This document shows, piece by piece, positions 1-64,000 of a stretch of 64,000 nt of DNA (the first letter of the stretch is position 1; each line of letters starts with the position of its first letter). The DNA lies in the NCBI RefSeq assembly GCF_006539345.1, contig NZ_BJMV01000011.1, forward strand, positions 38,594-102,593. Reading direction: 5' to 3'. The notes under the pieces are model-generated. The model saw only the letters and a program-made list of their open reading frames with translations. It had not been told where the DNA came from and searched no databases. The stretch comes from Acetobacter peroxydans. Lineage in GTDB: Bacteria; Pseudomonadota; Alphaproteobacteria; Acetobacterales; Acetobacteraceae. Made by a program: the position numbers and the translations under genes.

Positions 1-97
1 CGCGCTGGACAGCCATCTCGTAAAACCGCCAGGTGTTGCGGGCCGCGTCGATACGCGTCAGGCGCGCCTCTAACGGGAAAAGCGGGATCTGTTCCAT
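1..97 (-). CDS. WGR-domain protein, N-terminal fragment (cut by window edge)
   Basis: The minus strand opens with an ATG at 97 and reads without a stop to the window edge (32 codons). The visible sequence, MEQIPLFPLEARLTRIDAAR followed by NTWRFYEMAVQR, matches the start of the WGR domain, whose first strand typically reads like LxRIDPARNMxRFYxL. WGR domains bind nucleic acid ends or partner proteins and are common as small plasmid-borne proteins in alphaproteobacteria. An AAGG ribosome-binding site lies about 10 bases upstream. The call rests on the N-terminus only, since the WGR motif itself would lie outside the window. Confidence 0.6.
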   Translation of the reverse strand, partial: MEQIPLFPLEARLTRIDAARNTWRFYEMAVQR

Positions 98-251
98 ACC
101 ATGCCCTTCATGCGGCTCACGCCCATAGAATAGCGTGACTGCGAGGATGGTACCAGCACTGGCTTCCTAAGGGGAATGCAGCGCCCCGGATGAGACCCGT
201 AACCGTCCGGGGTCTCAGGGTGTCGCTGCGACAAAAGCTGCGCCCAAAAGA

Positions 252-276
252 GCGTCACAACGGGATGCGCTAGACT
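252..276 (+). promoter_or_regulatory. Conserved-box promoter A (TOPRIM/helicase operon)
   Basis: GCGTCACAAC at 252-261, nine bases, then TAGACT at 271-276. This is one of eleven copies of the same arrangement in the window. The predicted transcript starts near 283 and would carry a leader of about 520 nt containing structured repeat R1 before the TOPRIM gene at 802. Confidence 0.6.
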
Positions 277-282
277 GAACAG

Positions 283-801
283 AGTGCGGGTCAGTCGGGG
301 GGTTTTTCCATGTCCGTTGCGTTGTGCGGTGTTCTTTTCGATCGATCAGCCCGTGTGTTCACCAGACGCCTTCGGCGGCCTACGGCTGGCGCGTCCCACG
401 CGCCCTCTGGTGCAGCCGATCCCTTGTGCCGGGGAGGTGGCTTTTTTGCTCAGGAGGTGAGGAGTGGGGAGGGGCGACCTTGCCTCTCGTGCGGCGTCTT
501 TTCGCCGGGATGTGTTCCGTGTCTGGGTGCGAGCGGGCGCGTTCGTGGCGTGGATGCAAGTATTGAACGGGCGTCGGTGAGCGAAAATTGCGGCGTTCTT
601 CTTTGTCATGAGTATCGGGAAATAAACGAAGCGGGAGCAGGAGATGAAGCAAATAAAAAAGACAGTAAAAAACACGCAAAAACGGCTGTTTTCCGCAGTT
701 TTTCCTTGGTGGCTCGGCCCATCCGTGCTATAAAAAAGGAAGTAAAGGCACAGTATCCAGAACGAATTCTGGGTCAAAGTCCTGTAAAGGGAGATCCCGT
801 C
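283..801 (+). other. Long structured 5' leader (contains repeat R1)
   Basis: About 520 bases without a convincing gene. One reading frame stays open upstream of 802, but its predicted protein is Cys/Arg-rich and unlike the downstream protein, so I do not extend the gene into it. It holds the R1 core at 360-412, then purine-rich and A-rich stretches near 640-690 and 730-750. The leader probably carries regulatory RNA or DNA structure. Confidence 0.5.
360..412 (+). repeat. Structured repeat core R1 (three-way-junction-like, 53 nt)
   Basis: Closing stem CACCAGA (360-366) pairs with TCTGGTG (406-412). Inside are a CGCC-TTC-GGCG hairpin and a GGCGCGT/ACGCGCC hairpin. R2 (16627-16679) and R3 (18753-18805) share almost the same sequence, with substitutions mainly in loops or joints. 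R1 precedes a TOPRIM gene, R2 a 231-aa gene and R3 a 149-aa gene. Confidence 0.65.
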
Positions 802-1767
802 ATGTATCAACGCTTTGAACTCTCCGAGCAGGATCGTCAGGCCATTGTCAACGGCGTCTCCTGCGCAACCCTGCTCGAAAACCACCATTTTCTTCTGGTG
901 GCGGAGAAGAGCACCAAACGCTGCCTCAAATACCGCAACGGCAACGAACACATCATCGTCAATCATGACGGGAAGGGCTGGTGGGATGCCCAGCGGCCGC
1001 GCGGCACGCCCGATAGCAGCGGCGATGTGTTCGCCCTGTGCCGCCGTCTCGATCCCGCCATGAAATGGCGCGAGGTCTGCACGGCACTCGGTGAACTGGT
1101 CGGTGTGGAACCCAAAGGGGCTGCCTATGTCGCGCAGAAGGTCGCGCGCACGGATGAGCGTAGCCCTGCCGAGCGCTGGGCCGCCCGCAAGTCGCTCTAC
1201 CGGGGCGGCAAGGTCTGGAGCTACCTGATCGGCGAGCGCTGCCTGCCTGAAGCCATCGTCCGTGAGGCGGCGGCCAAGGGCTGCCTGCGTGATGGGTATC
1301 ATGCCGCCTGGTTCGCCCATACGGACGCGCAGGGTGCCGTCTGCGGGGCGGAGCTGCGTGGGCCGGATACCCATATCTGCCTGGGCGGTTCAATCAAAAC
1401 CCTGTTCCGCTTCCAGCCGGGCAGTGTCCAGCCGGTGCGTCGTCTGGTGATCTGCGAGGCGGCAATCGATGCGCTGTCCTTTGCCGCCCTTGATACGGCC
1501 CGCGTGCCCGGCACTGTTTACGCCTCCACCGCCGGGGGCATGGGCCCTGAGACCATTGCCGCCATCCAGGCCCATCTCGCGGCCATGAAAGCCCTGCCTG
1601 AAGCGGTGCTGGTTGTCGCGACGGATGACGATGATGCGGGCAATGCGTTCGCCGACACGCTCTACCGTCTGGCTGATGACGCGGATGTCGCTTTCATGCG
1701 CCGCCTGCCGCCTGATCGGGCCAAAGACTTCAACCAGACGCTCAAGAACCGGGCACAGGCCGCCTGA
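802..1767 (+). CDS. DUF3991/TOPRIM-domain plasmid protein
   Basis: A 321-aa protein of the kind often found on alphaproteobacterial plasmids. The N-terminal half (to about residue 190) resembles the DUF3991 region, and the C-terminal half is a TOPRIM fold: the acidic motif VICEAAIDAL lies near residue 215 and the Asp cluster ATDDDDAG near residue 282. TOPRIM domains bind Mg2+ and act in primases, topoisomerases and nucleases; no zinc finger is obvious, so a complete DnaG-type primase is not shown. I chose ATG 802 because AAGGGAG sits 7 bases upstream. Longer starts from 310 would translate the structured leader. It heads an operon with the next two genes, so a role in copying or processing incoming plasmid DNA is plausible but inferred. 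Confidence 0.75.
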   Translation: MYQRFELSEQDRQAIVNGVSCATLLENHHFLLVAEKSTKRCLKYRNGNEHIIVNHDGKGWWDAQRPRGTPDSSGDVFALCRRLDPAMKWREVCTALGELVGVEPKGAAYVAQKVARTDERSPAERWAARKSLYRGGKVWSYLIGERCLPEAIVREAAAKGCLRDGYHAAWFAHTDAQGAVCGAELRGPDTHICLGGSIKTLFRFQPGSVQPVRRLVICEAAIDALSFAALDTARVPGTVYASTAGGMGPETIAAIQAHLAAMKALPEAVLVVATDDDDAGNAFADTLYRLADDADVAFMRRLPPDRAKDFNQTLKNRAQAA

Positions 1768-1870
1768 AATGGAATTTAATTAAACATACAGTCAATAAAG
1801 ACGTTGTATCGGCTGAGGCGCGCGGTTCTGCGTCCCTGATCCAGCGACAGAACACCAGAGAGGACAGCCC

Positions 1871-2581
1871 ATGACCAAAGATAAACAGCGCCCTGACGCC
1901 CGCTTCGATGACGACGATGACCCGCTGGATTTCCTCTCCAATCTCGGTGAGGACGTGAGCGCTGCCCAGCAGGCCCTGTTCGTGCATCCAGAAGTGGCAG
2001 GCTGGCTCGAACGCACGCCCGGACTGGGCCATGAAATCCCCTGGACGATCGTCTCCTTCACGGATGAGACGGGCAGGCGGGTTTCCGGGCTGGTTGTCGC
2101 GGGCAGCTTTACAAACGGCAAGTGGGATCTGACGACGGAGTTCGTCCTGTTCACCGGCCGTGCCCGTCGTCCCGGCACGTTTCTGACGGTGGACGGCGCT
2201 GCGGTGCAGGCGCGTGCGCAGGGCAGTGTTCCGGGTGTCGGCCCGCGCCGCCCGGATGAGATGGCGCTCCTGAAGGAGATGCAGGCCGCCAGCAGGGCCT
2301 GGGCGGCCAGTCCATCCCTGCAGGCGTATTGGGCGCTGTTTGCCTCTATCCACGGTTGCAGCCCCATGCCGGATACGTTTGTTGAGCTGCGTTTTCAGGA
2401 TCACTGTTACCGGGGGCTGATCATTGACGGCACGCTGGATTCAACCGGATTTTGGGATATGGAGCAGCCTGTCGAACTGCTGCTGCCGTCCGGGCGCACC
2501 ATCGGGCTGCAGGCCGACCAGGCTGATTCCGTCGCGTTCCTGACGGGAGGCGAGCAGCATGATCTCAAGCGTCACGGCTGA
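1871..2581 (+). CDS. Unknown protein, acidic N-terminus
   Basis: A 236-aa protein with no domain I recognise. It has a run of aspartates at residues 14-18, no signal peptide and no membrane segment. The middle is rich in beta-type sequence and the C-terminus has a WDMEQPVELLLPSG stretch. It lies 103 bases after the TOPRIM gene, and its last 23 bases overlap the start of the helicase gene, which suggests translational coupling and a shared task. Good codon structure and clean operon placement support it as a real gene. Function unknown. Confidence 0.7.
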   Translation: MTKDKQRPDARFDDDDDPLDFLSNLGEDVSAAQQALFVHPEVAGWLERTPGLGHEIPWTIVSFTDETGRRVSGLVVAGSFTNGKWDLTTEFVLFTGRARRPGTFLTVDGAAVQARAQGSVPGVGPRRPDEMALLKEMQAASRAWAASPSLQAYWALFASIHGCSPMPDTFVELRFQDHCYRGLIIDGTLDSTGFWDMEQPVELLLPSGRTIGLQADQADSVAFLTGGEQHDLKRHG

Positions 2582-4586
2582 GGATGCGCTTGCTGGTCTC
2601 ACGGCCATGCAGCGCGAGGCGGCCCGGCAGGAAGGTCCGGTTGTCGTGCTGGCGGGGGCGGGCACCGGCAAGACCAAGACACTGGTTGCGGGGGTCGTAG
2701 ACCGCATCGTGCGGCGCCGAATGCCTGCCCACCGCATTCTGGCGGTGACCTTTACCAACAAGGCCGCCGATGAAATGCGCACGCGCATCAACGCGGTGCT
2801 GGGTCTGGGGGCCGCCCCCTCGTGGATCGGGACATTCCACGGCCATGGTCGTCGCCAGCTGCGGGCCGATCCAGAGATTGCGGTGCTGCGGCCCGGCTTC
2901 GACATCTGTGATGCCGAAGACAGCCGGCGCATCGTCAAACGCCTGCTGCAACGGGCCGCCGATGATGGGGCCTGGGAGCCGGGAGATGCCGAGACGTTCC
3001 GTGCCCGCGTGCGTTCGGTGGCGCAGCGGATCGCCCTGATGAAAGACAATCTGGTGCTTCCCGATCAGGCCGAGGCCGTGCTGGATAGCCAGATCGCCCG
3101 GTTTGGCGCAAAAAGCGATGAAGACCTGATGGCCTGGCAGATGGCGGCAGCCCTCTACCCCGCCTATCAGGCGGCGCTGCGGGAAGTAAACTGCGCTGAT
3201 TTTGGTGATCTGCTGCTGTGGCCGACCGTCACCATGCTGCGCGATGAGCAATACCGCCTCGACTGGTCGCGACGCTTTGACGCCATTCTGGCCGATGAGT
3301 TTCAGGACGTGAACCGCCTGCAATACCTGTGGCTCAAACTGCTGTCGCGTGATCATGGCGAATTGTTCGCCGTGGGCGACGACGATCAGTCGATCTATTC
3401 GTGGCGCGGAGCGTCTGTCGGCTTCATCCGCGACTTCCGCAAGGAGTTCCCCAAGGGGCGGATGATCGCGCTGGAGCAGAATTTCCGCTCCACGGGGCAT
3501 ATCCTCGCCGCAGCCAACAGCGTTGTCGCGCGCGACCGCAACCGGCTGGGCAAGACGCTCTTCACCGAACAGGGGGAGGGGGCCCCAATCGAGATTGTCG
3601 CCTTCTCCGGTGGCCAGCAGGAAGCGCAGGGTCTGGCGCTCGAGATCGGCCGGCGCCAGCTCGCGGGTGTCGCTCTTGAGGACATGGCCATTCTCTACCG
3701 GTTCAATTTCCTCTCGCGCATGCTCGAAGAGGAACTGCTGCGGGCCCATATTCCCTACGAGCTGGTCAATGATACCGCCTTCTGGCAGCGCGGGGTCGTC
3801 AAGGACGTGCTGGCCCTTCTCCGCCTGGCGGATGGCCCCGATGCGCTGCAGGGCGACGAAGCGTTCCGCCGGGTCATCAACCAGCCTGCCCGAGGGGTTG
3901 GGGCGAAGACACTCGCCCGGATTGAGCAGCTGGCCCATGATGAAGCGCTCTCGCTCTTTGCGGCGGCCGAGAGGCTTTATGCGACCAGCCAGAGCAAAAC
4001 AGCCGAACGGGTGCGGGCGTTCCTGCATATGATCCGTGATGAGGAGCTGAGCGCCGAGACAGCGCTGGGTGCGCGGATGCGCATCCTAGCGGAGCGGTCC
4101 GGGTATCTGGACATGCTGCGGGCCGGGGGCGAGGACGACGTTGCCGGGCTTGAAAACCTCGACGAACTGTTCTCGCTGGCGATGGAGTTCACCAGTGTCG
4201 AGGACCTGTTCGATCATGCAGCCCTGGGTTCGGGCGCATCCACCGAGGCGGGGCGGGGGCGTATCCGCCTGATGACCATCCACGGCTCCAAAGGGCTGGA
4301 ATTCGAGCATGTCTTTCTGCTGGGCTGGGAGGACACGCTGTTCCCCGGTCTGTCGCCGAGCAACCTCGATGAGGAACGCAGGCTGGCCTATGTCGCGCTG
4401 ACGCGCGGGCGGGCGCGTGTCGCCATCAGCTGGTGCGCATGGCGCAATGGCCGGTCCGCCGACCTGTCGCCGTTCGTGGGCGACATCCCGCCCGAGGCCC
4501 GGTATTCGGGCTGGCTGGGCAAGGCGACAACCCGCGCGGAAGCTCTGGCCATCAGGGCCGCGCAGGAAGACGCCCTGGGGATCTAG
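2559..4586 (+). CDS. UvrD/PcrA-like superfamily 1 DNA helicase
   Basis: A 675-aa ATP-dependent 3'-5' helicase of the UvrD/Rep/PcrA class. Motifs in order: Walker A GAGTGKT (33-39), motif Ia AVTFTNKAADEM, motif II ADEFQD (near 245), motif III GDDDQSIYSWRG (near 272), motif IV EQNFRS (near 306), motif V TIHGSKGLEF (near 573) and motif VI ALTRGRAR (near 613). The length is slightly short of chromosomal UvrD (about 720) because the C-terminal tail is reduced. It probably supports plasmid replication, repair or conversion of transferred single strands. The TAG stop falls exactly at the target site of the adjoining MITE, so the original C-terminus may have been a little different. Confidence 0.9.
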   Translation: MISSVTAEDALAGLTAMQREAARQEGPVVVLAGAGTGKTKTLVAGVVDRIVRRRMPAHRILAVTFTNKAADEMRTRINAVLGLGAAPSWIGTFHGHGRRQLRADPEIAVLRPGFDICDAEDSRRIVKRLLQRAADDGAWEPGDAETFRARVRSVAQRIALMKDNLVLPDQAEAVLDSQIARFGAKSDEDLMAWQMAAALYPAYQAALREVNCADFGDLLLWPTVTMLRDEQYRLDWSRRFDAILADEFQDVNRLQYLWLKLLSRDHGELFAVGDDDQSIYSWRGASVGFIRDFRKEFPKGRMIALEQNFRSTGHILAAANSVVARDRNRLGKTLFTEQGEGAPIEIVAFSGGQQEAQGLALEIGRRQLAGVALEDMAILYRFNFLSRMLEEELLRAHIPYELVNDTAFWQRGVVKDVLALLRLADGPDALQGDEAFRRVINQPARGVGAKTLARIEQLAHDEALSLFAAAERLYATSQSKTAERVRAFLHMIRDEELSAETALGARMRILAERSGYLDMLRAGGEDDVAGLENLDELFSLAMEFTSVEDLFDHAALGSGASTEAGRGRIRLMTIHGSKGLEFEHVFLLGWEDTLFPGLSPSNLDEERRLAYVALTRGRARVAISWCAWRNGRSADLSPFVGDIPPEARYSGWLGKATTRAEALAIRAAQEDALGI

Positions 4587-4803
4587 GGCCTGTTATATCT
4601 TGAATTTCATCCCATATTGTATGGATGGAAGAAGGAGATGGGACAGGCATTTTTACGGACGGGACGTGGGCGATCTGGGAACCTCTGGGCTCGTCTTAAG
4701 GAGTGGCGCGCGGCCGCAACCAGATACGAAAAAACAGCAACGTCGCTCCTCGCGGTCACCCGCATCGCTACCGCAGCAGTCTGGATCGAGCTCTAATGGG
4801 TCT
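4587..4803 (+). mobile_element. 217-bp MITE / deleted IS5-family element, copy 1
   Basis: Ends GGCCTGTTA and TAATGGGTC are imperfect inverted repeats, and TAG flanks both sides (4584-4586 and 4804-4806), matching a 3-bp IS5-type target duplication. On the plus strand it still encodes the last part of an IS5-family transposase, including LWARLKEWRAAATRYEKTAT, ending at TAA near 4797. The catalytic region is gone, so movement would need a transposase in trans. A second copy in opposite orientation lies at 9107-9323. Confidence 0.75.
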
Positions 4804-4807
4804 TAGG

Positions 4808-7800
4808 TCAATGACGGAGGCGTCGACGGATACCAGCTTCATTGTCTGCCCAGTCAGCTTGTCGCTCGTAGGTGTTCGCCATCCCCATCAACAGCGTCGA
4901 CGACACGAACGGATGGCTGAACTGGATCGCCTCGGCCCATTTTCGGTAATTATCCGCCAGTTTGCGTTCCTGACCTCCACCGTCACCACATGAGTGAATG
5001 CCGCGTGCATTGTAAAGGCCAGTGCGCGCTCCGCGCGAAATTTCCTCGGACTGCAGTTCTTCCATAACATCGCGAACAGGCTCGCACGGCCAGTTCCCGT
5101 CTGCGTCTGCAGGAGCACTTGAAAACAGCTTACCAAGGCAGTTGTCACACACCGCCAGCCGGTTCAGTTCAGCCGAGAGTCGACGCACGTCGTTTACCCA
5201 CTTTGCGAGATTCTCCTTTCTTAGCACTTCTTTTTTGTCGTGTCCCGGTATCCGCTGGATGCTTTCAAGTAGGTGATACCCACGCGTCGGCAGGTCTTTT
5301 CGTCCCTTGGGCGTGCGGAATTTCTCTGGGTCTTCCTGACCGTCGTCACGACGGTACGCCCAGACCAGTGCTTGCACATACATCTCCGGGTGCGTTTCAA
5401 CGTAACGCTCAAGGTTCGGGATCTGCCGTGTTTCGTTGCCAAAGGCGCGGGACAAGACCTCAATATACGCAAACTCCAGCCCTGCCTTTTCCTCGAGTGT
5501 AAGGTCGGCATTGCGATCCAGCAGAGAGAACGCCGTCTTGATGTCATATTCTTGCAACTGATACTCGTCCGACTTGTCGTTACGGCCCATGGCTATGCCA
5601 GAGAGCATCCGGTACAGGAGAGCCGGGCTGATCGTTTCAAGATTGACGCCCACGGCGGCAAAAGCAGCGCATGGTCTTTCTGCCTTCAGCATACGCTCAA
5701 CGGCTTCGTTGTTCTCCCCCGCAGGCTCGAGGATCCATTCCGGGTTTACGTCCTGCCAGTAGCCCTGGCGTCCGACTTCGGAAAGAGTATCGACAATTGC
5801 CCACGTTCCCGAATTGAAAGGTGAGAGCAGTAAGAGCCTGAGCATGTCGCCCTCTGATAGCAATGACCTGACTGTCGAAAAAAAGGCAGTCCGGTCTTCG
5901 ACCGTCATGGCGCGCAACGCGCCGCAAATCAGATTCTTCCTCTCGGGCGACAAACCGTTTGACCCCGGCTGGAGCGCCTCCACAATCAACTTGGTCTTCT
6001 CGTCGCCGCTGAGGACGCTGCGGATCAGATGCCACCCGATCTGACTTTGCGCCCTCCCCTGTCCGGCAAGCGCGAATATACCATGTATACCTTGCTCGGC
6101 GAAAACCTCCTTCAAGGCGGCTACACGCAGCCGTTCGACGCGCTCCTCACGCTTGTGAAAATCCAGCTCATCATCCAGCTCATCGGCAGTTTCTTCGATC
6201 CACGGCTGGCGGAAAAGCCATTCATGTTTGTTGGCAAGGTCTGTCGGCTCCATCGCTGCATAGACAGCGTTTGCCGTCTTGATCAGGGCCACGAAACTGT
6301 CATCCGTGGCTCTCCTACGGCCCCGTCGGGACAAGACGCTGGCCCGGATTTTTCCGCGCACCTTCGCAATGTCCGGATCGGATGCGCTCTCCTTCCATGT
6401 TGCAATGAGCTCCCAGACGCGCTGCTGATCCTTGTCGGCAAGGCCATGCAGCCGATTGACGAGGTCGCACAGCATATCTGTCGTATAGGTTGGGCGGGTA
6501 AGCGACATCTCGACCGTCTCATTTACGAACGCGCGAATGGGTTCCATAGACTTGAACGGCTCACCAAAACCGTAGCCGTCAGGACGCCATTTTGGCTTGT
6601 AGCTTTCATTACCTACGCTGCTGCCGCCATGGCCGAACTGTTCGACGCAAATTTCCCAACCAACCGCCGGATGTTTCTCCAATAGTAATCTCAGGGCTTT
6701 CAGGCGTTGATCGCCGTCTGCCGCAGTCTGGGGCATCCACGCTCGAAAGATTTTCTTCAGCGACGCGATTGGCTTATTATCAAGACCGTCGTTGATTTGA
6801 ACGCAGGCCAATCGGCCAAGGATCAAGACCGCGCGCGCCAATGTTGCGGGGTTCCAGGCCAACCCTTCCAGTGCCCACAGAAGCCAGACGCGGGGACTAT
6901 GGGTTCCGAACAATCCCGCCTCGATCGGCTTGAGGATCGATATCGACGCCGGTTGTTTCGTCCTCAGGTCACGCTCGAAAATCGTCAAGAACGTGCTAGG
7001 GGCAGCTTCCGCATATACGGGAAGGTCACGCTCGTTGGATTCGATCTTCCGCGTCGAAAGCGGCTCCAGTAGCTCCCTCACAAGCGTTGATGCAGCAACT
7101 TCGCAGTTGAAACCGAGGCGCGGCTTGAACAGGCGATTGCCATGAATGGCCAGCAACGCCAACGTCTCCGAAATGCCCTTGCGTAGCGCCGCCGAAAACT
7201 CTCGTTCTTTTCCGTGCGCCGCCGCTGCCCAACGCTCTTTTTCAGGTAGATCCAGCGCCGGATCGTCTTCCCCCAATACCACCTTGGCTAAGTCGAGGTA
7301 CCGCTTAAGGTCAGAGCAGGTGATCACTGTGGCGATCGCAAAGAGCGCATCGATTTTTGAAATGACCCCGCGGTAGCCTCCGATGGACCACACCGGCGAG
7401 TCATTTAGTGCTAGCAGTTCCTGAATGCGACGTTCCAATTCTTCGTAATGTACGTCCCCTGCCAGAAGGCTTAGAGCACGCTGGTCCGACTCTTTGTCGG
7501 CATTCCATGTACCGACGAGCATAAGCGGCACCAACGAAGACGCGATCTTACTGTCCGCAGCCCATGCCGGCGTTCGAACGGCTTCGACTGTGGACAACTG
7601 ACGCCGAAGAACCGTCAGCGAACGGCCGGACCTATTTCCATATTTCGTAATGTCATCTCGGTCATACCCCATTGATTCCAGCCCCACACGAAATGCCTCG
7701 TAGCCAAGCGGCTCAAGGGTGATGTGCGGTTCGGAATTCGTGGCGTTGCGCGGGTAAAGGACGATCGATCGAAGTGAACTGGAATACGGGCCTAGCTCGC

Positions 7801-8902
7801 GCTCTACGTCGCGCGAATGAATGACTGCAATGAAGTCTTTCGCCCCCTGCGCCAACGCGGGCAAAATACCGACCTGATCGAACACCAGCGCGCGATCCCG
7901 CCCCTCGGTCAGCTCGGGATCGGAGAACAACTGACTCAAGAAGGCAAGGGCTTCTTCCACGGAGTCGCCGGTGATAATCATCGGCTCCGATGCAGGTCGG
8001 GCGAGGAAGTCCTGGAATTTATCCCGCGCGATATCGATCGCTGTTTTAAACAGACTGGCATCCAGCGCAGGTTGCGTAACATTGGCCCAATCATTCCAAC
8101 ATTTGTCCAGAGAACGGACACCTTGCGATGGACACTCAGTTTCATTGGCAAACCATGCCTGACCAGCAAGCGATTGCTCCATCCATTGCTCAAGATCGCT
8201 TGCGTCGTAGGCGCGGACATCCTTCCACTGCTTTTTGGCCTTCATCTCCGCGATCCATTTCGCTTTGCCTGGCCACCTGCGGGGCGTGACGAAAACAAAC
8301 GTGACCTGATCGCGGTCGGCTTTTCGCATATAGGCCCTCACGCTCTTGGCGAAGTCGCCGTCTGCCTTGGCCTTCGGATCCTCGTTGACGCCAAACTCCC
8401 AACCTGTGGCTCCAGCTGGAATCCATGGCGTTCCACCCTTCGCTTCCGTCCAACCGTCCCATCCGGCGCGCTCCGCATCGTCGTTACCGGGGAAGTCGAC
8501 CTTTTCGAGCCCGACCCCCGTGGAATTCACCAACGTTCTCAGAAAGACCGATAGTCGTGCCCTTGCTCGAATGTTGTGATCGGCCCAATTGGCGATGTCG
8601 TTGGCCTTGAAGCCCAGGAACGGGGGCACATATGCCTTGGCACTCGTAGGCACCGACTTCGTTTTCGTCGCCTGCGCATCAAAGGCGGCCTGCATTTCTA
8701 AAAGTCTCGCGGCAGACATACCAAATGCCGTCTCGATCCGCACCGCCATATCGGGGGTAGCCGAAACCTTCCCGTTCAGGAAATTCGATACGCCAGAGCG
8801 GCTGATGCCAATCAGTTTCGCAGCGTCGGTAACGCTCATCTTCCGTGGCGTCAGATATGTCGTTCTGACATGCTGTCCGGGATGGATGGGCTCATCGGCC
8901 AT
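4808..8902 (-). CDS. HigA-type HTH fused to a very large protein, putative defence
   Basis: A 1364-aa protein. Residues 1-75 are a HigA/XRE-type helix-turn-helix (MSVTDAAKLIGISRSGVSNF). Residues about 130-260 contain GWDGWTEA, GWEFGVNEDPKAKAD, FVFVTPRRWPGKAKW and DASDLEQWME, an arrangement that resembles predicted restriction-endonuclease-like domains seen at the front of large anti-phage proteins. Near residue 310, IITGDSVEEALAFL sits where an NTPase P-loop would be, but the GKS/T residues are absent. The remaining thousand residues look helical, like repeat or STAND-type sensor regions. It is alone between two inverted MITEs, and the stop lies 1-2 bases from one MITE boundary, so the 3' end may be altered. 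Defence is inferred from domain style; there is no experimental parallel I can name. Confidence 0.6.
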   Translation of the reverse strand: MADEPIHPGQHVRTTYLTPRKMSVTDAAKLIGISRSGVSNFLNGKVSATPDMAVRIETAFGMSAARLLEMQAAFDAQATKTKSVPTSAKAYVPPFLGFKANDIANWADHNIRARARLSVFLRTLVNSTGVGLEKVDFPGNDDAERAGWDGWTEAKGGTPWIPAGATGWEFGVNEDPKAKADGDFAKSVRAYMRKADRDQVTFVFVTPRRWPGKAKWIAEMKAKKQWKDVRAYDASDLEQWMEQSLAGQAWFANETECPSQGVRSLDKCWNDWANVTQPALDASLFKTAIDIARDKFQDFLARPASEPMIITGDSVEEALAFLSQLFSDPELTEGRDRALVFDQVGILPALAQGAKDFIAVIHSRDVERELGPYSSSLRSIVLYPRNATNSEPHITLEPLGYEAFRVGLESMGYDRDDITKYGNRSGRSLTVLRRQLSTVEAVRTPAWAADSKIASSLVPLMLVGTWNADKESDQRALSLLAGDVHYEELERRIQELLALNDSPVWSIGGYRGVISKIDALFAIATVITCSDLKRYLDLAKVVLGEDDPALDLPEKERWAAAAHGKEREFSAALRKGISETLALLAIHGNRLFKPRLGFNCEVAASTLVRELLEPLSTRKIESNERDLPVYAEAAPSTFLTIFERDLRTKQPASISILKPIEAGLFGTHSPRVWLLWALEGLAWNPATLARAVLILGRLACVQINDGLDNKPIASLKKIFRAWMPQTAADGDQRLKALRLLLEKHPAVGWEICVEQFGHGGSSVGNESYKPKWRPDGYGFGEPFKSMEPIRAFVNETVEMSLTRPTYTTDMLCDLVNRLHGLADKDQQRVWELIATWKESASDPDIAKVRGKIRASVLSRRGRRRATDDSFVALIKTANAVYAAMEPTDLANKHEWLFRQPWIEETADELDDELDFHKREERVERLRVAALKEVFAEQGIHGIFALAGQGRAQSQIGWHLIRSVLSGDEKTKLIVEALQPGSNGLSPERKNLICGALRAMTVEDRTAFFSTVRSLLSEGDMLRLLLLSPFNSGTWAIVDTLSEVGRQGYWQDVNPEWILEPAGENNEAVERMLKAERPCAAFAAVGVNLETISPALLYRMLSGIAMGRNDKSDEYQLQEYDIKTAFSLLDRNADLTLEEKAGLEFAYIEVLSRAFGNETRQIPNLERYVETHPEMYVQALVWAYRRDDGQEDPEKFRTPKGRKDLPTRGYHLLESIQRIPGHDKKEVLRKENLAKWVNDVRRLSAELNRLAVCDNCLGKLFSSAPADADGNWPCEPVRDVMEELQSEEISRGARTGLYNARGIHSCGDGGGQERKLADNYRKWAEAIQFSHPFVSSTLLMGMANTYERQADWADNEAGIRRRLRH

Positions 8903-8941
8903 GGGCGGTGCCTTCGGAATGTTCAGCTAGGCGTAGCGCGA

Positions 8942-8967
8942 TGTAATGCGTAAGGCAACACATTACA
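8942..8967. promoter_or_regulatory. Candidate operator for the HTH-fusion gene
   Basis: TGTAATG (8942-8948) and CATTACA (8961-8967) form a perfect 7-bp inverted repeat with a 12-base spacer, about 40 bases upstream of the ATG at 8902. HigA-family proteins usually repress their own promoters at such palindromes. Confidence 0.4.
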
Positions 8968-9106
8968 GGAAATCCCCAGAAGGAAAGCTATTGAACAGAC
9001 CGAAGCATGAACAACAGTTTCGAGCATGGCTCGTGGAAATTACGCGCATTACGGATTGAAAGGACCGTCTGCCCCCGCCGTCGGGGAACTGCAGGAACTT
9101 CAGCTA

Positions 9107-9323
9107 AGGCCTATTAGGGCTTGACCCAGACTGCTGCGGTGGTGATGCGGATGACTGCGAGGAACGACGTTGCTGTTTTTTCGTATCTGGTTGCGACCGC
9201 GCGCCACTCCTTAAGACGAGCCCAGAGGTTCCCAGATCGCCCATGTCCCGTCCGTAAAAGTGCCTCTCCCGTCTCCTTCTTCCATCCATACAACATGGGA
9301 TGAAGTTTAAGATGTAATAGGCC
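9107..9323 (-). mobile_element. 217-bp MITE / deleted IS5-family element, copy 2
   Basis: Terminal repeats GGCCTATTA and TAATAGGCC are perfect, with CTA on each flank (9104-9106 and 9324-9326). The minus strand carries the C-terminal tail of an IS5-family transposase (KEWRAVATRYEKTATSFLAV). It has the same length as copy 1 and opposite orientation, so the pair brackets the 1364-aa gene. Confidence 0.75.
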
Positions 9324-9342
9324 CTAGCCCGCCTTAAAAACA

Positions 9343-9367
9343 GCGTCACAACGGGTTCAGGCACACT
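9343..9367 (+). promoter_or_regulatory. Conserved-box promoter B (HD-GYP gene)
   Basis: GCGTCACAAC at 9343-9352, nine bases, then CACACT at 9362-9367. The predicted start is about 9374, one base before the ATG at 9375, so the mRNA would be essentially leaderless; no Shine-Dalgarno sequence is present. Confidence 0.55.
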
Positions 9368-9374
9368 GGCGTGC

Positions 9375-10037
9375 ATGACACCCACACGCCCGTTCGGCAC
9401 CGCGGCAGATCTGTCGCCCGGTCCGGAACACCGCCAGCTCCGGGCACTGGCGCAACAGGCCGGTCGCGAACTCGATGGCCATGGCAACCGTGTGGCCGGC
9501 ATGGCCCAGGCGCTTGGCCATGCCCATCAGGGCCAGTCCCCTACAGCGCTGCTCGCCCTGGGCGCGCAGCTGCACGACATTGGCAAACGCCACATCCCCA
9601 TTGAGGTTCTCGACGCGCCCCGGCGGCTGACGCCTGCCGAATGGGCGGGCATGCGTCTGCACACGCTTCTGGGGCTGGATATCCTGTGTCGCGCTCTGGA
9701 CGAGGTGCCGCAGGATGTCGCGGACTGCGTGCTCCTCCATCACGAGCACTGGGACGGGTCTGGCTACCCGATCGGCCTGTCAGGTGCGTCCATTCCCCTG
9801 CTGGCCCGCCTTGTCGCCATTGCGGATTTCATCGACGCGCTGGCCTCGCCGCGCGCCTACAAATCCGCCATGCCGCCCGAGCTTGTCCGCACCCTCGTGC
9901 TCAGGGCGCGCGGGGTGAAGCTCGATCCCCTCCTGACCGATCTCGCCCTGCGGATCTGGCCGCAGCTGCTCCGCGCGCGCGCCCAGGCGGGCCTGCCGCG
10001 CGCCGTCACAACGGAACCAGCGATACTCAAACCCTGA
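9375..10037 (+). CDS. HD-GYP domain cyclic-di-GMP phosphodiesterase
   Basis: A 220-aa stand-alone HD-GYP protein. It keeps the metal ligands and signature: H36 in DGHGNRV, HD at 67-68 (QLHDIGK), H95, HH at 122-123 with H125, DGSGYP at 127-132, and D151 in IADFIDAL, with the usual R-AYK after it. These enzymes hydrolyse cyclic-di-GMP to pGpG or GMP. There is no attached receiver or sensor domain, so activity would be set by expression. The gene has its own conserved-box promoter and seems leaderless. In cellulose-producing acetic acid bacteria cyclic-di-GMP activates cellulose synthase, so this gene could alter biofilm or pellicle state of the host; that is inference. Confidence 0.88.
   Translation: MTPTRPFGTAADLSPGPEHRQLRALAQQAGRELDGHGNRVAGMAQALGHAHQGQSPTALLALGAQLHDIGKRHIPIEVLDAPRRLTPAEWAGMRLHTLLGLDILCRALDEVPQDVADCVLLHHEHWDGSGYPIGLSGASIPLLARLVAIADFIDALASPRAYKSAMPPELVRTLVLRARGVKLDPLLTDLALRIWPQLLRARAQAGLPRAVTTEPAILKP
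10003..10027 (+). promoter_or_regulatory. Conserved-box promoter C (winged-helix/DUF1173/GapR/ArdC operon)
   Basis: CCGTCACAAC at 10003-10012, nine bases, then GATACT at 10022-10027, lying inside the last codons of the HD-GYP gene. The transcript would start near 10034 and serve the AGGAGG-preceded ATG at 10059. Confidence 0.6.
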
Positions 10038-10058
10038 TCCACAGACAGGAGGCGCCTC

Positions 10059-10589
10059 ATGGCCCGAAAAAAACAGACCCTGACCCCGCGTACGTGGGAC
10101 AAGCTTAGCGAAGCAGAACAGGCGCAGGCGCGTCGCGCGATCATCACCGCGGTGCGCGACGCTCTCAAAAGGAGCCCGCATACGGTGCTGGAGCTGCGCG
10201 CCCGCGTGCCGCTCGAGATGAGGGGCGCGTTCCCGGTGGTGCTGCGGAGCCTGCTTCATGCGGGAGAGGTCGCGTCTCTGGGTCACAGCGTCTATGCGGC
10301 GGTTCCGTGGATGCCGCAGACCAGTGCTGTACGGGGCGATGTTACGGCTGATCTCATTATCGGCGTGCTGTCCAGTGAGCGTCGCGCGGGTGCGGACGCG
10401 ACCGAACTGGCGGGTGATCTGCTGATTCCTGTGAGCCAGGTCCGCGCGGCCCTGACGGCCCTTGAGGGGGCCGGGCTGATCTGTGAGGCCAAAGCGCCGG
10501 GGCAGTATCGCATGCTCAGCCGCCGCATGGCGACGGAAGTGCGACAGGGGGCGTCGGGCCGGGTTTTCGCGGATGTGCGTCATGCGTGA
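10059..10589 (+). CDS. Probable tandem winged-helix DNA-binding protein
   Basis: A 176-aa basic protein. Two segments (about 40-80 and 95-150) each read like a winged helix; the second, including DATELAGDLLIPVSQVRAAL followed by TALEGAGLICE, has the typical recognition-helix and wing spacing. There is a strong AGGAGG site. The ATGCGTGA overlap couples it to the DUF1173 gene. As the first gene of an operon driven by the conserved box it is a candidate regulator of the box promoters, but nothing in the sequence proves this. Confidence 0.6.
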   Translation: MARKKQTLTPRTWDKLSEAEQAQARRAIITAVRDALKRSPHTVLELRARVPLEMRGAFPVVLRSLLHAGEVASLGHSVYAAVPWMPQTSAVRGDVTADLIIGVLSSERRAGADATELAGDLLIPVSQVRAALTALEGAGLICEAKAPGQYRMLSRRMATEVRQGASGRVFADVRHA

Positions 10590-11928
10590 CTGGGTCACAT
10601 TCCCCGACGGGACACGGGGCCGGCGGTCATGGGACGCCGATCCGCAGAGGAGTGGCGCGTGGCAGCGCCGACTGGCCCAGGCCTGGGGTGGCGACGAGCG
10701 GCCGGTCTGCGACTGTCGCCATCAGGGGCAGGCCATGGGGCTCTCTGTCCATCGCTGTCTGCGCCAGCGCGATGGGCGGCAGGTCGAGGTCTATCATCTG
10801 GCTCGTCTGCGCAATCAGGGCGCCCTGCACCATGTCGCCTGCTCGTTCCACGAGGCCGATCCGCGTTGCGATGGCCGGGGTGGCTATGTCGAGGGTGTCG
10901 TACGCGAGCGTGACGACGGGCGGATTGGCGTGACCCTGTGCCGGGGGTTGCGGTGCCTTGACGTGGCGGCCGCCCCGGCCGATCCGGCGCAGGCCGCGCG
11001 ACAGGGTGGGGGACAGGGGGCTGCGCGACAGGCCCGCATGACGGAGCTGGGCCTGCTGCATCTGCTCTGGGAGGAGGCCGGGCTGAATGGCTGGACGCCC
11101 CGTCTTGGCCGTGCGCGGCGACACTGGCCTGTTGTCCGGGAGGCGCTCGATCGGGCAGCCCTGCGGATTGTTCCAGCCCGTAATCAGATCTTGTCCGACA
11201 GACTGGCCATGATCGGCTACGCCGATGACGATGGGCCCGCGCTGTTGCGCGAGACGGCGCGGAACTGTGGCGACACATGGCGGATCCTGCTTCTGGGGAT
11301 CGTGGACGACATCGCCCTCGTAAACTGGAAGGACGGCCCGCCGTTCTGCGCGCTTCACTTCGACGGAGCCGGAGCCTACAACCTGCGGGTCAGTGCCGCG
11401 TCCGTCTGGCATGAGCGTGTCGCGCGCCGCTATCCGATGGCCATGGCCGCTCTCGCGTTGCCGCGCGCCGAGCGCGCTATCCGGGTCGTGGGGCTGGTGA
11501 CGGCGACCGTACGGGTGGGGCTGGATCGGGGTGCCGCCCTGGTGCGCTGTCGTGCCGACGACATCGCGCTGATGGAGGTGGAGCCGGATACGCTGACGCC
11601 TGTCTCCAGTAGCCATGAACTGGCCATTGCCCGCGCTCTGGTGGAGCAGCGCCGGAGCTTCATCCGGCCGCTGCGCTTTGACGCCGGACGCGAGGCGGTT
11701 CTGCCGGATTTTGTCCTGACGGACACGAGTGATCCGCGCGGCACGCCGATGGAGGTGTTTGGGCGGGCGGATGAGGCCTATGCTGCCCGCCGGGCGGAGA
11801 AGGCCCGCTATTATGATGAGGTCTACGGGCAGGCGCGCTGGTGGCATTGGGATGCTGTCGCCTCCCCCGGACGCTGGCCGGACTTCCCGCCAGTGTCCCC
11901 GCAAAGGAGCGGGGATGGCGATGCGTAA
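10582..11928 (+). CDS. DUF1173 family protein
   Basis: A 448-aa protein starting at ATG 10582, which overlaps the previous stop by 8 bases. The C-terminal region, RRSFIRPLRFDAGREAVLPD then FVLTDT, PMEVFGR, EKARYYDEVY and WWHWDA, is the conserved block of DUF1173, a family common on alphaproteobacterial plasmids. The spacing D(FVL)..E-V-F-x-R..K loosely recalls PD-(D/E)XK nucleases. Longer upstream starts would run through the winged-helix gene and are rejected. Molecular function is unknown; presence with GapR and ArdC points to plasmid establishment or maintenance. Confidence 0.75.
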   Translation: MRDWVTFPDGTRGRRSWDADPQRSGAWQRRLAQAWGGDERPVCDCRHQGQAMGLSVHRCLRQRDGRQVEVYHLARLRNQGALHHVACSFHEADPRCDGRGGYVEGVVRERDDGRIGVTLCRGLRCLDVAAAPADPAQAARQGGGQGAARQARMTELGLLHLLWEEAGLNGWTPRLGRARRHWPVVREALDRAALRIVPARNQILSDRLAMIGYADDDGPALLRETARNCGDTWRILLLGIVDDIALVNWKDGPPFCALHFDGAGAYNLRVSAASVWHERVARRYPMAMAALALPRAERAIRVVGLVTATVRVGLDRGAALVRCRADDIALMEVEPDTLTPVSSSHELAIARALVEQRRSFIRPLRFDAGREAVLPDFVLTDTSDPRGTPMEVFGRADEAYAARRAEKARYYDEVYGQARWWHWDAVASPGRWPDFPPVSPQRSGDGDA

Positions 11929-11994
11929 GGGCGACGTTGCCCCGCCTTCTCTCGGGGCCGGGAGGTTATCCCCAGAATCTGTGGACAGAATGGT

Positions 11995-12456
11995 GTGCAA
12001 GCTGTGACCGGGCTGCATAAACCCGGGGAGGAGCTGGCCCGTCCTGCCGATGGCGTGCTGATTGGCACGGCCCTGGTGTGGATCGGCTGGCCGCTCCAGC
12101 AGTTGTCGCGGCGCTCGGGCTATGATCGTCACGAGATTACGCGCTGGATGCATAAAGGCGGGATGCCTGAGCCGTTCAGGCTCTGGCTCACAGCCCTTCG
12201 GGCGGTTCACGTCCGCTATCCCTCTCCCCTGGCGACAACCGTCCGGCCCGGTGGCAACCGCCCGCCTCTGGGGCGGTGGGAGGTGCTGCGGATTCAGCTG
12301 GTGATCGGTTGGTCGGAGCGCCAGCTCGCGGAGCGGCTGGGGGAGCATCGCACCGCGTTGCGGCGTCGTCTGGAGGCCGGTGAGACGCTGGACGCGCGGG
12401 AATCCCGGTGGCTGGAATTATTGGAAGACGGCCACCGGCTTAATCCACGGCCCTGA
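11995..12456 (+). CDS. Small protein with two helix-turn-helix motifs
   Basis: A 153-aa protein, probably from GTG 11995 (GTG 12004 is an alternative). It shows two HTH-like units: LQQLSRRSGYDRHEITRWMH (about 34-53) and SERQLAERLGEHRTALRRRL (about 106-125). Just upstream is TTATCCCCAGAATCTGTGGA, which contains a CCxCAGA/TCTGxGG palindrome and could be its operator or a DnaA-like site. A transcription-factor role is inferred; it is another candidate for the box regulator. Confidence 0.6.
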   Translation: MQAVTGLHKPGEELARPADGVLIGTALVWIGWPLQQLSRRSGYDRHEITRWMHKGGMPEPFRLWLTALRAVHVRYPSPLATTVRPGGNRPPLGRWEVLRIQLVIGWSERQLAERLGEHRTALRRRLEAGETLDARESRWLELLEDGHRLNPRP

Positions 12457-12485
12457 CGGGCCGGGTTAACACGAAAGGACAGAAC

Positions 12486-12776
12486 ATGCTGGATGGACAG
12501 TTCCACGAAGGACAGGGTGGCGACACGGACACGGATCCGGCCGTAGGCGGGATTGCGGCGGATCGGCTGCGCTCGATCATTGAGCGGGTTGAGCGGCTGG
12601 AGGAAGAGCGCAAGGCCCTGGCGGGCGACATCAAGGATATCTTCACCGAGGCAAAATCGGCCGGGTTCGATGTGAAGGTGATCCGCCAGATCATCCGGCT
12701 GCGCAAGCTTGAGCCCGCTGAGGTGGAGGAACAGGAAACCCTGCTCGATATCTATCGGCGCGCCCTGGGCATTTAG
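12486..12776 (+). CDS. GapR-like (DUF2312) nucleoid-associated protein
   Basis: A 96-aa protein whose residues 24-96 match the GapR/DUF2312 family: LRSIIERVERLEEERKALAG, DIKDIFTEAKSAGFD, IRQIIRLRKL and a final LLDIYRRALG. GapR of Caulobacter is a coiled-coil clamp that binds overtwisted, often AT-rich DNA ahead of polymerases and supports gyrase and topoisomerase IV. A plasmid copy may help with torsional stress during replication or transfer. A GGCCC-tgac-GGGCC hairpin (12448-12461) sits before the gene. It is in the same operon as DUF1173 and ArdC. Confidence 0.88.
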   Translation: MLDGQFHEGQGGDTDTDPAVGGIAADRLRSIIERVERLEEERKALAGDIKDIFTEAKSAGFDVKVIRQIIRLRKLEPAEVEEQETLLDIYRRALGI

Positions 12777-13053
12777 GCCAATCCCCGTAGAGCCGGAAAC
12801 ACGTAGACCCAATACGAAAGGAAGAACGACAACAGGACAACACGACGCCAAAGGATAAGAAAGAAACACAGCAAAGGACGTGGCGGCCCGACGGGACGGC
12901 TGACACGCCCTTCTGGGGTCGCCCGCAGGCCAGTCAACCTGACGGTCCTCCGCTGAGCTGCGGTGCTTCGCATGACGGCCCTGCCTGTTCGCCCCCTTCC
13001 GGTTGCGTATCAGCCGCCCCGTCGGGCGGCGACGTCAGGAAGGAAAAAAACAC

Positions 13054-13980
13054 ATGGCCAGAAACAGCACGACCGCAGGTGTCACCAGCCTTGATGCGCG
13101 TCTCGATCTGTATACCGAGGTCACGCAGACCATCGTCGCCCAGATGGAAAGCGGCACGCTGCCCTGGACGCGGCCGTGGAAGACAACGGGGTCTGCCGGT
13201 CTGCCGACCAACGCCCTGACGACCAAGCGGTATTCGGGGATCAATGTCGTGCTGCTCTGGCTCTCAGGCGCCATGAACGGGTATTCCGACCGCCGCTGGA
13301 TGACCTATCGGCAGGCGGTTCAGGCGGGTGGTCATGTGCGCCGGGGTGAGCGCGGCACGATGATCGTGAAAGCGTCCACCTATGTCCCGCAGGGGGAGCG
13401 TGAGCGTGCGCAGGAGACTGCCGAGGATCCGCGCGCGGTGCCTTATCTGAAACGCTACACGGTCTTCAATCTCGACCAGATCGAGGGTGTCGACCTGCCA
13501 GAGCAGGCCCCCGCCGTACCGGTCGTCGCCAATGCGGCGCTGGATGCGTTTGTCGCGGCAACCGGAGCGGACATCCGTTATGGTGGCAACGAGGCCTATT
13601 ACGTGCCCTCGCGCGATTATATTCAGTGCCCGGAGCTTCAGGCGTTCGAAAATGCTTTCGATCTGTTCAGGATCCAGAGCCATGAGCTGGCGCATTGGAC
13701 TGGCGCGCCTCATCGGCTGGACAGGACCTTCGGCCAGCGCTTTGGCGATGCGGCCTACCAGATGGAAGAGCTGGTAGCCGAACTGGCAGCCGCACAGCTC
13801 TGTGCGGTGCAGGGTGTGCCGCCGACCACGCGGCACGCGGCTTACCTCCAGAGTTGGATCGCCATAATGAAAGCCGACAAGCGGGCCATCTTTACGGCAG
13901 CCAGTCACGCATCGCGTGCGGTGGAGTTTTTGTTGGCGGCCGCACAAACCCCGGATGAGGTGATGCCGCTGGCCGCCTGA
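13054..13980 (+). CDS. ardC: ArdC-type antirestriction protein with zincin domain
   Basis: A 308-aa protein. The N-terminal part (to about 120: LPWTRPWKT, GINVVLLW, WMTYRQA, GERGTMIVK) is the ssDNA-binding ArdC domain. The C-terminal part is a zinc metallopeptidase-like domain with HELAH at 210-214 and a downstream EELVAELAAAQL acidic helix. ArdC proteins protect incoming plasmid DNA from restriction in the recipient. Start 13054 follows AGGAAGGAAAA; a GCCGCCC-cgtc-GGGCGGC hairpin (13013-13030) lies just before the ribosome-binding site and might modulate translation. The 277-base gap from gapR holds no other gene that I can see. Confidence 0.88.
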   Translation: MARNSTTAGVTSLDARLDLYTEVTQTIVAQMESGTLPWTRPWKTTGSAGLPTNALTTKRYSGINVVLLWLSGAMNGYSDRRWMTYRQAVQAGGHVRRGERGTMIVKASTYVPQGERERAQETAEDPRAVPYLKRYTVFNLDQIEGVDLPEQAPAVPVVANAALDAFVAATGADIRYGGNEAYYVPSRDYIQCPELQAFENAFDLFRIQSHELAHWTGAPHRLDRTFGQRFGDAAYQMEELVAELAAAQLCAVQGVPPTTRHAAYLQSWIAIMKADKRAIFTAASHASRAVEFLLAAAQTPDEVMPLAA

Positions 13981-14300
13981 CGGCGGCGACGCCAGACCCG
14001 CAGCGCCATCGCCCCTAGGGCGATGGTGCCGCAGACCCTGTGAAAGAGGCGGTCGATGACCTGCCCTTTGCGGGCGATCCCGTCGAGCAGCTGCGCGCTG
14101 CTCTGGTGATCGAGCCAGTAGAGGGCGGGCAGGCTCAGGTGCGGGGTGTTGGCGACAACCACCAGCCCGGCCTGAAGGCCGATCGCGAGGATCCCGTAAA
14201 GCCCGAGCAGGCATAGCCCGAACACAGCGACGCCATACCAGCAGAGCGAAACGACCGGGCGGGCACGGGCAACAAAGGTGCGCAAGAAAAGCATCGACAT
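13905..14300 (-). CDS. Small membrane protein, unknown
   Basis: A 131-aa protein with two hydrophobic segments in the first 60 residues (VVSLCWYGVAVFGLCLLGLY and GILAIGLQAGLVVVA) and a basic C-terminal region with possibly a third short segment. Start ATG 14300 was chosen because it is the first in-frame start downstream of promoter D; the upstream MRGVT start would lie inside the promoter. Its 3' end overlaps the end of ardC on the other strand by 76 bases. No family recognised. Confidence 0.5.
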   Translation of the reverse strand: MSMLFLRTFVARARPVVSLCWYGVAVFGLCLLGLYGILAIGLQAGLVVVANTPHLSLPALYWLDHQSSAQLLDGIARKGQVIDRLFHRVCGTIALGAMALRVWRRRRQAASGITSSGVCAAANKNSTARDA

Positions 14301-14328
14301 AGTCCATAGCAGAAAAGAACTGGCGAAC

Positions 14329-14353
14329 AGACTGCCAGAAAAAATTGTGACGC
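14329..14353 (-). promoter_or_regulatory. Conserved-box promoter D (membrane-protein gene)
   Basis: On the minus strand GCGTCACAAT, nine bases, then CAGTCT (14334-14329). This copy has one mismatch in the box (final T) and a weak -10, so it is the least certain of the eleven. Predicted start near 14322. Confidence 0.4.
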
Positions 14354-14461
14354 CTCGCATGGGCTGGGTCGGCCGCAACGGTCGCAGGCTCGCGCTGCGC
14401 GCGTCCGTTGCCCCCGCCCCGATCCCATGCAGCGGCCGAGGGGTGAAGGAGAGAAAAAACA

Positions 14462-14818
14462 ATGCACAAACAGATTGCCGTAACCCCTCTGTGGAAAGGG
14501 GGCGCCTCGACGATGCCAGCCGATGTGTTGGCGCGGGGCCAACAGGCCGCTCTGGTCTCAGTCTCAATTGCCTCGTGCGACAGGGTGTGGAGCGCGCGTG
14601 AGCGTCTGGCCGACGAACTGGTGCGTGTCTGCTATGGCAGCGACCTGCCTGAGCACAATCGCTCGGCGCTGGCCTGCATGATGCGCGGCGTGGTTGAAGA
14701 GGCGGTTCCCGGCCTCCCGACGCAGCACGTGCAGCGCAATGCCCCGCCTCCGCCGTTGGGTGATGGCGAATGGTATCGCCACTGGTTTGCGGTGTCCCGC
14801 AGGGAGGGCGGCGCATGA
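14462..14818 (+). CDS. Unknown 118-aa protein
   Basis: Preceded by a clear GAAGGAG site. No domain recognised; the middle (VWSARERLADELVRVCYGSD) is helical, and the C-terminus has a short PPPP run and ends EWYRHWFAVSRREGGA. Its stop overlaps the next start (ATGA), so the two are translationally coupled. Confidence 0.6.
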   Translation: MHKQIAVTPLWKGGASTMPADVLARGQQAALVSVSIASCDRVWSARERLADELVRVCYGSDLPEHNRSALACMMRGVVEEAVPGLPTQHVQRNAPPPPLGDGEWYRHWFAVSRREGGA

Positions 14819-15624
14819 GCGACATGGGTCTGCCTGAGGTGCGTGTGCAGGTCCGTGGGCCTGCCCGCGATCGTGCGGGATTACGGGACTGGCTGCGTGC
14901 GGCGTGTCGCGATGCGGGTGTCTGGCCGCCGCCGGTGTTCGGGATACGCACGACCCGAACGCTGCTGTCCTTCGAACTGGAGCCCATGCACAAGAGTTTC
15001 CATGAGCCGCTGATGATACGCCTGACACGCCGGTATCCCCGGCTGGTGCATACTCTGACATGGGACAATCCCGATGACACGTCGCGCCATGCGAAAACGG
15101 GGCTTGAGATCTGGCAGGCGGGCCGGGTGTGCAGGAGCGGGTCTTTTGCGGCTCTGCTGGGTGTGACCTGCGCCCGGCCGGGGCGAAGGACAACCCGTGC
15201 CGTGCTGTTTGAATCCGATGCCCGCATTGCCGACATCCGGCCCTTTAAGCGGTTGGGTTCAGGGCTTCGTGGCATCCCGGCGGGGGCGTGCGACATCGGT
15301 CCGTGGCGTGTTCTGGAGGCGTGGGTGCCGGAGCGGCCGAATACCCTGTATGATCCTGCCCGCAATATCGTGCTCCATACCGTCTGCACACAGGTGACGG
15401 TCATGAGCGACATCACCTCGCATGGCCGGATCGGAGCGATGGCGTGGCTCAATGTGGATGAACTGCCTCAGCGTTTTCCGGAACTGGCAGGCTGGTGCGG
15501 CAAATGGCGGGCCTATGAGGCGGATGCTGAGGCCCGGGCGCGTGAAGCGGCAGCGCGCTACAATCGCTACGCGCGCCGCATGAAAGTGCTTTATGGCTCG
15601 GACTGGGACGCAATCCTGTTCTGA
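14815..15624 (+). CDS. Unknown 269-aa protein
   Basis: Start ATG 14815 overlaps the preceding stop. No signal peptide or membrane segment. The C-terminal 40 residues form a likely helix rich in Ala/Arg/Glu. There is no family I can name. It forms a two-gene unit with the 118-aa protein and ends convergently with the zinc-ribbon gene on the other strand, overlapping it by 34 bases. Confidence 0.65.
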   Translation: MSDMGLPEVRVQVRGPARDRAGLRDWLRAACRDAGVWPPPVFGIRTTRTLLSFELEPMHKSFHEPLMIRLTRRYPRLVHTLTWDNPDDTSRHAKTGLEIWQAGRVCRSGSFAALLGVTCARPGRRTTRAVLFESDARIADIRPFKRLGSGLRGIPAGACDIGPWRVLEAWVPERPNTLYDPARNIVLHTVCTQVTVMSDITSHGRIGAMAWLNVDELPQRFPELAGWCGKWRAYEADAEARAREAAARYNRYARRMKVLYGSDWDAILF

Positions 15625-15923
15625 CGCTTTTTTGCACGCCCGGACGACACGCGCTGAGGTGTGTGCGGCCGGGCAACGTCTTCACGGGCTTTGGCCCGTT
15701 CAGCATTGCACGGCTCACAGGCGATGCCTTTGCGACAGGCGGTCACGCTGGGCATTTCGATCCAGCGGCTTTCCCACTGGCAGCGGGGGCAGGTGAAGAG
15801 TGCGACCATGCGCATACCCGGCTGGTAAACACAGCCGTGATCGCCACAGTCGGTGAGATGCGCGAGGATGCGCGGCGCGCGGTAAGGCCGCTTCCATCCG
15901 AACAGGTTGCCCTGTCGTGCCAT
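15591..15923 (-). CDS. Small zinc-ribbon protein
   Basis: A 110-aa basic protein with two CxxC knuckles (FTCPRCQWESRW and GIACEPCNAERA) about 20 residues apart, the usual pattern for a structural zinc site. The C-terminal third is Lys/Arg-rich, consistent with nucleic-acid binding. It lies 74 bases after the membrane protein at 15998-16411 and is probably cotranscribed from promoter E. Confidence 0.6.
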   Translation of the reverse strand: MARQGNLFGWKRPYRAPRILAHLTDCGDHGCVYQPGMRMVALFTCPRCQWESRWIEMPSVTACRKGIACEPCNAERAKAREDVARPHTPQRVSSGRAKKRQNRIASQSEP

Positions 15924-15997
15924 GTCTGGCTCCTGTGTTCGGGAAAGGTCGAGCAGGTGTTGCCGGTTGGCCAGAGGGCACCGGCAACGACTGGGTG

Positions 15998-16411
15998 TCA
16001 GTCTGGCGTATGGAGCCGGGTTTTACCGATGTTTATTGCGGCGACTGATTCGAGAACAGCGCGGTTTTGTCTGAAGAGTGATGCAACCCCGTACAAAACG
16101 ACAAAGGAAAGAACATTCCCCATAGTCATGTGGGCCGCGATAATTCTGGCGATTGTATCGAAACGCTCTGCGTGTGCGCTGTTGCAGAAAATGTAATCCC
16201 CCATAAACAGGATGGATAAGGCGCAGACATTCACGAACAGGAAAATGAAAAACGCCTTGAGAAATAGTTCGATGATTCCAAAGCAAAGATAGACAAACAT
16301 CTTTGTGAGGCTATCAAGCAAGGGAGAAAGAGCGGACCGCATGAAGGCCGACCGATTAGGCTGCTGAGGGTCTGTCTGTGGTGTGGGAATGGCTTCGGGC
16401 ATTGACGTCAT
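15998..16411 (-). CDS. Small membrane protein, unknown
   Basis: A 137-aa protein with a Pro-rich N-terminus, two adjacent membrane helices (about 35-75: FVYLCFGIIELFLKAFFIFL and following) and a third near 95-115. ATG 16411 was chosen because it is the first start downstream of promoter E; the upstream extension is compositionally unlike the rest. Function unknown. Confidence 0.6.
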   Translation of the reverse strand: MTSMPEAIPTPQTDPQQPNRSAFMRSALSPLLDSLTKMFVYLCFGIIELFLKAFFIFLFVNVCALSILFMGDYIFCNSAHAERFDTIARIIAAHMTMGNVLSFVVLYGVASLFRQNRAVLESVAAINIGKTRLHTPD

Positions 16412-16457
16412 GGTTTGTGCTTTCTGTTTGCGCGAGGGCAGTTCCGCTCGCGCTTGC

Positions 16458-16482
16458 AGTATGACGCAACCGGTTGTGACGC
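16458..16482 (-). promoter_or_regulatory. Conserved-box promoter E (membrane/zinc-ribbon genes)
   Basis: Minus strand: GCGTCACAAC, nine bases, then CATACT (16463-16458). Predicted start near 16451, 40 bases before the ATG at 16411. Confidence 0.6.
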
Positions 16483-16538
16483 CTGTCGGGCGCGCCCTGT
16501 CCGGTGGGGCGCGTGTCTGGTTCCCCACTGCCCACAAC

Positions 16539-16572
16539 TCCACAGGCACGGCCCTCGGGTCCCTCCTGTGGA
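16539..16572 (+). repeat. Stem-loop repeat M1 (short form)
   Basis: TCCACAGG (16539-16546) pairs perfectly with CCTGTGGA (16565-16572). Related to M2 and M3, which insert a long GC hairpin inside the same outer stem. It lies 54 bases before R2. Confidence 0.5.
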
Positions 16573-16626
16573 TTTCTGGACAGCTCCGACCGTGTGCCGG
16601 AAACCAGCCCGTAGCGACAGCGAACA

Positions 16627-16679
16627 CACCAGACGCCTTCGGCGGCCTACGGCGGGCGCGTCACACGCGCCCTCTGGTG
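16627..16679 (+). repeat. Structured repeat core R2
   Basis: Closing stem CACCAGA (16627-16633)/TCTGGTG (16673-16679) with the same two inner hairpins as R1; the GGCGCGT-CAC-ACGCGCC arm is perfect. The similarity with R3 extends far beyond the core, to about 17090. The stretch 16412-17086 holds no gene I can support; it is AT-rich between about 16800 and 16990. Confidence 0.65.
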
Positions 16680-17028
16680 CAGCAGGGCCCTTGTGCCGGG
16701 TGAGGGGCGTTTTGCTCAGGAGTGAAGGAGTGGGATGGAGTGATTGTGCCTCCTGTCCGCCGTTCCGGGTGCGGGGCGCTCAGGGGGCGCGATGTATAGA
16801 ATGATATGGCGGGTAGTAGAAAAAACAGCGGTTTTGAACTTTTCTTACCTGAGAAAAGCGAACGGAAATAAATAAAATACCTACGCAATATTATTTCTTA
16901 TTTACCAATGAAAAAGAACGAAAAAACGCGCTTTTCTGGCTGTTTTCCGCGCTTTTTTGCTTGTGATGTTTTTCTTGGCGTACTATTCTTTACTTGTTGA
17001 GAGGGAATAGGCCCGAACAACAAAACGC

Positions 17029-17058
17029 CCCGGCCGGTGCTACCAACACCAGACCGGG
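17029..17058 (+). promoter_or_regulatory. 5' UTR hairpin before the 231-aa gene
   Basis: CCCGG (17029-17033) pairs with CCGGG (17054-17058), with an inner GGTG/CACC stem. The equivalent hairpin before the 149-aa gene (19155-19184) has an extra closing pair. Both end about 28 bases before the ATG, so a translational control role is possible. Confidence 0.4.
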
Positions 17059-17086
17059 ACTAGCCAGAACAGAAAGAGAGATTTTC

Positions 17087-17782
17087 ATGTCCGACGTGAA
17101 CAACACTGTAAGCAAGCCCCGTTCCTCCCGCAAGGGTAACGCTCCCCGCAAGGGCGATGCCGCCGGTTCCGTCTCTCCTACCCGTGCCCGCCAGTTCCAT
17201 GAAACGGAACAGCGCATGAAGGCACTGTCCGCTCCCACGCTGGCAGAGGTGCTGCGGCTGGCCCCCGACGATGACCGTATGGGGAAAATCCGTAGCGGGT
17301 TTGGCTTTGACGGCGGCGACCCGGACGAACTGACCGGGCAGGGTGACAGCCTTATTCGTGAGCAGTACGAAGCCCTGCGTCCCATTCTGGTTTCTCACTA
17401 CCGGGGCGAAGAAGACTTCCGGGGTCTCAAGATGCACCTTGATCGCATTGTCGATGCGTTGGTGCGGTCTGCCTATGGTGCCGCGAACTTCTTTGAATCC
17501 CGCCGTCAGATTGCAAAGGACGCAAAGGACGCATGGAAGAACGAGCACCGCGACGAAGACCGTATGGGCATTGACGGTGGGGAAAACCGTAGCGATCTGC
17601 TGGTGCGGATTGCCGCCGAACATGGCGCGAAGGCATATGCCCTTGCGTGCATCGCAACCGGAGCCTGCGCCGCTTATGCCGAACTGATGGGCGAAGCATG
17701 GGAACCCTACCAGCCTCGTGCCAATCGCCGCGCTCTGTCGGAAGAAGCGGTTGCCGCTCTTGAAGACGCAATCGGTATCTGA
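17087..17782 (+). CDS. Unknown 231-aa protein downstream of R2
   Basis: Starts MSDVNNT with a basic, Ser/Arg-rich N-terminus (about 1-45), followed by a mixed alpha-type region containing SHYRGEEDFRGLKMHLDRIV and a C-terminal helix SEEAVAALEDAIGI. No domain recognised. The AGAAAGAGAG ribosome-binding site and first codons (ATGTCCGAC) are shared with the 149-aa gene at 19213, showing that leader plus start were duplicated together. A GCCGGGCC-gaaa-GGCCCGGC hairpin (17793-17812) follows. Confidence 0.65.
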   Translation: MSDVNNTVSKPRSSRKGNAPRKGDAAGSVSPTRARQFHETEQRMKALSAPTLAEVLRLAPDDDRMGKIRSGFGFDGGDPDELTGQGDSLIREQYEALRPILVSHYRGEEDFRGLKMHLDRIVDALVRSAYGAANFFESRRQIAKDAKDAWKNEHRDEDRMGIDGGENRSDLLVRIAAEHGAKAYALACIATGACAAYAELMGEAWEPYQPRANRRALSEEAVAALEDAIGI

Positions 17783-17792
17783 ACACCAACCA

Positions 17793-17812
17793 GCCGGGCC
17801 GAAAGGCCCGGC
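17793..17812 (+). terminator. Intergenic GNRA-type hairpin
   Basis: A perfect 8-bp stem GCCGGGCC/GGCCCGGC with a GAAA loop, not followed by a T-run. It may be a weak terminator or an mRNA-processing/stabilising element between the 231-aa gene and the membrane-protein pair. Confidence 0.4.
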
Positions 17813-17836
17813 AAACCTGAACGCGACAGAGAACGC

Positions 17837-18118
17837 ATGACAACGAAAAAGCCTCACCCCGTTTTGCGGGCTTTGCTTCCACCCAGTCAAACGCCAAAGC
17901 ATCTTGAAGACAGATTGAAGGCATTGGCGGCAATTTTTCAGACATTGGCCCTGAGTGCGTGGGGGCTTGGTATCCTAACACCCCTGATAACAGCATACAC
18001 CGCACTGAACCTCATTCATGCGGGCCTGTCGTTTGTACTGGGGGCCACGCTTGAACTATGTTCTTTGACACTACTGGCTTACGTTCCCTATACTGTAGAA
18101 GTGAAGGAGGGGCCTTGA
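17837..18118 (+). CDS. Small two-helix membrane protein
   Basis: A 93-aa protein: basic N-terminus, then hydrophobic segments at about 35-60 (LSAWGLGILTPLITAYTALN) and 62-85 (FVLGATLELCSLTLLAYV). Its last codons contain the GGAGG site for the next tiny gene. No family recognised. The pair could be a membrane-acting module (entry exclusion, toxin or holin-like), but the sequence does not decide. Confidence 0.6.
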   Translation: MTTKKPHPVLRALLPPSQTPKHLEDRLKALAAIFQTLALSAWGLGILTPLITAYTALNLIHAGLSFVLGATLELCSLTLLAYVPYTVEVKEGP

Positions 18119-18119
18119 T

Positions 18120-18251
18120 ATGGATGTTTTTACGCAATCGCTCCTGTTTATCCTGCTCCCAGCAGCCATTTTTACCCTTGTCGCAGGGCTTTCTATCGGC
18201 CCCGTCATGACGCGCCTTGCCAAATGGCGGGAGTCATTGGAACGCAACTAA
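18120..18251 (+). CDS. 43-aa single-helix membrane protein
   Basis: A very short gene: MDVFTQSLLFILLPAAIFTL followed by VAGLSIGPVMTRLAKWRESLERN. One hydrophobic helix (about 8-28) and a charged tail. It begins one base after the preceding stop with GGAGG 9 bases upstream, and is directly followed by a terminator, so it is convincingly the last gene of a two-gene unit. Confidence 0.6.
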   Translation: MDVFTQSLLFILLPAAIFTLVAGLSIGPVMTRLAKWRESLERN

Positions 18252-18256
18252 CCCGA

Positions 18257-18302
18257 GACCGGCGGGCATAAGCCCGCCGTGATGCGTTCCGGTCTTTATT
18301 TT
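18257..18302 (+). terminator. Rho-independent terminator
   Basis: GACCGG (18257-18262) pairs with CCGGTC (18289-18294), enclosing a GGCGGGC/GCCCGCC hairpin, followed by TTTATTTT. Confidence 0.75.
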
Positions 18303-18371
18303 CCATACCGTTTCCGCCTGCCTGCCCGGAAATAAAGGGGGGATTATTCCTCCCAACGGGCTATCAACAAC

Positions 18372-18451
18372 TCCACAGGCACCTCCCAATGGCCGCGCGA
18401 CGCCTGACTCTTGGCGGTCGCGTCGCGCGGCCCTTGGGTCCCTCCTATGGA
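18372..18451 (+). repeat. Stem-loop repeat M2 (long form)
   Basis: Outer TCCACAGG/CCTATGGA (one mismatch), then CCCAA/TTGGG (18385-18389/18434-18438) and GGCCGCGCGACG/CGTCGCGCGGCC (18391-18402/18421-18432). M3 has the same fold with different paired bases. M2 is not followed by an R core. The stretch 18303-18605 has no gene. Confidence 0.55.
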
Positions 18452-18617
18452 TTTGTGGATAGCCACAGCCTTGAGCCGGAACCTGTGCCTGCCGGTCTGT
18501 TCTGCCTGATGCCAAACTGGCTCAGATTCCTGGACGGCGGCATATCTGCTTAACCCGGCATGACACGTCCTCCATGAAACAGTTAGCCACCATTCCTCCC
18601 GACGAGCTGCCCACAAT

Positions 18618-18699
18618 TCCACAGGCACCTCCCAAAGGGCTGCGCGCCGCCTGACTCTTGGCGGTCGCGTCGCGCAGCCCTTTGGGTCCCTCCTATGGA
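18618..18699 (+). repeat. Stem-loop repeat M3 (long form)
   Basis: Outer TCCACAGG/CCTATGGA, then a perfect 16-bp stem, 18631-18646 with 18671-18686 (CCCAAAGGGCTGCGCG and its complement). Where M2 has GGCC..GGCC, M3 has GGGCTG..CAGCCC, so both arms changed together. The apical sequence (CGCCTGACTCTTGGCGG) is conserved. It lies 54 bases before R3. Confidence 0.6.
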
Positions 18700-18752
18700 T
18701 TTGTGGACAGCTGCGACTTTGTGCATGGACCCGTGCAAGACCACCGCGGACA

Positions 18753-18805
18753 CACCAGACGCCTTCGGCGGCCTACGGCGGGCGCGTCACACGCGCCCTC
18801 TGGTG
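18753..18805 (+). repeat. Structured repeat core R3
   Basis: CACCAGA (18753-18759)/TCTGGTG (18799-18805) enclosing the two conserved hairpins. Identical to R2 through the core. The 18806-19212 leader that follows is clearly homologous to 16680-17086, including the AT-rich part and the 5' UTR hairpin. Confidence 0.65.
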
Positions 18806-19154
18806 CAGCAGGGCCCTTGTGCCAGGTGAGGGGCGTTTTGCTCAGGAGTGAAGGAGTGGGGTGGAGCGATTGTGCCTCCTGTCCGCCGTTTCGGGTGTGG
18901 GACGCTCAGGGGGTGCAAGGTATAGAATGACATAATGGGCAATAGAAAAGCGGTTGGGATTATTTGTTTCTTACCGTAGAAAAGCGGGAGGAAATAAATA
19001 AAAGCACTACGCAATATTGTTTCTTCATACACCATGAAAAAGAACGAAAAAATGTGCTTTTTTGGCGGTTTTCCGTGCTTTTTTGCTTGTTCTGCTTTTC
19101 TTGTCGTACTAATCTTTACTTGTTGAGAGGGAATGGGCCCGAACAAAAAAGCGC

Positions 19155-19184
19155 CCCGGTCGGTGTTACGACCACCAGACCGGG
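19155..19184 (+). promoter_or_regulatory. 5' UTR hairpin before the 149-aa gene
   Basis: CCCGGT (19155-19160) pairs with ACCGGG (19179-19184), inner GGTG/CACC. Compared with the R2 copy one closing pair (T-A) is gained. Located about 28 bases before the ATG. Confidence 0.4.
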
Positions 19185-19212
19185 ACTAGCCAGAACAGAA
19201 AAGGATACTTTC

Positions 19213-19662
19213 ATGTCCGACTTGACGAGTAGTGTACGCACCGCGTCTGCCCCCGCGCAAGAGGGGAGTGGCTGCACCGGGCGGTGCTGCGAGTGCGCCA
19301 ACCGTAATGTCACCTGTTTCATGGAACTGGAAGACGCCCATTACTCCGATCAGACGCTGGCAGCGTTGGTGAAGTATCACGGTTGGAGCCATTGCGATCC
19401 GAAGCGCCCAAAAGGTGGGGTGGAGCGTCTGTTTGCCGGGCTGGGTGCCGATGGAGATCTGGTGCCCAATGGCGCGCGGTATCTTGAAGCCAATTACTCC
19501 AACGACCCGGAAAGCCGTCGGTATATCGCCCTGCATTATGGGTTTGACCTGCTCAAAGACTGGGACGGCCGGGAAGGAACCCCTGCGGAGATTGCTGCCC
19601 AGGTCAATAAATGGGCGGAACAGTACGTCCAGATGGAACGGGCCAAGCTGAAAGCCGCTTAA
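19213..19662 (+). CDS. Cysteine-cluster protein downstream of R3
   Basis: A 149-aa protein. Near the N-terminus is a Cys cluster, GCTGRCCECANRNVTCF (about 20-36), that could bind a metal; another C follows in WSHCDPKRPKGG. The rest is soluble and mixed, ending in a helix (AAQVNKWAEQYVQMERAKLK). No known family. It shares the R leader and first codons with the 231-aa gene and lies just upstream of ssb. Confidence 0.65.
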   Translation: MSDLTSSVRTASAPAQEGSGCTGRCCECANRNVTCFMELEDAHYSDQTLAALVKYHGWSHCDPKRPKGGVERLFAGLGADGDLVPNGARYLEANYSNDPESRRYIALHYGFDLLKDWDGREGTPAEIAAQVNKWAEQYVQMERAKLKAA

Positions 19663-19715
19663 ATCGTCCTTCAGATCAGTGATATTCTTATCAATATTTT
19701 TAGTGGAACAAGCAA

Positions 19716-20171
19716 ATGGCAGGCAGCGTCAACAAGGTCATTCTGGTGGGCAATCTGGGCAAAGACCCCGAAGTGCGTATGACACAGGGTGGTGCAAAGA
19801 TCGTCTCTTTCACTCTGGCGACAAGCGAGACATGGAACGACCGCGCCTCGGGCGAACGGCGCGAGCGCACGGAATGGCACCGGGTCGTCATTTTCAATGA
19901 CCGTCTGGCTGATGTGGCCGAGCGCTTTCTTCGTAAAGGGCGGCAGGTCTATCTGGAAGGTTCACTCCAGACCCGCAAATGGACGGATCAGGGCGGGCAG
20001 GAGCGCTTTACCACCGAGGTGATTATTGATCGCTTCCGTGGGGAACTGACCCTTCTGGACAGCCGCCCGGATGGCGAGGCGGGTGGTCAGTATGGTGCGC
20101 CCGCCGAACGCAGGCAGGCGGCTCCCGCCTACAGCGGCAACGCTGGCCCGGACGACGAAATCCCGTTCTGA
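19716..20171 (+). CDS. ssb: Single-stranded DNA-binding protein
   Basis: A 151-aa SSB. The OB fold spans about 4-110 ([46 protein letters not shown]), then a short Gly/Ala/Pro linker and the acidic tip DDEIPF that recruits partner proteins. Plasmid SSBs are typical of the leading region, coating the strand that enters the recipient. It stands alone, followed by a strong terminator. Confidence 0.95.
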
Positions 20172-20181
20172 GCGGTGAAGG

Positions 20182-20209
20182 ATGGCGCGCGCAGGACGCG
20201 CGCCATTTT
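20182..20209 (+). terminator. Terminator after ssb
   Basis: ATGGCGCGCG and CGCGCGCCAT form a perfect 10-bp stem with a 5-base loop, followed by TTT. It separates ssb from the convergent minus-strand gene ending at 20222. Confidence 0.75.
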
Positions 20210-20221
20210 GGACACAAAAAG

Positions 20222-20851
20222 TTAGTTCTGGTTTCGGGCGGGGATACGCAGGGGCGTCAGATCACACCATGCCTGTCCGTTTTCCGTCACGTAACTATGT
20301 CCCTCACAGTAGCGTGCACGTTCAAGTGTATGCGACACCAGCGCATAATGCGCGACCAGCCCCCCGCAGAAAAACAGGGCACCGGCCAGTGCCAGGCGTG
20401 AGATCGCTTTCCAGCGTGTCGCAAGATAGAACCCCTGTTCATGGTGCGGCATCTGCTGTTTGAGCCGGTCGTACAGCTCCGTTTTCAGTCCCCCCATGAT
20501 TGAGGCGATCATTTTGTCGATCGTGACCTGCTGGTGCTGCTTGAGGCGTTCTTCGTCCGCCTTGATACGGAGTTCTGCGGACGAACTGATGGCCCGCGCG
20601 CTTTCCAGCCCTTTTGTTAGATCATCGCGCATCTTCATGAGGCTGGTTTGAGCGATTTCCTCGGCGGCCGCTATCCGTGCAGCCGCCGCGTTGACGCTCT
20701 GGCAGGTTTCGGATGTCGCCTCCCGCAGGCGTGCCAGCAGGAGGCCAAGCGGGCTATTCAGATCGATGCCCGCATCGTGAAGGCTGGTAAGGAAGCGCTG
20801 TCGCGCTTCCTCTTCTGGCGTCCTGCTGGCCGGATGGCTCACGGCATCCAT
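20222..20851 (-). CDS. Coiled-coil protein with one membrane segment
   Basis: A 209-aa protein: a long helical, coiled-coil-like region (about 40-140, with SSAELRIKADEERLKQHQQV), then one hydrophobic segment (about 155-175, SRLALAGALFFCGGLVAHYA) and a short tail. Its start overlaps the ParA-like gene end by 13 bases, so they are coupled. Similar ParA-like plus coiled-coil/membrane pairs occur beside mobilisation genes (MobD/MobE-like arrangement), which suggests an auxiliary transfer or segregation role; inference only. Confidence 0.6.
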   Translation of the reverse strand: MDAVSHPASRTPEEEARQRFLTSLHDAGIDLNSPLGLLLARLREATSETCQSVNAAAARIAAAEEIAQTSLMKMRDDLTKGLESARAISSSAELRIKADEERLKQHQQVTIDKMIASIMGGLKTELYDRLKQQMPHHEQGFYLATRWKAISRLALAGALFFCGGLVAHYALVSHTLERARYCEGHSYVTENGQAWCDLTPLRIPARNQN

Positions 20852-21624
20852 TCGTCAGCGCCTTCCTTGGTCAGATTGGAGGTGAAGTCCTTCAGCCATT
20901 TCTGTGCCATGTGGACCCACAGAGGGTTAAGGGGCCGGCCTGATTGTCCCGTTTTGTTGGCAATCGCCTCAAATACGCTCAGGCCTTCCTCTTCGATATA
21001 TTTCATGCACGTCAGTGCAGGCATGTCGATGGGGATCACGCCAGCTTTAGTCATTGCGATCATCCGCGGATCTTGCCGTAGCCACGCAAAGGGGTTTTCT
21101 GCGCGGTTTGTATTGCGTTGTAAGCCCGCGTTCAGGACGAGCAGGCTTGTGCCGCCCTGAAATGCGCCACTGGCCCATATCCGGTGCATATGCTCGAAAT
21201 CATCTCGCTCCGGCCCGGTAAAATAGGCGTAGGTCGGGATCAGGTTTGACGCGGCGAGAAAGTGCCCGAGATCGGATTCCGCCGCGAGTTCCTCGCTGAT
21301 CCTGTCGCCGCCCCCCATGTCGATCACCACCGAGGCCTGTCGCTCCAGTGCTGTCGCCAACGTATCGGCCAGCCAGACCTTGCAGGTTTCGAGTGTCGCG
21401 TTTTTGGGGCGACCCACCCCATGCCCGCCCTCTGGCGGGTAGAGACGTGACAGCATCGGGTTATTGATGTCGCCGTCAGCGACAAGCACCTTGTGGCCCA
21501 GCCCGATGGCATGTTGTGCGATAACGGCGCAGCCGAGACTGCCGCCACTACGGCCGCGTCCTATGCGCCACAGGGCACGGGGTGTATGAGTGGGAGCCGT
21601 GGGTACTTTACTGGTGTCAGCCAT
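20839..21624 (-). CDS. ParA/MobD-like ATPase fold with degenerate P-loop
   Basis: A 261-aa protein with the ParA/MinD fold pattern: IGRGRSGGSLGCAVIAQHA, then VLVADGDINNPMLSRLYP and VVIDMGGGDR. The usual GK(S/T) lysine is missing (GRSGGS), so ordinary Walker-type ATP hydrolysis is doubtful. Location beside a MobF relaxase suggests an accessory transfer or partition function. Transcription is from promoter F; the ribosome-binding site AGAAGG is good. No separate parB or parS was seen. Confidence 0.65.
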   Translation of the reverse strand: MADTSKVPTAPTHTPRALWRIGRGRSGGSLGCAVIAQHAIGLGHKVLVADGDINNPMLSRLYPPEGGHGVGRPKNATLETCKVWLADTLATALERQASVVIDMGGGDRISEELAAESDLGHFLAASNLIPTYAYFTGPERDDFEHMHRIWASGAFQGGTSLLVLNAGLQRNTNRAENPFAWLRQDPRMIAMTKAGVIPIDMPALTCMKYIEEEGLSVFEAIANKTGQSGRPLNPLWVHMAQKWLKDFTSNLTKEGADEWMP

Positions 21625-21639
21625 AGAATAAGACCTTCT

Positions 21640-21672
21640 GGTGAGAGGCGGGCATCATGCCCGCCTCTCACC
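21640..21672. promoter_or_regulatory. Perfect 16-bp palindrome at the ParA-like promoter
   Basis: GGTGAGAGGCGGGCAT (21640-21655) and ATGCCCGCCTCTCACC (21657-21672) are perfect complements around one base. It directly abuts the -10 of promoter F and covers the predicted start site (about 21666). It could be an operator, a 5'-end mRNA stem, or the terminator of the upstream gene; no T-run follows. Confidence 0.6.
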
Positions 21673-21697
21673 ATTGTCGCTCATTCCGTTGTGACGC
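21673..21697 (-). promoter_or_regulatory. Conserved-box promoter F (ParA-like operon)
   Basis: Minus strand: GCGTCACAAC, nine bases, then GACAAT (21678-21673). It lies just after the stop of the coiled-coil gene 21716-22573. Confidence 0.6.
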
Positions 21698-21715
21698 CGT
21701 GCGCAGGCTTAGATG

Positions 21716-22573
21716 TTAGAGCTTTCCACTGCCCCGAGCTGCACGATAGACGAATTTTTCGCCGTCGCTCATGGAACTGGTTGTCTCATGTAGTGCATTT
21801 ACAAGACGCCCCACGTCCTTCAGCCAGTCCCCTTCGAACTCATAGCCTCGCTTGCTGGGATAACCGGGCAGATCGTCGCCAAACTCCCAGGCGTTTCCGC
21901 TCAGGGGGTTGATTTCTCCCTCTCGGACCGGTGGCAGAGTAGGGTCGAACGGCTCATAAGCGCGATACGACACGCCTGCGATCTTGGGCAGGTCAAGGGT
22001 GACGAGGTGTGTGTTGCCGGTCGAGGCGACAGCGCTGAGTCCGTACGTCGGCCGCGAGCTAGCGACACCGGCCGCCTGTGCCTTGCGCGCTGCGGCCTCC
22101 GCCGCAACGCGGTGATTGTGTTCCGCCACGCGGGCGGCTTCATCGCGACGCCATGCCGCCGCCCGTTCGGTCTTTTCCATCCTGTCGTGCAGAGCGGCCT
22201 TCTCGGCGGCTTCCGCCTCGCGGCGCTGGCGGATTTCCGCCTGAATGGCCGCTTTTTCGCTCTCGCGTTCCGCTTCGAGACGCAGAGCTTCGGCCTGTCG
22301 CTCAGCAGCTCGGGCCTTACGTCGCTCCAGCCATTTCCCGACCCGGTACCATGTCAGCTGCGCACAGCGGATCGTGGGTGTCTGGCCCTTGCCGTTTAGC
22401 AGCCCGACCGAAGCAAACCAGTCGCACAGCGCACGCCAGTTGATCCGGCGGCCTTCCTGATGCGCCAGCAATGCCTCGCGATGGCGCTCCATCCACGCCC
22501 GCACAGATGCGACGCCAGCAGCGCCGTCAAGCGCTTCCAGTGCCCCCTCTATCCCGATGCCTGCTGCCAACAT
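21716..22573 (-). CDS. Unknown coiled-coil protein beside oriT candidate
   Basis: A 285-aa protein. Residues 40-75 (RRINWRALCDWFASVGLLNG) look like a small DNA-binding helical unit; about 75-180 is a highly charged Ala/Glu/Arg coiled coil; the C-terminal third is globular. The layout, a small DNA-binding head with a long coiled coil next to a relaxase region, recalls relaxosome accessory or KfrA-type proteins, but no family is certain. It is transcribed away from the hairpin cluster at 22730-22787. Confidence 0.6.
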   Translation of the reverse strand: MLAAGIGIEGALEALDGAAGVASVRAWMERHREALLAHQEGRRINWRALCDWFASVGLLNGKGQTPTIRCAQLTWYRVGKWLERRKARAAERQAEALRLEAERESEKAAIQAEIRQRREAEAAEKAALHDRMEKTERAAAWRRDEAARVAEHNHRVAAEAAARKAQAAGVASSRPTYGLSAVASTGNTHLVTLDLPKIAGVSYRAYEPFDPTLPPVREGEINPLSGNAWEFGDDLPGYPSKRGYEFEGDWLKDVGRLVNALHETTSSMSDGEKFVYRAARGSGKL

Positions 22574-22729
22574 TTTACCCGTTCCCTGTCCTCTGCGCTC
22601 ATCTGTGGCCGCGCCTGCACCCTATAACATGCCTTCACTTCCACCTCAATAACACATCGGCTTTGCTATCGCTCTACATCGGAACTACTTCACTTCAACA
22701 TCAACAAAAAGAATTCTCCATATACAAAT

Positions 22730-22787
22730 GCACCCTTTCGGGTGCGCCCCCTTCGGGGGGCTTTACGGACAGCGCGATCAATCGCGC
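22730..22787. other. Triple hairpin cluster, oriT/ssi candidate
   Basis: Three consecutive perfect hairpins: GCACCC-tttc-GGGTGC (22730-22745), GCCCCC-ttcg-GGGGGC (22746-22761) and GCGCGA-tcaa-TCGCGC (22772-22787), after an AT-rich stretch (22620-22730). The region 22574-22922 has no gene and divides divergent genes beside the MobF locus. Such clusters suit an origin of transfer or a single-strand initiation site; terminators are less likely because no plus-strand gene ends there. Confidence 0.4.
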
Positions 22788-22866
22788 AGCTTTTCGGTGA
22801 GGGCATGTCGTCCACGGGTTTTGCAGAGCGATGGCCGGCGGCTTGGGAAGCCCTTATGGGCGTTTC

Positions 22867-22894
22867 TTGATCTGTCATGATCTGTCATGATACT
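22867..22894 (+). promoter_or_regulatory. Promoter/operator of the toxin-antitoxin pair
   Basis: TTGATC (22867-22872), 16-base spacer, GATACT (22889-22894). Two direct repeats TGATCTGTCA (22868-22877 and 22878-22887) fill the spacer, ideal for autorepression by the RHH antitoxin. Confidence 0.5.
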
Positions 22895-22922
22895 TAGAGA
22901 GACGTGTTGAAGGAGATGTCCA

Positions 22923-23153
22923 ATGGCCACACCGCAGCGAGCGAAGTTCGCGACGCAGGTCGATCCGAAAGTGCTGGAAGCGGTGCGCGATCTGGCGCGG
23001 CAGGAAGGACGACAGCTTCAGGCGCTGGTCGACGAGGCGCTTGCGGACCTGATCGAAAAACGGCGGCAGGCGCGCCCACGGCCTTCTGTCATGGCGCTTT
23101 ATCAGGCGAGCCACGAGACCTTCGCGCCGCTGTACCGGAAACTGGCTGAGTGA
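22923..23153 (+). CDS. Antitoxin of a Doc-type module (RHH-like)
   Basis: A 76-aa protein with an N-terminal ribbon-helix-helix-like segment (KFATQVDPKVLEAVRDLARQ, EGRQLQALVDEALADLI) and a short C-terminal tail that would block the toxin. GAAGGAG precedes the ATG. Its stop overlaps the toxin's GTG start, the usual coupling. It probably represses its own promoter through the TGATCTGTCA repeats. Confidence 0.75.
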   Translation: MATPQRAKFATQVDPKVLEAVRDLARQEGRQLQALVDEALADLIEKRRQARPRPSVMALYQASHETFAPLYRKLAE

Positions 23154-23521
23154 CGGATTACCTGACGCTCGTGGAGGTCCTGGCTATCCACGAGGATCAG
23201 ATCGTTCGCTACGGCGGTTCTGCCGGGGTGCGGGACGCGGGCCTGCTGGAAGCCGCACTTTTTCGTCCCCAGACGGGCTACTATCCTGATCTGCTCGCCG
23301 AGGCCGCGGCCTTATGGGAGAGCCTGTCGCAGAACCATCCGTTTGTCGACGGGAACAAGCGCACCGCCTTTGCCGTGACCTGGACCTTTCTGGCCCTCAA
23401 TGGCGCCCGGTGGACGGCAACAGCGAAAGAGACCGAGGACTTCATCCTCGGGCTTCATGCGGACGGCACGTTTGATTTCGGGCACCTCTATCCTTGGCTG
23501 CAGGCCACCATCGCGTCCTGA
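23150..23521 (+). CDS. Doc/Fic-family toxin
   Basis: A 123-aa toxin starting GTG at 23150. It carries HPFVDGNKRTA, the Fic/Doc motif HxFx(D/E)GNKRxx, with N-terminal LTLVEVLAIHEDQI and GLLEAALFRP as in the Doc branch. Phage P1 Doc phosphorylates elongation factor Tu. With its antitoxin it would stabilise the plasmid by killing or arresting plasmid-free cells. Confidence 0.88.
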   Translation: MTDYLTLVEVLAIHEDQIVRYGGSAGVRDAGLLEAALFRPQTGYYPDLLAEAAALWESLSQNHPFVDGNKRTAFAVTWTFLALNGARWTATAKETEDFILGLHADGTFDFGHLYPWLQATIAS

Positions 23522-23657
23522 GTGCGTCTGGACCGGGTTCCGGGGGCGTCAGGCGGGGATGAGCCGTTTGCGACATTTCCCGAATGGGGTTCCGAGGCGG
23601 ATCAGCAGGCCTATGATGGATTGTGAAGTCCGTTAGCGTGCTTTCGTTGTCCTGATG

Positions 23658-23691
23658 GCGGGAAGGTCGCCTGTTGGGACGACCTCCCCGC
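23658..23691. other. Stem-loop before the mob operon, second oriT candidate
   Basis: GCGGGAAGGTCG (23658-23669) pairs with CGACCTCCCCGC (23680-23691) with one mismatch and a 10-base loop. It lies immediately upstream of promoter G of the relaxase operon, where MobF plasmids usually keep oriT. It could instead be the terminator of the TA operon. No nic sequence is recognised. Confidence 0.35.
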
Positions 23692-23700
23692 TCCTGACCG

Positions 23701-23725
23701 GCGTCACAACCATTTGTGTCAGGCT
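23701..23725 (+). promoter_or_regulatory. Conserved-box promoter G (relaxase operon)
   Basis: GCGTCACAAC (23701-23710), nine bases, then CAGGCT (23720-23725). Directly after it lies an imperfect hairpin CTCCA-t-GCAC-attcc-GTGC-TGGAG (23726-23749) that would form the 5' end of the mRNA, similar to the palindrome at promoter F. Confidence 0.55.
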
Positions 23726-23756
23726 CTCCATGCACATTCCGTGCTGGAGAGAGAGA

Positions 23757-24038
23757 ATGTCTACCACTCAGGCGACGACAGATAACAGAGATCTTTTCCG
23801 AGCATTGGCTCAGCTTATGGCCGGGCAGGCGCAGGGCCACGAAATGCTCGGGGTCATCATCAAACTGCTGACGCCCGACGAGAAGGGCGACAACCGGGTG
23901 GCGGTGCTGCTGCAAGAGCTGGTTGATCTGGTTGCTGCCCAGACCGAGGCTATTCAAGCCAACACTGAACAAAGCCGTGCGACACAGGCTGCTGTCGAGG
24001 CCCTGACGCGGGGCGCGACAGCACGGGTCGCGCCATGA
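23757..24038 (+). CDS. Small helical protein preceding the relaxase
   Basis: A 93-aa protein, MSTTQATTDNRDLFRALAQL followed by MAGQAQGHEMLGVIIKLLTP. It is helical, with a Gln/Thr/Glu-rich C-terminal coiled coil (AAQTEAIQANTEQSRATQAA). The start at 23757 (GAGAGAGAG upstream) is preferred over upstream starts because those lie above promoter G. Its ATGA overlap with the relaxase suggests a relaxosome accessory role like TrwA or TraY, though no RHH fold is evident. Confidence 0.6.
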   Translation: MSTTQATTDNRDLFRALAQLMAGQAQGHEMLGVIIKLLTPDEKGDNRVAVLLQELVDLVAAQTEAIQANTEQSRATQAAVEALTRGATARVAP

Positions 24039-27000
24039 TCACCTATCGCAAACTATCGGCCGATGGCGCTGGCAAGCTGATTGTCGCCTATCTGCGTGAG
24101 CATCAACTGGCCCCTGAAACCGACGTCCGCACGGAGCCTGATGCAACGCGTGATGTCGAGACGGGGGGCAGGCTGAACAGTTACTACACGGGTAAGGACG
24201 GCAGAGGGGCATGGGGGCCGAATATTCCCGCGCGGATTGCGGCGGCATTGGGGATTGATGCGGCACGTCCTCCCACGGATGAGGAACTGGCCAGACTGTT
24301 CGAGTGTCGCCGGGCGTCTGATGGCGAAGAATGGGACGGCAAGCACGCTAACCGTACGATTTCGGCCATCGACTTCACGGCCTCCCCCGACAAGTCGGTG
24401 ACACTCGCCGCCGAGTTCGCGGCGACAAAGGCCGAGCAGGCGTTGATCTGGCATATCATCCAGCGCGCCAATGATCAGGCGATGCGCTTCATCGCCGATG
24501 AAATCGGGCAGGCCCGCCGGGGAAAGGGCGGGCTGGGTGAGCTGCAGAAAGGCGAGGTGGCCTGGGTGTCGTTCCGGCACTATACGGCGCGTCCGGCCAT
24601 GCACATTCAGGATGGGGCCGGTGGGGCAACAGCCTCGGTCGAAATACCGGTGCCCGGTGATCCGCAGGCACATATCCATAATCCTGTGTTCAATGCCGTC
24701 GCGACGGAAGACGGTCATCTGGGATCACTGGATTCAGCCCGGATCACGCGGGTGACGTCCCACCTGTTCGGGGCCTATTTTCAGGCGGTGCTGGCGGAGC
24801 TGCTGCGTGAGAGCGGGATCAGGGTGCGCCCAGACGAGCGTGGGAAAGCGATTGTCATTGAGGCCATTCCCCGATCGGTCTGTGAGGCATTTTCCAAACG
24901 CAGCAAACAGGCTGAAAAACAGGCGAAGGCGTTTGTCGCGCGACAGGGGGGTAACTGGAACACCATGTCGGCCGACCAGAAGTTCAAGGTTCTCCATCAG
25001 GCCAACCTTGCGTATCGCTCGAAGAAGTATAACGGCACCAATGATCGCGAGATCTGGCGCGAAGAGGCTGAGGCGCTGGGCTGGCGTCATGAGACGGTGC
25101 TGACGGATGAGCCTTCGCACGCACTGGACGACGCGGAGCGCTACGAACGGGCCTACCAGATTGCAGCCCAGCTGCTTGAAGAGGAGTTTCGTACGGCTGC
25201 CGTTCTCGATCGCGATGTTTTTCGGCTGCATGCTGCCCATGGTCTGATTGAGACGGGGATTAAAAGCGTCGATGACGTACGGATTGTCGCGGAGATGATT
25301 GCCGAACGGGGCATTACGGTGGATGGCACGCCAACCATGTTCATCGAACAGGTCCGTGACGGGCGGATGCGGGTTGCTACACAGGCCCAGCTGGCCGTCG
25401 AAAAGGAAATGGGCGAACTGGCGGGTTTTGCAGCCCGTAATCCCGAGGGGGCGCTCAGTGCGGAGGCCATTGCCAAAGCGGTTCGTGAGTCCGGTCTGGA
25501 CTTTACCCGTGACGCGGATCACGGTCGCACACAGCTTGCCGCCATTTATGCGCTGGGGCAGGCGGGTGGCCTCGGGTTCCTGGTGGGTGTCGCCGGGGCT
25601 GGGAAGACAGCGGCGCTGTCGCCTCTGGTGACAGCCTGGAAGGAAGATGGCCGTCAGGTGGTTGGAACGGCTCTGGCGTGGCGACAGGCGGACGCCCTCA
25701 AAGATGCCGGCGCTGACAGAACGGTCGCACTGTCTCCGCTTCTGCGTGAGATGGAGGCGGGACGGCTAACTCTGGCGCGCGGGTCTATTCTGGTCGTGGA
25801 TGAAGTCAGCCAGATCGCGCCGGGGCAGCTTCTGCGCCTTTTGCGTTTCCAGAAGGAGATGGGGTTTTCGATGCGGCTGCTGGGAGACCGGGAACAGGCG
25901 CAGGCGATTGAGGCGGGCGACAGCGTGGAAATCCTGCTGCGGGTTTTGCCGCGTGAGGCCCGGCCTAAGATTCTCACGACAATCCGGCAGAAGACTGAAA
26001 GGGCCCGGCGGATTGCGGGGTTGTTTCGGAGCAACGGTCGGGATTTGACGTTGAATGAACAGGAGCAGCGCGACAAGGATACGGCCCGGGTCCGTCAGGC
26101 GATTGACATGAAACGTGCGGACGGGACGTTTGCTGTGATTGGCGGGGATCATGCGCAGGTCGTTGCGGATACTGCCGACTTCTATCTACGACGACGCGAC
26201 ATGTTGGCGGCGTCAGGCAGTAAGCGCGGGATCACGATGTCGGCCCCTACCAATGACGACGTCATGGCGTTGAGCGTTGCTGTGCGTGAGCGACTGCGGG
26301 CCAGAGGTGAAATCGGCACGGAAGAGATCGTGCGGGCCGGGATTGATCAGCGCGGGGAGGTCTATGATCTGCCGCTTTCCGTGGGGGATAGGGTACGTCT
26401 TTTCTCGCAGACGCGTTGTCGGATCGGGGCCGGCCGACAGACACGCTGGCGCGAACTGGGATCGAACGGTGATTTTGTGGATGTGCGCGGCTGGAATGAT
26501 CAGGGCGTGTTTCTGCGTAACCTGAAGGGCCGTGAGGGGTTCGTGCCCTGGGCCAGTCTGGCGGACCCCGATACCGGACGCACGAAGCTGGGTTTTGGGC
26601 ATGCGATGACGATTGATGCCGCGCAGGGCATTACCTCGGACGAACATATCAACGCGATGCCGCGCGGCACGATGGCCGTCAGCGGGTTTACGACTTACGT
26701 GGCGGAGAGCCGTCACGCGCATATCGCCTGGACACGGGTTGCAGAAGCGCCGGTGCGTGAGGCGATTACGTTTGCCCGACCGCTGGGGGATAAGACGCCT
26801 GTGACCTATGAGGACATCCTCAACCGGATCGCCGCCAACATGGGCAAGCACGACTACAAGGATCTTGCCATTGATCTTGCCGGGGCGACGCTCAGGCACG
26901 AGCAGGATACGACACGCTGGATCCGGCAGAACCATGAGATCGAAGCGGCCCAACGCGATGGCCGCGCGCCGGGTGCGGCAGCGCGCAGCCATGTTGCGAC

Positions 27001-27205
27001 ACGAGGGTTGCGCGAGGTTGCCCCTGCGCAATGGGATGACATCAGCCGCACGCTGCGCCGGAGTGCCTATGCGCTGCAGAATCAGGCCGAGGCGGCCGTG
27101 CGGCTTGAGCGCGATCTCCCCTCTCAGCCTGCGCTCGATATTGGCAAATCACGGGGGCCTGCTCGCGCACCACGGGTGCAGCAGGACAATGATCTGGGGC
27201 TTTAA
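24035..27205 (+). CDS. MobF-family relaxase-helicase (TraA/TrwC-type)
   Basis: A 1056-aa protein. The N-terminal relaxase domain (to about 300) has a Tyr pair at 50-51 (NSYYTGKDG), candidate nucleophiles, and the HUH metal motif in DPQAHIHNPVFN near 209-220. The C-terminal half is an SF1 helicase: Walker A GVAGAGKT near 518-525, DEVSQIAP near 589, GDREQAQAI and a final TIDAAQGITSDEHI motif. It would nick oriT, stay attached to the 5' end and unwind the plasmid for transfer through the Dot/Icm channel. The nucleophile pair lies further from the N-terminus than in TrwC because of an insertion. Pairing MobF with a type IVB channel is uncommon. Confidence 0.92.
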   Translation: MITYRKLSADGAGKLIVAYLREHQLAPETDVRTEPDATRDVETGGRLNSYYTGKDGRGAWGPNIPARIAAALGIDAARPPTDEELARLFECRRASDGEEWDGKHANRTISAIDFTASPDKSVTLAAEFAATKAEQALIWHIIQRANDQAMRFIADEIGQARRGKGGLGELQKGEVAWVSFRHYTARPAMHIQDGAGGATASVEIPVPGDPQAHIHNPVFNAVATEDGHLGSLDSARITRVTSHLFGAYFQAVLAELLRESGIRVRPDERGKAIVIEAIPRSVCEAFSKRSKQAEKQAKAFVARQGGNWNTMSADQKFKVLHQANLAYRSKKYNGTNDREIWREEAEALGWRHETVLTDEPSHALDDAERYERAYQIAAQLLEEEFRTAAVLDRDVFRLHAAHGLIETGIKSVDDVRIVAEMIAERGITVDGTPTMFIEQVRDGRMRVATQAQLAVEKEMGELAGFAARNPEGALSAEAIAKAVRESGLDFTRDADHGRTQLAAIYALGQAGGLGFLVGVAGAGKTAALSPLVTAWKEDGRQVVGTALAWRQADALKDAGADRTVALSPLLREMEAGRLTLARGSILVVDEVSQIAPGQLLRLLRFQKEMGFSMRLLGDREQAQAIEAGDSVEILLRVLPREARPKILTTIRQKTERARRIAGLFRSNGRDLTLNEQEQRDKDTARVRQAIDMKRADGTFAVIGGDHAQVVADTADFYLRRRDMLAASGSKRGITMSAPTNDDVMALSVAVRERLRARGEIGTEEIVRAGIDQRGEVYDLPLSVGDRVRLFSQTRCRIGAGRQTRWRELGSNGDFVDVRGWNDQGVFLRNLKGREGFVPWASLADPDTGRTKLGFGHAMTIDAAQGITSDEHINAMPRGTMAVSGFTTYVAESRHAHIAWTRVAEAPVREAITFARPLGDKTPVTYEDILNRIAANMGKHDYKDLAIDLAGATLRHEQDTTRWIRQNHEIEAAQRDGRAPGAAARSHVATRGLREVAPAQWDDISRTLRRSAYALQNQAEAAVRLERDLPSQPALDIGKSRGPARAPRVQQDNDLGL

Positions 27206-27225
27206 GAGCTAGGAAGAAGAACAGG

Positions 27226-27471
27226 ATGCAGGTTTTGGTCGACGAAATCGTCGCACGGGCGCTGCCCCTCATTCATGTGGAACGGGAGGCGGAGCAGCTG
27301 GACACTCAGGAGGCTTATGAGGCGTTCCGGGTACTCAAGATTGACCTGTGTCGGCATAAACACAAAACACTCTGGGCCACCCGATCAAAAATCATGCCGC
27401 TTTTTCGAAATAGGATGTTTTTACGCCTCGCATTGTACCTTCAGTCCCTGGAAGTGTTTATCTGTGGGTAA
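27226..27471 (+). CDS. Short unknown gene, possibly truncated
   Basis: 81 aa: a helical N-terminal half (MQVLVDEIVARALPLIHVER and following) resembling a small plasmid protein, then a differently composed tail after about residue 50. It starts 21 bases after the relaxase with a GGAAGAAGAA site. The change in composition near 27370, at the edge of the cargo region, suggests the 3' part was replaced when cargo inserted. Confidence 0.35.
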   Translation: MQVLVDEIVARALPLIHVEREAEQLDTQEAYEAFRVLKIDLCRHKHKTLWATRSKIMPLFRNRMFLRLALYLQSLEVFICG

Positions 27472-28040
27472 GTAATATGGCGGCTGCTATCAATAATCGC
27501 AGATTCAGTGAAGTGCGCGGGAACGGCATCCGTCATGGACATGATATGAAAGACTGTCACCCCGTGGGCCAGGAGATAGTCAGTAACGATGCGCCTGTGA
27601 CAGCGCCACCAGAGCACTTCCGCGCACATGATCGCAACAGTCGCCTGCTGTCCCGCTTCGATAAGCCGGACGAGACCTCGGTGAAAATCTTCCCCAAGCG
27701 CATAATCAGCATAATTATGAAAACTCTGGACACGCCAGAATGCGTTGGTCTCCGCAGGCACCGTCTTCGACCGTGGCCGTCGTCCACCAAGCTCTGGAAA
27801 ATGACTATATCCGATCCCCTGTGTCGCCAGTTCCGGCTGGAGACTGGCGCCATCATAGTCGCGATTGCGTCGGGAATACGGAAAAGCCCTCACATCCGCG
27901 ATCAGTGTCACGCCATAATGACGCAAAAGCGCTATAAAATCAGATAGCGCAAGCGTGGAATGCCCAATGGTGTAGAATGGATGGCAAGAAGATGAGCTTG
28001 CCTCCCCTGCGCGGTTCACATTGGATACGGAGTTTTCCAT
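27441..28040 (-). CDS. DUF488 family protein
   Basis: A 199-aa protein with the DUF488 signature: FYTIGHSTLALSDFIALLRH near the start, ADVRAFPYSRRN, YSHFPELGGRR and IMCAEVLWWRCHR with DYLLAHG. Members are widespread and often found near stress or defence genes; the conserved Cys and Arg suggest an enzyme, but the reaction is unknown. The start ATG 28040 has GGAAAG upstream. It overlaps base for base with the start of the divergent DUF2945 gene. Confidence 0.85.
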   Translation of the reverse strand: MENSVSNVNRAGEASSSSCHPFYTIGHSTLALSDFIALLRHYGVTLIADVRAFPYSRRNRDYDGASLQPELATQGIGYSHFPELGGRRPRSKTVPAETNAFWRVQSFHNYADYALGEDFHRGLVRLIEAGQQATVAIMCAEVLWWRCHRRIVTDYLLAHGVTVFHIMSMTDAVPAHFTESAIIDSSRHITYPQINTSRD

Positions 28041-28254
28041 GCCGTCACAAACTTTCCAGATCGGAGATATCGTATCCTGGAACTCGGAAGCGGGATACGT
28101 CAGTGGACGGATCAGAGCCATTCATACGGAGCCCTTTCTGGTCAACGGCTATCAGCATCACGCGACGGCAGAACACCCTCAATATGAAATAGAAAGCCTT
28201 AAAACCAGCCATATCGCCTTTCACAAAGGCACGGCCCTGACCCTTGCAGAGTAA
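28039..28254 (+). CDS. DUF2945 (HVA1/TUDOR-like) small protein
   Basis: A 71-aa protein, with FQIGDIVSWNSEAGYVSGRI, HHATAEHPQYEIES and HIAFHKGTALT, the diagnostic pieces of DUF2945. Function unknown; the fold is a small SH3/Tudor-like barrel. CGGAG lies 7 bases before ATG 28039. Such genes often sit beside DUF488 genes, as here. Confidence 0.8.
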   Translation: MPSQTFQIGDIVSWNSEAGYVSGRIRAIHTEPFLVNGYQHHATAEHPQYEIESLKTSHIAFHKGTALTLAE

Positions 28255-28271
28255 CTGGATCACCTCCTGAG

Positions 28272-29150
28272 TCAGCATGATGACTGCGCCGCAATATCCA
28301 TCAAAGCAGAGACAGCCGGATTGGCTGAGGTAATCGGAGCGCAGAGCACCACATCCAGCGTCGGGGCGGTCCTTAAAGGTTTGGAGACAAGGCTCTCATC
28401 AAGCATACTGCACAGGGATTCCGGAATAAGTGCGACCCCCAGTCCCTCGGCGACAAGTTTTATGATCGTATGTTGCAGCCTGGGTTCCAGGACAAAATTG
28501 GGGGAAATCCCACCAGCCGCAAAATAACTGGCAATCGCTGACCGAAGGGTCGGGGCGACAGACGTGGGTGTCGCAATAAGCCTCTCATGACAGAGATCGT
28601 CCGGCCCAATCATTCTTTTATTGGCGCACGCATGATCTGCTCTCATGATCATTCGTAATTTTTCTTTTGCCAGATGGATTGTCCGTAAATGCGGAGAATA
28701 GCCGGGGGCGAACGTCACTGCGGCATCCAGTTTTCCTACCATCAGCATGTCATCAATTTCCGTGGGTGTCCGCTCTTCCAGAACAAGCCTCACGTCAGGT
28801 CTGATCTCCGAATAGCGCTGCACAAGTCGCGGTACGACGCTATGGGCCGCGTGCATCATAAATCCAAACCGCAACTCGCCCTTCATGCCGCTCGCCACCA
28901 GCCTGACATCCCGACAGGCGGCATCAAACTGTGCAATGACAGTGCGACAATCGTCCAGAAAGTGTTTTCCGGCTGGCGTGAGCGTGACGTGTCGCGAATT
29001 TCTTTCAAACAGCTTAACACCCAGTTTCTGTTCGATCAGGGCGATCTGACGACTGAACGGCGGCTGGGTCATATGCAACAATTTAGCCGCCCGACCAAAA
29101 TGGAGCGTTTCCGCGAGCGCCATGAAATAATGCATATGCCGCGTGTCCAT
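28272..29150 (-). CDS. LysR-family transcriptional regulator
   Basis: A 292-aa LTTR. The HTH occupies about 1-60 (YFMALAETLHFGRAAKLLHM, TQPPFSRQIALIEQ), followed by the periplasmic-binding-protein-like effector domain. It is divergent from the AEC transporter with a 100-base gap, so it very likely controls that gene in response to the transported acid. Confidence 0.9.
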   Translation of the reverse strand: MDTRHMHYFMALAETLHFGRAAKLLHMTQPPFSRQIALIEQKLGVKLFERNSRHVTLTPAGKHFLDDCRTVIAQFDAACRDVRLVASGMKGELRFGFMMHAAHSVVPRLVQRYSEIRPDVRLVLEERTPTEIDDMLMVGKLDAAVTFAPGYSPHLRTIHLAKEKLRMIMRADHACANKRMIGPDDLCHERLIATPTSVAPTLRSAIASYFAAGGISPNFVLEPRLQHTIIKLVAEGLGVALIPESLCSMLDESLVSKPLRTAPTLDVVLCAPITSANPAVSALMDIAAQSSC

Positions 29151-29188
29151 CTGATACCTTCAGAGTATTGGTTAAGCCAGAACTGCGC

Positions 29189-29204
29189 ATTGGATTATAT
29201 CAAT
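29189..29204. promoter_or_regulatory. LysR-type binding site
   Basis: ATTG-gattatat-CAAT, an inverted repeat of the T-N11-A class, in the divergent gap between the LysR gene and the transporter. Confidence 0.5.
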
Positions 29205-29250
29205 AAGGTCGCATAGTGTCACACGCTCTTAAGACCTTCCGAGCCTCCTG

Positions 29251-30192
29251 ATGTTCACGAATATTCTGATCGTTCTGCCAATTTTCGCGCTCATCCTGAC
29301 GGGATGGATCGCCCGCAAGACCGGAGCACTTGGTCCCAACGCTACGCGCGAAGTCAATCGTCTGGTGGTCTATCTGGCACTGCCCGCAGTGCTGTTTGAC
29401 ATCGTGGCCAATGCAAAACTGGCCGACATCTGGGAGCCCGGGTTTACCCTGGCGTTTGCAGGCGGCTGCTTCATCATATTCGGTGCAACCCTTTGGTGGA
29501 GAGTTTCTTCGGGTCATGCTCTAGCCGATGCCGCGATTGATGGCCTCAACACCAGCTATGCCAATACGGGATTTGTCGGGTTTCCTCTTGTTCTATCCCT
29601 CGTTGGTGACAAGGGGATGGCGCCAACGCTTGTTGCGACACTTGTGACTGTCTGCGCCCTTTTTGCGACCGCAATCACCCTGATCGAAGCCGGTCTTCAG
29701 ACCGAAACCCGCCGCCGCGATATTGTCAGGAAAACCCTGTTTTCCCTTGCAAAAAATCCATTGCTGATTGCGCCGGTTCTCGGTGCGCTCGTGATGCTCT
29801 CCGGCAGTCATCTGCCTGGCCCTGTGCATGTATTTCTCAAACTTCTGGGAGGAGCCGCCTCCCCTTGCGCCCTGATTGCACTGGGGCTGTTTCTTGCCGG
29901 CACGACATCCAGAACAGGTTCCCCGGCAGCATCGACTGTCGGGGTTTTCGTTCTTCTGAAACTGATCGGACAGCCACTGATGACATGGCTGATCGCGGCT
30001 TTCCTGCTGAAACTCCCCTCAGAGACAACGCATATCGCGGTTCTTCTCGCTGCCCTCCCCACTGGCACGGGTTCTTTTATGCTTGCGGAATTCTACGACC
30101 GGGAGGCGGCCCTGACCGGGCGGATTGTGCTCGTCTCAACCGTGCTCTCGATCGCGACCATTTCGCTCTATCTTGCAATCGCAGGCACTTAA
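29251..30192 (+). CDS. AEC-family transporter (malonate/auxin-efflux type)
   Basis: A 313-aa integral membrane protein with about ten hydrophobic segments. The TM1-2 pattern (FTNILIVLPIFALILTGWIA, NRLVVYLALPAVLFD), NTGFVGFPLVLSLVG and the late TGTGSFMLAEFYDREA motif match the AEC family, which includes malonate (MdcF-like) carriers. Substrate cannot be fixed from sequence; a weak organic acid is likely given the divergent LysR gene and no attached catabolic genes. Confidence 0.85.
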   Translation: MFTNILIVLPIFALILTGWIARKTGALGPNATREVNRLVVYLALPAVLFDIVANAKLADIWEPGFTLAFAGGCFIIFGATLWWRVSSGHALADAAIDGLNTSYANTGFVGFPLVLSLVGDKGMAPTLVATLVTVCALFATAITLIEAGLQTETRRRDIVRKTLFSLAKNPLLIAPVLGALVMLSGSHLPGPVHVFLKLLGGAASPCALIALGLFLAGTTSRTGSPAASTVGVFVLLKLIGQPLMTWLIAAFLLKLPSETTHIAVLLAALPTGTGSFMLAEFYDREAALTGRIVLVSTVLSIATISLYLAIAGT

Positions 30193-30553
30193 TAGCCACC
30201 ATTTTATTTTTAGTCGTTTGTGTTTATTGAATTATAATTTCGATATATTAGAATATAATTTTATTTATACACAAAATACTATAAATAAAAAATATCATAA
30301 GCAATACACTATCGTTATAGACCGCATAGTTTCCCGCATATATCCAGTCGGTCAGGACCACAGGTTTCTTCTCAAGGTATGCACACTCTGTTACTGATCA
30401 AATCTATAATTTTCCGAACAAATAACCGATCCAAACTGCGCACATAAGAAAGCCCTGCTCCACGAGATGGGCGACTTCGTTCGTAGCCTTGAGGGGCGTT
30501 ATATAACGTCCTTCGATTCAGGAACGACACTTGATGACGTTCGTACAATGGGT
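30193..30553. other. AT-rich intergenic stretch, no gene seen
   Basis: Markedly AT-rich from about 30200 to 30420, unlike the surrounding DNA, with no convincing coding frame. It separates the transporter from the IS element and is probably foreign spacer DNA. Confidence 0.5.
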
Positions 30554-30617
30554 GTGACGTGCCCCCCGGAAATGTAACCATTTAAAAGTAGAGTCCGATC
30601 GAGAAGGATACGGACGA

Positions 30618-30884
30618 ATGAAACGCAGTCGCTTTACGGAAGAGCAGATCATAGGGATCCTGAAGGAACAGGAAGCCGGGCTGAAGGTCTCTGACCTTTG
30701 CCGTAAACACGGGATCAGTGACGCGACCTTCTACAAATGGAAGACCCGTTATGGTGGCCTTGAGGTCTCCGAGGCCAAACGGCTGAAGGCGCTGGAAGAT
30801 GAAAACAGCCGCCTGAAACGTCTTCTGGCGGATGCCATGTTGGATAATGCGGCACTGAAGGAAATTGTTGGAAAAAAGTGGTAA
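30618..30884 (+). CDS. IS3-family transposase OrfA
   Basis: An 88-aa protein with the N-terminal HTH ([35 protein letters not shown]) and a leucine-zipper region ([20 protein letters not shown]), as in IS407-group OrfA. An AAAAAAG slippery sequence at 30872-30878 near the end would allow -1 frameshifting into OrfB to make the full transposase. Confidence 0.92.
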
Positions 30885-31768
30885 CGCCTGTCGCGAAACG
30901 GCAGGCGGTCCGACACATACAGGAGGCTCTGGCCCTGAGTGAACGCCGTGCCTGTGCGCTTGTTGGTGTTGCCAGGCGTGTTGCGCGGTATGTTTCCACC
31001 AAGGCGGACGATGCTGCCCTGCGCCAGCGTCTACGGGAACTGGCAGACCAACGACGCCGCTTTGGCTATCGCCGCCTGGGTTATCTTCTGGCGCGGGAAG
31101 GATTCAGCCCCAATCACAAGAAGCTGTTCCGCCTTTACCAGGAGGAAGGTCTGAAAGTCCGCCATCGGGGTGGCCGCAAGAGGGCACTGGGAACACGTTC
31201 TCCCATGACCATCCCTCAGGAACCCGGGCAGCGCTGGAGCCTGGATTTTGTCTCGGATGCCCTGATCTGTGGCCACCGGTTCCGCATTCTGGCTGTTATC
31301 GACGATTTCAGCCGCAAGAACCTGGCTCTGGTTGCCGACACGTCCTTGTCAGGGGGACGTGTGGCGCGGGAACTGACGGCCCTGGTGGAACGATATGGCA
31401 AACCTCTCATGATTGTCAGCGACAACGGTACGGAGTTCACATCCCATGCCATCCTGAAGTGGGCGGATGAGATGAAGGTTGAATGGCACTATATCGCCCC
31501 CGGGAAACCGCAACAGAACGGCTTTGTCGAAAGTTTCAACGGCCGGTTGAGGGATGAATGCCTCAACGAAACGCTGTTCACGTCTCTCAGCCATGCCCGA
31601 CTGGTTCCGGCTGATTGGCGGGAAGACTACAATACGGTGCGCCCCCATTCCCAACTGGGTGGCAGGACACCGGAGCAGGTCGCCAGACAAGTGTCTCGGG
31701 GGCATGCCCCCGAGACACTTGTCATCCCATCAAACCAAAGCCATAAAAAACGGGAACTCTCCTTTTGA
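30878..31768 (+). CDS. IS3-family transposase OrfB (DDE integrase)
   Basis: A 296-aa catalytic part: a basic HTH region, then the rve core with WSLDFVSD (first D), VSDNGTEF (second D) and [16 protein letters not shown] (catalytic E). It is normally made as an OrfAB fusion by frameshifting; the GTG at 30878 may be used for OrfB alone. Full length and intact. Confidence 0.92.
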
Positions 31769-31794
31769 GTGGATACAAAAAAGGGGGCACGTCA

Positions 31795-32415
31795 CCGTAT
31801 TCGTGCTTTTACGGAAATCCGCATCGGCGGATTCTGACAGAATAGGAGAACCGCATTTGGTCGGTAGGCGCCATGAACATGAGCGAGGGAATGACTGCTT
31901 TCGGTTGTCGCTTCTCGATAACCGACATTCCGGTCCCCCCCCCTGAACTGCCTGTCCGCTCAAGGAATGTGACGCGGACAGGCGGAAGACGCCTCATCTC
32001 AGACACCCAAGCGGTTATGACGGTTGTCCGAAAGCCGACATTGTCAGGCGAACCTCAATAGACTGTCTTTGGGGCGAAGCCGTCATTCCGAAACGGCTCT
32101 CTGAACGGCGGTTCTTGCCACCAGCGGACGTTCGCGCACCTGCCCCATGATGAGCCGCTTCCGATGAACGTCAGCCTTCCCGCTGTAGGCGGAATGCCTC
32201 AGTTCCGGTCATCACTGCCCGATCGGCGCCTCCCGGAAGCAGACATCTGTTCATATTGCGTGGCCGCGCTTTCGGTGAGCGTGGACGACAGGAGCAAGAC
32301 AAAGTCGATTGCGAGATGTTCGCCTACGGCTTTTCAGCTTTCCGCCGCCCATTCATCTCGAATACGGCCACCGGCTTATCACCGGAGTGAGCCGATCCAG
32401 CTCTGACCATTCTGA
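31795..32415. other. Non-coding or eroded stretch
   Basis: About 620 bases between the IS and the ATPase gene. Only short overlapping frames are present, with no ribosome-binding sites or recognisable domains. Probably debris of earlier insertions. Confidence 0.5.
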
Positions 32416-34056
32416 TCAGTTTATTGCGGCCGGCAGATCACCAAAAAGGCCCAGCAAGCGCGCTCGCGTTGCCGCATCTTCAGCCAGTAATTTACGGACG
32501 GCGGCTTCATAAAGCTTCAGGCTCTTTAGGTTTAGAGCGGTAACAATCGCTCCTAGCGCAGGCGTCTCCCTAATTGGGTAACGCGCTATGATTGCAGTTA
32601 TGTTATTGGCCGCGATTAAAGCTTGAAGGTTGGCAAGCTCTGTCTGATACATAGTTTGCGCGTCGACCGTGATGTTCACCGAGGCGCCTGCTTTAATTTT
32701 CTTCCAGTCGGGCCTGCCAAGGCTAATTTGATCCTTTACGCTCTGTTCTGTCATTCTGGCTGCCATACGCTCTGCGTGTTCACTAACCGCGTGAAGCGCG
32801 CTGGCAACCGCGGCATCCGTCATTGCCTGAGGATCGCCTTCTACTACTGTGCATTGCCGTTCAGCGATTTGCCGTACGATTGTAGGATCATAATACAGAC
32901 CCTCGACCGAATAAACTTGTAGCGCAAATACACCCTTAGCTCGGAGTTCAGCCTTTTTCGCTGCATCGAGCTGATCCTGATCAACAATACCAAACGCCTG
33001 CACCCAAGCGAGGCTCTGCGCATCGCGAAGGCTGATTACCGCATGCTCTACATCACCACAACTTTCTCGGGGAAACACTGATACACCCGGGAAGAGAATT
33101 TCGTAGAGCGGCTGATCCAGACTGGCAGATGTGCCTTCCACAAACAGCATTTTGCGTCGTGCGCCAATCAGAGCCTCCTTTGTGCTGTCGTCGACTTCGA
33201 TGCCGGGCTCCAGAACGTCCAAGTCCCAGCGCTGTATGTCGCCACCAACAAGCTGGGAGTCGCGTACCAAGACCGTCCGCGCTTGGTGGCAGTTAATTGG
33301 TAAGCCAAGTTCGTGTGTTGATACTACAAAACTACAATCAGACTTCTCTGAAAACAATTGAAGCAGAAGAGGCGTAACAATTGAAATATGAAGGTGCCGC
33401 TCTGGTTCATCAATTATAATGAGTGATTCAGGTTTGGCGGTGAGGACCGCACCGGCCACCAGTAATGCGGCTCTTTCACCATCGGACAAGGCGGCAATGC
33501 TATATTGTGCGCCGCCCTTTTTGCTTGCCACCACGGCCCCATCATCCTTGATGATCAGCTTTATGGGGATGCCAGCACCGGCAAGAAGAAGATTGATCTT
33601 CTCTAAGGGAGGTAACGTTGTGGCAAGTTTCGCCGCTCCTGAAGGATCGCCCTCAAGATGCTTCGCGTGTATCTTACGCGATAAGCTATTCGATCCTTCT
33701 ATTAAATCAGCTAAAATCAGACCAACTCGCATATTGGGATTCCACTCCAGCCAGCGTGCAGAAGGGTGGGTGTCCTGCCCTTTGGCAATAGTTTCGTGCT
33801 CAATCTTATCCTTCGGCGAGAATGGGATCGAATTGCTCTCCATTGTGTTTTGCCGGTGCGCAGATATGCGAACAGCGGTCGCAACGTTAGCTCTATAAAG
33901 AGCTGACATGAGCCCGGATTTGCCCGCCCCATTCGGACCCACGACAAACAGGGGAGTATCTTTGCTGACCGGCAAGACGATGGGCTGGTTCGCTATCGAC
34001 TGAACCGTTGTCGCGTAGATTGGTTCAACTGCAACGTTCGGATTTACCATATGCAT
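32416..34056 (-). CDS. ABC-type ATPase fused to DUF4435/TOPRIM, PARIS-like
   Basis: A 546-aa protein. The N-terminal ABC/AAA-type ATPase has Walker A GPNGAGKS (40-47), signature LSDGERAAL (near 190), Walker B LIIIDEPERHLH (near 213) and a STHE switch. From about residue 300 comes a DUF4435/TOPRIM-like half (RKMLFVEGTSASLDQPLYEI, ESCGDVEHAV, FGIVDQDQLD). In PARIS anti-phage systems AriA (ATPase) and AriB (DUF4435 effector) are usually separate; fused versions are known. AriB-type effectors respond to viral anti-restriction proteins and shut down translation. Start 34056 follows GGGAG by 6 bases. No second gene is attached. OLD-family nuclease is the alternative call. Confidence 0.7.
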   Translation of the reverse strand: MHMVNPNVAVEPIYATTVQSIANQPIVLPVSKDTPLFVVGPNGAGKSGLMSALYRANVATAVRISAHRQNTMESNSIPFSPKDKIEHETIAKGQDTHPSARWLEWNPNMRVGLILADLIEGSNSLSRKIHAKHLEGDPSGAAKLATTLPPLEKINLLLAGAGIPIKLIIKDDGAVVASKKGGAQYSIAALSDGERAALLVAGAVLTAKPESLIIIDEPERHLHISIVTPLLLQLFSEKSDCSFVVSTHELGLPINCHQARTVLVRDSQLVGGDIQRWDLDVLEPGIEVDDSTKEALIGARRKMLFVEGTSASLDQPLYEILFPGVSVFPRESCGDVEHAVISLRDAQSLAWVQAFGIVDQDQLDAAKKAELRAKGVFALQVYSVEGLYYDPTIVRQIAERQCTVVEGDPQAMTDAAVASALHAVSEHAERMAARMTEQSVKDQISLGRPDWKKIKAGASVNITVDAQTMYQTELANLQALIAANNITAIIARYPIRETPALGAIVTALNLKSLKLYEAAVRKLLAEDAATRARLLGLFGDLPAAIN

Positions 34057-34466
34057 TTCCATCTCCCGTATGTCGGTTAAAGTAGCCACGAGGGAGGAAA
34101 GCCACAAGCGATCTGGATGCAACAAAACGCCATTGAGCGATCAGTGAACGAAGGGCCGCTTGAGTGACTTCAGGCCCTCAAAGAAGCCAGTCCGCTTTCC
34201 CCCCAAAGCCGTCCAGACTTCACAGTGGAGGTCGACTACTCTGGTAAGCTCCCGCAGGTTTCCGTTTAGGACAATAAGCCCCTGGCTGCGCGCAATCGCG
34301 AACCAACCGGCCGGGATTCATCATAGTAGCTGGGCGCGGCGAACTACGGTATGGCCCGGCAATCTGTTGCACCTGGTGCGGTGTGGACGTCCGCGTCCAA
34401 GTTGTTTTGCCGAGAAGTTGGCGGTCTTCTCGTGCTGAAACCCAAAAATTATCAGTAACAAAAATA
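34057..34466. other. Intergenic stretch, no gene seen
   Basis: About 410 bases upstream of the PARIS-like gene, with no convincing coding frame or RNA gene. It should include that gene's promoter; no clear -35/-10 pair stands out. Confidence 0.45.
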
Positions 34467-34922
34467 TTATGACGAGCTTGGTAATCTATCGCTGCTGCGA
34501 ACAAGCCAATACACGATCCCCAGAGACAGAATGGCCGCGGAAAGAGCCAGAACCCCCATCACATCAACGCCGCTCAAATCCAGAACGATAAATTTACGGA
34601 CGGTCGCCATCATGCCAATGAGCAGGACGGAACGCATCCGGACCATGCTGTGCGAGGGCGCATCGGGCGAGACGAGAATGGAGTGCTTGAACTCCAGTGC
34701 GATCAAAACGGTAAAGAACAGACCGAAAAGATTCTGAAGAAGCAGGGGGTTGGTGGGCGAAAGGGTTGCCGTACGAAGCATTTCGAATACGGCATAAAGA
34801 ACGTGTACCAGACCCACTGCCGCGACGACCATTATGCAGAGCGTCAGCACCAGCATTGCGATTTCTTCGAAAAGATCAAAGAGCGCAGAAAGCTTCAGAA
34901 ATCCGGGAATATTCTTGATCAT
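34467..34922 (-). CDS. PsiE-family membrane protein
   Basis: A 151-aa protein with four hydrophobic segments (about 20-45, 60-80, 95-115, 120-142) and the PsiE-type pattern, including FFTVLIALEFKHSI and VRMRSVLLIGMMATVRKFIV. PsiE is induced by phosphate starvation in E. coli; its action is unknown. It stands alone on the minus strand. Confidence 0.75.
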   Translation of the reverse strand: MIKNIPGFLKLSALFDLFEEIAMLVLTLCIMVVAAVGLVHVLYAVFEMLRTATLSPTNPLLLQNLFGLFFTVLIALEFKHSILVSPDAPSHSMVRMRSVLLIGMMATVRKFIVLDLSGVDVMGVLALSAAILSLGIVYWLVRSSDRLPSSS

Positions 34923-35110
34923 TGTCCGTTGCTGCCTCTTTTCATGAGGAAATTACTCTTCTAATTTACAGCCCAGCCCTGCATCAGTCCATGGGACGGG
35001 GACAAGCCTTGATGTTGTAATCGACGCGAGGCCACCCCAACTCAACTGAGCGCTGTCTTTTGGGGGATTTATCATGCCTCGCCTGTTTGAGCCGCGCGGG
35101 GATTAGGCGA

Positions 35111-35758
35111 ATGTGCAATCTTTACGCGATGACCTCCAATTCTCAGGCGATCCGGGACATTACGAAAGCCCTGCAGGATCGCACGGGAAATCTCCGACCG
35201 CTGCCCGAAATTTATCCGAACACGATGGCGCCGATTGTGAGGAACAGGAAGGGCGGCCGCGAACTTGTCATGGCGCGATGGGGTATGCCGACCCCGCCCG
35301 GCTATCTCAGGAGACGTAAGGTCGATCGCGGCGTGACCAATATCCGCAATCTGGCCTCGACATGGTGGAGACGATGGGAGGGCATAGAGCATCGCTGTCT
35401 GGTACCGCTCACGAGCTTCGCCGAGCCGGAACATCTGCCCGACGGGACATCCAGGCAGGTATGGTTTGCGCGTGCCGAGGGAGAACCGCTGGCCTTTTTT
35501 GCCGGGATCTGGTGCCAGTGGACATCAGCGCGGAAGCTGGCGGTCGGCGAGACGACGGATGATCTGTTCGGGTTTCTCACCACAGAGGCTAACCGGGAAG
35601 TCGGCGCGATTCATCCGAAGGCCATGCCGGTGGTTCTGACGCGGCAGGAAGAACTGGATGTGTGGATGAATGCGCCGATCGCCGATGCCGTCCAGGTTCA
35701 GAGGCCTCTCCCGGATGGTACGCTGAAGCGCATCATGCCATGGCATCCCGTCGAATAG
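35111..35758 (+). CDS. SRAP peptidase (YedK/HMCES family)
   Basis: A 215-aa SRAP protein. It begins MCNLYAM; after Met removal the Cys becomes residue 1 and forms a thiazolidine crosslink with abasic sites in single-stranded DNA. Other conserved pieces: the Asn in VTNIRNLAS, HRCLVPLTSFAEP (catalytic Glu), FFAGIW and IHPKAMPVVL (catalytic His). Start 35111 is fixed by the need for Cys2. It may shield abasic sites in transferred single strands. GCCGGGAAGC hairpins follow the gene. Confidence 0.92.
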   Translation: MCNLYAMTSNSQAIRDITKALQDRTGNLRPLPEIYPNTMAPIVRNRKGGRELVMARWGMPTPPGYLRRRKVDRGVTNIRNLASTWWRRWEGIEHRCLVPLTSFAEPEHLPDGTSRQVWFARAEGEPLAFFAGIWCQWTSARKLAVGETTDDLFGFLTTEANREVGAIHPKAMPVVLTRQEELDVWMNAPIADAVQVQRPLPDGTLKRIMPWHPVE

Positions 35759-35768
35759 CGGAAAAGGC

Positions 35769-35832
35769 CGGGAAGCAGGGCGCTTCCCGGCGGACGGCAT
35801 GATGACGCCTGACAGGTTTGCCCGTCAGGCGG
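35769..35832. terminator. Bidirectional hairpin pair
   Basis: CCGGGAAGC/GCTTCCCGG (35769-35791) and CGCCTGAC/GTCAGGCG (about 35809-35832), between the convergent SRAP and dotL genes, the second overlapping the dotL stop. Neither has a long T-run, but their position fits termination of both transcripts. Confidence 0.5.
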
Positions 35833-38074
35833 CCTGATTGAGGGCGGCGGCAACGCTTTTCCGTGCGTCGGCTTCCGTCGTACCGGCCCGTATTTCAAAA
35901 GCGACCATGGTTTCGAATAGCTCGCGGTCGACCTTCGGATCGACCAGCCCGCCGCTGCCTGTGGTCGGTGTTGGTGAGGGTTCTTCCATATCCCGAAACA
36001 GGGCACGAAACGGCACATAGTTGCCTTCAGGCAAAGGCTTGCTGAAAAGCAGGTCCATATCCTGTGTGCTGTCAGGATACTGGAGAACGACCGCCATCCG
36101 GTTGTAAATCTCTCCCAGAGGGCCGGGCAGTGCAGGCAGCTTTTCGGGGTTAACCAGATCGGCGCCTTTGATGAGGGCCTCGGCCACGGCCTGATCTTCG
36201 GGGTTGGACAGTGTTTTGGCGGCCGACAGGCTCGCACCGCTGCGGGAGACGGGCAGGGGTGCGTAGAGCCGGTTGGTGCCCTCAGGCTCGATCCCCGCGT
36301 GGAACAGGCGGGTGTAAAGGCGCTTGCCCCGGAACATGATGATGGCCTGTCCCTGTCTGAGCGCCTGAATGTCGTTCCACGAGATGCGTTTCACTTCGCG
36401 GATGTCTGCACGGGCCTGTGTCGTGTAGTCGCCGATGATCTCGGTGTTTTCATAGCCGGACAGGACAGCCACCTGCATGGTGCCGCCAGCCTGTTCCACC
36501 CATTCACGGGTGGGGCCGGAATCTTCGAGCTGCATGAATATCTTGAGCTTGGGGTTGCCGAGCAGCGGAACCGACCAGTCCCGGCCGAGTGTGGCATAAA
36601 GCGATCCGACTTCCTGAAACGACATCCAGATCGAGATGTTCAGTTCACGCCCCTGCGCCATCATGACATCGAGGCCGCGCGTCGCGAAGTAATTGCTCTC
36701 GTCGTAAAGCATCAGATAGGGCGTGCGTGCGGTAGACGGCCGATATTTCACGAGGTCGATATAATTGCCCTCAATCGACGCCCCGAGGGCCGCGGAGAGG
36801 GCGTAACGCTGGGCGGTGATGAAGGTCTTGCCAATGGCGGCGTTGGTGGCGGAATCGTTTTCCAGCGACGGCAGCAGAACAATCAGATTGCGACGATTAA
36901 AGATGACATCGGTCAGTTCAACGTCGGGCACGTCGCAGTTGAAGATGTGCCCGTAAGTTGTCGTCATCATGGTGAAGGTCTTGCCGAAGCCGCCGACAAC
37001 GTAGCTGTGTTGCTCGAGAACCTTGGCCTGTGAACTGACGTCTCCGGCTTTGGGCGTGTAACCTCCCGTTTCCTGGACGTAGAACCGAATGGGCATGAGC
37101 AGCTCTTCGGGGAAGTCATCGGGCAGCGGCACGCTTTCGACTTTGCGTGTGCTCATGCTGTAATACTGAAATTTCCTGCTGGCGTTGGTGTCTTCCTGCT
37201 GGCCGGCCAGTTCGATCAGAACCTGAATGTTCGAAAAATTGACCCGCATGGTCGCAGTTGTTGAGGGGATACCCAGATGGTCGCGCATCCAGACAAAGAC
37301 CGGCGCCATGCCGCCGATCAGATCATCGGCACGGTTGCGGAAGTGCTGTGAGTTGCCGCCACCCCCGCTGTTGTCCGGCAGGAACAGGGTGCGGAGCAGT
37401 TCGGCCATGCCTTCGGCATTGACGGTGGAGAAGGGGTTCCAGGTGTGTGACTTCTTGTCGCCACTCGCCACCTGGAAGTTCAGGACCCGCATATTCGCGG
37501 CAGCGCCCCAGTGTTCCTGCAGAGCCTGAAGCGAGAAGACGAGATTGTTTGAGCCTTTCCCGTCGACAATGGTGAACCCGGTTCCCTGCGCCAGCGCGCT
37601 GGCCAGCAGGCTGTAGATGAACTGGGTCTTGCCCGAGCCTGTCGCACCGGGCAGAAGGCCGTGCATGGTCATGTCGCTGCCTGCGACCCAGATCTGTTGC
37701 CCGCTGACGTCATCCCAGCCGAGCAGCCAGTCACCCCGTGCCTTGTCGGGCCTGTCCACGCCAACCCGTTTGGGGTCTGGCACCGGATTGCCGTAGTCCT
37801 TGCGCTTCGAGCTGGCGGGCAGGCGCAGGGGCATGATGGTCGGCCGGGTCAGTACGAACGCGGCGTAGGCGAGCGCTGGTGGCACCAGCAGGGTTGTCAG
37901 GGCGGGGCAGGCGACCGCCAGCCCTGCGAGCCCGATGAACGGTACGGCGGACAGTTCAGTGCCGAGCGCTTCGAGAACACGGGTGCCGAGGGTGCGGGTA
38001 TCACGATAGGCAATGCCGTCTCTTTGCTCGTGATGATCCTGCGGGCCGTCGTTGCGGCGTCTGAGCTTTGCCAT
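35825..38074 (-). CDS. dotL: Type IVB coupling protein DotL/TrbC
   Basis: A 749-aa coupling ATPase. Two hydrophobic segments lie at about 42-76, Walker A GATGSGKT at 143-150, followed by FTIVDGKGSNNLVF, a later YLMLYDESNYFATRGLDVMM (Walker B area) and the typical ISIWMSFQEVGSL. This is the IncI TrbC / Legionella DotL class that recognises the relaxase and feeds it to the channel. It is the last gene of the transfer block, one base after the 140-aa gene. Confidence 0.88.
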   Translation of the reverse strand: MAKLRRRNDGPQDHHEQRDGIAYRDTRTLGTRVLEALGTELSAVPFIGLAGLAVACPALTTLLVPPALAYAAFVLTRPTIMPLRLPASSKRKDYGNPVPDPKRVGVDRPDKARGDWLLGWDDVSGQQIWVAGSDMTMHGLLPGATGSGKTQFIYSLLASALAQGTGFTIVDGKGSNNLVFSLQALQEHWGAAANMRVLNFQVASGDKKSHTWNPFSTVNAEGMAELLRTLFLPDNSGGGGNSQHFRNRADDLIGGMAPVFVWMRDHLGIPSTTATMRVNFSNIQVLIELAGQQEDTNASRKFQYYSMSTRKVESVPLPDDFPEELLMPIRFYVQETGGYTPKAGDVSSQAKVLEQHSYVVGGFGKTFTMMTTTYGHIFNCDVPDVELTDVIFNRRNLIVLLPSLENDSATNAAIGKTFITAQRYALSAALGASIEGNYIDLVKYRPSTARTPYLMLYDESNYFATRGLDVMMAQGRELNISIWMSFQEVGSLYATLGRDWSVPLLGNPKLKIFMQLEDSGPTREWVEQAGGTMQVAVLSGYENTEIIGDYTTQARADIREVKRISWNDIQALRQGQAIIMFRGKRLYTRLFHAGIEPEGTNRLYAPLPVSRSGASLSAAKTLSNPEDQAVAEALIKGADLVNPEKLPALPGPLGEIYNRMAVVLQYPDSTQDMDLLFSKPLPEGNYVPFRALFRDMEEPSPTPTTGSGGLVDPKVDRELFETMVAFEIRAGTTEADARKSVAAALNQAA

Positions 38075-38075
38075 C

Positions 38076-38498
38076 TCAGTGCAGTCCGAACGCCTGATTG
38101 AGGGGGGAGGGGCCGGGTTGCGCCGGGGGCGCTTCGGATTGGGGGGGTGGCAGCGCCAGCGGCCGCATAACCGGCCGGGCCGGGAACTCTGGCGGGGCGA
38201 GCAGGGCCAGATGAGGTGGCTGGGGCGTGGGTGACGACGCGGGGGCGCCGCTCATGCGTGAGTAAAGTCCAGCACTGAGCATGGCCAGAACGCCCAGCCC
38301 GATCAGGGCGCGGTGTCTCCAGAGCCGCTGGTGCTTGATGACCGCCCCCTGCTCTGCGGCGGCGGTTGCCATGACGGGGAGTGCCGGGGGCGGGTTCTGG
38401 ATGGCGGCGGCCGTGCCGCGCGACACGCGGATATGCAGGGTGGTGTCGCCCGGCGTGATGGTCAGGGGGCTGTCGCCCGGAGAAAGAAAGATGTCCAT
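38076..38498 (-). CDS. Unknown single-span membrane protein beside dotL
   Basis: A 140-aa protein. Residues 1-35 (IFLSPGDSPLTITPGDTTLH) look like a beta-rich cytoplasmic head, one membrane helix is at about 64-84 (HRALIGLGVLAMLSAGLYSR), and the C-terminal part is Pro-rich and probably periplasmic. It heads the dotL unit under promoter H. No family recognised; perhaps a coupling-protein partner. Confidence 0.6.
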   Translation of the reverse strand: MDIFLSPGDSPLTITPGDTTLHIRVSRGTAAAIQNPPPALPVMATAAAEQGAVIKHQRLWRHRALIGLGVLAMLSAGLYSRMSGAPASSPTPQPPHLALLAPPEFPARPVMRPLALPPPQSEAPPAQPGPSPLNQAFGLH

Positions 38499-38522
38499 GG
38501 TGTGCTCCTGTGATGGGCTGCA

Positions 38523-38547
38523 ATCATACGGGCGTGGGTTGTGACGC
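38523..38547 (-). promoter_or_regulatory. Conserved-box promoter H (dotL unit)
   Basis: Minus strand: GCGTCACAAC, nine bases, then TATGAT (38528-38523), the best match to a standard -10 among the set. It sits inside the last codons of the IcmS-like gene; the transcript would start near 38516 with AGGAG before ATG 38498. Confidence 0.65.
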
Positions 38548-38922
38548 CGGGACGGCGCACAGCGTGTTGGCGTGTTGCTCAAGGGCTTCGAACAGGATGA
38601 CGTTCCGGGCGTCCGCGACGCTCTGGAGCGTCTGGTCGGTGCACAGGATGAGCAGGGACAGGGGGGCGTGATGCACGGCGCGCAGGCGCTGGCCGCACAG
38701 GGCGTTGCGGTCCGGGTCAATGGCGAGGCCAAAGCTGACCTGGCCTGCTCGTTGCCTCCATATTTCCTCGGCCATGCGCATGAGGACGGGGAGCAGACAG
38801 TCGGGAGCCAGCAGGCGTCTGGGTGTCAGCACTGTGGGGTCGGTTGCAGACAGCATGACCTGGTAGCCGCGTGTTTCGAGCAGGCTGGCGAGGGCGTCGA
38901 TCAGACGTTCGAGCGAGATCAT
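38524..38922 (-). CDS. IcmS-like type IVB chaperone
   Basis: A 132-aa protein whose central part, LLAPDCLLPVLMRMAEEIWR and SFGLAIDPDRNALCGQRLRA with PLSLLILCTDQ, has the hydrophobic spacing of IcmS (LLPALAKRADQLCSLC, GxGLxxDE, LLCMTD). IcmS is a small cytoplasmic adaptor that, with IcmW, guides substrates to DotL. The gene order icmT-icmS also matches Legionella. ATG 38922 overlaps the icmT stop by 4 bases. Similarity is judged by eye and moderate. Confidence 0.5.
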   Translation of the reverse strand: MISLERLIDALASLLETRGYQVMLSATDPTVLTPRRLLAPDCLLPVLMRMAEEIWRQRAGQVSFGLAIDPDRNALCGQRLRAVHHAPLSLLILCTDQTLQSVADARNVILFEALEQHANTLCAVPASQPTPV

Positions 38923-39167
38923 GCGTAATCCCTCTGTTTCCAGCGCGGCAGGCGCGGTCGATGCGGGCCGATCAGGAGTACGCGCGCCATGCGGAATGCG
39001 ACGGGCAGGGTGAGGCCCATCCACGCGAAAAACCCGAACAGAACCGTGAGCACGAGGGCTGTTATGAACGTCCACAGGCGCATGTGTGCCAGCCAGAGCA
39101 CCATGCCCAGCAGGCAGCGGCAGTCGAGCACGAAGAAATAAACGGGCTTTGCCGAGTGTCGCCACAT
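38919..39167 (-). CDS. icmT: IcmT/TraK-family protein
   Basis: An 82-aa protein: MWRHSAKPVYFFVLDCRCLL, then LAHMRLWTFITAL and LPVAFRMARVLLIGPHRPRL, matching IcmT (WRxSxxPVRFFFLDAR, HIRWWTF, RxxRxxxxGPxRxxRPWW). It has two short hydrophobic segments and is an inner-membrane or cytoplasmic component of the Dot/Icm apparatus. The terminal PWW is changed to LPRW. Confidence 0.82.
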   Translation of the reverse strand: MWRHSAKPVYFFVLDCRCLLGMVLWLAHMRLWTFITALVLTVLFGFFAWMGLTLPVAFRMARVLLIGPHRPRLPRWKQRDYA

Positions 39168-40282
39168 CAGTCCAGCTCCTTCATGGCGCGGCCTGCGATT
39201 TCGTCGCTGATACGGCCCTGGGCATGAACATCCTTGATGGACTGCTCGAAGGTCTGGCCGTAGTCTTCCACGAAGCCGCGCACCATATTGGGCCAGTGAG
39301 CCTGCGGTGCGTCGAGGAGCGCTTCACGGATCTTGCGGTTGAAGGGCAGGAAGGAGCGGATGGCGGTACGTCTGCCGTCCGTGGAGCGGAGCAGGCGCTG
39401 GTTGACGATGAGCTTGAGGTTATCCACCAGAGCGATGGCGAGACTGTCGCGGTCGTTGTCCGGGCAGAGCGAGACGACACGGCGGATTGTCGCGGCCGGG
39501 TCGTTGGTATGCACGGATGTGGTGGTGCGGTGGCCCGAGATGATGGCCTGAATGGTCGAGACCATGGTCTCAGGATCACGACACTCGCCGATATTAATGT
39601 CGGTGGGTTCCTGACGCATGGCCGCCCGGATGAAGTCGGGGAAAGTCGCCAGCTGCCGGGGAATTTCCGTCTGCTGGATACTGGCGTTTTTCTGCTCGAT
39701 CAGGTCATAGAAAAGCTCCAGCGGGGCCGCTCCCTCGACAATGTCGCAATGGCAGTCAGGGTCTTCGAGACGCTGGCGGGTGACGCCGCCCATGAGGGTT
39801 GTCTTGCCGCTGCCGGTAACGCCGCAGATCAGATAACCGCCGGTCTCGCCGTCGAGCGCTTCGGCCAGGCGGGGTTCGACATGCTGCTCTTCAAGCGGAG
39901 TGGGTTTTTCAGGGAGCGGGCGCAGAATGATCCCGATGCCGTCACTCGAGCCGATGGTGGCCGCGACAGCATTCACACGAAAGCCGTAGCGTCGTTTGCG
40001 GCGGTCAGGCTTGATAATATAGCTGGTGTCGATGGCTTCGGCCTTACTCAGTCGTAACGCGCCGGTCGAGGATTTATACATCTTTGCCAGCGCGTCCGAG
40101 ACTTCGCTGTTGGCCCAGCGCAGGGATGGCACGGTGTAATTGCGTCCATGCACGCGGACCTTCAGGGAGGTGTCCGTCTGCAGGTGAATACGTGACGCGC
40201 CCATTTCGACACAGCCGATCAGGATGGTATCGAGGTCGGCGTGTGGCGGCAGGGCGCGCAGGCGCTCCATGATGTCGTTCAT
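39167..40282 (-). CDS. dotB: Type IVB secretion ATPase DotB/TraJ
   Basis: A 371-aa hexameric ATPase of the PilT/VirB11 superfamily. Walker A GVTGSGKT (154-161), Asp-box area DIVEGAAPLE, Walker B-like INIGECRDPETM (usually GEARD, here GECRD) and His box SGHRTTTSVHTNDP. DotB docks on DotO at the channel base and powers transfer. It overlaps neighbours on both sides by 1-4 bases. Confidence 0.92.
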   Translation of the reverse strand: MNDIMERLRALPPHADLDTILIGCVEMGASRIHLQTDTSLKVRVHGRNYTVPSLRWANSEVSDALAKMYKSSTGALRLSKAEAIDTSYIIKPDRRKRRYGFRVNAVAATIGSSDGIGIILRPLPEKPTPLEEQHVEPRLAEALDGETGGYLICGVTGSGKTTLMGGVTRQRLEDPDCHCDIVEGAAPLELFYDLIEQKNASIQQTEIPRQLATFPDFIRAAMRQEPTDINIGECRDPETMVSTIQAIISGHRTTTSVHTNDPAATIRRVVSLCPDNDRDSLAIALVDNLKLIVNQRLLRSTDGRRTAIRSFLPFNRKIREALLDAPQAHWPNMVRGFVEDYGQTFEQSIKDVHAQGRISDEIAGRAMKELD

Positions 40283-40647
40283 GCGTAGTCTCCTTCAGGA
40301 GGCGTGTGAGAGGTGCGGGGCGTTCCGAGGACGAGGGTTTCGATGCGCCGATGAACCTTGAAGAGGTGCCGTGACGGCGGCTCGCCGGACAGGCTTCTGG
40401 AGCCCTGTCGCAGGGCGGCGACATAGGCAGTGATGGGCTGTCGCAGGGTTTCGGGCGCATGGGTCACGTCGTAGCCGTAGTACAGGCCGAACCGGTAAAC
40501 CTGGTCGAGCTGGCCGAGGGTCGTGGCCATGGCGACGTCCAGCTGGCCGTCGCGCAGCATGTAGGTTCTCAGTACCCAGCTGCGCAGCGCCTGGGTCGTG
40601 CCACGGGCGGCAAGATAGAGGACGCCAAGTTGCATATCAGTGGTCAT
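40279..40647 (-). CDS. Unknown 122-aa protein between dotM and dotB
   Basis: A soluble, mostly helical protein (AARGTTQALRSWVLRTYMLR, TLGQLDQVYRFGLYYGYDVT). It is coupled by ATGA overlaps to dotM upstream and dotB downstream, so it is surely part of the transfer system, but I recognise no family. ATG 40647 was chosen; Met5 is an alternative. Confidence 0.6.
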   Translation of the reverse strand: MTTDMQLGVLYLAARGTTQALRSWVLRTYMLRDGQLDVAMATTLGQLDQVYRFGLYYGYDVTHAPETLRQPITAYVAALRQGSRSLSGEPPSRHLFKVHRRIETLVLGTPRTSHTPPEGDYA

Positions 40648-41792
40648 GAAGGCTTCCGGTCGGTGGTGAGCAGCGTGTCGAGTGTCGCGCTGACATGTGG
40701 CTCGGGCAGCGGGTGGCCCAGACGACATTCCGCGCGCCAGTGTTCCAGCGCCCCGGCGGCTTCCGTGCAGGCTGTCGTGATGACCGCGTGTAGCGGGCGG
40801 CCGGGCATGGGGTAGGGGAGGGCGCTCAGGATGAGCCAGAGGTCGCGATCGACGAGCTGGATCATGGAGAACAGGCTGGCGTTGAGGACGCCTGCCTTCT
40901 GGCGGGCGGCCTGCAGGAGTGTCATCAGCGCGGTGCGCGACCAGGCGTGACCTTGAGCGCTCTGGATGCCGATCTGCCAGTCGCCGGCGGAGAGGCTTTT
41001 ACGAAACTGTTTCACCGTCCGGGTCGGGATGGTGAGCGGGGTGGTGATTTCGCCTTTGTCCCATCGGTCTGCCAGAGCCAGCGACAGGGCGTTGAGCAGG
41101 GTTCCGGCCTCGTCACCGCGACGCGCGCAGACGAGTGTGAAGGCCATGAACAGGCACTGCTCGACAGGGCTGAGGGCCTGTGGGTCTGTCCATGGGGCGC
41201 CGAGTTGTGCGGCCAGTGCGTTTTGCGCGGCCTGCGCGTAAGCCTCGGTGCCCGGCCTGTCGCCGGCGTAGCGTGCGAGCCATTCGTCAGGCTGCAGGAA
41301 CGGGTCCATGGGCCTGAGCGGGGCTGAAGGCGGTGGGGGTTCGCGGAGTTTCGCGCTGTAGCCGATCCAGGCCTGCCCGACGGGATGGATCTGTGAGAGG
41401 GCGTGTTTCATGCCGTTCAGACCGAACTGATCGCGGTACAGCGCCCGCGGGGAGCGCGTTCCACAGAAAAACCCCAGAACGCCGAGCAGAAGCAGGACCG
41501 GCAACAGTGTCAGAAAGCCCGTAATGCCCAGAAGCTGCCAGAGTGTCGCGGCACTGACTTTCGCGGGCTCGGCCCGCGCCATCTTGTTGAGCAGGGGGGC
41601 GTAGCTGTCCGTGAACAGGGAGGCGACATGCAGGATCAGGCGCTGCTCGAACAGGACGGCCATGACGATCTGCGTGTGCGCCACCTGCCACAGGAGGTAG
41701 GCGGCGACACAGAGTAGAAAGAGCGATCCGCCGATCATGAACAGGATCTGCTCCGGCCCGGTCTCGCGTCCTGACGCGTTCATGCGGCTCAT
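40644..41792 (-). CDS. dotM: DotM/TrbA-like coupling-complex protein
   Basis: A 382-aa protein: two or three N-terminal membrane helices (about 17-35, 85-108) and a large helical cytoplasmic domain, with the length and layout of DotM/IcmP and IncI TrbA (around 380 aa). DotM partners DotL in the type IV coupling complex. Supporting pieces include YRDQFGLNGMKHAL and the C-terminal LVDRDLWLILSALPYP. It overlaps dotC by ATGA. Confidence 0.75.
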   Translation of the reverse strand: MSRMNASGRETGPEQILFMIGGSLFLLCVAAYLLWQVAHTQIVMAVLFEQRLILHVASLFTDSYAPLLNKMARAEPAKVSAATLWQLLGITGFLTLLPVLLLLGVLGFFCGTRSPRALYRDQFGLNGMKHALSQIHPVGQAWIGYSAKLREPPPPSAPLRPMDPFLQPDEWLARYAGDRPGTEAYAQAAQNALAAQLGAPWTDPQALSPVEQCLFMAFTLVCARRGDEAGTLLNALSLALADRWDKGEITTPLTIPTRTVKQFRKSLSAGDWQIGIQSAQGHAWSRTALMTLLQAARQKAGVLNASLFSMIQLVDRDLWLILSALPYPMPGRPLHAVITTACTEAAGALEHWRAECRLGHPLPEPHVSATLDTLLTTDRKPS

Positions 41793-42718
41793 GGCGCGTC
41801 TTCCCCGACATGCCAGTGGGCGCGGTTCGCATCGAGGCCGGGTTGGGCGCGGATACGGATTTCGGTGTCGTCTTCGCGCAGGACATCCTTGCCGCCGTCG
41901 GTGTCGCGCTGGAAGAAGGCGACTTCGGGCGCTTCGACCTTGCCGACCTTCAGGAGCACGCGGTAGCGGGCCATGCCGATCAGGTCGCGCTCAAGGCGGG
42001 CCAGATCGTCGAGAAAGATTTCGACCGCCTGTCGCTCTCCGGCCGCCCAGCCGCGGGCGACGCCTTCGCGCCAGACTTCCACCTCATGGCGGGTTCTGGG
42101 GCGGACTGCATCAGGCGGCGTTTCGGGCATGGTGATGGAGCGGACGAGCCATGTGCGCCATTGGGGCGGCGCTGAGACGAGCTGCGCTTCGCGCGTGACG
42201 CGGAAGATCCGGCGTGTCTCACGCGCCGTCTGCCCGGATGGATCGAGGGCCATGGCCATCTGGGCTTCGGAGACGACAGGCGGCCGCAGAAGGGTCTGGC
42301 CGCTGCCGGCTGGCAGGACGAGGGGGCGGAAGTCGAAGGTCTGATCGAGTGTCGCCTCATAGCGGCCGAGCATATCGTTCAGCGCGAACGAGCGCGCGGC
42401 AAGGCCGCCCTGTGCGCCATAGGCCCATGCCGCGTGGCGCACCGCGTCGTCATGATCCGCGCCGGTATCCGGGCGGGGGGAGTAGCCCGGCCTCACGGCC
42501 ATGAGGGATTCCATGGAGGGGGGGCGTGTCGCATCACTGATCCGGGGGATCTCGGCCGCTCCCGTCAGCGGCGTGTCGATCGGGCTTGCAGCGCCAGGCG
42601 ACAGGGCTGGATTGGACGGCACGGGCAGGGCGACAGGCCCGCTGGAGGCTGCAAGGGCGGGTGTCGCAAGGGCCAGTGCGAGCAGGCCGCACGACAGGAT
42701 GGCGGAGGATTTAGCCAT
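41789..42718 (-). CDS. dotC: DotC/TraI-family outer-membrane component
   Basis: A 309-aa exported protein with a signal peptide (about 1-24, ending TPALAA) and the DotC core: AYGAQGGLAARSFALNDMLG, YEATLDQTFDFRPLVLPAGS, LLRPPVVSEAQ, PPQWRTWLV and AVEIFLDDLARLERDLIGMA. DotC with DotD and DotH forms the outer-membrane ring. Unlike typical DotC there is no convincing lipobox Cys at the cleavage site, only an early Cys10. Confidence 0.82.
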   Translation of the reverse strand: MAKSSAILSCGLLALALATPALAASSGPVALPVPSNPALSPGAASPIDTPLTGAAEIPRISDATRPPSMESLMAVRPGYSPRPDTGADHDDAVRHAAWAYGAQGGLAARSFALNDMLGRYEATLDQTFDFRPLVLPAGSGQTLLRPPVVSEAQMAMALDPSGQTARETRRIFRVTREAQLVSAPPQWRTWLVRSITMPETPPDAVRPRTRHEVEVWREGVARGWAAGERQAVEIFLDDLARLERDLIGMARYRVLLKVGKVEAPEVAFFQRDTDGGKDVLREDDTEIRIRAQPGLDANRAHWHVGEDAP

Positions 42719-43130
42719 GATGCGACACCCTGATCTCGTGGGTGGGCACGTCGATGTCCACGCTGTAGCGGGGGCCGGCGGCGAGGCTGAGTTCGTCGAT
42801 GAGACTGGCCTGGGTCGCGTTCGTCTCATGGATGGCGACAACAGGGCCGGTGTCGTCCATGATGAGGCGATAGCCGATCTGGCCAGCGATCTGGCCCAGC
42901 CCGTCGCGCAGCGTGCCGGACCAGTGCCAGCTGACGGGCTTTTCCAGCTCGGCGGGCAGTACGGAGCCGGGGCGTCGCACGGGATAGCGGGTTGCAGCCA
43001 GGGCGTTGGCCTGCGCGTCGAGGATGGCCATCTGCTGGCCGAGGGTGGGTTGCGGTGGCGGGGGCCGGTGACAGGCGGTTAGAGCAAGAGGGAGGATGAG
43101 CATGAGGCCTCTGAGGGATATGTTGTCCAT
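42711..43130 (-). CDS. dotD: DotD/TraH-family lipoprotein
   Basis: A 139-aa lipoprotein with lipobox LTAC (Cys20). The mature part (VSWHWSGTLRDGLGQIAGQI, GYRL) fits the DotD fold, a secretin N-domain-like module that helps insert DotH in the outer membrane. Order dotD-dotC-...-dotB is conserved with Legionella. Promoter I predicts that transcription begins exactly at the ATG, so the mRNA would be leaderless. Confidence 0.75.
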   Translation of the reverse strand: MDNISLRGLMLILPLALTACHRPPPPQPTLGQQMAILDAQANALAATRYPVRRPGSVLPAELEKPVSWHWSGTLRDGLGQIAGQIGYRLIMDDTGPVVAIHETNATQASLIDELSLAAGPRYSVDIDVPTHEIRVSHHG

Positions 43131-43134
43131 TCCC

Positions 43135-43845
43135 TCATTGTGCGCTCATCCGTTGTGACGCCGAGCTGGCCACCAGATGGTGCCAGACTTTCGCCTGATA
43201 GGTGACGTTGGGCACCGGATTTACCGAGTTGTAATTACCCACGCGACGCCAGAACTCGCCGGGGTTGGACGGGCTCTGCCCATCGAGCGCACGGGCGAGG
43301 ATCCATGCGCCGATCTGCAGGTTCAGACAGCCATCATTGATGACCTGCTCGCGGGTGATCCCCAGTCTGGCCAGCTCGGGCAGATGGATGGAATTGATCT
43401 GGGCTACCCCCATGTCGTAGCTGCCGTTGGTGTTGCGGACGATCTGACCGACATGTCCGCCTTCTGTCGCCAGCACGGCGAGGAAGAGGCCTTCATGGAC
43501 ATGGTAACGCCGGGCGGCGGCCAGCGCGCAGGTTTTCAGGTCGGCCGGCAATGGGCTGGATGGTGTGGGTAACGGCGCTTTGCGCGAGGGCGGTGGCTCG
43601 CGGTGCGCTGTTGCGCCTGCGCCGCTCCAGGCGAGGATCCACGCGCCAGCCGCGATGTTGATGCAGGCGTCGGTTTTCACCTTTTCAGGGTCAAAACCGG
43701 CGCGGGTGAGGATCGGGAGCCATTCGGGCTGGATGCCCATCGGGCCGATACCGCTGGCCGCATGGTCGCGCACCTGTTCCAGATGGGCGATGGGAACGTG
43801 ATAATACTGTGCGGCAGTCAGTCCGCAGTCCGGGAGGGCGCTCAT
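43135..43845 (-). CDS. Lytic transglycosylase with internal duplication (PilT/VirB1-like)
   Basis: A 236-aa protein made of two related halves. The C-terminal half (about 100-215) is a full SLT domain: LAVLATEGGHVGQIVRNTNG with catalytic-type Glu, then SYDMGVAQINSIHLPELARL, CLNLQIGAWILARALDG and NYNSVNPVPNVTYQAKVW. The N-terminal half (about 7-75) repeats the scaffold (AAQYYHVPIAHLEQV, IGPMGIQPEWLP, ACINIAAGAWILAW) without the Glu. It would open peptidoglycan for the channel or pilus. No signal peptide is obvious. Confidence 0.85.
   Translation of the reverse strand: MSALPDCGLTAAQYYHVPIAHLEQVRDHAASGIGPMGIQPEWLPILTRAGFDPEKVKTDACINIAAGAWILAWSGAGATAHREPPPSRKAPLPTPSSPLPADLKTCALAAARRYHVHEGLFLAVLATEGGHVGQIVRNTNGSYDMGVAQINSIHLPELARLGITREQVINDGCLNLQIGAWILARALDGQSPSNPGEFWRRVGNYNSVNPVPNVTYQAKVWHHLVASSASQRMSAQ
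43137..43161 (-). promoter_or_regulatory. Conserved-box promoter I (dotD-icmS operon)
   Basis: Minus strand: GCGTCACAAC, nine bases, then CACAAT (43142-43137), then six bases to ATG 43130. The box lies within the last codons of the transglycosylase gene. A leaderless transcript is predicted. Confidence 0.6.
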
Positions 43846-43867
43846 TTCGGGGCTCGCGGAGGCGGTG

Positions 43868-45103
43868 TCAGTTTATGCACAGCATTGCACAGTTTGTTTG
43901 ACCGCCACGGCCGTCCATCGGGTGGCTTTCTGCGCTTACTCGCCAGTAGCCGCCAAAATTATCGACGTCACAGTTAGAATCTTGACCACTGTGGTGCGAA
44001 TAAACCAGGGCGCAGTAATCATGCGGCTGTTTGGTCATGGCTGTTTGGGTCACGATTTCTGTGGTTGACCAGACAGGTCCAGTGTCAACATAGAGCCACT
44101 CGGTCGGAGTGACGCCCGCCGCGGCCCAAAAGCCGTTTTTGCAATTCAGCAGGGTGCCGCTGCCGTCGGTGCTGGCCGCGATGGCTCCGTTTGGCGAGCA
44201 GGCTCCCCTGACGGCCGCTACGCCATTGTCCGTGCCGAGATATGTAGCCTGTGTGGAGGCATGATTGGCGTTCGTATCGGCCGCCGAGCCGTCCATGTGC
44301 TGGAAATAAACGCTCCCTTTTGTCCGCACGGCGGCATTGGTCCCGTCGCCGTACAGGCAGGTGCCCGGCGCGTTGAAGGCACAGCCGCCAGACGTGACGG
44401 TCACGTTGTTTCCGAACATGCCCTGCACGGCGTTGACGGTTCCGGCGTTGTCGATGGCGTTGCCACCCATGTTCAGATCCGTCTCCATAGTGGTCAGTTC
44501 TGGATGGCCGGCTATGGCGTCCCGGTAGAGATAGTTCGGGTTGTTGTTGACATCGTCGGCCGAGGCCACAAGTCCGACCAGATGCCCGGCACCGGGGTTG
44601 GGAAGACCCGAAATGCTCTGCGACCATGTGCCGCTTGCGCCGATTGCCATACTGGAGTTCAGGCCGCTGATCAGATCGTCAGGAGGTATATAGCCGCCTT
44701 GCGCTCCAGCCTTCAGGGCGATAGCCACCGCATCCTTAGGAGAGAGGGTCTGCCCTCCATAGGATATGACGCGGCCGTCCAGGACGCCGCTCGCGGATTG
44801 GGTCACATAGGCGACCCATGTCTGATTGTATGGATTAGTCGTTGTGAAGCCTGCGGGCAGATCACGTTCGGCTGTCAGCGTCGCCAGAGACACGGTCGTA
44901 GAACTGCCGACGGGGATGCCATTGATCAGATCATTAGTGTGCGCGCGGATATATTTTTTTATGCCGCCGAGCAGCGTGGAGAATTGTCCGCCGGTAACAG
45001 CGATGACCGCGCGCCTGTTCCCATCCTCCACCATCTTGTAATATTGGGCTATGGGCCACATGGACACCAGAATGGCCGCGAGTGCGGCGATGAGGGAGGG
45101 CAT
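43868..45103 (-). CDS. pilV: PilV-type minor pilin / pilus-tip adhesin
   Basis: A 411-aa protein with a hydrophobic prepilin-like N-terminus (ALAAILVSMWPIAQYYKMVE), then a long Gly/Asn/Thr-rich adhesin region with GAGHLVGLVA and PNYLYRDAIAGHPELTTMET, typical of PilV from IncI thin pili. PilV recognises the recipient surface. In IncI plasmids its C-terminus is switched by a shufflon; here no inverted segments or Rci recombinase are visible, so it appears fixed. Several Cys residues near the C-terminus (NGFWAAAG, YCALVYSHH, NCAMLCIN) may form disulphides. Confidence 0.85.
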   Translation of the reverse strand: MPSLIAALAAILVSMWPIAQYYKMVEDGNRRAVIAVTGGQFSTLLGGIKKYIRAHTNDLINGIPVGSSTTVSLATLTAERDLPAGFTTTNPYNQTWVAYVTQSASGVLDGRVISYGGQTLSPKDAVAIALKAGAQGGYIPPDDLISGLNSSMAIGASGTWSQSISGLPNPGAGHLVGLVASADDVNNNPNYLYRDAIAGHPELTTMETDLNMGGNAIDNAGTVNAVQGMFGNNVTVTSGGCAFNAPGTCLYGDGTNAAVRTKGSVYFQHMDGSAADTNANHASTQATYLGTDNGVAAVRGACSPNGAIAASTDGSGTLLNCKNGFWAAAGVTPTEWLYVDTGPVWSTTEIVTQTAMTKQPHDYCALVYSHHSGQDSNCDVDNFGGYWRVSAESHPMDGRGGQTNCAMLCIN

Positions 45104-45571
45104 TCAGAACCTCGGACCGGTAAAGTTGACGACAGACACAATATTTCCCTCGGGGACGACGACTGGCAGGCTCCCCATGTTCCCGTAGAACGGAGAGGAC
45201 CAGGACGTGCCGTGCGCGATACCGATGCTGCGATCACCGTCAGTCAGGCTGATCGTGTCAGCGATGACGTTCGCGGCAAGCGGTATCCACGTTACGACCA
45301 TGGTTCCGTTGGCATTTCTGGAAACATAGTTTCCTGCGTCGGGCAGAAACTGCCTTTCATCATTCATGCCCAGATCTGACAGGGCGAGTGCGCCGGTGAA
45401 GCCGGGGTGGCGTTCAACATAAAACTGCACGGCGCTCCGGTAGGCCAGCCATCTTTGGGCCGCGTTGTTCGGCTCCTCGTAGATATTCTGCTGAAGACCG
45501 AGAACGATCAGTCCTTGTTCCTCAGCAAAAGCTCCAACAATCAGAGCAAGGGCAAGAATGATGTAGGCCAT
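45104..45571 (-). CDS. pilM: PilM-like pilus protein
   Basis: A 155-aa protein with one N-terminal membrane helix (MAYIILALALIVGAFAEEQG) and a periplasmic domain containing RSAVQFYVERHPGFTGALAL. Length and placement match PilM of IncI pil clusters. The start at 45571 was chosen because it places the hydrophobic segment at the N-terminus. Confidence 0.65.
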   Translation of the reverse strand: MAYIILALALIVGAFAEEQGLIVLGLQQNIYEEPNNAAQRWLAYRSAVQFYVERHPGFTGALALSDLGMNDERQFLPDAGNYVSRNANGTMVVTWIPLAANVIADTISLTDGDRSIGIAHGTSWSSPFYGNMGSLPVVVPEGNIVSVVNFTGPRF

Positions 45572-45576
45572 GACGG

Positions 45577-46089
45577 TTAACTGTCGTGTTCGAAGGTGAC
45601 TGTCGCGGTTGACGACGATGTTCCGGCGTTGCACGCCGCAGCAATACTGGACGCCGCCGCACTGTTTGCCGGGTCGATCGCGGTGCCATTTACGGTGAGC
45701 ATATTGGCGCTTTGCGAGCGGGCGAACGTGGCGCAGTCATCGCTTGCAACTTCGGTCCAGTTTGCGGTGAATCCCATCCCGTTGCCTGTCGGAGCGAGCG
45801 TGACATAGGAATTCGGCCATGGGCCCTTGATTGTGCTTCCATCGCCGTTGAGCATCCCTTTGGGAACCAGTGCAGCCTTGATGGCGACGGAATTGCTGAG
45901 GCCGCTGAAGTTTCTGGCGGTCAGGCCACCCTGGAAGAACCCATCGATGTTGGTGACCATTTCGCTTTCCCAGGCAGAGGCGGTCTGACTGTTGGATTTA
46001 TGGAAAGCCTCGTAGACACCGCTCATAACCAGAACGAGAGCCAGGGCCTGAAGACCATATTTGGAGAGAATTGAAACAATAAGATCCAT
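45577..46089 (-). CDS. pilS: PilS-type major pilin of the thin pilus
   Basis: A 170-aa type IVb-like pilin with a hydrophobic N-terminal helix (KYGLQALALVLVMSGVYEAF) after a short leader, followed by a globular domain with two Cys (DDCATFARSQ, AAACNAG) that could make the usual disulphide. It is expected to be cleaved by a prepilin peptidase; none was found in the window. Confidence 0.75.
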   Translation of the reverse strand: MDLIVSILSKYGLQALALVLVMSGVYEAFHKSNSQTASAWESEMVTNIDGFFQGGLTARNFSGLSNSVAIKAALVPKGMLNGDGSTIKGPWPNSYVTLAPTGNGMGFTANWTEVASDDCATFARSQSANMLTVNGTAIDPANSAAASSIAAACNAGTSSSTATVTFEHDS

Positions 46090-46120
46090 AACGGAATATC
46101 CTTTTCGAAAAATGACAGCT

Positions 46121-47236
46121 TCAGAAAGCTATGGTGTGAGACAGATCCGCGCCGAGGTTGTCACAGGCGGCGCCAAGAATGACCACGAGGCCAATCATGA
46201 TCAGGATGAAGGCCTGTTCTGCCTTGTTGGCGAAAGCGATGGTGCGTTGCTCCGTCGAGGCCGCCCAGACCGTTGCGGTCTCATGCAGCCGGATGTAGCC
46301 CTCCTTGCTCACCCAGTTTGCTTCCACGTCATCGATGATGCGCGGAGACGGAAATTCGAAGCCTGTGGTCAACAGCGCGTCGGGAAATGTGAGACCGTTG
46401 ATCGTGAGGTTGGTCAGGATCGCGTCGAGGCGCTCCCTGAGCCAGGGCGATGCGGCCGATGCCTGTATCCGCAGGGCTTCCTTGTCAGGAACCTGGGCAA
46501 GGACCAGTGCGAGGAACGCGGTGATCCAGACATAGCCCTGAACGTCCCGGTAAATGGACCAGGGCGGGAAGCGTTCAAGGACCACCCGGCCGAATCCGGT
46601 GACACGGCTCAGGCTTAACCAGATTGCCCCGCCCAGCAGCAGGAGCAGGCCAAGAGAAACGGGAGCGTACCAGCCTGTGGCGAAGCTGGAGGCAAATATG
46701 AGTATCTGTTGGCTGGCGCCGGGGTGTTTGGGGGCCATCGGCCCGGAAACCAGAGCCGGAAGGATTTCGGTCCCCAGTATTCTCAGGAACACATAGATTA
46801 TTCCGAGATACATCAGCGGCTGGGTGACGGCTTTCATGGAAGCCTGCACCATTGCGCTGGTACGCCCTTTTGCCTCGCAGAGTAATTGCAGGGCATCAGG
46901 GAGGGTGCCCGCCTTCGCCCCGGCATACATCAGCATGTATTCGTCATCGGGGACATACGGGCGGAAAGCGTCGACCAGCGTTTCCCCGTGATTCAGATGA
47001 TAGATGATATCATCGATAATTCTCGGGATGACTTTCTGATTCCTGCGGGCGGACTGTGCGGCAAACATACGCAGGATGTTGGTTTCGGAGATATGGATGC
47101 GCAGTCGTATCGCCAGCATTTGATAGAGTGTGGAGCGCGCTCTCCAGTTGAAAAAAATCAGCGCGTTCAGTCTGAACCACAGCGAGTTTTTACGATGCTG
47201 CCGCTCGTAGTCGATATCGGTATAGCGGATCAGCAT
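46121..47236 (-). CDS. pilR: PilR-type inner-membrane platform protein
   Basis: A 371-aa GspF/PilC-family protein with two T2SSF-like cytoplasmic helical domains and membrane segments at about 150-170, 200-225 and 345-368. Signature pieces include LVDAFRPYVPDDEYMLMYAG and LPDALQLLCEAKG. It anchors pilus assembly and couples to the PilQ ATPase. It overlaps pilQ by 7 bases. Confidence 0.85.
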   Translation of the reverse strand: MLIRYTDIDYERQHRKNSLWFRLNALIFFNWRARSTLYQMLAIRLRIHISETNILRMFAAQSARRNQKVIPRIIDDIIYHLNHGETLVDAFRPYVPDDEYMLMYAGAKAGTLPDALQLLCEAKGRTSAMVQASMKAVTQPLMYLGIIYVFLRILGTEILPALVSGPMAPKHPGASQQILIFASSFATGWYAPVSLGLLLLLGGAIWLSLSRVTGFGRVVLERFPPWSIYRDVQGYVWITAFLALVLAQVPDKEALRIQASAASPWLRERLDAILTNLTINGLTFPDALLTTGFEFPSPRIIDDVEANWVSKEGYIRLHETATVWAASTEQRTIAFANKAEQAFILIMIGLVVILGAACDNLGADLSHTIAF

Positions 47237-48912
47237 GACCGCTCCTTCCTTACCGTGCCGTCGTGCCGTTCTTTCAGAACCTTTTCGCGATGTCGGATGC
47301 GCTCGACGATTGTGTTGACGTCAAAAGGATCGAGTTTGCCTTCGGCAACGCGCTCCATTGCTGTTTCAAGCAGGGATGGGTCGGCATCGGGCCTTGAACG
47401 GTACCGGTGCCGCGCGACATTCTCGCCATACGTCACGAAATCCGACATGAGTTCGGCATCTGTTTCGATCACTTCGGCAACGCATGTCCGCCCTGATATT
47501 CCGGTGCCATAGCAATGCTCACAGCCAGCCCCGACGCGCCTGACCAGAGACATATCCGGGCACCATGACGGGATCGCCTGTTTAATGATTGCCGGAAGGC
47601 GCGGATCGTCTGCTGTCCAGAGGACCGCGCAGTGGGGGCAGATGACGGGGACGAGACGTTGCGTCACGATGCCGCGGATAAGCGACGCATTGCACGTCGT
47701 CCTGAATTCGAGACGTGTGATGTCCATGAGCTGAAGGCGAAGAGGCAGACCGAACGGGTCGTCAACGTGGCATGTAAATGCGACAAAATGACCTGTCTGA
47801 ACGGCAGTGATGCAGGTTAGGGCACCGTCGGCATCCCGCACTTCTCCCAGGCCAATGTCATCGGGATCCATCCGAAGGGTGTTACGCTGGCGTTCGCGAA
47901 GTGCGCGGCCGTTTTCTTCTTCACTGTCGGTATTGGGAATGTCGAGCTGGATAGCCCATGGCATGTTCAGTTCGACAGGCTGTTCGATCGTGACGATGTT
48001 GCGTCCCGGCTGGACACGGGCCTTTTCAGCCCAGATCTCATAGAGGGTGGTTGTTTTTCCGTGCCCGGTCGGTGCTGTAAAAACAAGCGCTCCCGATGGG
48101 GACATCGCAATTCCCATCAGGCGGTCGATCTGCGCCTGACTGAATCCGTAGTCTTTCAGCCGAAGATGGCCGGGCGGGGGCTTGAGCTGCTGGAGTGTGC
48201 CGATATTTCCCCGGATGCGTCTGTTGACGCCCTTCCTGATGGATTGCAGACGCAGGATCATGAACCAGCCACCCTCGGAGAGAGGAGCGCAGGGGCCGCG
48301 CACGATACGGACGTTGTCCAGACCCGTGCCTTTGAGAATATCCCCGGAAATTCCTCCATCCTGAAACTGGCTGTCCGTAACCGATGCCGCCTGCGATGAT
48401 CCCAGACGATACATTGCGCGCATCAGACGATCGGCAAATGGATTGTCCCACTCATGGACAACCATGTATCGCCCATTGATACGGCAGGCGACTTCAGTGT
48501 GCTTTGACAGCCTTCTTATGCGTATGTCGGACGAGTTGTAACCGCCGATCTCTGTCAGGAGAGCGAGCGCCCGATCCCGGACTTCCACATCTTCTTTAGG
48601 CGTCTCCATGATGGCGGAGTTCTGATGGGCATGTTCCATTTTCTCGGTGACGGAACTCAAAGGAACATACTGTACCCTGACACCGCGAAACCCTTCGACG
48701 TAACGCAGGCCGTCCAGCCATTGCAGAAAATGGAGACGGTCGCGTAGCTGACTGCTGGCATAGACGGTTTTCTCTTCACCGCTGGCATCGATAAAAAGCT
48801 GCCCTTCAAGGTTTCTGGGCATGTCGATGACGACCTGTGCCTGACGCGCGGTAGGTTCGTCATTTTTAGCTCTGACGGAGCTGCCGAGCAGGCGGGACCA
48901 GATGCTTCCCAT
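47230..48912 (-). CDS. pilQ: PilQ-type pilus assembly ATPase (GspE/PilB family)
   Basis: A 560-aa ATPase: Walker A APTGHGKTTTL (near 280), Asp box VTIEQPVEL, Walker B LGEVRDADGAL and His box TCHVDDPF. Near the C-terminus CPHCAVLW and CEHCYGTG form the zinc-binding CxxC pair of this family. It drives thin-pilus extension, and possibly retraction, as no separate PilT motor is present. Confidence 0.92.
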   Translation of the reverse strand: MGSIWSRLLGSSVRAKNDEPTARQAQVVIDMPRNLEGQLFIDASGEEKTVYASSQLRDRLHFLQWLDGLRYVEGFRGVRVQYVPLSSVTEKMEHAHQNSAIMETPKEDVEVRDRALALLTEIGGYNSSDIRIRRLSKHTEVACRINGRYMVVHEWDNPFADRLMRAMYRLGSSQAASVTDSQFQDGGISGDILKGTGLDNVRIVRGPCAPLSEGGWFMILRLQSIRKGVNRRIRGNIGTLQQLKPPPGHLRLKDYGFSQAQIDRLMGIAMSPSGALVFTAPTGHGKTTTLYEIWAEKARVQPGRNIVTIEQPVELNMPWAIQLDIPNTDSEEENGRALRERQRNTLRMDPDDIGLGEVRDADGALTCITAVQTGHFVAFTCHVDDPFGLPLRLQLMDITRLEFRTTCNASLIRGIVTQRLVPVICPHCAVLWTADDPRLPAIIKQAIPSWCPDMSLVRRVGAGCEHCYGTGISGRTCVAEVIETDAELMSDFVTYGENVARHRYRSRPDADPSLLETAMERVAEGKLDPFDVNTIVERIRHREKVLKERHDGTVRKERSC

Positions 48913-48915
48913 TAC

Positions 48916-50124
48916 TTAACGTCCTTCGCTTTCCGGGGTGAACGGGGCAACTGAGGCGTCTTTAATGGAAACATGGATCTGGTAATCCGTGCCTTGTGAC
49001 CCGCCGCGGCTGTCAGCATTTATCTCGCGTCCCAGCCGTTCGACGGTGATGTTATGGAATGTGTCCCACGGTATTTCTCTGGGATCGCCCTGCCACGGGA
49101 AGCTGATGACATAAGCATTCTGGCTCTGGGCGCGGTTACCCTGAACGAGACTGGTCGTCTTGATGGAAAGATTGGTTTCGGACTGCTGTACGAACGCTAT
49201 GAACGCTCTGGCATCTCCGGCGGCGTCCCCTGGCGTGCCCTTGATTGTCTCAAAGGGCATCAGGGGATAGCTGGACCGTACAGAATTGCCATTATTGAGC
49301 ATCAGCCCGACAGGCGCGGCGGCCAGTGTGCCGCCCGTGCGCTGCCAGATGACGCTCAATGTCTTTCCGGCGCATTCCCAGTTCGTCAATGTCCAGCCGT
49401 CTTTGTAGGGTGGCAGGGCATAGGCATGATGCATGCAGATCCTGACCCATTCTGCGGCCGAGGGTTCATCATGCGTTGCTGCTTGCGCTCTCTGTCGTTC
49501 GAGGAGGAGGCTTCGTTGGGCCTCATCGCGCAGGCGCGCCAGATTGCGTTCATGAAGGACATGAAAGCTCTGAAGCGTGATCAGGCCGCCAGCGGCAAGC
49601 ACGCCTGCTGCTACATAATACGGGCGGAAAGAAATCGAACGGATTTTTACCGGAGCGGGCGGCAAGGATTCCAGGAAGGCATCAATGGCCGTATTTTCGA
49701 TTGTAATTCTCTTCCTGAAACTGAAACCTTCCAGGGAAGACCTGAAGCCTGGAAGATCTTCATCATCGAAAAAACTGTCAGACCCCGGCAAAGGCAGCGC
49801 ATTTTCGTCGGTGGCCAGGACCCATGTGCCGGAAGGTCCGAAGTCGCACTCCACGTATGTAAGGGCTTCACTCTGAGCCAGAACGGCCAGAAGAAGACTT
49901 TCCGTTTTCCGGCTGATCGCCTTACGGTCTGACGCGGTGTCGGCGACCATCTTCAGATAACCGATCCGGTTAGGCATCTGTCGTGGACGGATAAAATGCG
50001 TCATGCCCATTTTAAGGGCTTCCTGACGAACAGCCGACAGTGACGGTCTTCTTGCATGGGGCGTCCAGCGCAGTCCTCCGAAGAAAGCCCGTTCTCTGGT
50101 TGCGACGGTTACTAGAACAGCCAT
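48916..50124 (-). CDS. pilO: PilO-type pilus assembly protein
   Basis: A 402-aa protein: cytoplasmic N-terminal domain with SLLLAVLAQSEALTYVECDF, one membrane helix (about 168-188, FRPYYVAAGVLAAGGLITLQ), a coiled coil (HERNLARLRDEAQRSLLLER) and a periplasmic domain with two Cys. This layout and genomic position match IncI PilO, an inner-membrane alignment protein. Confidence 0.8.
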   Translation of the reverse strand: MAVLVTVATRERAFFGGLRWTPHARRPSLSAVRQEALKMGMTHFIRPRQMPNRIGYLKMVADTASDRKAISRKTESLLLAVLAQSEALTYVECDFGPSGTWVLATDENALPLPGSDSFFDDEDLPGFRSSLEGFSFRKRITIENTAIDAFLESLPPAPVKIRSISFRPYYVAAGVLAAGGLITLQSFHVLHERNLARLRDEAQRSLLLERQRAQAATHDEPSAAEWVRICMHHAYALPPYKDGWTLTNWECAGKTLSVIWQRTGGTLAAAPVGLMLNNGNSVRSSYPLMPFETIKGTPGDAAGDARAFIAFVQQSETNLSIKTTSLVQGNRAQSQNAYVISFPWQGDPREIPWDTFHNITVERLGREINADSRGGSQGTDYQIHVSIKDASVAPFTPESEGR

Positions 50125-50137
50125 TGTTCAGCCTTCC

Positions 50138-50740
50138 TTAAAGGGGATTGCCCAATGAAGAGGGTTGCCGGGAGGTTTTGCTTGATGGCAGCATGAACGG
50201 CTTGCCATTCCTGGTAACGACAACGCTCCCGTTCTGTGTGATGGAACTCACGATGCTTCCATCAGGCAGCCTGGTGCCTTTTATCGCTTCAATGGACTGG
50301 CCATCGGGCATGCGGAGTATTCCGGTCAGCACTGTCCCGCCTTCCCAGAGAACACCGTCCACACTCGCTGTCGGAGCTTCTTCATCCGGCCTGTCCTGCA
50401 TGGAAGCTGGCGCGGGCCGCGGGACGGCGGCCAATGGCGGTTGTGGCTGAAGGAAAGGCGCTCCTGCCCGAGGCAGGCCGTTGCGTACGCCAGCCGGAGG
50501 CAAATCGCTCGTTCCTTTTTCGCGGCGTTCGTTGTCAGCGATTGCAGCGAGTGCCTCAGAGATTTTTCTCTGGGTTTCGACAACGCTCGCGCACGCATTG
50601 TTGGCATCAATCTGTTCCTGCGACAGTCGTCCTCCCGGGCCGGGCTCCTGGAGGTGTTGTGTGCAGCTGGGCGCCTCGGCCTGTACCATGGCCGGGAAGA
50701 GCAATCCCGTTGTGAGGGAGATCAGAGCAAGCTTTTTCAT
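50138..50740 (-). CDS. pilP: PilP-type periplasmic pilus protein
   Basis: A 200-aa exported protein with signal peptide (1-21, ending MVQAEA), Cys-containing N-terminal helix, Pro-rich linker and a C-terminal beta domain ([20 protein letters not shown]) as in PilP, which links the inner-membrane platform to the secretin. It overlaps pilN by ATGA. Confidence 0.72.
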
Positions 50741-52449
50741 AGCGTGTGCGCCTCGACGGTTACGACCACATGAGTTTTGTCGATGGTTGCGTCTCCGCCG
50801 CCTCCGAACAGCCAGTTCAGCGCGGAGCCGACGCCGTTGCGCTTGCGCGAGGTCGCGTCATCGACATAGCCGCTCAGAACCAGTGTGCTGTTGTTTTGCA
50901 GGGAAACGGTATCATCCAGAGATGTGCTGGATGTTTTTGGAGCCTCGATGGAGGACGAACCGCTGGTTATGGTGGTCATGGACTGGAGAGTCTGCAACAG
51001 GAAATTCAGGTGCAGCATGATCCGGTTGTCGATGATCTTGGGTGTGACCGACCCCATGAAACCGGACATGACGACGCCGGGGGACAGAGAGTTTGAGCTG
51101 CCGGAGTTTGTGGCCAGCACAGATGAGCTGTTTTGGAGATAGGTGGTATTGATACCATTCTGGAAAGGGGCCGTCTGATTGTTCGTCGTCACCACGGAGC
51201 GGTCATACTGCTCCGTGACGTGTCCTAGCTGCTGCAGCGCCTGTACAACGATTTTCGAGCCAGAGAAGAGTCCCCCTGTTCCTTTGCCCGTATCGAGAAT
51301 GGAGGCTCCGAAAGAGAACGGAGTGTCCGTTGTCTGCAATTGCGGGATGGACGCCGGCGTGGATGTCAGGCCGAGCAGACCGCCATGGGATGCAAAGGCG
51401 AGTGTCGGGCTGAAGCCGTAGTTGCTTTCACGAGAAATCTTGACCGTGTAGACATGGACATCAATGGCGACCTGTTTGAGCATATCGTCGCGCAGCCCCT
51501 GAACCCATTGATCCACCCGCGCGACCTGATCTGGCGTGCCGGTCACGGAAATGGTGCCCAGCCCTTCATCGGCGATGACCTGAGCATCGCCAGCGACAAC
51601 AGACGCTGTTTTCTGGATTGTCTGCCATTTGCTGGTTTTGCTGTGGGCCGTGATTGAGGCCATCCCGGACGACTGTCCGGACGATCCGCTCCCCATCCCG
51701 CTCCCGCTCGATCCAGCGGACATCATGGAGCTTCCGCCGCCCATGCCTGTCGAACCGTTCCCGCCGCCGGTGTACGCCACGATGGACGCATCGGATGTCG
51801 TATCGCCCGAGAAGGCCGGGATCGACCAGGTTTTGGTCAACGTGCGATAGAATTCGACCTTACCGTCAACCCAGCGCTGCCAGACGCCAAAACGCGTCGC
51901 CAGTGTCTGGAAAACACCCTCACGCGTTCCCTGATACTGAAGCCATAATCCCACGCCGGACCATGTTTCGGCCCCTGACGACGCGACCCGCGGGGCAGGA
52001 AGGCCATAGGAGCGGTTGGTTCCGCCCTCACTGACCGGACGTGTCTGGCCGGCAGACCCGCCTCCGATGCCAGGAGGGGGAGGGAGATCGGTCATGCCGA
52101 AACTGGCGCTGCTGCCGGACATATCCAGCTCTGCATCCTGCGCGACACTGACAGGGATGTGTGTTACGCGGCTGGCGATAATGGCCGCATCGCGCAACGA
52201 GACGGGACGCGCAAGCGTAATGCCTGCCGGATGGAGCAGGACTTCGGGAACTTTCTCTGCTTCATGGACAGTGTCGCCCAGGAGCCATGGCTTATCGGAG
52301 ACGGTGACGACCGGTCTTTGCGGGATTTTGTAATCCCGGTCGACCGCGTCGACGTCACGTTCCGTTTTGCGCACTTCCCTGAAGTCAGCGCAGCCCGCGA
52401 GCAGTGTCAGGCACGAGACCGTAGTGAGCAAGGTTGATGTGAGCTTCAT
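50737..52449 (-). CDS. pilN: PilN-type secretin lipoprotein
   Basis: A 570-aa outer-membrane secretin of the type IVB pilus. Lipobox LAGC (Cys20), periplasmic N-domains ([20 protein letters not shown]) and the C-terminal secretin barrel ([20 protein letters not shown] and [13 protein letters not shown]). A Ser/Gly-rich linker lies in the middle. It overlaps pilL by ATGA. Confidence 0.88.
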
Positions 52450-53264
52450 TCGCTCCGTCCCCCGGGGCTGGTGACAACCAGCGTGTGATTGGGTGTGTGG
52501 AATTCCGCCTGGATGGACTTTCCTTCATCGGAAATCGTGTGGATGATGTCGCTCATCACCTTCTGGTAATCGCCGCGGAAGGATGTCATCGCGGGGATCA
52601 TCCAGTTCAGGTCATGCGGCCAGCGGACAATCCAGCCAGCGCGGTCGCCCCATGCGATCATCTGCTCGCGGATCGGCTGCCCCTCCACGAGCGTCCATTC
52701 TTCCTCGGGAGGTCTGGCGGCGATGATCGGTGCTTGAGTGGCAGGAGCGGACGTGCTTGCGGAAGGTTTGAGGGGGATGGCGCGGACCTGATCCGTGTTG
52801 GGAATTTTGAGGGCCAGTTGCTGGCCATTATGGATTGTGCAGCTTCCCGCGCGTTCGAGTGCGCCTTCGGGAGTATGGCCATAAAGGCATGTGGCCTCGG
52901 CGTCATCGACATCGAGTTCAAGCAGCAGGTTCTGTCCCACCGGGCTGACGGCATAGCGGACGGTATGCGCGCCGGGATATGCCATCCCGTCAGGCGAGAG
53001 CGCGAAGCCGCGTTCCCGCAATGTGTCCGTCAGGAGGACAGCCGTATGATTGGGGTCCGGTCCATCATAGGGGACCAGACGGATAATGCTCTTGGGCGCG
53101 TCCATGCTGATTGCCAGGATGTCGGCAATAAACACGGTCAGGGCCGAGGCGTCCCGGAAGGTCGCTCCCGCCACATGCGACGATGTGGACGGGGATTGAT
53201 CTGCGCAACCGCAGACCATGGCCAGCATGGCCCCGGTTGCTATCTGGCGGGTGAGGCGGTTCAC
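52446..53264 (-). CDS. pilL: PilL-like lipoprotein (TcpQ domain)
   Basis: A 272-aa lipoprotein with lipobox VCGC (Cys20). The C-terminal region ([43 protein letters not shown]) is a TcpQ/PilL-type domain that stabilises the secretin. The start overlaps the stop of the VirB9-like gene. Confidence 0.78.
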
Positions 53265-54232
53265 TCCGTACCTCCATGGGTTATGTGGATTTCAGGAGCT
53301 TGCGCTCCGTTCCCTATGAGCAGAGCCTCATCAACGGCGCGCGGAACGACGTAGGAATCTCCGACGACCGTGTAATCCTGCGCGTTGGTGGCTTTTGGGG
53401 ATATGACGACCAGCCTCGGAGCGGCATTGATGCCGCCTGGAGGAAACTGGATGTAGGTTTGACCTGCTTCGCGGTAGACCCGCATGGGCTTCCAGGGAGC
53501 ATTACCGGTCATGCGGAAAGCAAAGTCTGGCGTTCCTGTGATACCGGTTCGAGGTGTAATGTCGGGCTGGCTGACAGGGTCGCCCGGCGCGTGCGTGAAC
53601 GCGATGGTCCTCATGCTGTTTGCCTGGGCGTTCAGGATCATCCTGTACGTGTGCTGGCTGCTATTGAGAGACAGGGTTGTCCGTGTGGCCCGCGCACCGG
53701 GGCCGATTGCGACAGCCCACCCTTGATGGATGCCCTTGCCTCCCCGGACCAGGTCGACATGCCAGTTGGACATGTCTTCTATCGTAAGGTCAGAGGTCAG
53801 GGCGGTTTCACCGCGATCCAGTCGAAGGATGCAGATATCCGGGTAGCGGCAGTTTATGGTCGGCGTTCCGTCGGCAAAGGCGAACCATGTCACGCCGCCT
53901 TTGCCGATGAGCGGCGTCGCATTGCGGGTAGCGGGCGACGGAGCGGCCGGAGTGGCGGGTGCTGTCGCTCTCCCGACTGCCAGCGGCGCCTGCACGGCGA
54001 CAGCCTCGACAGGGCGCGCGGCACCGGGTCGGATACGCAGGGCCGGGTCGTCGCCCAGGCGCTGCCGCATATTGGCGATGAATCCGTGGACGCGGTCGAT
54101 GCTCTGCTGCAACGCAAGCTCGGCCGACGGCATCCCCGGCGTCTCGACGCGTACCGGGGCGGTGTCCGCGTCATGGTCGCGCGCGCATCCACTCAGGATA
54201 CCCAGCGCGACGAGGAGGTAGGTCTTCTTCAT
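53261..54232 (-). CDS. VirB9/TrbG-like lipoprotein
   Basis: A 323-aa lipoprotein starting MKKTYLLVALGILSGC (lipobox Cys16). The core, DICILRLDRGETALTSDLTI, WHVDLVRGG, TTLSLNSSQHTYRMILNAQA, and the later WKPMRVYREAGQTYIQFPPG with YTVVGDSYVVPRAVDEA, follows the N- and C-terminal domains of VirB9/TrbG/CagX proteins. In VirB systems VirB9 forms the outer ring with VirB7 and VirB10. Here a DotH is also encoded, so this is an extra component. Upstream in-frame starts are rejected because promoter J lies between them and ATG 54232, which coincides with the predicted transcription start. Confidence 0.78.
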   Translation of the reverse strand: MKKTYLLVALGILSGCARDHDADTAPVRVETPGMPSAELALQQSIDRVHGFIANMRQRLGDDPALRIRPGAARPVEAVAVQAPLAVGRATAPATPAAPSPATRNATPLIGKGGVTWFAFADGTPTINCRYPDICILRLDRGETALTSDLTIEDMSNWHVDLVRGGKGIHQGWAVAIGPGARATRTTLSLNSSQHTYRMILNAQANSMRTIAFTHAPGDPVSQPDITPRTGITGTPDFAFRMTGNAPWKPMRVYREAGQTYIQFPPGGINAAPRLVVISPKATNAQDYTVVGDSYVVPRAVDEALLIGNGAQAPEIHITHGGTE

Positions 54233-54238
54233 AACCCC

Positions 54239-54263
54239 AGTATCGCGCAACCCGTTGTGACGC
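54239..54263 (-). promoter_or_regulatory. Conserved-box promoter J (VirB9-like/pil operon)
   Basis: Minus strand: GCGTCACAAC, nine bases (GGGTTGCGC), GATACT (54244-54239), six bases, ATG 54232. A leaderless mRNA is predicted for an operon running to pilV and the transglycosylase. Confidence 0.65.
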
Positions 54264-54273
54264 TGTTCAGGCG

Positions 54274-57200
54274 TCATGCGACCTCTCTCAGTGTCGCGCC
54301 GAGCCCGACCGCGTCGCAGATCTCACGCGACAGGCCGCTGACGACACCACCCAGTGCGGCCTGTGCGTCAACGGAGTTCGTGTCGGCCATCTGGGCATTG
54401 GTGCGCCGCTCGATCTCATCGGCGGCGGTGCCTTTGGGGAACACATGCGACAGGCGACGGCGGGCTTCAACGGAGCCGAGTGCGCTGTAAACACGACGGC
54501 GCAGGGCGACATCCTCCGGTCTGGTGGACAGCGCCCAGAGTTCGACAGGGCCGAGCGTGTTGAGGAGGAACATTTCGTACCAGTCTTCGCCCACCTTGAT
54601 CTGCAGCAGCAGCGGTGCGCCGCTGCCATCGGGACGCGGCCCCTGCAGGGCGGTGTGGACAATCTGTCGTCCGGCCGCACTTAGACCCAGCTTCGCGGCG
54701 GCTTCATCGGCTTCCTCGGGATTAGCGGTTCCCAGAATGAACCGGGCTGTCGAATGGGCGGTGAGATAGGGGCCAAAATCGGTGATCTTCTGGCTGGTCA
54801 GGCCCAGACGCACACCGAGCTTGGCGGCGCGACGCGCGGCGGCTTCGAAGAGGCTCAGCACGAAGGGCGCCTGGGCCGCACGCTGGAATTCGTCGCATTC
54901 GAGGCGCTTGTAGCTTTCGCGGAACTCGCGGAAGCGCTCGCGATGGATGTCGCGCACATGGGCGGGCACCTTGTCCGCGTCCTCGGGGGAGAGGAAGAAG
55001 TTCCGTCCCACGACCTGAAAGCCGAGCAGATACATCAGTTCGGACTGGCGTGCGTTCTCGCCGAGCCCTTCGGGGGCGACACGACCGATATCGAGCGCGA
55101 CAATACGCGCATCGCCCAGATCCAGACGGGTGGGCCGGTTCAGGGTCGGATATTTGCCGATGAACGTGCCAATATAGCGCCTGAAGACACCCAGACCCGT
55201 TTCGGTGCCTGATGTTGGTGTATTCGAGCCGTAATTGTCCTGCACATATGGCAGGTACGTAGCGGACACCAGATCCCCAATCACCGGCACGGCATGCTGT
55301 GTCGCCATTCGCGCCATGCGCATGTCGCCACGGGCGGCGAACAGGTCCGCAATATCCCACCAGGTCGTGTCATCACCCTCGGGTTCAAAACCCAGACGTT
55401 CGAGAGCGGCGGCGATCAGCTGGTTGGCGGCCTGGCTGTATTTTTTGATGGACGTCGAATAGGTCTCATCCGAACACATCGCATAGGCGGCGGTGACGGT
55501 GGCATCGATGATCTGGTTCATGCCCTCAAAGGGCTCGCCCGTCAGCTCCATGCACACGGTTGAGAGGAAGTTCGTCAGAAACGCGCGGTGATGTTCCAGC
55601 GGCTTGCGACAGCAGGCTTCGGTGTCGAAGATGTTGTAGGCATGATCGTCAATGAAGTCGAACGGGATGAACTGGGCCAGATGGGCGTCTTCGGCGCGCA
55701 GTCCGTTGCGCACCATGTCGATGAAACCGCTTGCCGCGTCCCCGATGTCCAACTTGCCGATCAGGGGCAGCTTCGGCCCGGCATCGGTCAGGGAGGCGGT
55801 GCTGAGCACGGTGGCCAGCAGCAGGGAGTTGGCGAGCATGGATTTGCCGCTCCGGGATGGGGCGACAAACAGGTCGAGGGTGGCGACACGGCCGCTGCCG
55901 GTCGGATCGAAGGGGACGATGGTGCCGTCATTGGCGCGCAGCAGGGCCGCGCCATCCGTCCATGGGGACGCCATCCGGAAACACGGCATGGTCAGCAGGG
56001 TTTCATCGAGCGGGGCGGCTGTCGCCGGGGCTGTGGAGGCCAGCGCGATCCCCGGAATGGAGGACATGACACCGGCCAGCGGGTCGCCGCACAGGCGACT
56101 GGCCGAGGCGCCACCCCAACCGCCTATGGCCTGTTCGAGGGTCGAGGCGCGTCTTGCCAGCTGGACGCGCTCGCCGCTTGTCGCACAGGTGGCAAAGGAG
56201 GTGCGGGCGGAAATGATGGTCTCGCCCGCCTTGCGCCGCCGGTCGAGATCCATAAACGCGTCATAGACCGCATGATTGGGACCAAAGCGTAAGATGGTCG
56301 CCAGTTCTTTTTTCCAGCCCATGAAGGTCGGACGTATTCCCTGTATCGTCGTATTCATCCGCCAGGGCATGCGGTGGGCGGCGAGCCTGGACGACAGTTC
56401 GACAAAGGGCGTGGGGGTCTCGGACATCGCCTCCAGATCAACCGGGCGCCAGTCACGGGTTCCCAGTGTCACGGTGGAAAAATCGGGCTTGTAGGCGTCA
56501 TCCATGAAAATCTGTTCGCGCAAGGGGGCCCAGAGGGCGTCGGCGGCATTGGCGGGCCGGTCTTCGTCTGGGATGATGGAGGGCGGGCGTCTGTTGGGCG
56601 TCGAGGGTGTCCAGCGTGAGCCAAGAACCTCTGGATAGATCTCTTCACGGATGGCGCGCAGCGCATCATCGGTCGTGAGTTCGTCCATCAGGATACCCTG
56701 ATGCTCGAAAACGTGACGGATATGGCTGACAAAGGCCGTGTGGATGGTCGCAAGTTCCATCGAGCCCATCAGCGGATTCTGGCCATCGCCCAGATCGGGC
56801 AGGAGTTTTGAGGCCTCGGCGCGGGCGGCCTTGCTGGTGGCGAGTTCCTGTCTGGACAGGCATCCCTGACGGCTCCACAGGGCCAGCCATGTCCGTTCAT
56901 GGCGCATTTTGGGGATGAGAACGCGCTCACGTTCGGAGAGGATGTCCTCGAACTGGGCGTTCAGGGCGGCGGCAATCCTGCGTCGGTCACTCAGATTGCG
57001 GTTGACGAAGGCCGAGGCGTCCGGCTCCGCCATGTAGAAGAACTGCATGGCGTGACCTGGACCATCCATCTGGCCGCCTATGGCCTGCCGCAAGGCGCGG
57101 GCTTTGGCCTCAATTTCGGCACGACTTGCCATCTGTCGCAACCCTTTGACCCGTAGCAGGGTTACATAGTCGCCACTGAAGGTGATGAGCCCGTGTTCGT

Positions 57201-57402
57201 CACAGGTGGCCAGATCGCAGAAGGACGACAGATCCCGCCTCGACATCTGTGACAGAATGCCCAGACCCCGCAGTAGCAGGTCAAGTGGGCGGAAACCGCC
57301 CTTGAGCGGGACAGGATTATCCTGCCCGGGCGTGGAGCCGGGGGACACCGCAGGGGGTGGCGCGGGTGTCGTCGTGGTCTTCCTCTGCCACAGGCGTTTC
57401 AT
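54274..57402 (-). CDS. dotO: Type IVB ATPase DotO/IcmB/TraU
   Basis: A 1042-aa VirB4-like ATPase. Walker A in LDLFVAPSRSGKSMLANSLL (near 510-520), an upstream DotO N-domain (GDYVTLLRVKGLRQMASRAE), Walker B region LECDEFQRA and arginine-finger-like SQKITDFGPYL near the end. It forms the cytoplasmic hexamer at the channel base with DotB. ATG 57402 overlaps the dotN stop (ATGA). Confidence 0.92.
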   Translation of the reverse strand: MKRLWQRKTTTTPAPPPAVSPGSTPGQDNPVPLKGGFRPLDLLLRGLGILSQMSRRDLSSFCDLATCDEHGLITFSGDYVTLLRVKGLRQMASRAEIEAKARALRQAIGGQMDGPGHAMQFFYMAEPDASAFVNRNLSDRRRIAAALNAQFEDILSERERVLIPKMRHERTWLALWSRQGCLSRQELATSKAARAEASKLLPDLGDGQNPLMGSMELATIHTAFVSHIRHVFEHQGILMDELTTDDALRAIREEIYPEVLGSRWTPSTPNRRPPSIIPDEDRPANAADALWAPLREQIFMDDAYKPDFSTVTLGTRDWRPVDLEAMSETPTPFVELSSRLAAHRMPWRMNTTIQGIRPTFMGWKKELATILRFGPNHAVYDAFMDLDRRRKAGETIISARTSFATCATSGERVQLARRASTLEQAIGGWGGASASRLCGDPLAGVMSSIPGIALASTAPATAAPLDETLLTMPCFRMASPWTDGAALLRANDGTIVPFDPTGSGRVATLDLFVAPSRSGKSMLANSLLLATVLSTASLTDAGPKLPLIGKLDIGDAASGFIDMVRNGLRAEDAHLAQFIPFDFIDDHAYNIFDTEACCRKPLEHHRAFLTNFLSTVCMELTGEPFEGMNQIIDATVTAAYAMCSDETYSTSIKKYSQAANQLIAAALERLGFEPEGDDTTWWDIADLFAARGDMRMARMATQHAVPVIGDLVSATYLPYVQDNYGSNTPTSGTETGLGVFRRYIGTFIGKYPTLNRPTRLDLGDARIVALDIGRVAPEGLGENARQSELMYLLGFQVVGRNFFLSPEDADKVPAHVRDIHRERFREFRESYKRLECDEFQRAAQAPFVLSLFEAAARRAAKLGVRLGLTSQKITDFGPYLTAHSTARFILGTANPEEADEAAAKLGLSAAGRQIVHTALQGPRPDGSGAPLLLQIKVGEDWYEMFLLNTLGPVELWALSTRPEDVALRRRVYSALGSVEARRRLSHVFPKGTAADEIERRTNAQMADTNSVDAQAALGGVVSGLSREICDAVGLGATLREVA

Positions 57403-57929
57403 GGGGTGCGGCTCCGGTTGGTCAGGAGCGCGCTCAGCGCCTCGCTGTTCTGCTCGCGCCATGCGGCGACGGGCAGGATACGCAGACCGGAGGCAGCGCC
57501 CTGACGTTTGAGCATGTGATGGGGGGCGAGGGTGGCCACCGCGCGGCGCAGACGTGCCGGATGATAGGTGCCGATTTTCTCTGCGGCGGTCTCGCGGCGT
57601 CCGGACAGATCGTCGAGTATCGCCAGCGCGCGCTCACGCTCGGGCTGTCCGGGGTTGCAGACCAGCAGGGCCGTCCAGGCGGCGCGAAGCAGGCGCGACA
57701 GGCTGCCCTGATCGAGCTGGGGGAGCCAGATGAGGGCGGCGTGCCGGTCGATCTGCGCCTCATCCGCCGCATAGGCGGGCGTGCAGACGAGGCAGAGCGG
57801 GGTGTCGCTGACGGCGAGGGTTGCGCCAGCCAGACCGCAGCAGGCGCATGCGGTCCGGGCATCGGCGGGGAGTGACCGGGTGGTCAGGCTCCCCTTCGGC
57901 GCACGGAAATGGGCGACCAGATCGTGCAT
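57399..57929 (-). CDS. dotN: DotN/IcmJ/TraT-like zinc protein
   Basis: A 176-aa protein with CACCGLAG and LCLVC, a four-Cys zinc site, then DRHAALIWLPQLDQGSLSRL, the signature of DotN/IcmJ (xxALIWLPEIxQxxLNxL). DotN binds the DotL C-terminus within the coupling complex. Its start overlaps the dotP stop by 1 base. Confidence 0.82.
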   Translation of the reverse strand: MHDLVAHFRAPKGSLTTRSLPADARTACACCGLAGATLAVSDTPLCLVCTPAYAADEAQIDRHAALIWLPQLDQGSLSRLLRAAWTALLVCNPGQPERERALAILDDLSGRRETAAEKIGTYHPARLRRAVATLAPHHMLKRQGAASGLRILPVAAWREQNSEALSALLTNRSRTP

Positions 57930-58318
57930 TACTGGTCGAAGGTGATTTTTTGCTGGGTGCCGGTGATTGTTGCCTTTGAGCCAAAGACCGTGGTGCTTGC
58001 CGTCCGTTCGTAGAATGTCAGACCCAGCAGGCAGGTGCCGACAACGGCGGCGGCGATAATCTTGCCATAGCCGGTGTTGTTGCCTCCCATCCCGTTGTGT
58101 TTCCTGTAGGCGCTGAAAAGAGAACCCAGCAGCAGGCCGCCTCCTCCGATAAAGCCGACCGCGTTGAGCAGATAGCCCCACGCGTTGTTTGCACGGTTGG
58201 TTGCATTCTGCATAAGCTCGTCGATCGCCTGTGCGTGCCCGATCCCCGTGAGAGCGGATGCGAGAAGTGCTGTTGCACAAAGGGCGAGTGCGGCGTGGCC
58301 TTTGATCCGTACGTTCAT
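57929..58318 (-). CDS. icmD: DotP/IcmD/TraR-like membrane protein
   Basis: A 129-aa protein with a signal-like N-terminus (about 1-29) and two further membrane segments (about 46-68 and 87-105). Size (Legionella IcmD 132 aa), topology and order next to dotE match. IcmD/DotP is a small inner-membrane channel component. Confidence 0.75.
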   Translation of the reverse strand: MNVRIKGHAALALCATALLASALTGIGHAQAIDELMQNATNRANNAWGYLLNAVGFIGGGGLLLGSLFSAYRKHNGMGGNNTGYGKIIAAAVVGTCLLGLTFYERTASTTVFGSKATITGTQQKITFDQ

Positions 58319-58340
58319 GACGTTTGTGTCCTTGATGAAA

Positions 58341-58901
58341 TTAAGAGGAAAGAAGATGAAGTTTCTTTGCGAGCGCCGGCCCTATGGTGTCGGCGTTCAT
58401 CAGGAAAAATCCGCCAAGACCCATGCAGATGTTGGTGGTCGTTGACGTATTGCTCCGTCCCTTCATGGAATTGAGCTCGCGCATGATGGAGACGTAGACC
58501 CAGAAAGCGCCGTAGCTCATGAAGTAGTATCGGAAGACATGCAGCATCGCGGCCAGTGTCGCGGTGGGCCCCTGGGAGATCGCCGATTTGAGGCTGTCGG
58601 CAGAAAACGTGACCTGGCCTGCGGAATTGACGCCACCGACGCTGGTTCTTGCGGAAAGGCCCAGCGTGGCATTGCCCATGTTCAGGAATTCGGAAAAGGA
58701 GAGGAGCGAGGCTCCCGCAGCGATCAGGGCGATGCAGACGGGGAAGCTGCTGCCTGCGCCTGTTGCCCCTTTGGCTCGGCTGTAGAGGCCAAACAGGCTG
58801 CCCAGCAGGCAGGCTGAGCCGCTGATATAGCACAGCGTTGGCAGTGCGATTGCAAAGGCGCTGCCGATTGAGCCTGCGAAATCCAGAAGATCCTGCAACA
58901 T
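58341..58901 (-). CDS. icmC: DotE/IcmC/TraQ-like membrane protein
   Basis: A 186-aa protein with four hydrophobic segments and the AGSIGSAFAIALPTLCYISG and YISGSACLLGSLFGLYSRAK pattern found in IcmC/DotE and in TraQ. It is paired with DotP, to which it is distantly related (compare GLLLGSLFSAYRKHN of DotP). Confidence 0.72.
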   Translation of the reverse strand: MLQDLLDFAGSIGSAFAIALPTLCYISGSACLLGSLFGLYSRAKGATGAGSSFPVCIALIAAGASLLSFSEFLNMGNATLGLSARTSVGGVNSAGQVTFSADSLKSAISQGPTATLAAMLHVFRYYFMSYGAFWVYVSIMRELNSMKGRSNTSTTTNICMGLGGFFLMNADTIGPALAKKLHLLSS

Positions 58902-58913
58902 GGTGTCTGCGCC

Positions 58914-60020
58914 TTAACGGATGGTGCCGTGTTCGGTGTGGACAACCCAGCTGCTGCCGGACTGTGTGATCGCGGTGACAGCGCCCCATCCGTCCAGCAT
59001 CGATCCGGGCTGCACGCGCACGGGCTGGCCCTGCGGGCTTTCCAGAATGGCGATGTCGGGTGCGCCCGCCTGAACGGTGTAGTGCGGGCGGGCAACGGGC
59101 CGTTCCGCCGGGGCGGTTTCAGCGTGGGGATGCCTGGGCGTTTCTGTCGCCTTGTGGGGGCCGCTCGGGGTCTGCATCGCTGCCGCGGGTGCCACGGCCG
59201 GAGCGGCGGGCGCGGGCGCTGCGTGGGAGACCTGACTGGCTTCGAGCGTGTCCTCACGGTGGCGCAGTTCATCAAGGCGGCCGCCGACTGTGCCCAGTCC
59301 GGAGACGATCTGGTCGTGCAGCGCATGCTGGCTGGCGTCGAGCTTCTGTTCGAGCGCGTCGATCCGGTTTGTCATTTCGGTGAGCTGGCGGCTCATTTCC
59401 ATGAAAAGCTGATCTTCGCCTGAGGTGGAAGAGCGTGTGGCTGGCTGGTCCGTCCGGGTGTCGGGGGCCGTCTCTTCGCGCGTCGTCTGGGTCGAGGGTG
59501 CTTCCACGGGTTGTGTGGTGGGCGCTGATGGCGTCGTGACAGGAGCTGTCGTGGCGGATGTCGCGCCAGTATTGGCAGGTGTCACCCTGGCGGCACTCGC
59601 CGCCGGTGCTGTCGCCTGTTTTGCGGCGGCAGGAGGCGCACCCAGATCAGGCGGAGTAATTCCCGAACTGTTCGCATCCGCACCGCTCACAACCGCTGTC
59701 TGCACGGCTGGCGCTGCGTGCGTTACTGGCTTTGGGGATGAGGCGACATGCACAGCTGTCGCGCCGACGCCCAGCAGGGCGACAGCCGCGACCCCGCCCC
59801 ACAGGGCCTTTGATCTGGCGACCCTCTGGAGGAGTCCCGGTGACGGGATGCTGGCCGACATCGCCTGTGGCGCAACGGCCGGACCTGTTGCGGCAGGCGG
59901 TTCAGCAGGCTCTGGTGTCGCGGTCCGGGGCGCTTCGCCCCCTGCGGGAGGCGTTGCGGGCTTGCGTAGCATCGTGACAGACCCGTTTTGGGGTTCAGTC
60001 GTCATGGCGAGGGCTCCCAT
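58914..60020 (-). CDS. DotF/IcmG/TraP-like bitopic protein
   Basis: A 368-aa protein: Pro/Ala-rich cytoplasmic N-terminus, one membrane helix (about 70-92), a long Ala/Thr/Pro linker, a coiled coil (LFMEMSRQLTEMTNRIDALE and following) and a C-terminal beta domain ending WVVHTEHGTIR. This layout is that of DotF/IcmG, which gathers substrates and surrounds the DotG channel. AAGGAG precedes ATG 60020. Family call is by layout and order rather than strong motifs. Confidence 0.62.
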   Translation of the reverse strand: MGALAMTTEPQNGSVTMLRKPATPPAGGEAPRTATPEPAEPPAATGPAVAPQAMSASIPSPGLLQRVARSKALWGGVAAVALLGVGATAVHVASSPKPVTHAAPAVQTAVVSGADANSSGITPPDLGAPPAAAKQATAPAASAARVTPANTGATSATTAPVTTPSAPTTQPVEAPSTQTTREETAPDTRTDQPATRSSTSGEDQLFMEMSRQLTEMTNRIDALEQKLDASQHALHDQIVSGLGTVGGRLDELRHREDTLEASQVSHAAPAPAAPAVAPAAAMQTPSGPHKATETPRHPHAETAPAERPVARPHYTVQAGAPDIAILESPQGQPVRVQPGSMLDGWGAVTAITQSGSSWVVHTEHGTIR

Positions 60021-60037
60021 GGTGGCTCCTTGAGGGG

Positions 60038-60598
60038 TCAGTTAGGCGTCGGCGTGGTGAGGGCTGATGGCATGGTGTTCCATGTCAGCGTGCCGAGCGG
60101 TTTGCCGCTTGTGGACGCGAAGAGCGGAACGGTTTCACCATCGGCAATGGAGAGGGTGCCCTTGAAGGACTCATGGACCTCGTCGGGGAGATCGATTGTC
60201 GCGTCGCTACCGGGAACGCGGGCGTGTTTCATGCTCCGAAGCGTGAGCGTGCTGATGGAGACGTCCAGAGTCACCACGCCCTGATGTTCTGCGCGTGCCC
60301 TGAAGAGCGTATCCGTTCCCGTTTCGATAACCCCTTCGTGGACAATGGGAGGTTTACCGGGGCGTAGCGTCACGGAATCCGTGTAGGGCACCACCATGCG
60401 CCGTTGTGCCGGGAACCCGGCGGTATCTCCAACCGTGACGGCGGTCATTCTACTGCTGCCGTCGAGGCCACTGAACGTGACATAGCCGGATTTCGGAGTG
60501 GCATTCTCAGCGCTTGTGGACGACGGCGCCGTTTCTATGGCCAGCGCCGGTGTCGCAAGCGTGAGAGAGGTTGCAAGCAATGCAAGAAGCGGTCGCAT
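60038..60598 (-). CDS. Unknown exported protein in the dot operon
   Basis: A 186-aa protein with signal peptide (1-20, ending TPALA) and a beta-rich mature part (SGYVTFSGLDGSSRMTAVTV, RMVVPYTDSVTLRPG). First gene of the operon under promoter K, just after dotG. It might be a periplasmic scaffold specific to this branch of type IVB systems; no family recognised. Confidence 0.6.
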   Translation of the reverse strand: MRPLLALLATSLTLATPALAIETAPSSTSAENATPKSGYVTFSGLDGSSRMTAVTVGDTAGFPAQRRMVVPYTDSVTLRPGKPPIVHEGVIETGTDTLFRARAEHQGVVTLDVSISTLTLRSMKHARVPGSDATIDLPDEVHESFKGTLSIADGETVPLFASTSGKPLGTLTWNTMPSALTTPTPN

Positions 60599-60626
60599 AA
60601 CTGTCCTTTCGTGACTGTCTTTTCTC

Positions 60627-60651
60627 AGTATCGCCCATTTGGTTGTGACGG
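60627..60651 (-). promoter_or_regulatory. Conserved-box promoter K (dotF-dotO operon)
   Basis: Minus strand: CCGTCACAAC, nine bases, then GATACT (60632-60627). Predicted start near 60620, with AAAGGAC before ATG 60598. Confidence 0.65.
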
Positions 60652-60654
60652 CGG

Positions 60655-61932
60655 TCAGGAGCGGTAGACGGGCTCATCGAAGATAATTCCGATGTCGTCG
60701 TTCTGTTTGAGGATGACGGTGGCCTGCTGGGGGGTGTTCTTCTGGATGAGCTGCCCGAGCTGCTGGCCCATGGTCCCGGCGGCCGCACCCATCTGCTCCC
60801 CGAGATTGAGATGCGTGAATGAGGACATGCCCGACCCGTTGCTGTAATTGGTCGTATTGGAGTTCATCATGGCGTTGCCCAGACCTTCCACGAAGGCGGC
60901 GGCGGCCGGCAGGATAATCCGTGTCGCCAGATGCTCCCTGACTTCGGAGGCGACGCCGGTCTCGGCCGTTTTGGGCGAGACGGCGTAGCCTGAGACCGGG
61001 ATGGGGTCGGCGTCCCCGATCATCAGCTTGTTGAACTTGATGACCAGCCGCTCGCTTTTCATCTCAAACGTACCGCTGATGCGTGCGCCCCTGAATGGCC
61101 CACTGTCGATCTGCGCCAGCACGATATTCCCCAGATCGCTGTTTACGGTGAGGACAGAGTGTCCATAGACGCCGCGACCGGCCGGGAGCAGGAGCGTGCC
61201 TTTAGACGAGCCGTTGACCTGCGCTGCGGGTTCAGCAGCGGCGCTGGCGGTGGTTGTCGTCGCCAGCGTGGGTCGGGTGAATGTGGCAGGTGTGGCAGCC
61301 TCCGTCTGAAAGCTGCTGCCGCCTGTCCCACCGCGACCGTGTTCTTCGCCAGGTTCTTCGAGAACGACCCGTGGCCCACTGGACCAGGCTTCAATCAGCT
61401 CCATCTGCGCGCGCTCGGACATCTGGCCCGGTTCAGCAGCCTTCTCAGGCCCCGCCGTGTTGAAATGGTCGTTCGGGGGGCGGGGCGTTGACGGTGTGAA
61501 AGACGCAGAGGGAGCGGCAGGAGGCGGTGCCGGGGGCGTTGTATGGGGAACAGGCGCAGGTGGCGGCGGTGCGGGCTTCCGGGTGGTGTCCGGGGTGTCG
61601 CCTATTTCTGCGACAACCCCTTGCGGATCAGGTAAATCCTGACCGGAAAGCGCACTGGTGTAGGATTTTCCTGCGTTGCGGGCGGCCTGTGACGCCTGTT
61701 CGTCGCGCTTGCGGGCCAGGTCATCCATGGCTTTTGAATGATTGGCCCCGCCAGCGGGGCTTTCCATGTCGGGGTGCGTGATCTGGGCGGACTGAGGGGC
61801 GTGGGGTGTCGCGCCAAAGAGAAAATATCCGCCCCCCACAATTACAAAGAGCCCCCCTGCAACCCACGGCGCCAGCCTGCGCGTGCTCTCGAACGAGGAC
61901 TTGAGGGCACTCCCCTGTGGTTCGTTACTCAT
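60655..61932 (-). CDS. dotG: DotG/IcmE/TraO channel protein
   Basis: A 425-aa VirB10-like protein with one membrane helix (about 21-40), a Pro-rich linker and a C-terminal beta domain (LLLPAGRGVYGHSVLTVNSD, GPFRGARISGTFE, TPQQATVILKQNDDIGIIFD). Size matches IncI TraO (about 430), lacking the long pentapeptide-repeat region of Legionella DotG. It spans the periplasm. ATGA overlap with dotH. Confidence 0.88.
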   Translation of the reverse strand: MSNEPQGSALKSSFESTRRLAPWVAGGLFVIVGGGYFLFGATPHAPQSAQITHPDMESPAGGANHSKAMDDLARKRDEQASQAARNAGKSYTSALSGQDLPDPQGVVAEIGDTPDTTRKPAPPPPAPVPHTTPPAPPPAAPSASFTPSTPRPPNDHFNTAGPEKAAEPGQMSERAQMELIEAWSSGPRVVLEEPGEEHGRGGTGGSSFQTEAATPATFTRPTLATTTTASAAAEPAAQVNGSSKGTLLLPAGRGVYGHSVLTVNSDLGNIVLAQIDSGPFRGARISGTFEMKSERLVIKFNKLMIGDADPIPVSGYAVSPKTAETGVASEVREHLATRIILPAAAAFVEGLGNAMMNSNTTNYSNGSGMSSFTHLNLGEQMGAAAGTMGQQLGQLIQKNTPQQATVILKQNDDIGIIFDEPVYRS

Positions 61933-62873
61933 GGCCCGTCCTCCTGTACGGAGACGGGAACGAGACGCTCGCCTATTGAAACCAAGAGCCGCGAAGAAAA
62001 CGGTGCGGCATACGCCGTCACGTCAAACTCGCTAACATGCGAAGTGGCCGCCGGTGAGGATAGTTCGAAGGTCGTGCGTATATACATGGTGTTTTTCAGT
62101 TTCCATGCGCGTAAACGATCTGCGCTTACGCCAGAGACCAGCAGAGGCACGGCCTCCATGGGCGGAATGCCATCGAGCAGGTTGTTCAGAACGGGATCAG
62201 ATGTGTCGGGAACGGCGCCTAGTGCCGAGGCCTGCTCTTTGGCGTTTGGACCTTTTCGGGTGATCCTGACGGTGAGATCGGCGTCATAGGCGCCGGTGCC
62301 CGCGATAATCATGAAACTGATGGGCTTTGGGGCGTCCTTGAGCGTGACCAGCAGCCCGCCACGCGGGTAACGGGACACTGGCGTGATCTGCAGGACATTG
62401 GAACCTGCCTGCGGGACACAGGCATTGATCCCAACCGCGCGAACGGTCGGCCTGTCGCTTTTGCCCTGATCGTCGCAGCTTGCTGCTTTATTGGTCGCCA
62501 GATCCCAGGCAATGGGCCATGGCTGGCCGGTCGCGTCCAGAAACGTAATGGCTGCCGGATAACCCTGTGCCAGGCGCACGATGGGGATCTGTGCGCCTGG
62601 CTCGAACGACACGTTCAGCGAGCGCGAGGCGGGGCTGGCGAGCATATGCGGGTCATCTTCCGCATCGAGCGCCTTCTGCCCGGTGTCGTAGCGGTCGTAA
62701 AGATCCTGGCGCACAGACGGCGGCGGGGGCAGCGTTCCAGCATAGATCGGATCGACATGGTCTTTGTCCCGATCGTCCGGCCCACCGTTCTGGCGCGACT
62801 GTGCGAGCCCCGATGCAGGCATACAGAGTATCATGCCCAGCATGAGCACGAGAGAAATCCTGTCCAACCGCAT
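61929..62873 (-). CDS. dotH: DotH/IcmK/TraN outer-membrane ring protein
   Basis: A 314-aa exported protein (signal peptide 1-25, ending GLAQS). Core motifs: RSLNVSFEPGAQIPIVRLAQ, GYPAAITFLDATGQPWPIAW and NVLQITPVSRYPRGGLLVTL, matching DotH/TraN. With DotC and DotD it makes the outer-membrane pore. Confidence 0.88.
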   Translation of the reverse strand: MRLDRISLVLMLGMILCMPASGLAQSRQNGGPDDRDKDHVDPIYAGTLPPPPSVRQDLYDRYDTGQKALDAEDDPHMLASPASRSLNVSFEPGAQIPIVRLAQGYPAAITFLDATGQPWPIAWDLATNKAASCDDQGKSDRPTVRAVGINACVPQAGSNVLQITPVSRYPRGGLLVTLKDAPKPISFMIIAGTGAYDADLTVRITRKGPNAKEQASALGAVPDTSDPVLNNLLDGIPPMEAVPLLVSGVSADRLRAWKLKNTMYIRTTFELSSPAATSHVSEFDVTAYAAPFSSRLLVSIGERLVPVSVQEDGP

Positions 62874-63511
62874 CAGGATGTTGCCTTGGGTGCGTTCAGC
62901 TGTGTGATGATCAGGCCATCGGGATGAAGAGGGTCATTGGTCCTTTGAATCGTAACTCTGACGGCGAGCACATCAGTTTTTTCACCTGCAGCGTTGGTCC
63001 ATTTCAGGTACATCGGAAAGGCGACATGCCACTCAAACACGCCCTTCCTGTTCAGCCCGGAGCTTTCGATACTGGCGGCCGTTTTGATGGCGGCGTTCAG
63101 CAGAACCTGTTTTGTGCGGATAAACTCGATATTGCCTGGCCCCTGAAAGGCCGCGGCCCAGCTGTTCCACGCTTCACCGGAGAAATAACCCGCGCAGCTG
63201 TCGAGATGTTTCCCATAATCCATATAATTGAACGTGTAGAGATTTGTCACTTTGTCCACGGCCCAGTTCATGACCTGAGAGTCCGTAAAATACGGCTCAT
63301 CAGTGACAATCAGTTCGCGCGGCCTGCCGAACGGGTCATGATAGATGTGCTGGGGCTTTGGTCTGTGTGTCACCTCGTAAAACAGGGCGAATGACGCCAC
63401 GAAGCTCTCACAGAGCGCAGCCAGCAGGGCAAGGCATACGTAACGGATGACCTGGCGTGCGAAGGCGGGGTCATTGAGCCGTCTGGTTACGGCGTCATAG
63501 GTATTGCGCAT
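62873..63511 (-). CDS. dotI: DotI/IcmL/TraM inner-membrane protein
   Basis: A 212-aa VirB8-like protein: short cytoplasmic N-terminus, one membrane helix (about 23-47), then a periplasmic NTF2-like domain (DSQVMNWAVDKVTNLYTFNY, GYFSGEAWNSWAAAFQ). DotI forms inner-membrane rings with DotJ; no separate DotJ is seen here, as in IncI plasmids. Stop overlaps the dotH start. Confidence 0.88.
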   Translation of the reverse strand: MRNTYDAVTRRLNDPAFARQVIRYVCLALLAALCESFVASFALFYEVTHRPKPQHIYHDPFGRPRELIVTDEPYFTDSQVMNWAVDKVTNLYTFNYMDYGKHLDSCAGYFSGEAWNSWAAAFQGPGNIEFIRTKQVLLNAAIKTAASIESSGLNRKGVFEWHVAFPMYLKWTNAAGEKTDVLAVRVTIQRTNDPLHPDGLIITQLNAPKATS

Positions 63512-63514
63512 GGC

Positions 63515-64000
63515 TCAGGCGAGGCAGTCGGTGTTGAGCGCATGTGACACATACTCACCGATACCCTCCAGAGTGCCGCTGCGCCGCGCCAGAAACAGTT
63601 TTCCAAGGAAACTGTAATGAATTTTTCGGGCCTCACGGGGCCGCACGAAAAATGGACGCCCTGTAATCCTGCAGATTTTGCGGATGAGCTGTCCGGCAAC
63701 GGTTTCGTTTACAGGAGCGTCCTGGGGGCTGCCCTGCGGGATGGTATGCTCAAGGGTAAGGCCCGCACGATCAGGCAATCCGACGCGCCGTGCGGCTTCT
63801 GAGACAGCGCTGCGCTTGAGTCCGAGCATCCGGGCGATGCAGGAAGCGGAAAACAGGCGTTTCCACAGGTCGGCGAGAAGATCGATCGCCGTGCCGTCCC
63901 AGATAATACGGCCGGAATTGGTGCGCTGGACGGCGGAAAAATAATCACAAAATGCGTGAGAGAGGCTTGAAGTTATCCCCAGATTGTGCGGGGGGGGGGG
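63515..64000 (-). CDS. GcrA-like HTH protein, N-terminus beyond window edge
   Basis: The minus-strand frame is open from 63515 to the window end. Its start is outside, or upstream of the in-frame ATG at 63829: reading further back gives IIWDGTAIDLLADLWKRLFS and ASCIARMLGLKRSAVSEAAR then RVGLP, which matches the GcrA pattern (W..xAIxxLxxLW..GxSASQIAxxLGxTRNAVxGKxHRLGLP). GcrA of Caulobacter is a sigma70-binding cofactor at methylated promoters. About 100 further residues have no known match. It lies 3 bases before dotI, so it would lead the dot operon. The frame runs into an 11-G tract at 63990-64000 whose length should be verified. Confidence 0.55.
   Translation of the reverse strand, partial: PPPPHNLGITSSLSHAFCDYFSAVQRTNSGRIIWDGTAIDLLADLWKRLFSASCIARMLGLKRSAVSEAARRVGLPDRAGLTLEHTIPQGSPQDAPVNETVAGQLIRKICRITGRPFFVRPREARKIHYSFLGKLFLARRSGTLEGIGEYVSHALNTDCLA

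Follow-up and report, generated by a model that had tools for sequence, protein, structure and literature searches.

A likely promoter class of Acetobacteraceae plasmids, with a conserved nine-nucleotide gap and a double-HTH protein as candidate activator

In this study, we asked why one short box recurs ahead of operons on a stretch of Acetobacter peroxydans DNA (the window, 64,000 nucleotides in full) and which factor might read it. An earlier note had proposed a plasmid-wide promoter class whose box would point to an activator, an unusual sigma or a replaced −35 contact, and had named three proteins encoded in the window as candidate factors. Judged from sequence, the shared box, the nine-nucleotide gap (N9) and the −10-like hexamer ahead of operons likely do form a promoter class, and this putative class is wider than the earlier note described, for it is found on related plasmids as well.

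Sites in the window and their promoter anatomy

All eleven sites were found at the coordinates claimed for them (Table 1). The 8-mer GTCACAAC is exact in ten, the eleventh (14353, minus strand) reading GTCACAAT; the gap from box to hexamer is nine at every site, and each hexamer fits NANNNT. A longer form, the 10-mer GCGTCACAAC, is exact at eight sites, and those at 10003 and 60651 start with CCG. The low chance expectation was confirmed, as GTCACAAC occurs ten times in the window versus 1.57 expected, a number reached by none of 100 shuffles. All ten copies belong to the sites of Table 1; many copies inside genes or against gene direction, which the earlier note had named as a ground for rejection, were not seen, with zero exact copies in the window outside the architecture. 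A same-direction start of an ORF of at least 60 codons follows within 140 nt at 11/11 sites. Two corrections are needed. The site at 14353 (minus strand) heads a small ORF, ardC lying on the plus strand, and at 23701 and 54263 translation probably begins within the longest ORF, at about 23757 and 54232. In the 2.7-Mb host assembly, box–N9–NANNNT occurs 14 times and is confined to contigs C11, C18 and C19.

Table 1. Predicted N9 promoters and regulator candidates in the window
Feature	Position (strand)	Hexamer or size	Context
N9 promoter	252..276 (+)	TAGACT	box 252-261, hexamer 271-276, predicted start ~283; precedes DUF3991/TOPRIM gene 310-1767; conserved in pAOF1
N9 promoter	9343..9367 (+)	CACACT	HD-domain gene ATG at 9375, 7 nt past hexamer, near-leaderless
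N9 promoter	10003..10027 (+)	GATACT	precedes winged-helix gene 10059; double-HTH and GapR genes further downstream
N9 promoter	14329..14353 (−)	CAGTCT	box GTCACAAT; precedes membrane-protein-like small ORF about 14300-13905 (−), conserved in A. orientalis
N9 promoter	16458..16482 (−)	CATACT	precedes ORF 16408-15998, no Pfam match
N9 promoter	21673..21697 (−)	GACAAT	precedes ORF 21624-20839 (without Pfam match; resembles ParA by eye); a perfect inverted repeat abuts the hexamer and has a compensatory change in pAOF1
N9 promoter	23701..23725 (+)	CAGGCT	precedes small ORF (start about 23757), then TrwC/MobF relaxase gene 24035-27205
N9 promoter	38523..38547 (−)	TATGAT	precedes ORF about 38498-38076, then coupling-protein (TrwB/DotL-like) gene 38074-35825
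N9 promoter	43137..43161 (−)	CACAAT	DotD/TraH lipoprotein ATG at 43130, 6 nt past hexamer
N9 promoter	54239..54263 (−)	GATACT	CagX/TrbG-like gene ATG at 54232, 6 nt past hexamer
N9 promoter	60627..60651 (−)	GATACT	precedes ORF 60598-60038; N-terminus signal-peptide-like by eye
Winged-helix-like protein	10059..10589 (+)	176 aa	earlier candidate, now disfavoured
Double-HTH protein	11995..12456 (+)	153 aa	HTH1 about residues 29-78, HTH2 about 102-153; best candidate master regulator
GapR-family protein (PF10073)	12486..12776 (+)		downstream of double-HTH gene, same direction

In 36 boxes selected with no regard to the hexamer, A−11 and T−7 each occur in 35 and G−6 in 29. The −10 hexamer has the two bases by which recognition by a housekeeping sigma was judged; position −12 is T in nine. 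The information profile of these boxes forms a single block, from −31 to −22. No −35 element was found in them (T at −36 in one, T at −35 in two, G at −34 in six), the Gluconobacter oxydans consensus quoted in PMC5756330 being ttGnnn, 16–23 nt upstream, nor was an extended −10 (TGn), with T−15 in four. Among 181 sites, 24 have an ATG 6 nt past the hexamer (0.93 expected) and seven have one at 7 nt (1.27 expected); from the excess at 6 nt we locate the start site and identify the hexamer as a −10. Inverted repeats right after the hexamer had suggested a T7-like polymerase initiating there, a candidate set aside because these ATGs lie at exactly 6–7 nt.

A fixed gap and changing boxes on related plasmids

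On related Acetobacteraceae plasmids, other box letters stand in the same architecture ahead of orthologous genes. About eight box types occur in all; their letters vary by plasmid lineage, even within one genus (A. orientalis, A. vaccinii), and different boxes at orthologous genes retain N9. In 18 sequences, N9 has 200 hexamers, whereas each of the 17 gaps compared with it has 29–49. Spacing that varies in related plasmids, the other ground for rejection named beforehand, was thus not observed in those examined. Taken together, an N9 that stays the same over about eight box types, A−11/T−7, the missing −35 and the ATG at +1 strongly back the proposal that one promoter class serves the whole plasmid, its box taking the place of the −35 contact. 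Among the entries listed by narrow-term searches of open-licence literature, none concerned this class.

We also scanned blindly, word by gap, with every 6-mer at gaps 2–35. The N9 register ranked first in 13/14 replicons encoding HTH2, the second domain of the double-HTH protein, and in 0/2 control MPF_I plasmids lacking it; the 14 replicons are related rather than independent cases, the HTH2-less plasmids number two, and start-codon offsets were fixed only after ORF distances at the window sites had been examined. In K. saccharivorans, which has six directed sites (one with doubtful context), N9 was not the top register. With near-identical contexts still in, N9 came first in 10/14, since for Avac2, Kozakia and G. 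albidus, too, other words ranked above the box. The K. medellinensis control scored 6.5 (−log10) at an unrelated gap, level with the weakest positives (6.2–6.9), and a degenerate box gave no clear N9 excess in the two control plasmids (76 in one, where other gaps average 75.5; 93 in the other, where they average 75.4 and reach a maximum of 99). In the first scan, no register word was among those listed for five HTH2 contigs of 5.6–14.7 kb (G228, G337, G180, G242, G387), and later scans were run without them; C18 yielded no word. The leading words of 13/13 positive replicons share CNCA at −27 to −24, which is the fair support for this motif, its presence in 95/95 sites being partly built in, since those sites were chosen by box patterns. 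HTH2 relatives occur also in Lichenicola and in Roseomonas CP147884, both outside the blind scan.

Which factor reads the box

From the three candidates named earlier, the double-HTH protein survives and the other two do not. We retain it because HTH2 tracks the class and because 11/19 single-HTH loci begin with a leaderless N9 promoter, opening with CNCA-N12-A-N3-T and an ATG exactly 6 nt after. HTH2 was present in 10/10 genomes or records checked, two of these outside the scan for the promoter class. At E ≤ 1e-6 its family was recovered from 32/397 Acetobacteraceae genomes; across the taxonomic class, with E ≤ 1e-8, the sole recovery among 385 was that of the window itself. All six single-HTH replicons of the ATG-spacing set have a leaderless N9 promoter at their own HTH gene, and such an own-gene start is missing at 8/19 single-HTH and 11/11 double-HTH loci. 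The window's double-HTH gene sits downstream of the 10003 site. As to fold, the protein scores 20.6 bits against PF01381 (XRE/lambda-repressor-like HTH; cut-off 23), a family assigned to 3/7 of its homologues in precomputed data, and its structure model (pLDDT 66) has weak PDB matches (E ≥ 0.2). The 63515 protein has no Pfam or NCBIfam model match, which leaves its "GcrA-like" label unsupported.

Plasmids that share a box type have identical or almost identical HTH1 recognition helices, and the helix changes from one type to another. In HTH2, the residue before a conserved His is Glu where −26 is A (C11, pAOF1, pGOX1, G339, Avac1/2, Ksac, G060), Val or Leu with G−26 in two Kozakia plasmids, Ile with T−26 in G376 and Arg with G−26 in Roseomonas. 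Met accompanies G−26 in G. albidus, G242 and G387 and A−26 in G300, and with this break in the match between G. albidus and G300 we claim no clean HTH2 residue code.

These data lead us to consider it probable that the class comprises promoters without a −35, at which a plasmid-encoded XRE-like HTH protein, here the double-HTH protein, binds the box and recruits or positions the host RNA polymerase. Such a master activator would substitute for −35 recognition, with the 8-mer at −29 to −22 in place of the −35 element that sigma region 4 contacts. The conserved half (CNCA, −27 to −24) would be read by HTH2 and, on double-HTH plasmids, the variable upstream half by HTH1. The protein would act as an activator rather than a repressor and would also regulate the gene that encodes it; the circuit would then switch transfer and maintenance functions across the whole plasmid.

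The same box could also serve repression. KorA and ArdK are plasmid-wide autorepressors, XRE-fold proteins are often repressors, and an HTH protein acting in the KorA/ArdK manner would use the box as an operator, fixed in its position on weak promoters; the box at the protein's own gene in those 11/19 single-HTH loci is what negative autoregulation would give, and a weakly similar PHROG bears a repressor name. We nevertheless regard this as unlikely, given that neither a −35 nor an extended −10 is left for basal transcription, with T scarce at −12, and that a single strict gap across all the box types suggests that RNA polymerase is contacted stereospecifically. It is rather improbable that some other factor reads the box, be it a chromosomal regulator (chromosomal GapR or MucR included) or an alternative sigma recognizing box plus −10. 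A chromosomal factor is compatible with the co-occurrence of class and HTH2 on plasmids, and host contig C2 also carries GapR and MucR genes; however, the host pattern keeps to its three contigs, and box letters that differ between plasmids of one genus would not be explained by a shared chromosomal factor. The G. oxydans annotation described in PMC5756330 includes four alternative sigmas, yet the −10 here retains A−11/T−7, the mark of the housekeeping sigma.

Two further readings fare poorly. The plasmid's GapR and winged-helix proteins are encoded beside the double-HTH gene and both are conserved in close relatives, but GapR is missing from the Roseomonas plasmid having the class, and Kozakia, G. 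albidus and Roseomonas plasmids having it show no winged-helix protein or only a weak match, so that either being the regulator seems very improbable. In the phylogenetic profile, plasmid-borne winged-helix, GapR and MucR proteins were each absent from some plasmid with the class and were rejected. Finally, inverted repeats begin at the hexamer end in a subset of sites, as they might if the element were an RNA or DNA structure (a pause, attenuator or antitermination site), and fold z scores below −1.5 occur at 35% of 79 sites versus 14% of 250 controls; we give this reading hardly any credence, as an ATG 6–7 nt past the hexamer leaves no room for a leader and A−11/T−7 are near-invariant.

Known systems, and a possible link to translation

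Activation through a plasmid-encoded HTH protein would have partial parallels. As described in PMC4207636, AcaCD of IncA/C plasmids is a master activator whose single motif precedes many transfer operons, with a class 2 profile relative to mapped starts. Our candidate would resemble it in being plasmid-encoded and in serving numerous transfer operons through one motif, whereas AcaCD is FlhDC-like, experimentally proven and found on enterobacterial plasmids, and the candidate is an XRE-like HTH protein without an FlhC/FlhD-like match in Pfam, NCBIfam or PDB sequence searches. At T4 middle promoters, the account in PMC6755090 has MotA, with a double-wing DNA-binding domain and AsiA as a required co-factor, at a box centred near −30. 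The class would work like this sigma appropriation, with the −10 kept and a box in place of the −35, and we claim no membership; the 8-mer here is centred at −25.5. SARP activators such as AfsR, as presented in PMC10936776, bind a site that overlaps the spacer, with its 3′ repeat 8 bp from the −10 and a poor −35. The short fixed distance to the −10, the overlap with the spacer and the want of a good −35 are common to both, but SARPs have an OmpR-type fold and direct repeats 11 or 22 bp apart, which were not found in the 36-box profile, and here there is one asymmetric box of 8–11 bp with a 9-bp gap. FseA/DUF2285, per PMC10359603, is an HTH-like activator of alphaproteobacterial mobile elements, like our candidate in type, in being encoded on a mobile element and in host group. 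Its site is an inverted repeat adjoining an existing −35, in contrast to the asymmetric box without one, and it was rejected as the activator on this ground; DUF2285 and DUF6499 domains were not among the Pfam results of the candidate proteins.

If the activator reading is true, these plasmids would have one master switch for transfer, with a promoter geometry distinct from that of MotA, SARP and AcaCD, and the roughly eight diverged box–regulator pairs at one spacing would offer a natural series for studying −35 substitution by HTH proteins and the evolution of specificity. The class predicts start sites on pGOX1, and its strain, G. oxydans 621H, has a published start-site map (Kranz et al. 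2018), so public data can confirm or reject them. From 13 sites on pGOX1 (NC_006672.1; another record of the plasmid has 1 base more), starts are predicted on the plus strand at 101393, 113325, 119266, 127506, 131402, 136024 and 160363, and on the minus strand at 142224, 109380, 101298, 25383, 6380 and 5981.

A broader idea is possible but doubtful: that this clade of Acetobacteraceae plasmids has an evolvable promoter code, in which the HTH activator owns the −35 role, box and recognition helices change together by lineage, the 9-bp gap is frozen and translation is locked to the promoter. Read-through transcripts would go untranslated, owing to the leaderless ATG at +1 and to hairpins with the 5′ arm upstream of the start, so that the expression of plasmid genes would depend entirely on transcripts initiated at sites of the activator. 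The accessibility gain in such a read-through lock is 0.081 versus 0.044 in shuffles (p = 0.013), which weakly suggests, as a secondary idea, translation locked to the N9 promoter.

N9 promoters in the window and its host assembly

All 11 sites at which the earlier note saw a short box, nine bases and a -10-like NANNNT hexamer (N9 promoters) are as it described them, and the excess of the box over chance is borne out by 10 copies of GTCACAAC in the window against 1.57 expected, with none of 100 shuffles reaching 10. Across the host's 29 contigs (2.70 Mb together), GCGTCACAAC-N10-ANNNT has 14 matches, confined to contigs C11 (102.6 kb, of which the window spans 38594–102593), C18 and C19, and its reversed control pattern has none. 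GTCACAA[CT] occurs 18 times on these three contigs, every copy with the nine-base gap. C11 and C18 look plasmid-borne, since the Acetobacter orientalis plasmid pAOF1 holds relatives of both; for C19 this is less certain. Of 150 genomes from the family, four match a slightly stricter version of the assembly-wide pattern, the window's own ten times and the three others once each.

Genes 3′ of the window sites encode DUF3991/TOPRIM, HD-domain, winged-helix, MobF relaxase, coupling, DotD and CagX/TrbG proteins, along with several products without a Pfam match. The site at 14353 (−) does head a gene, as claimed, but that gene is a small ORF of membrane-protein-like sequence, which is also conserved in A. 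orientalis; the antirestriction gene ardC lies on the other strand.

Further features of the window, its sister contigs and a Gluconobacter replicon
Replicon	Position	Strand	Observation
C18 (L004)	6640-6690		Two divergent N9 promoters back to back, 31 bp between GTCACAAC starts; genes behind them SH3/transglycosylase and DsbC-like (annotation in relatives); pair conserved on pAOF1; under different boxes also on pGOX1, A. vaccinii and K. saccharivorans
C19 (L005)	~8767-7943	−	N9-headed ORF that by eye consists of repeated Myb/SANT-like units; ~274 aa when counted from the ATG behind the promoter
Window	35825-63511	−	Dot/Icm-like (MPF_I) transfer system, type IV pilus genes, PilV-like adhesin (annotation in relatives)
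Window	28272-31768		LysR regulator/AEC-type transporter pair, then apparent IS3-type transposase ORFs (by eye); looks like an inserted cassette; no N9 site within
Window	4808-8902	−	1364-aa ORF without an N9 site 5′ of it; N-terminus HTH-like by eye; may be related to a 1345-aa protein of the A. vaccinii plasmid annotated as a helix-turn-helix regulator
G. albidus CP014690 (W02)	230394	−	Perfect stem, opened by the −10 hexamer and followed by TTTTTT; terminator-like hairpin that overlaps the promoter and is complete in read-through RNA only

The hexamer, start codons and leaders

Selection on the box, blind to the hexamer, gave 36 sites, of which 35 have A−11, 35 have T−7 and 29 have G−6; neither a -35 element nor an extended -10 (TGn) is found in these sites. 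Start codons provide an independent ruler for the hexamer as a -10: of 181 box sites, 24 have an ATG opening an ORF of at least 60 codons 6 nt past the hexamer, where the rate at 135,167 other hexamers predicts 0.93, and 7 have one 7 nt past it (1.27 expected); there is none at offsets 9–11. If the T is at −7, offset 6 sets the A of the ATG at +1, and the mRNAs would be leaderless, a type described in G. oxydans (PMC5756330).

Some of the sites with longer leaders have an inverted repeat that opens within the hexamer's final two bases and ends at or short of the start codon. Fold z-scores average −1.13 at 79 box sites (35% below −1.5) against −0.26 at 250 control hexamers (14%; Mann–Whitney p = 1.7e-4), and the stem at 21697 (−) shows a compensatory change in pAOF1. 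Because the 5′ arm begins upstream of +1, the full stem would form in read-through RNA only. Stem and leaderless starts together could lock translation to the promoter, which ribosome-binding-site accessibility supports weakly (p = 0.013).

A constant gap under differing boxes

The plasmid pAOF1 (~84% identical where it aligns, roughly half of the queried stretches) has 18 copies of GTCACAA[CT], many before orthologous genes, and NANNNT follows at the same gap in 17 (16 with a stricter hexamer). No such box was found at promoters of orthologous genes in the scanned stretches of pGOX1 (G. oxydans) and A. vaccinii CP043507; there, many of these genes carry GCACTCACA[A/T]N and GC[A/G]C[C/T]CACAAC, respectively, nine bases 5′ of the hexamer, and some have no box. 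Further types are CCCACAA[A/C] in K. saccharivorans, GTCGCAT[G/C] in Kozakia, GTCGCAGA in G. albidus and, on other replicons encoding the HTH2 domain of the double-HTH protein, AGTCACAAA (G300), CTCTCA (G376) and TTCGCA (Roseomonas mucosa CP025192). Allowing for kinship (C11 with pAOF1, pGOX1 with G339, the two A. vaccinii plasmids, and the two Kozakia plasmids, judged to be from one strain because their lengths and coordinates match), there are about eight independent box types.

The nine-base gap is kept in the related plasmids examined: over 18 sequences, with boxes selected post hoc, 200 hexamers lie at nine, and each of 17 other gaps has 29–49. As those boxes were chosen after the data had been seen, a blind scan is the stronger test; it covered all 6-mers at gaps 2–35, near-identical contexts removed, before hexamers with an ATG-started ORF 5–8 or 15–55 nt 3′. 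The top word was in the N9 register for 13 of 14 HTH2-bearing replicons, K. saccharivorans being the exception (10 of 14 with repeats kept). Two MPF_I plasmids without the domain gave top words outside the register, at unrelated gaps (A. pasteurianus pAPA01-020, d=24, score 4.7; K. medellinensis pGXY010, d=4, score 6.5). Since the weakest positives score 6.2–6.9 against 6.5 in pGXY010, it is register, not score alone, that separates positives from controls.

Candidate readers of the box

Reading frames common to all five relatives compared, one represented by 100 of 102.6 kb, include the winged-helix, double-HTH, GapR, HD-domain, relaxase and helicase proteins. The winged-helix protein, proposed earlier as a possible box factor, is disfavoured: G. 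albidus, Roseomonas CP147884 and Roseomonas CP025192 show no match to its family, and those in Lichenicola and Kozakia are weak (E 0.003–0.006). MucR is absent from pAOF1 and Kozakia, and GapR from CP025192, which has the N9 class. All 10 genomes or records compared have the HTH2 domain, a count that takes in Lichenicola and CP147884, both outside the N9 class scan.

Double-HTH proteins match one and the same profile twice, and HTH1 and HTH2 therefore probably arose by duplication. The AlphaFold model has two HTH bundles at modest confidence, and PDB matches are weak and mostly XRE-type. The HTH2 recognition helix is conserved (HRTALRR and variants), and in each of the 13 replicons the top-ranked words of the blind scan have CNCA at −27 to −24. 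The HTH1 helix varies from box type to box type; it is identical between C11 and pAOF1 and near-identical within the two A. vaccinii plasmids and within the Gluconobacter set.

We propose that the HTH protein would bind −31 to −22 and contact RNA polymerase, substituting for −35 recognition. It might instead repress; we favour activation, because the gap is invariant across differing boxes and the core promoter is weak. In this it would resemble T4 MotA and the Streptomyces SARPs, activators that take the place of the −35 contact, and AcaCD, a plasmid master activator; the N9 system fits none of them in protein family or geometry.

At 30 loci of the HTH gene itself, CNCA-N12-A-N3-T with an ATG exactly 6 nt later opens 11 of 19 with a single HTH2 domain; it is missing at the other eight and at all 11 double-HTH loci. 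The single-HTH replicons in the 181-site start-codon count (two Kozakia plasmids, G. albidus, G242, G387 and Roseomonas CP025192) have this own-gene promoter in 6 of 6. Class-wide (385 genomes, E ≤ 1e-8), only the window's own genome is among the matches listed; within Acetobacteraceae, the HTH2 family occurs in at least 32 of 397 genomes and at least 13 of 102 genera (E ≤ 1e-6).
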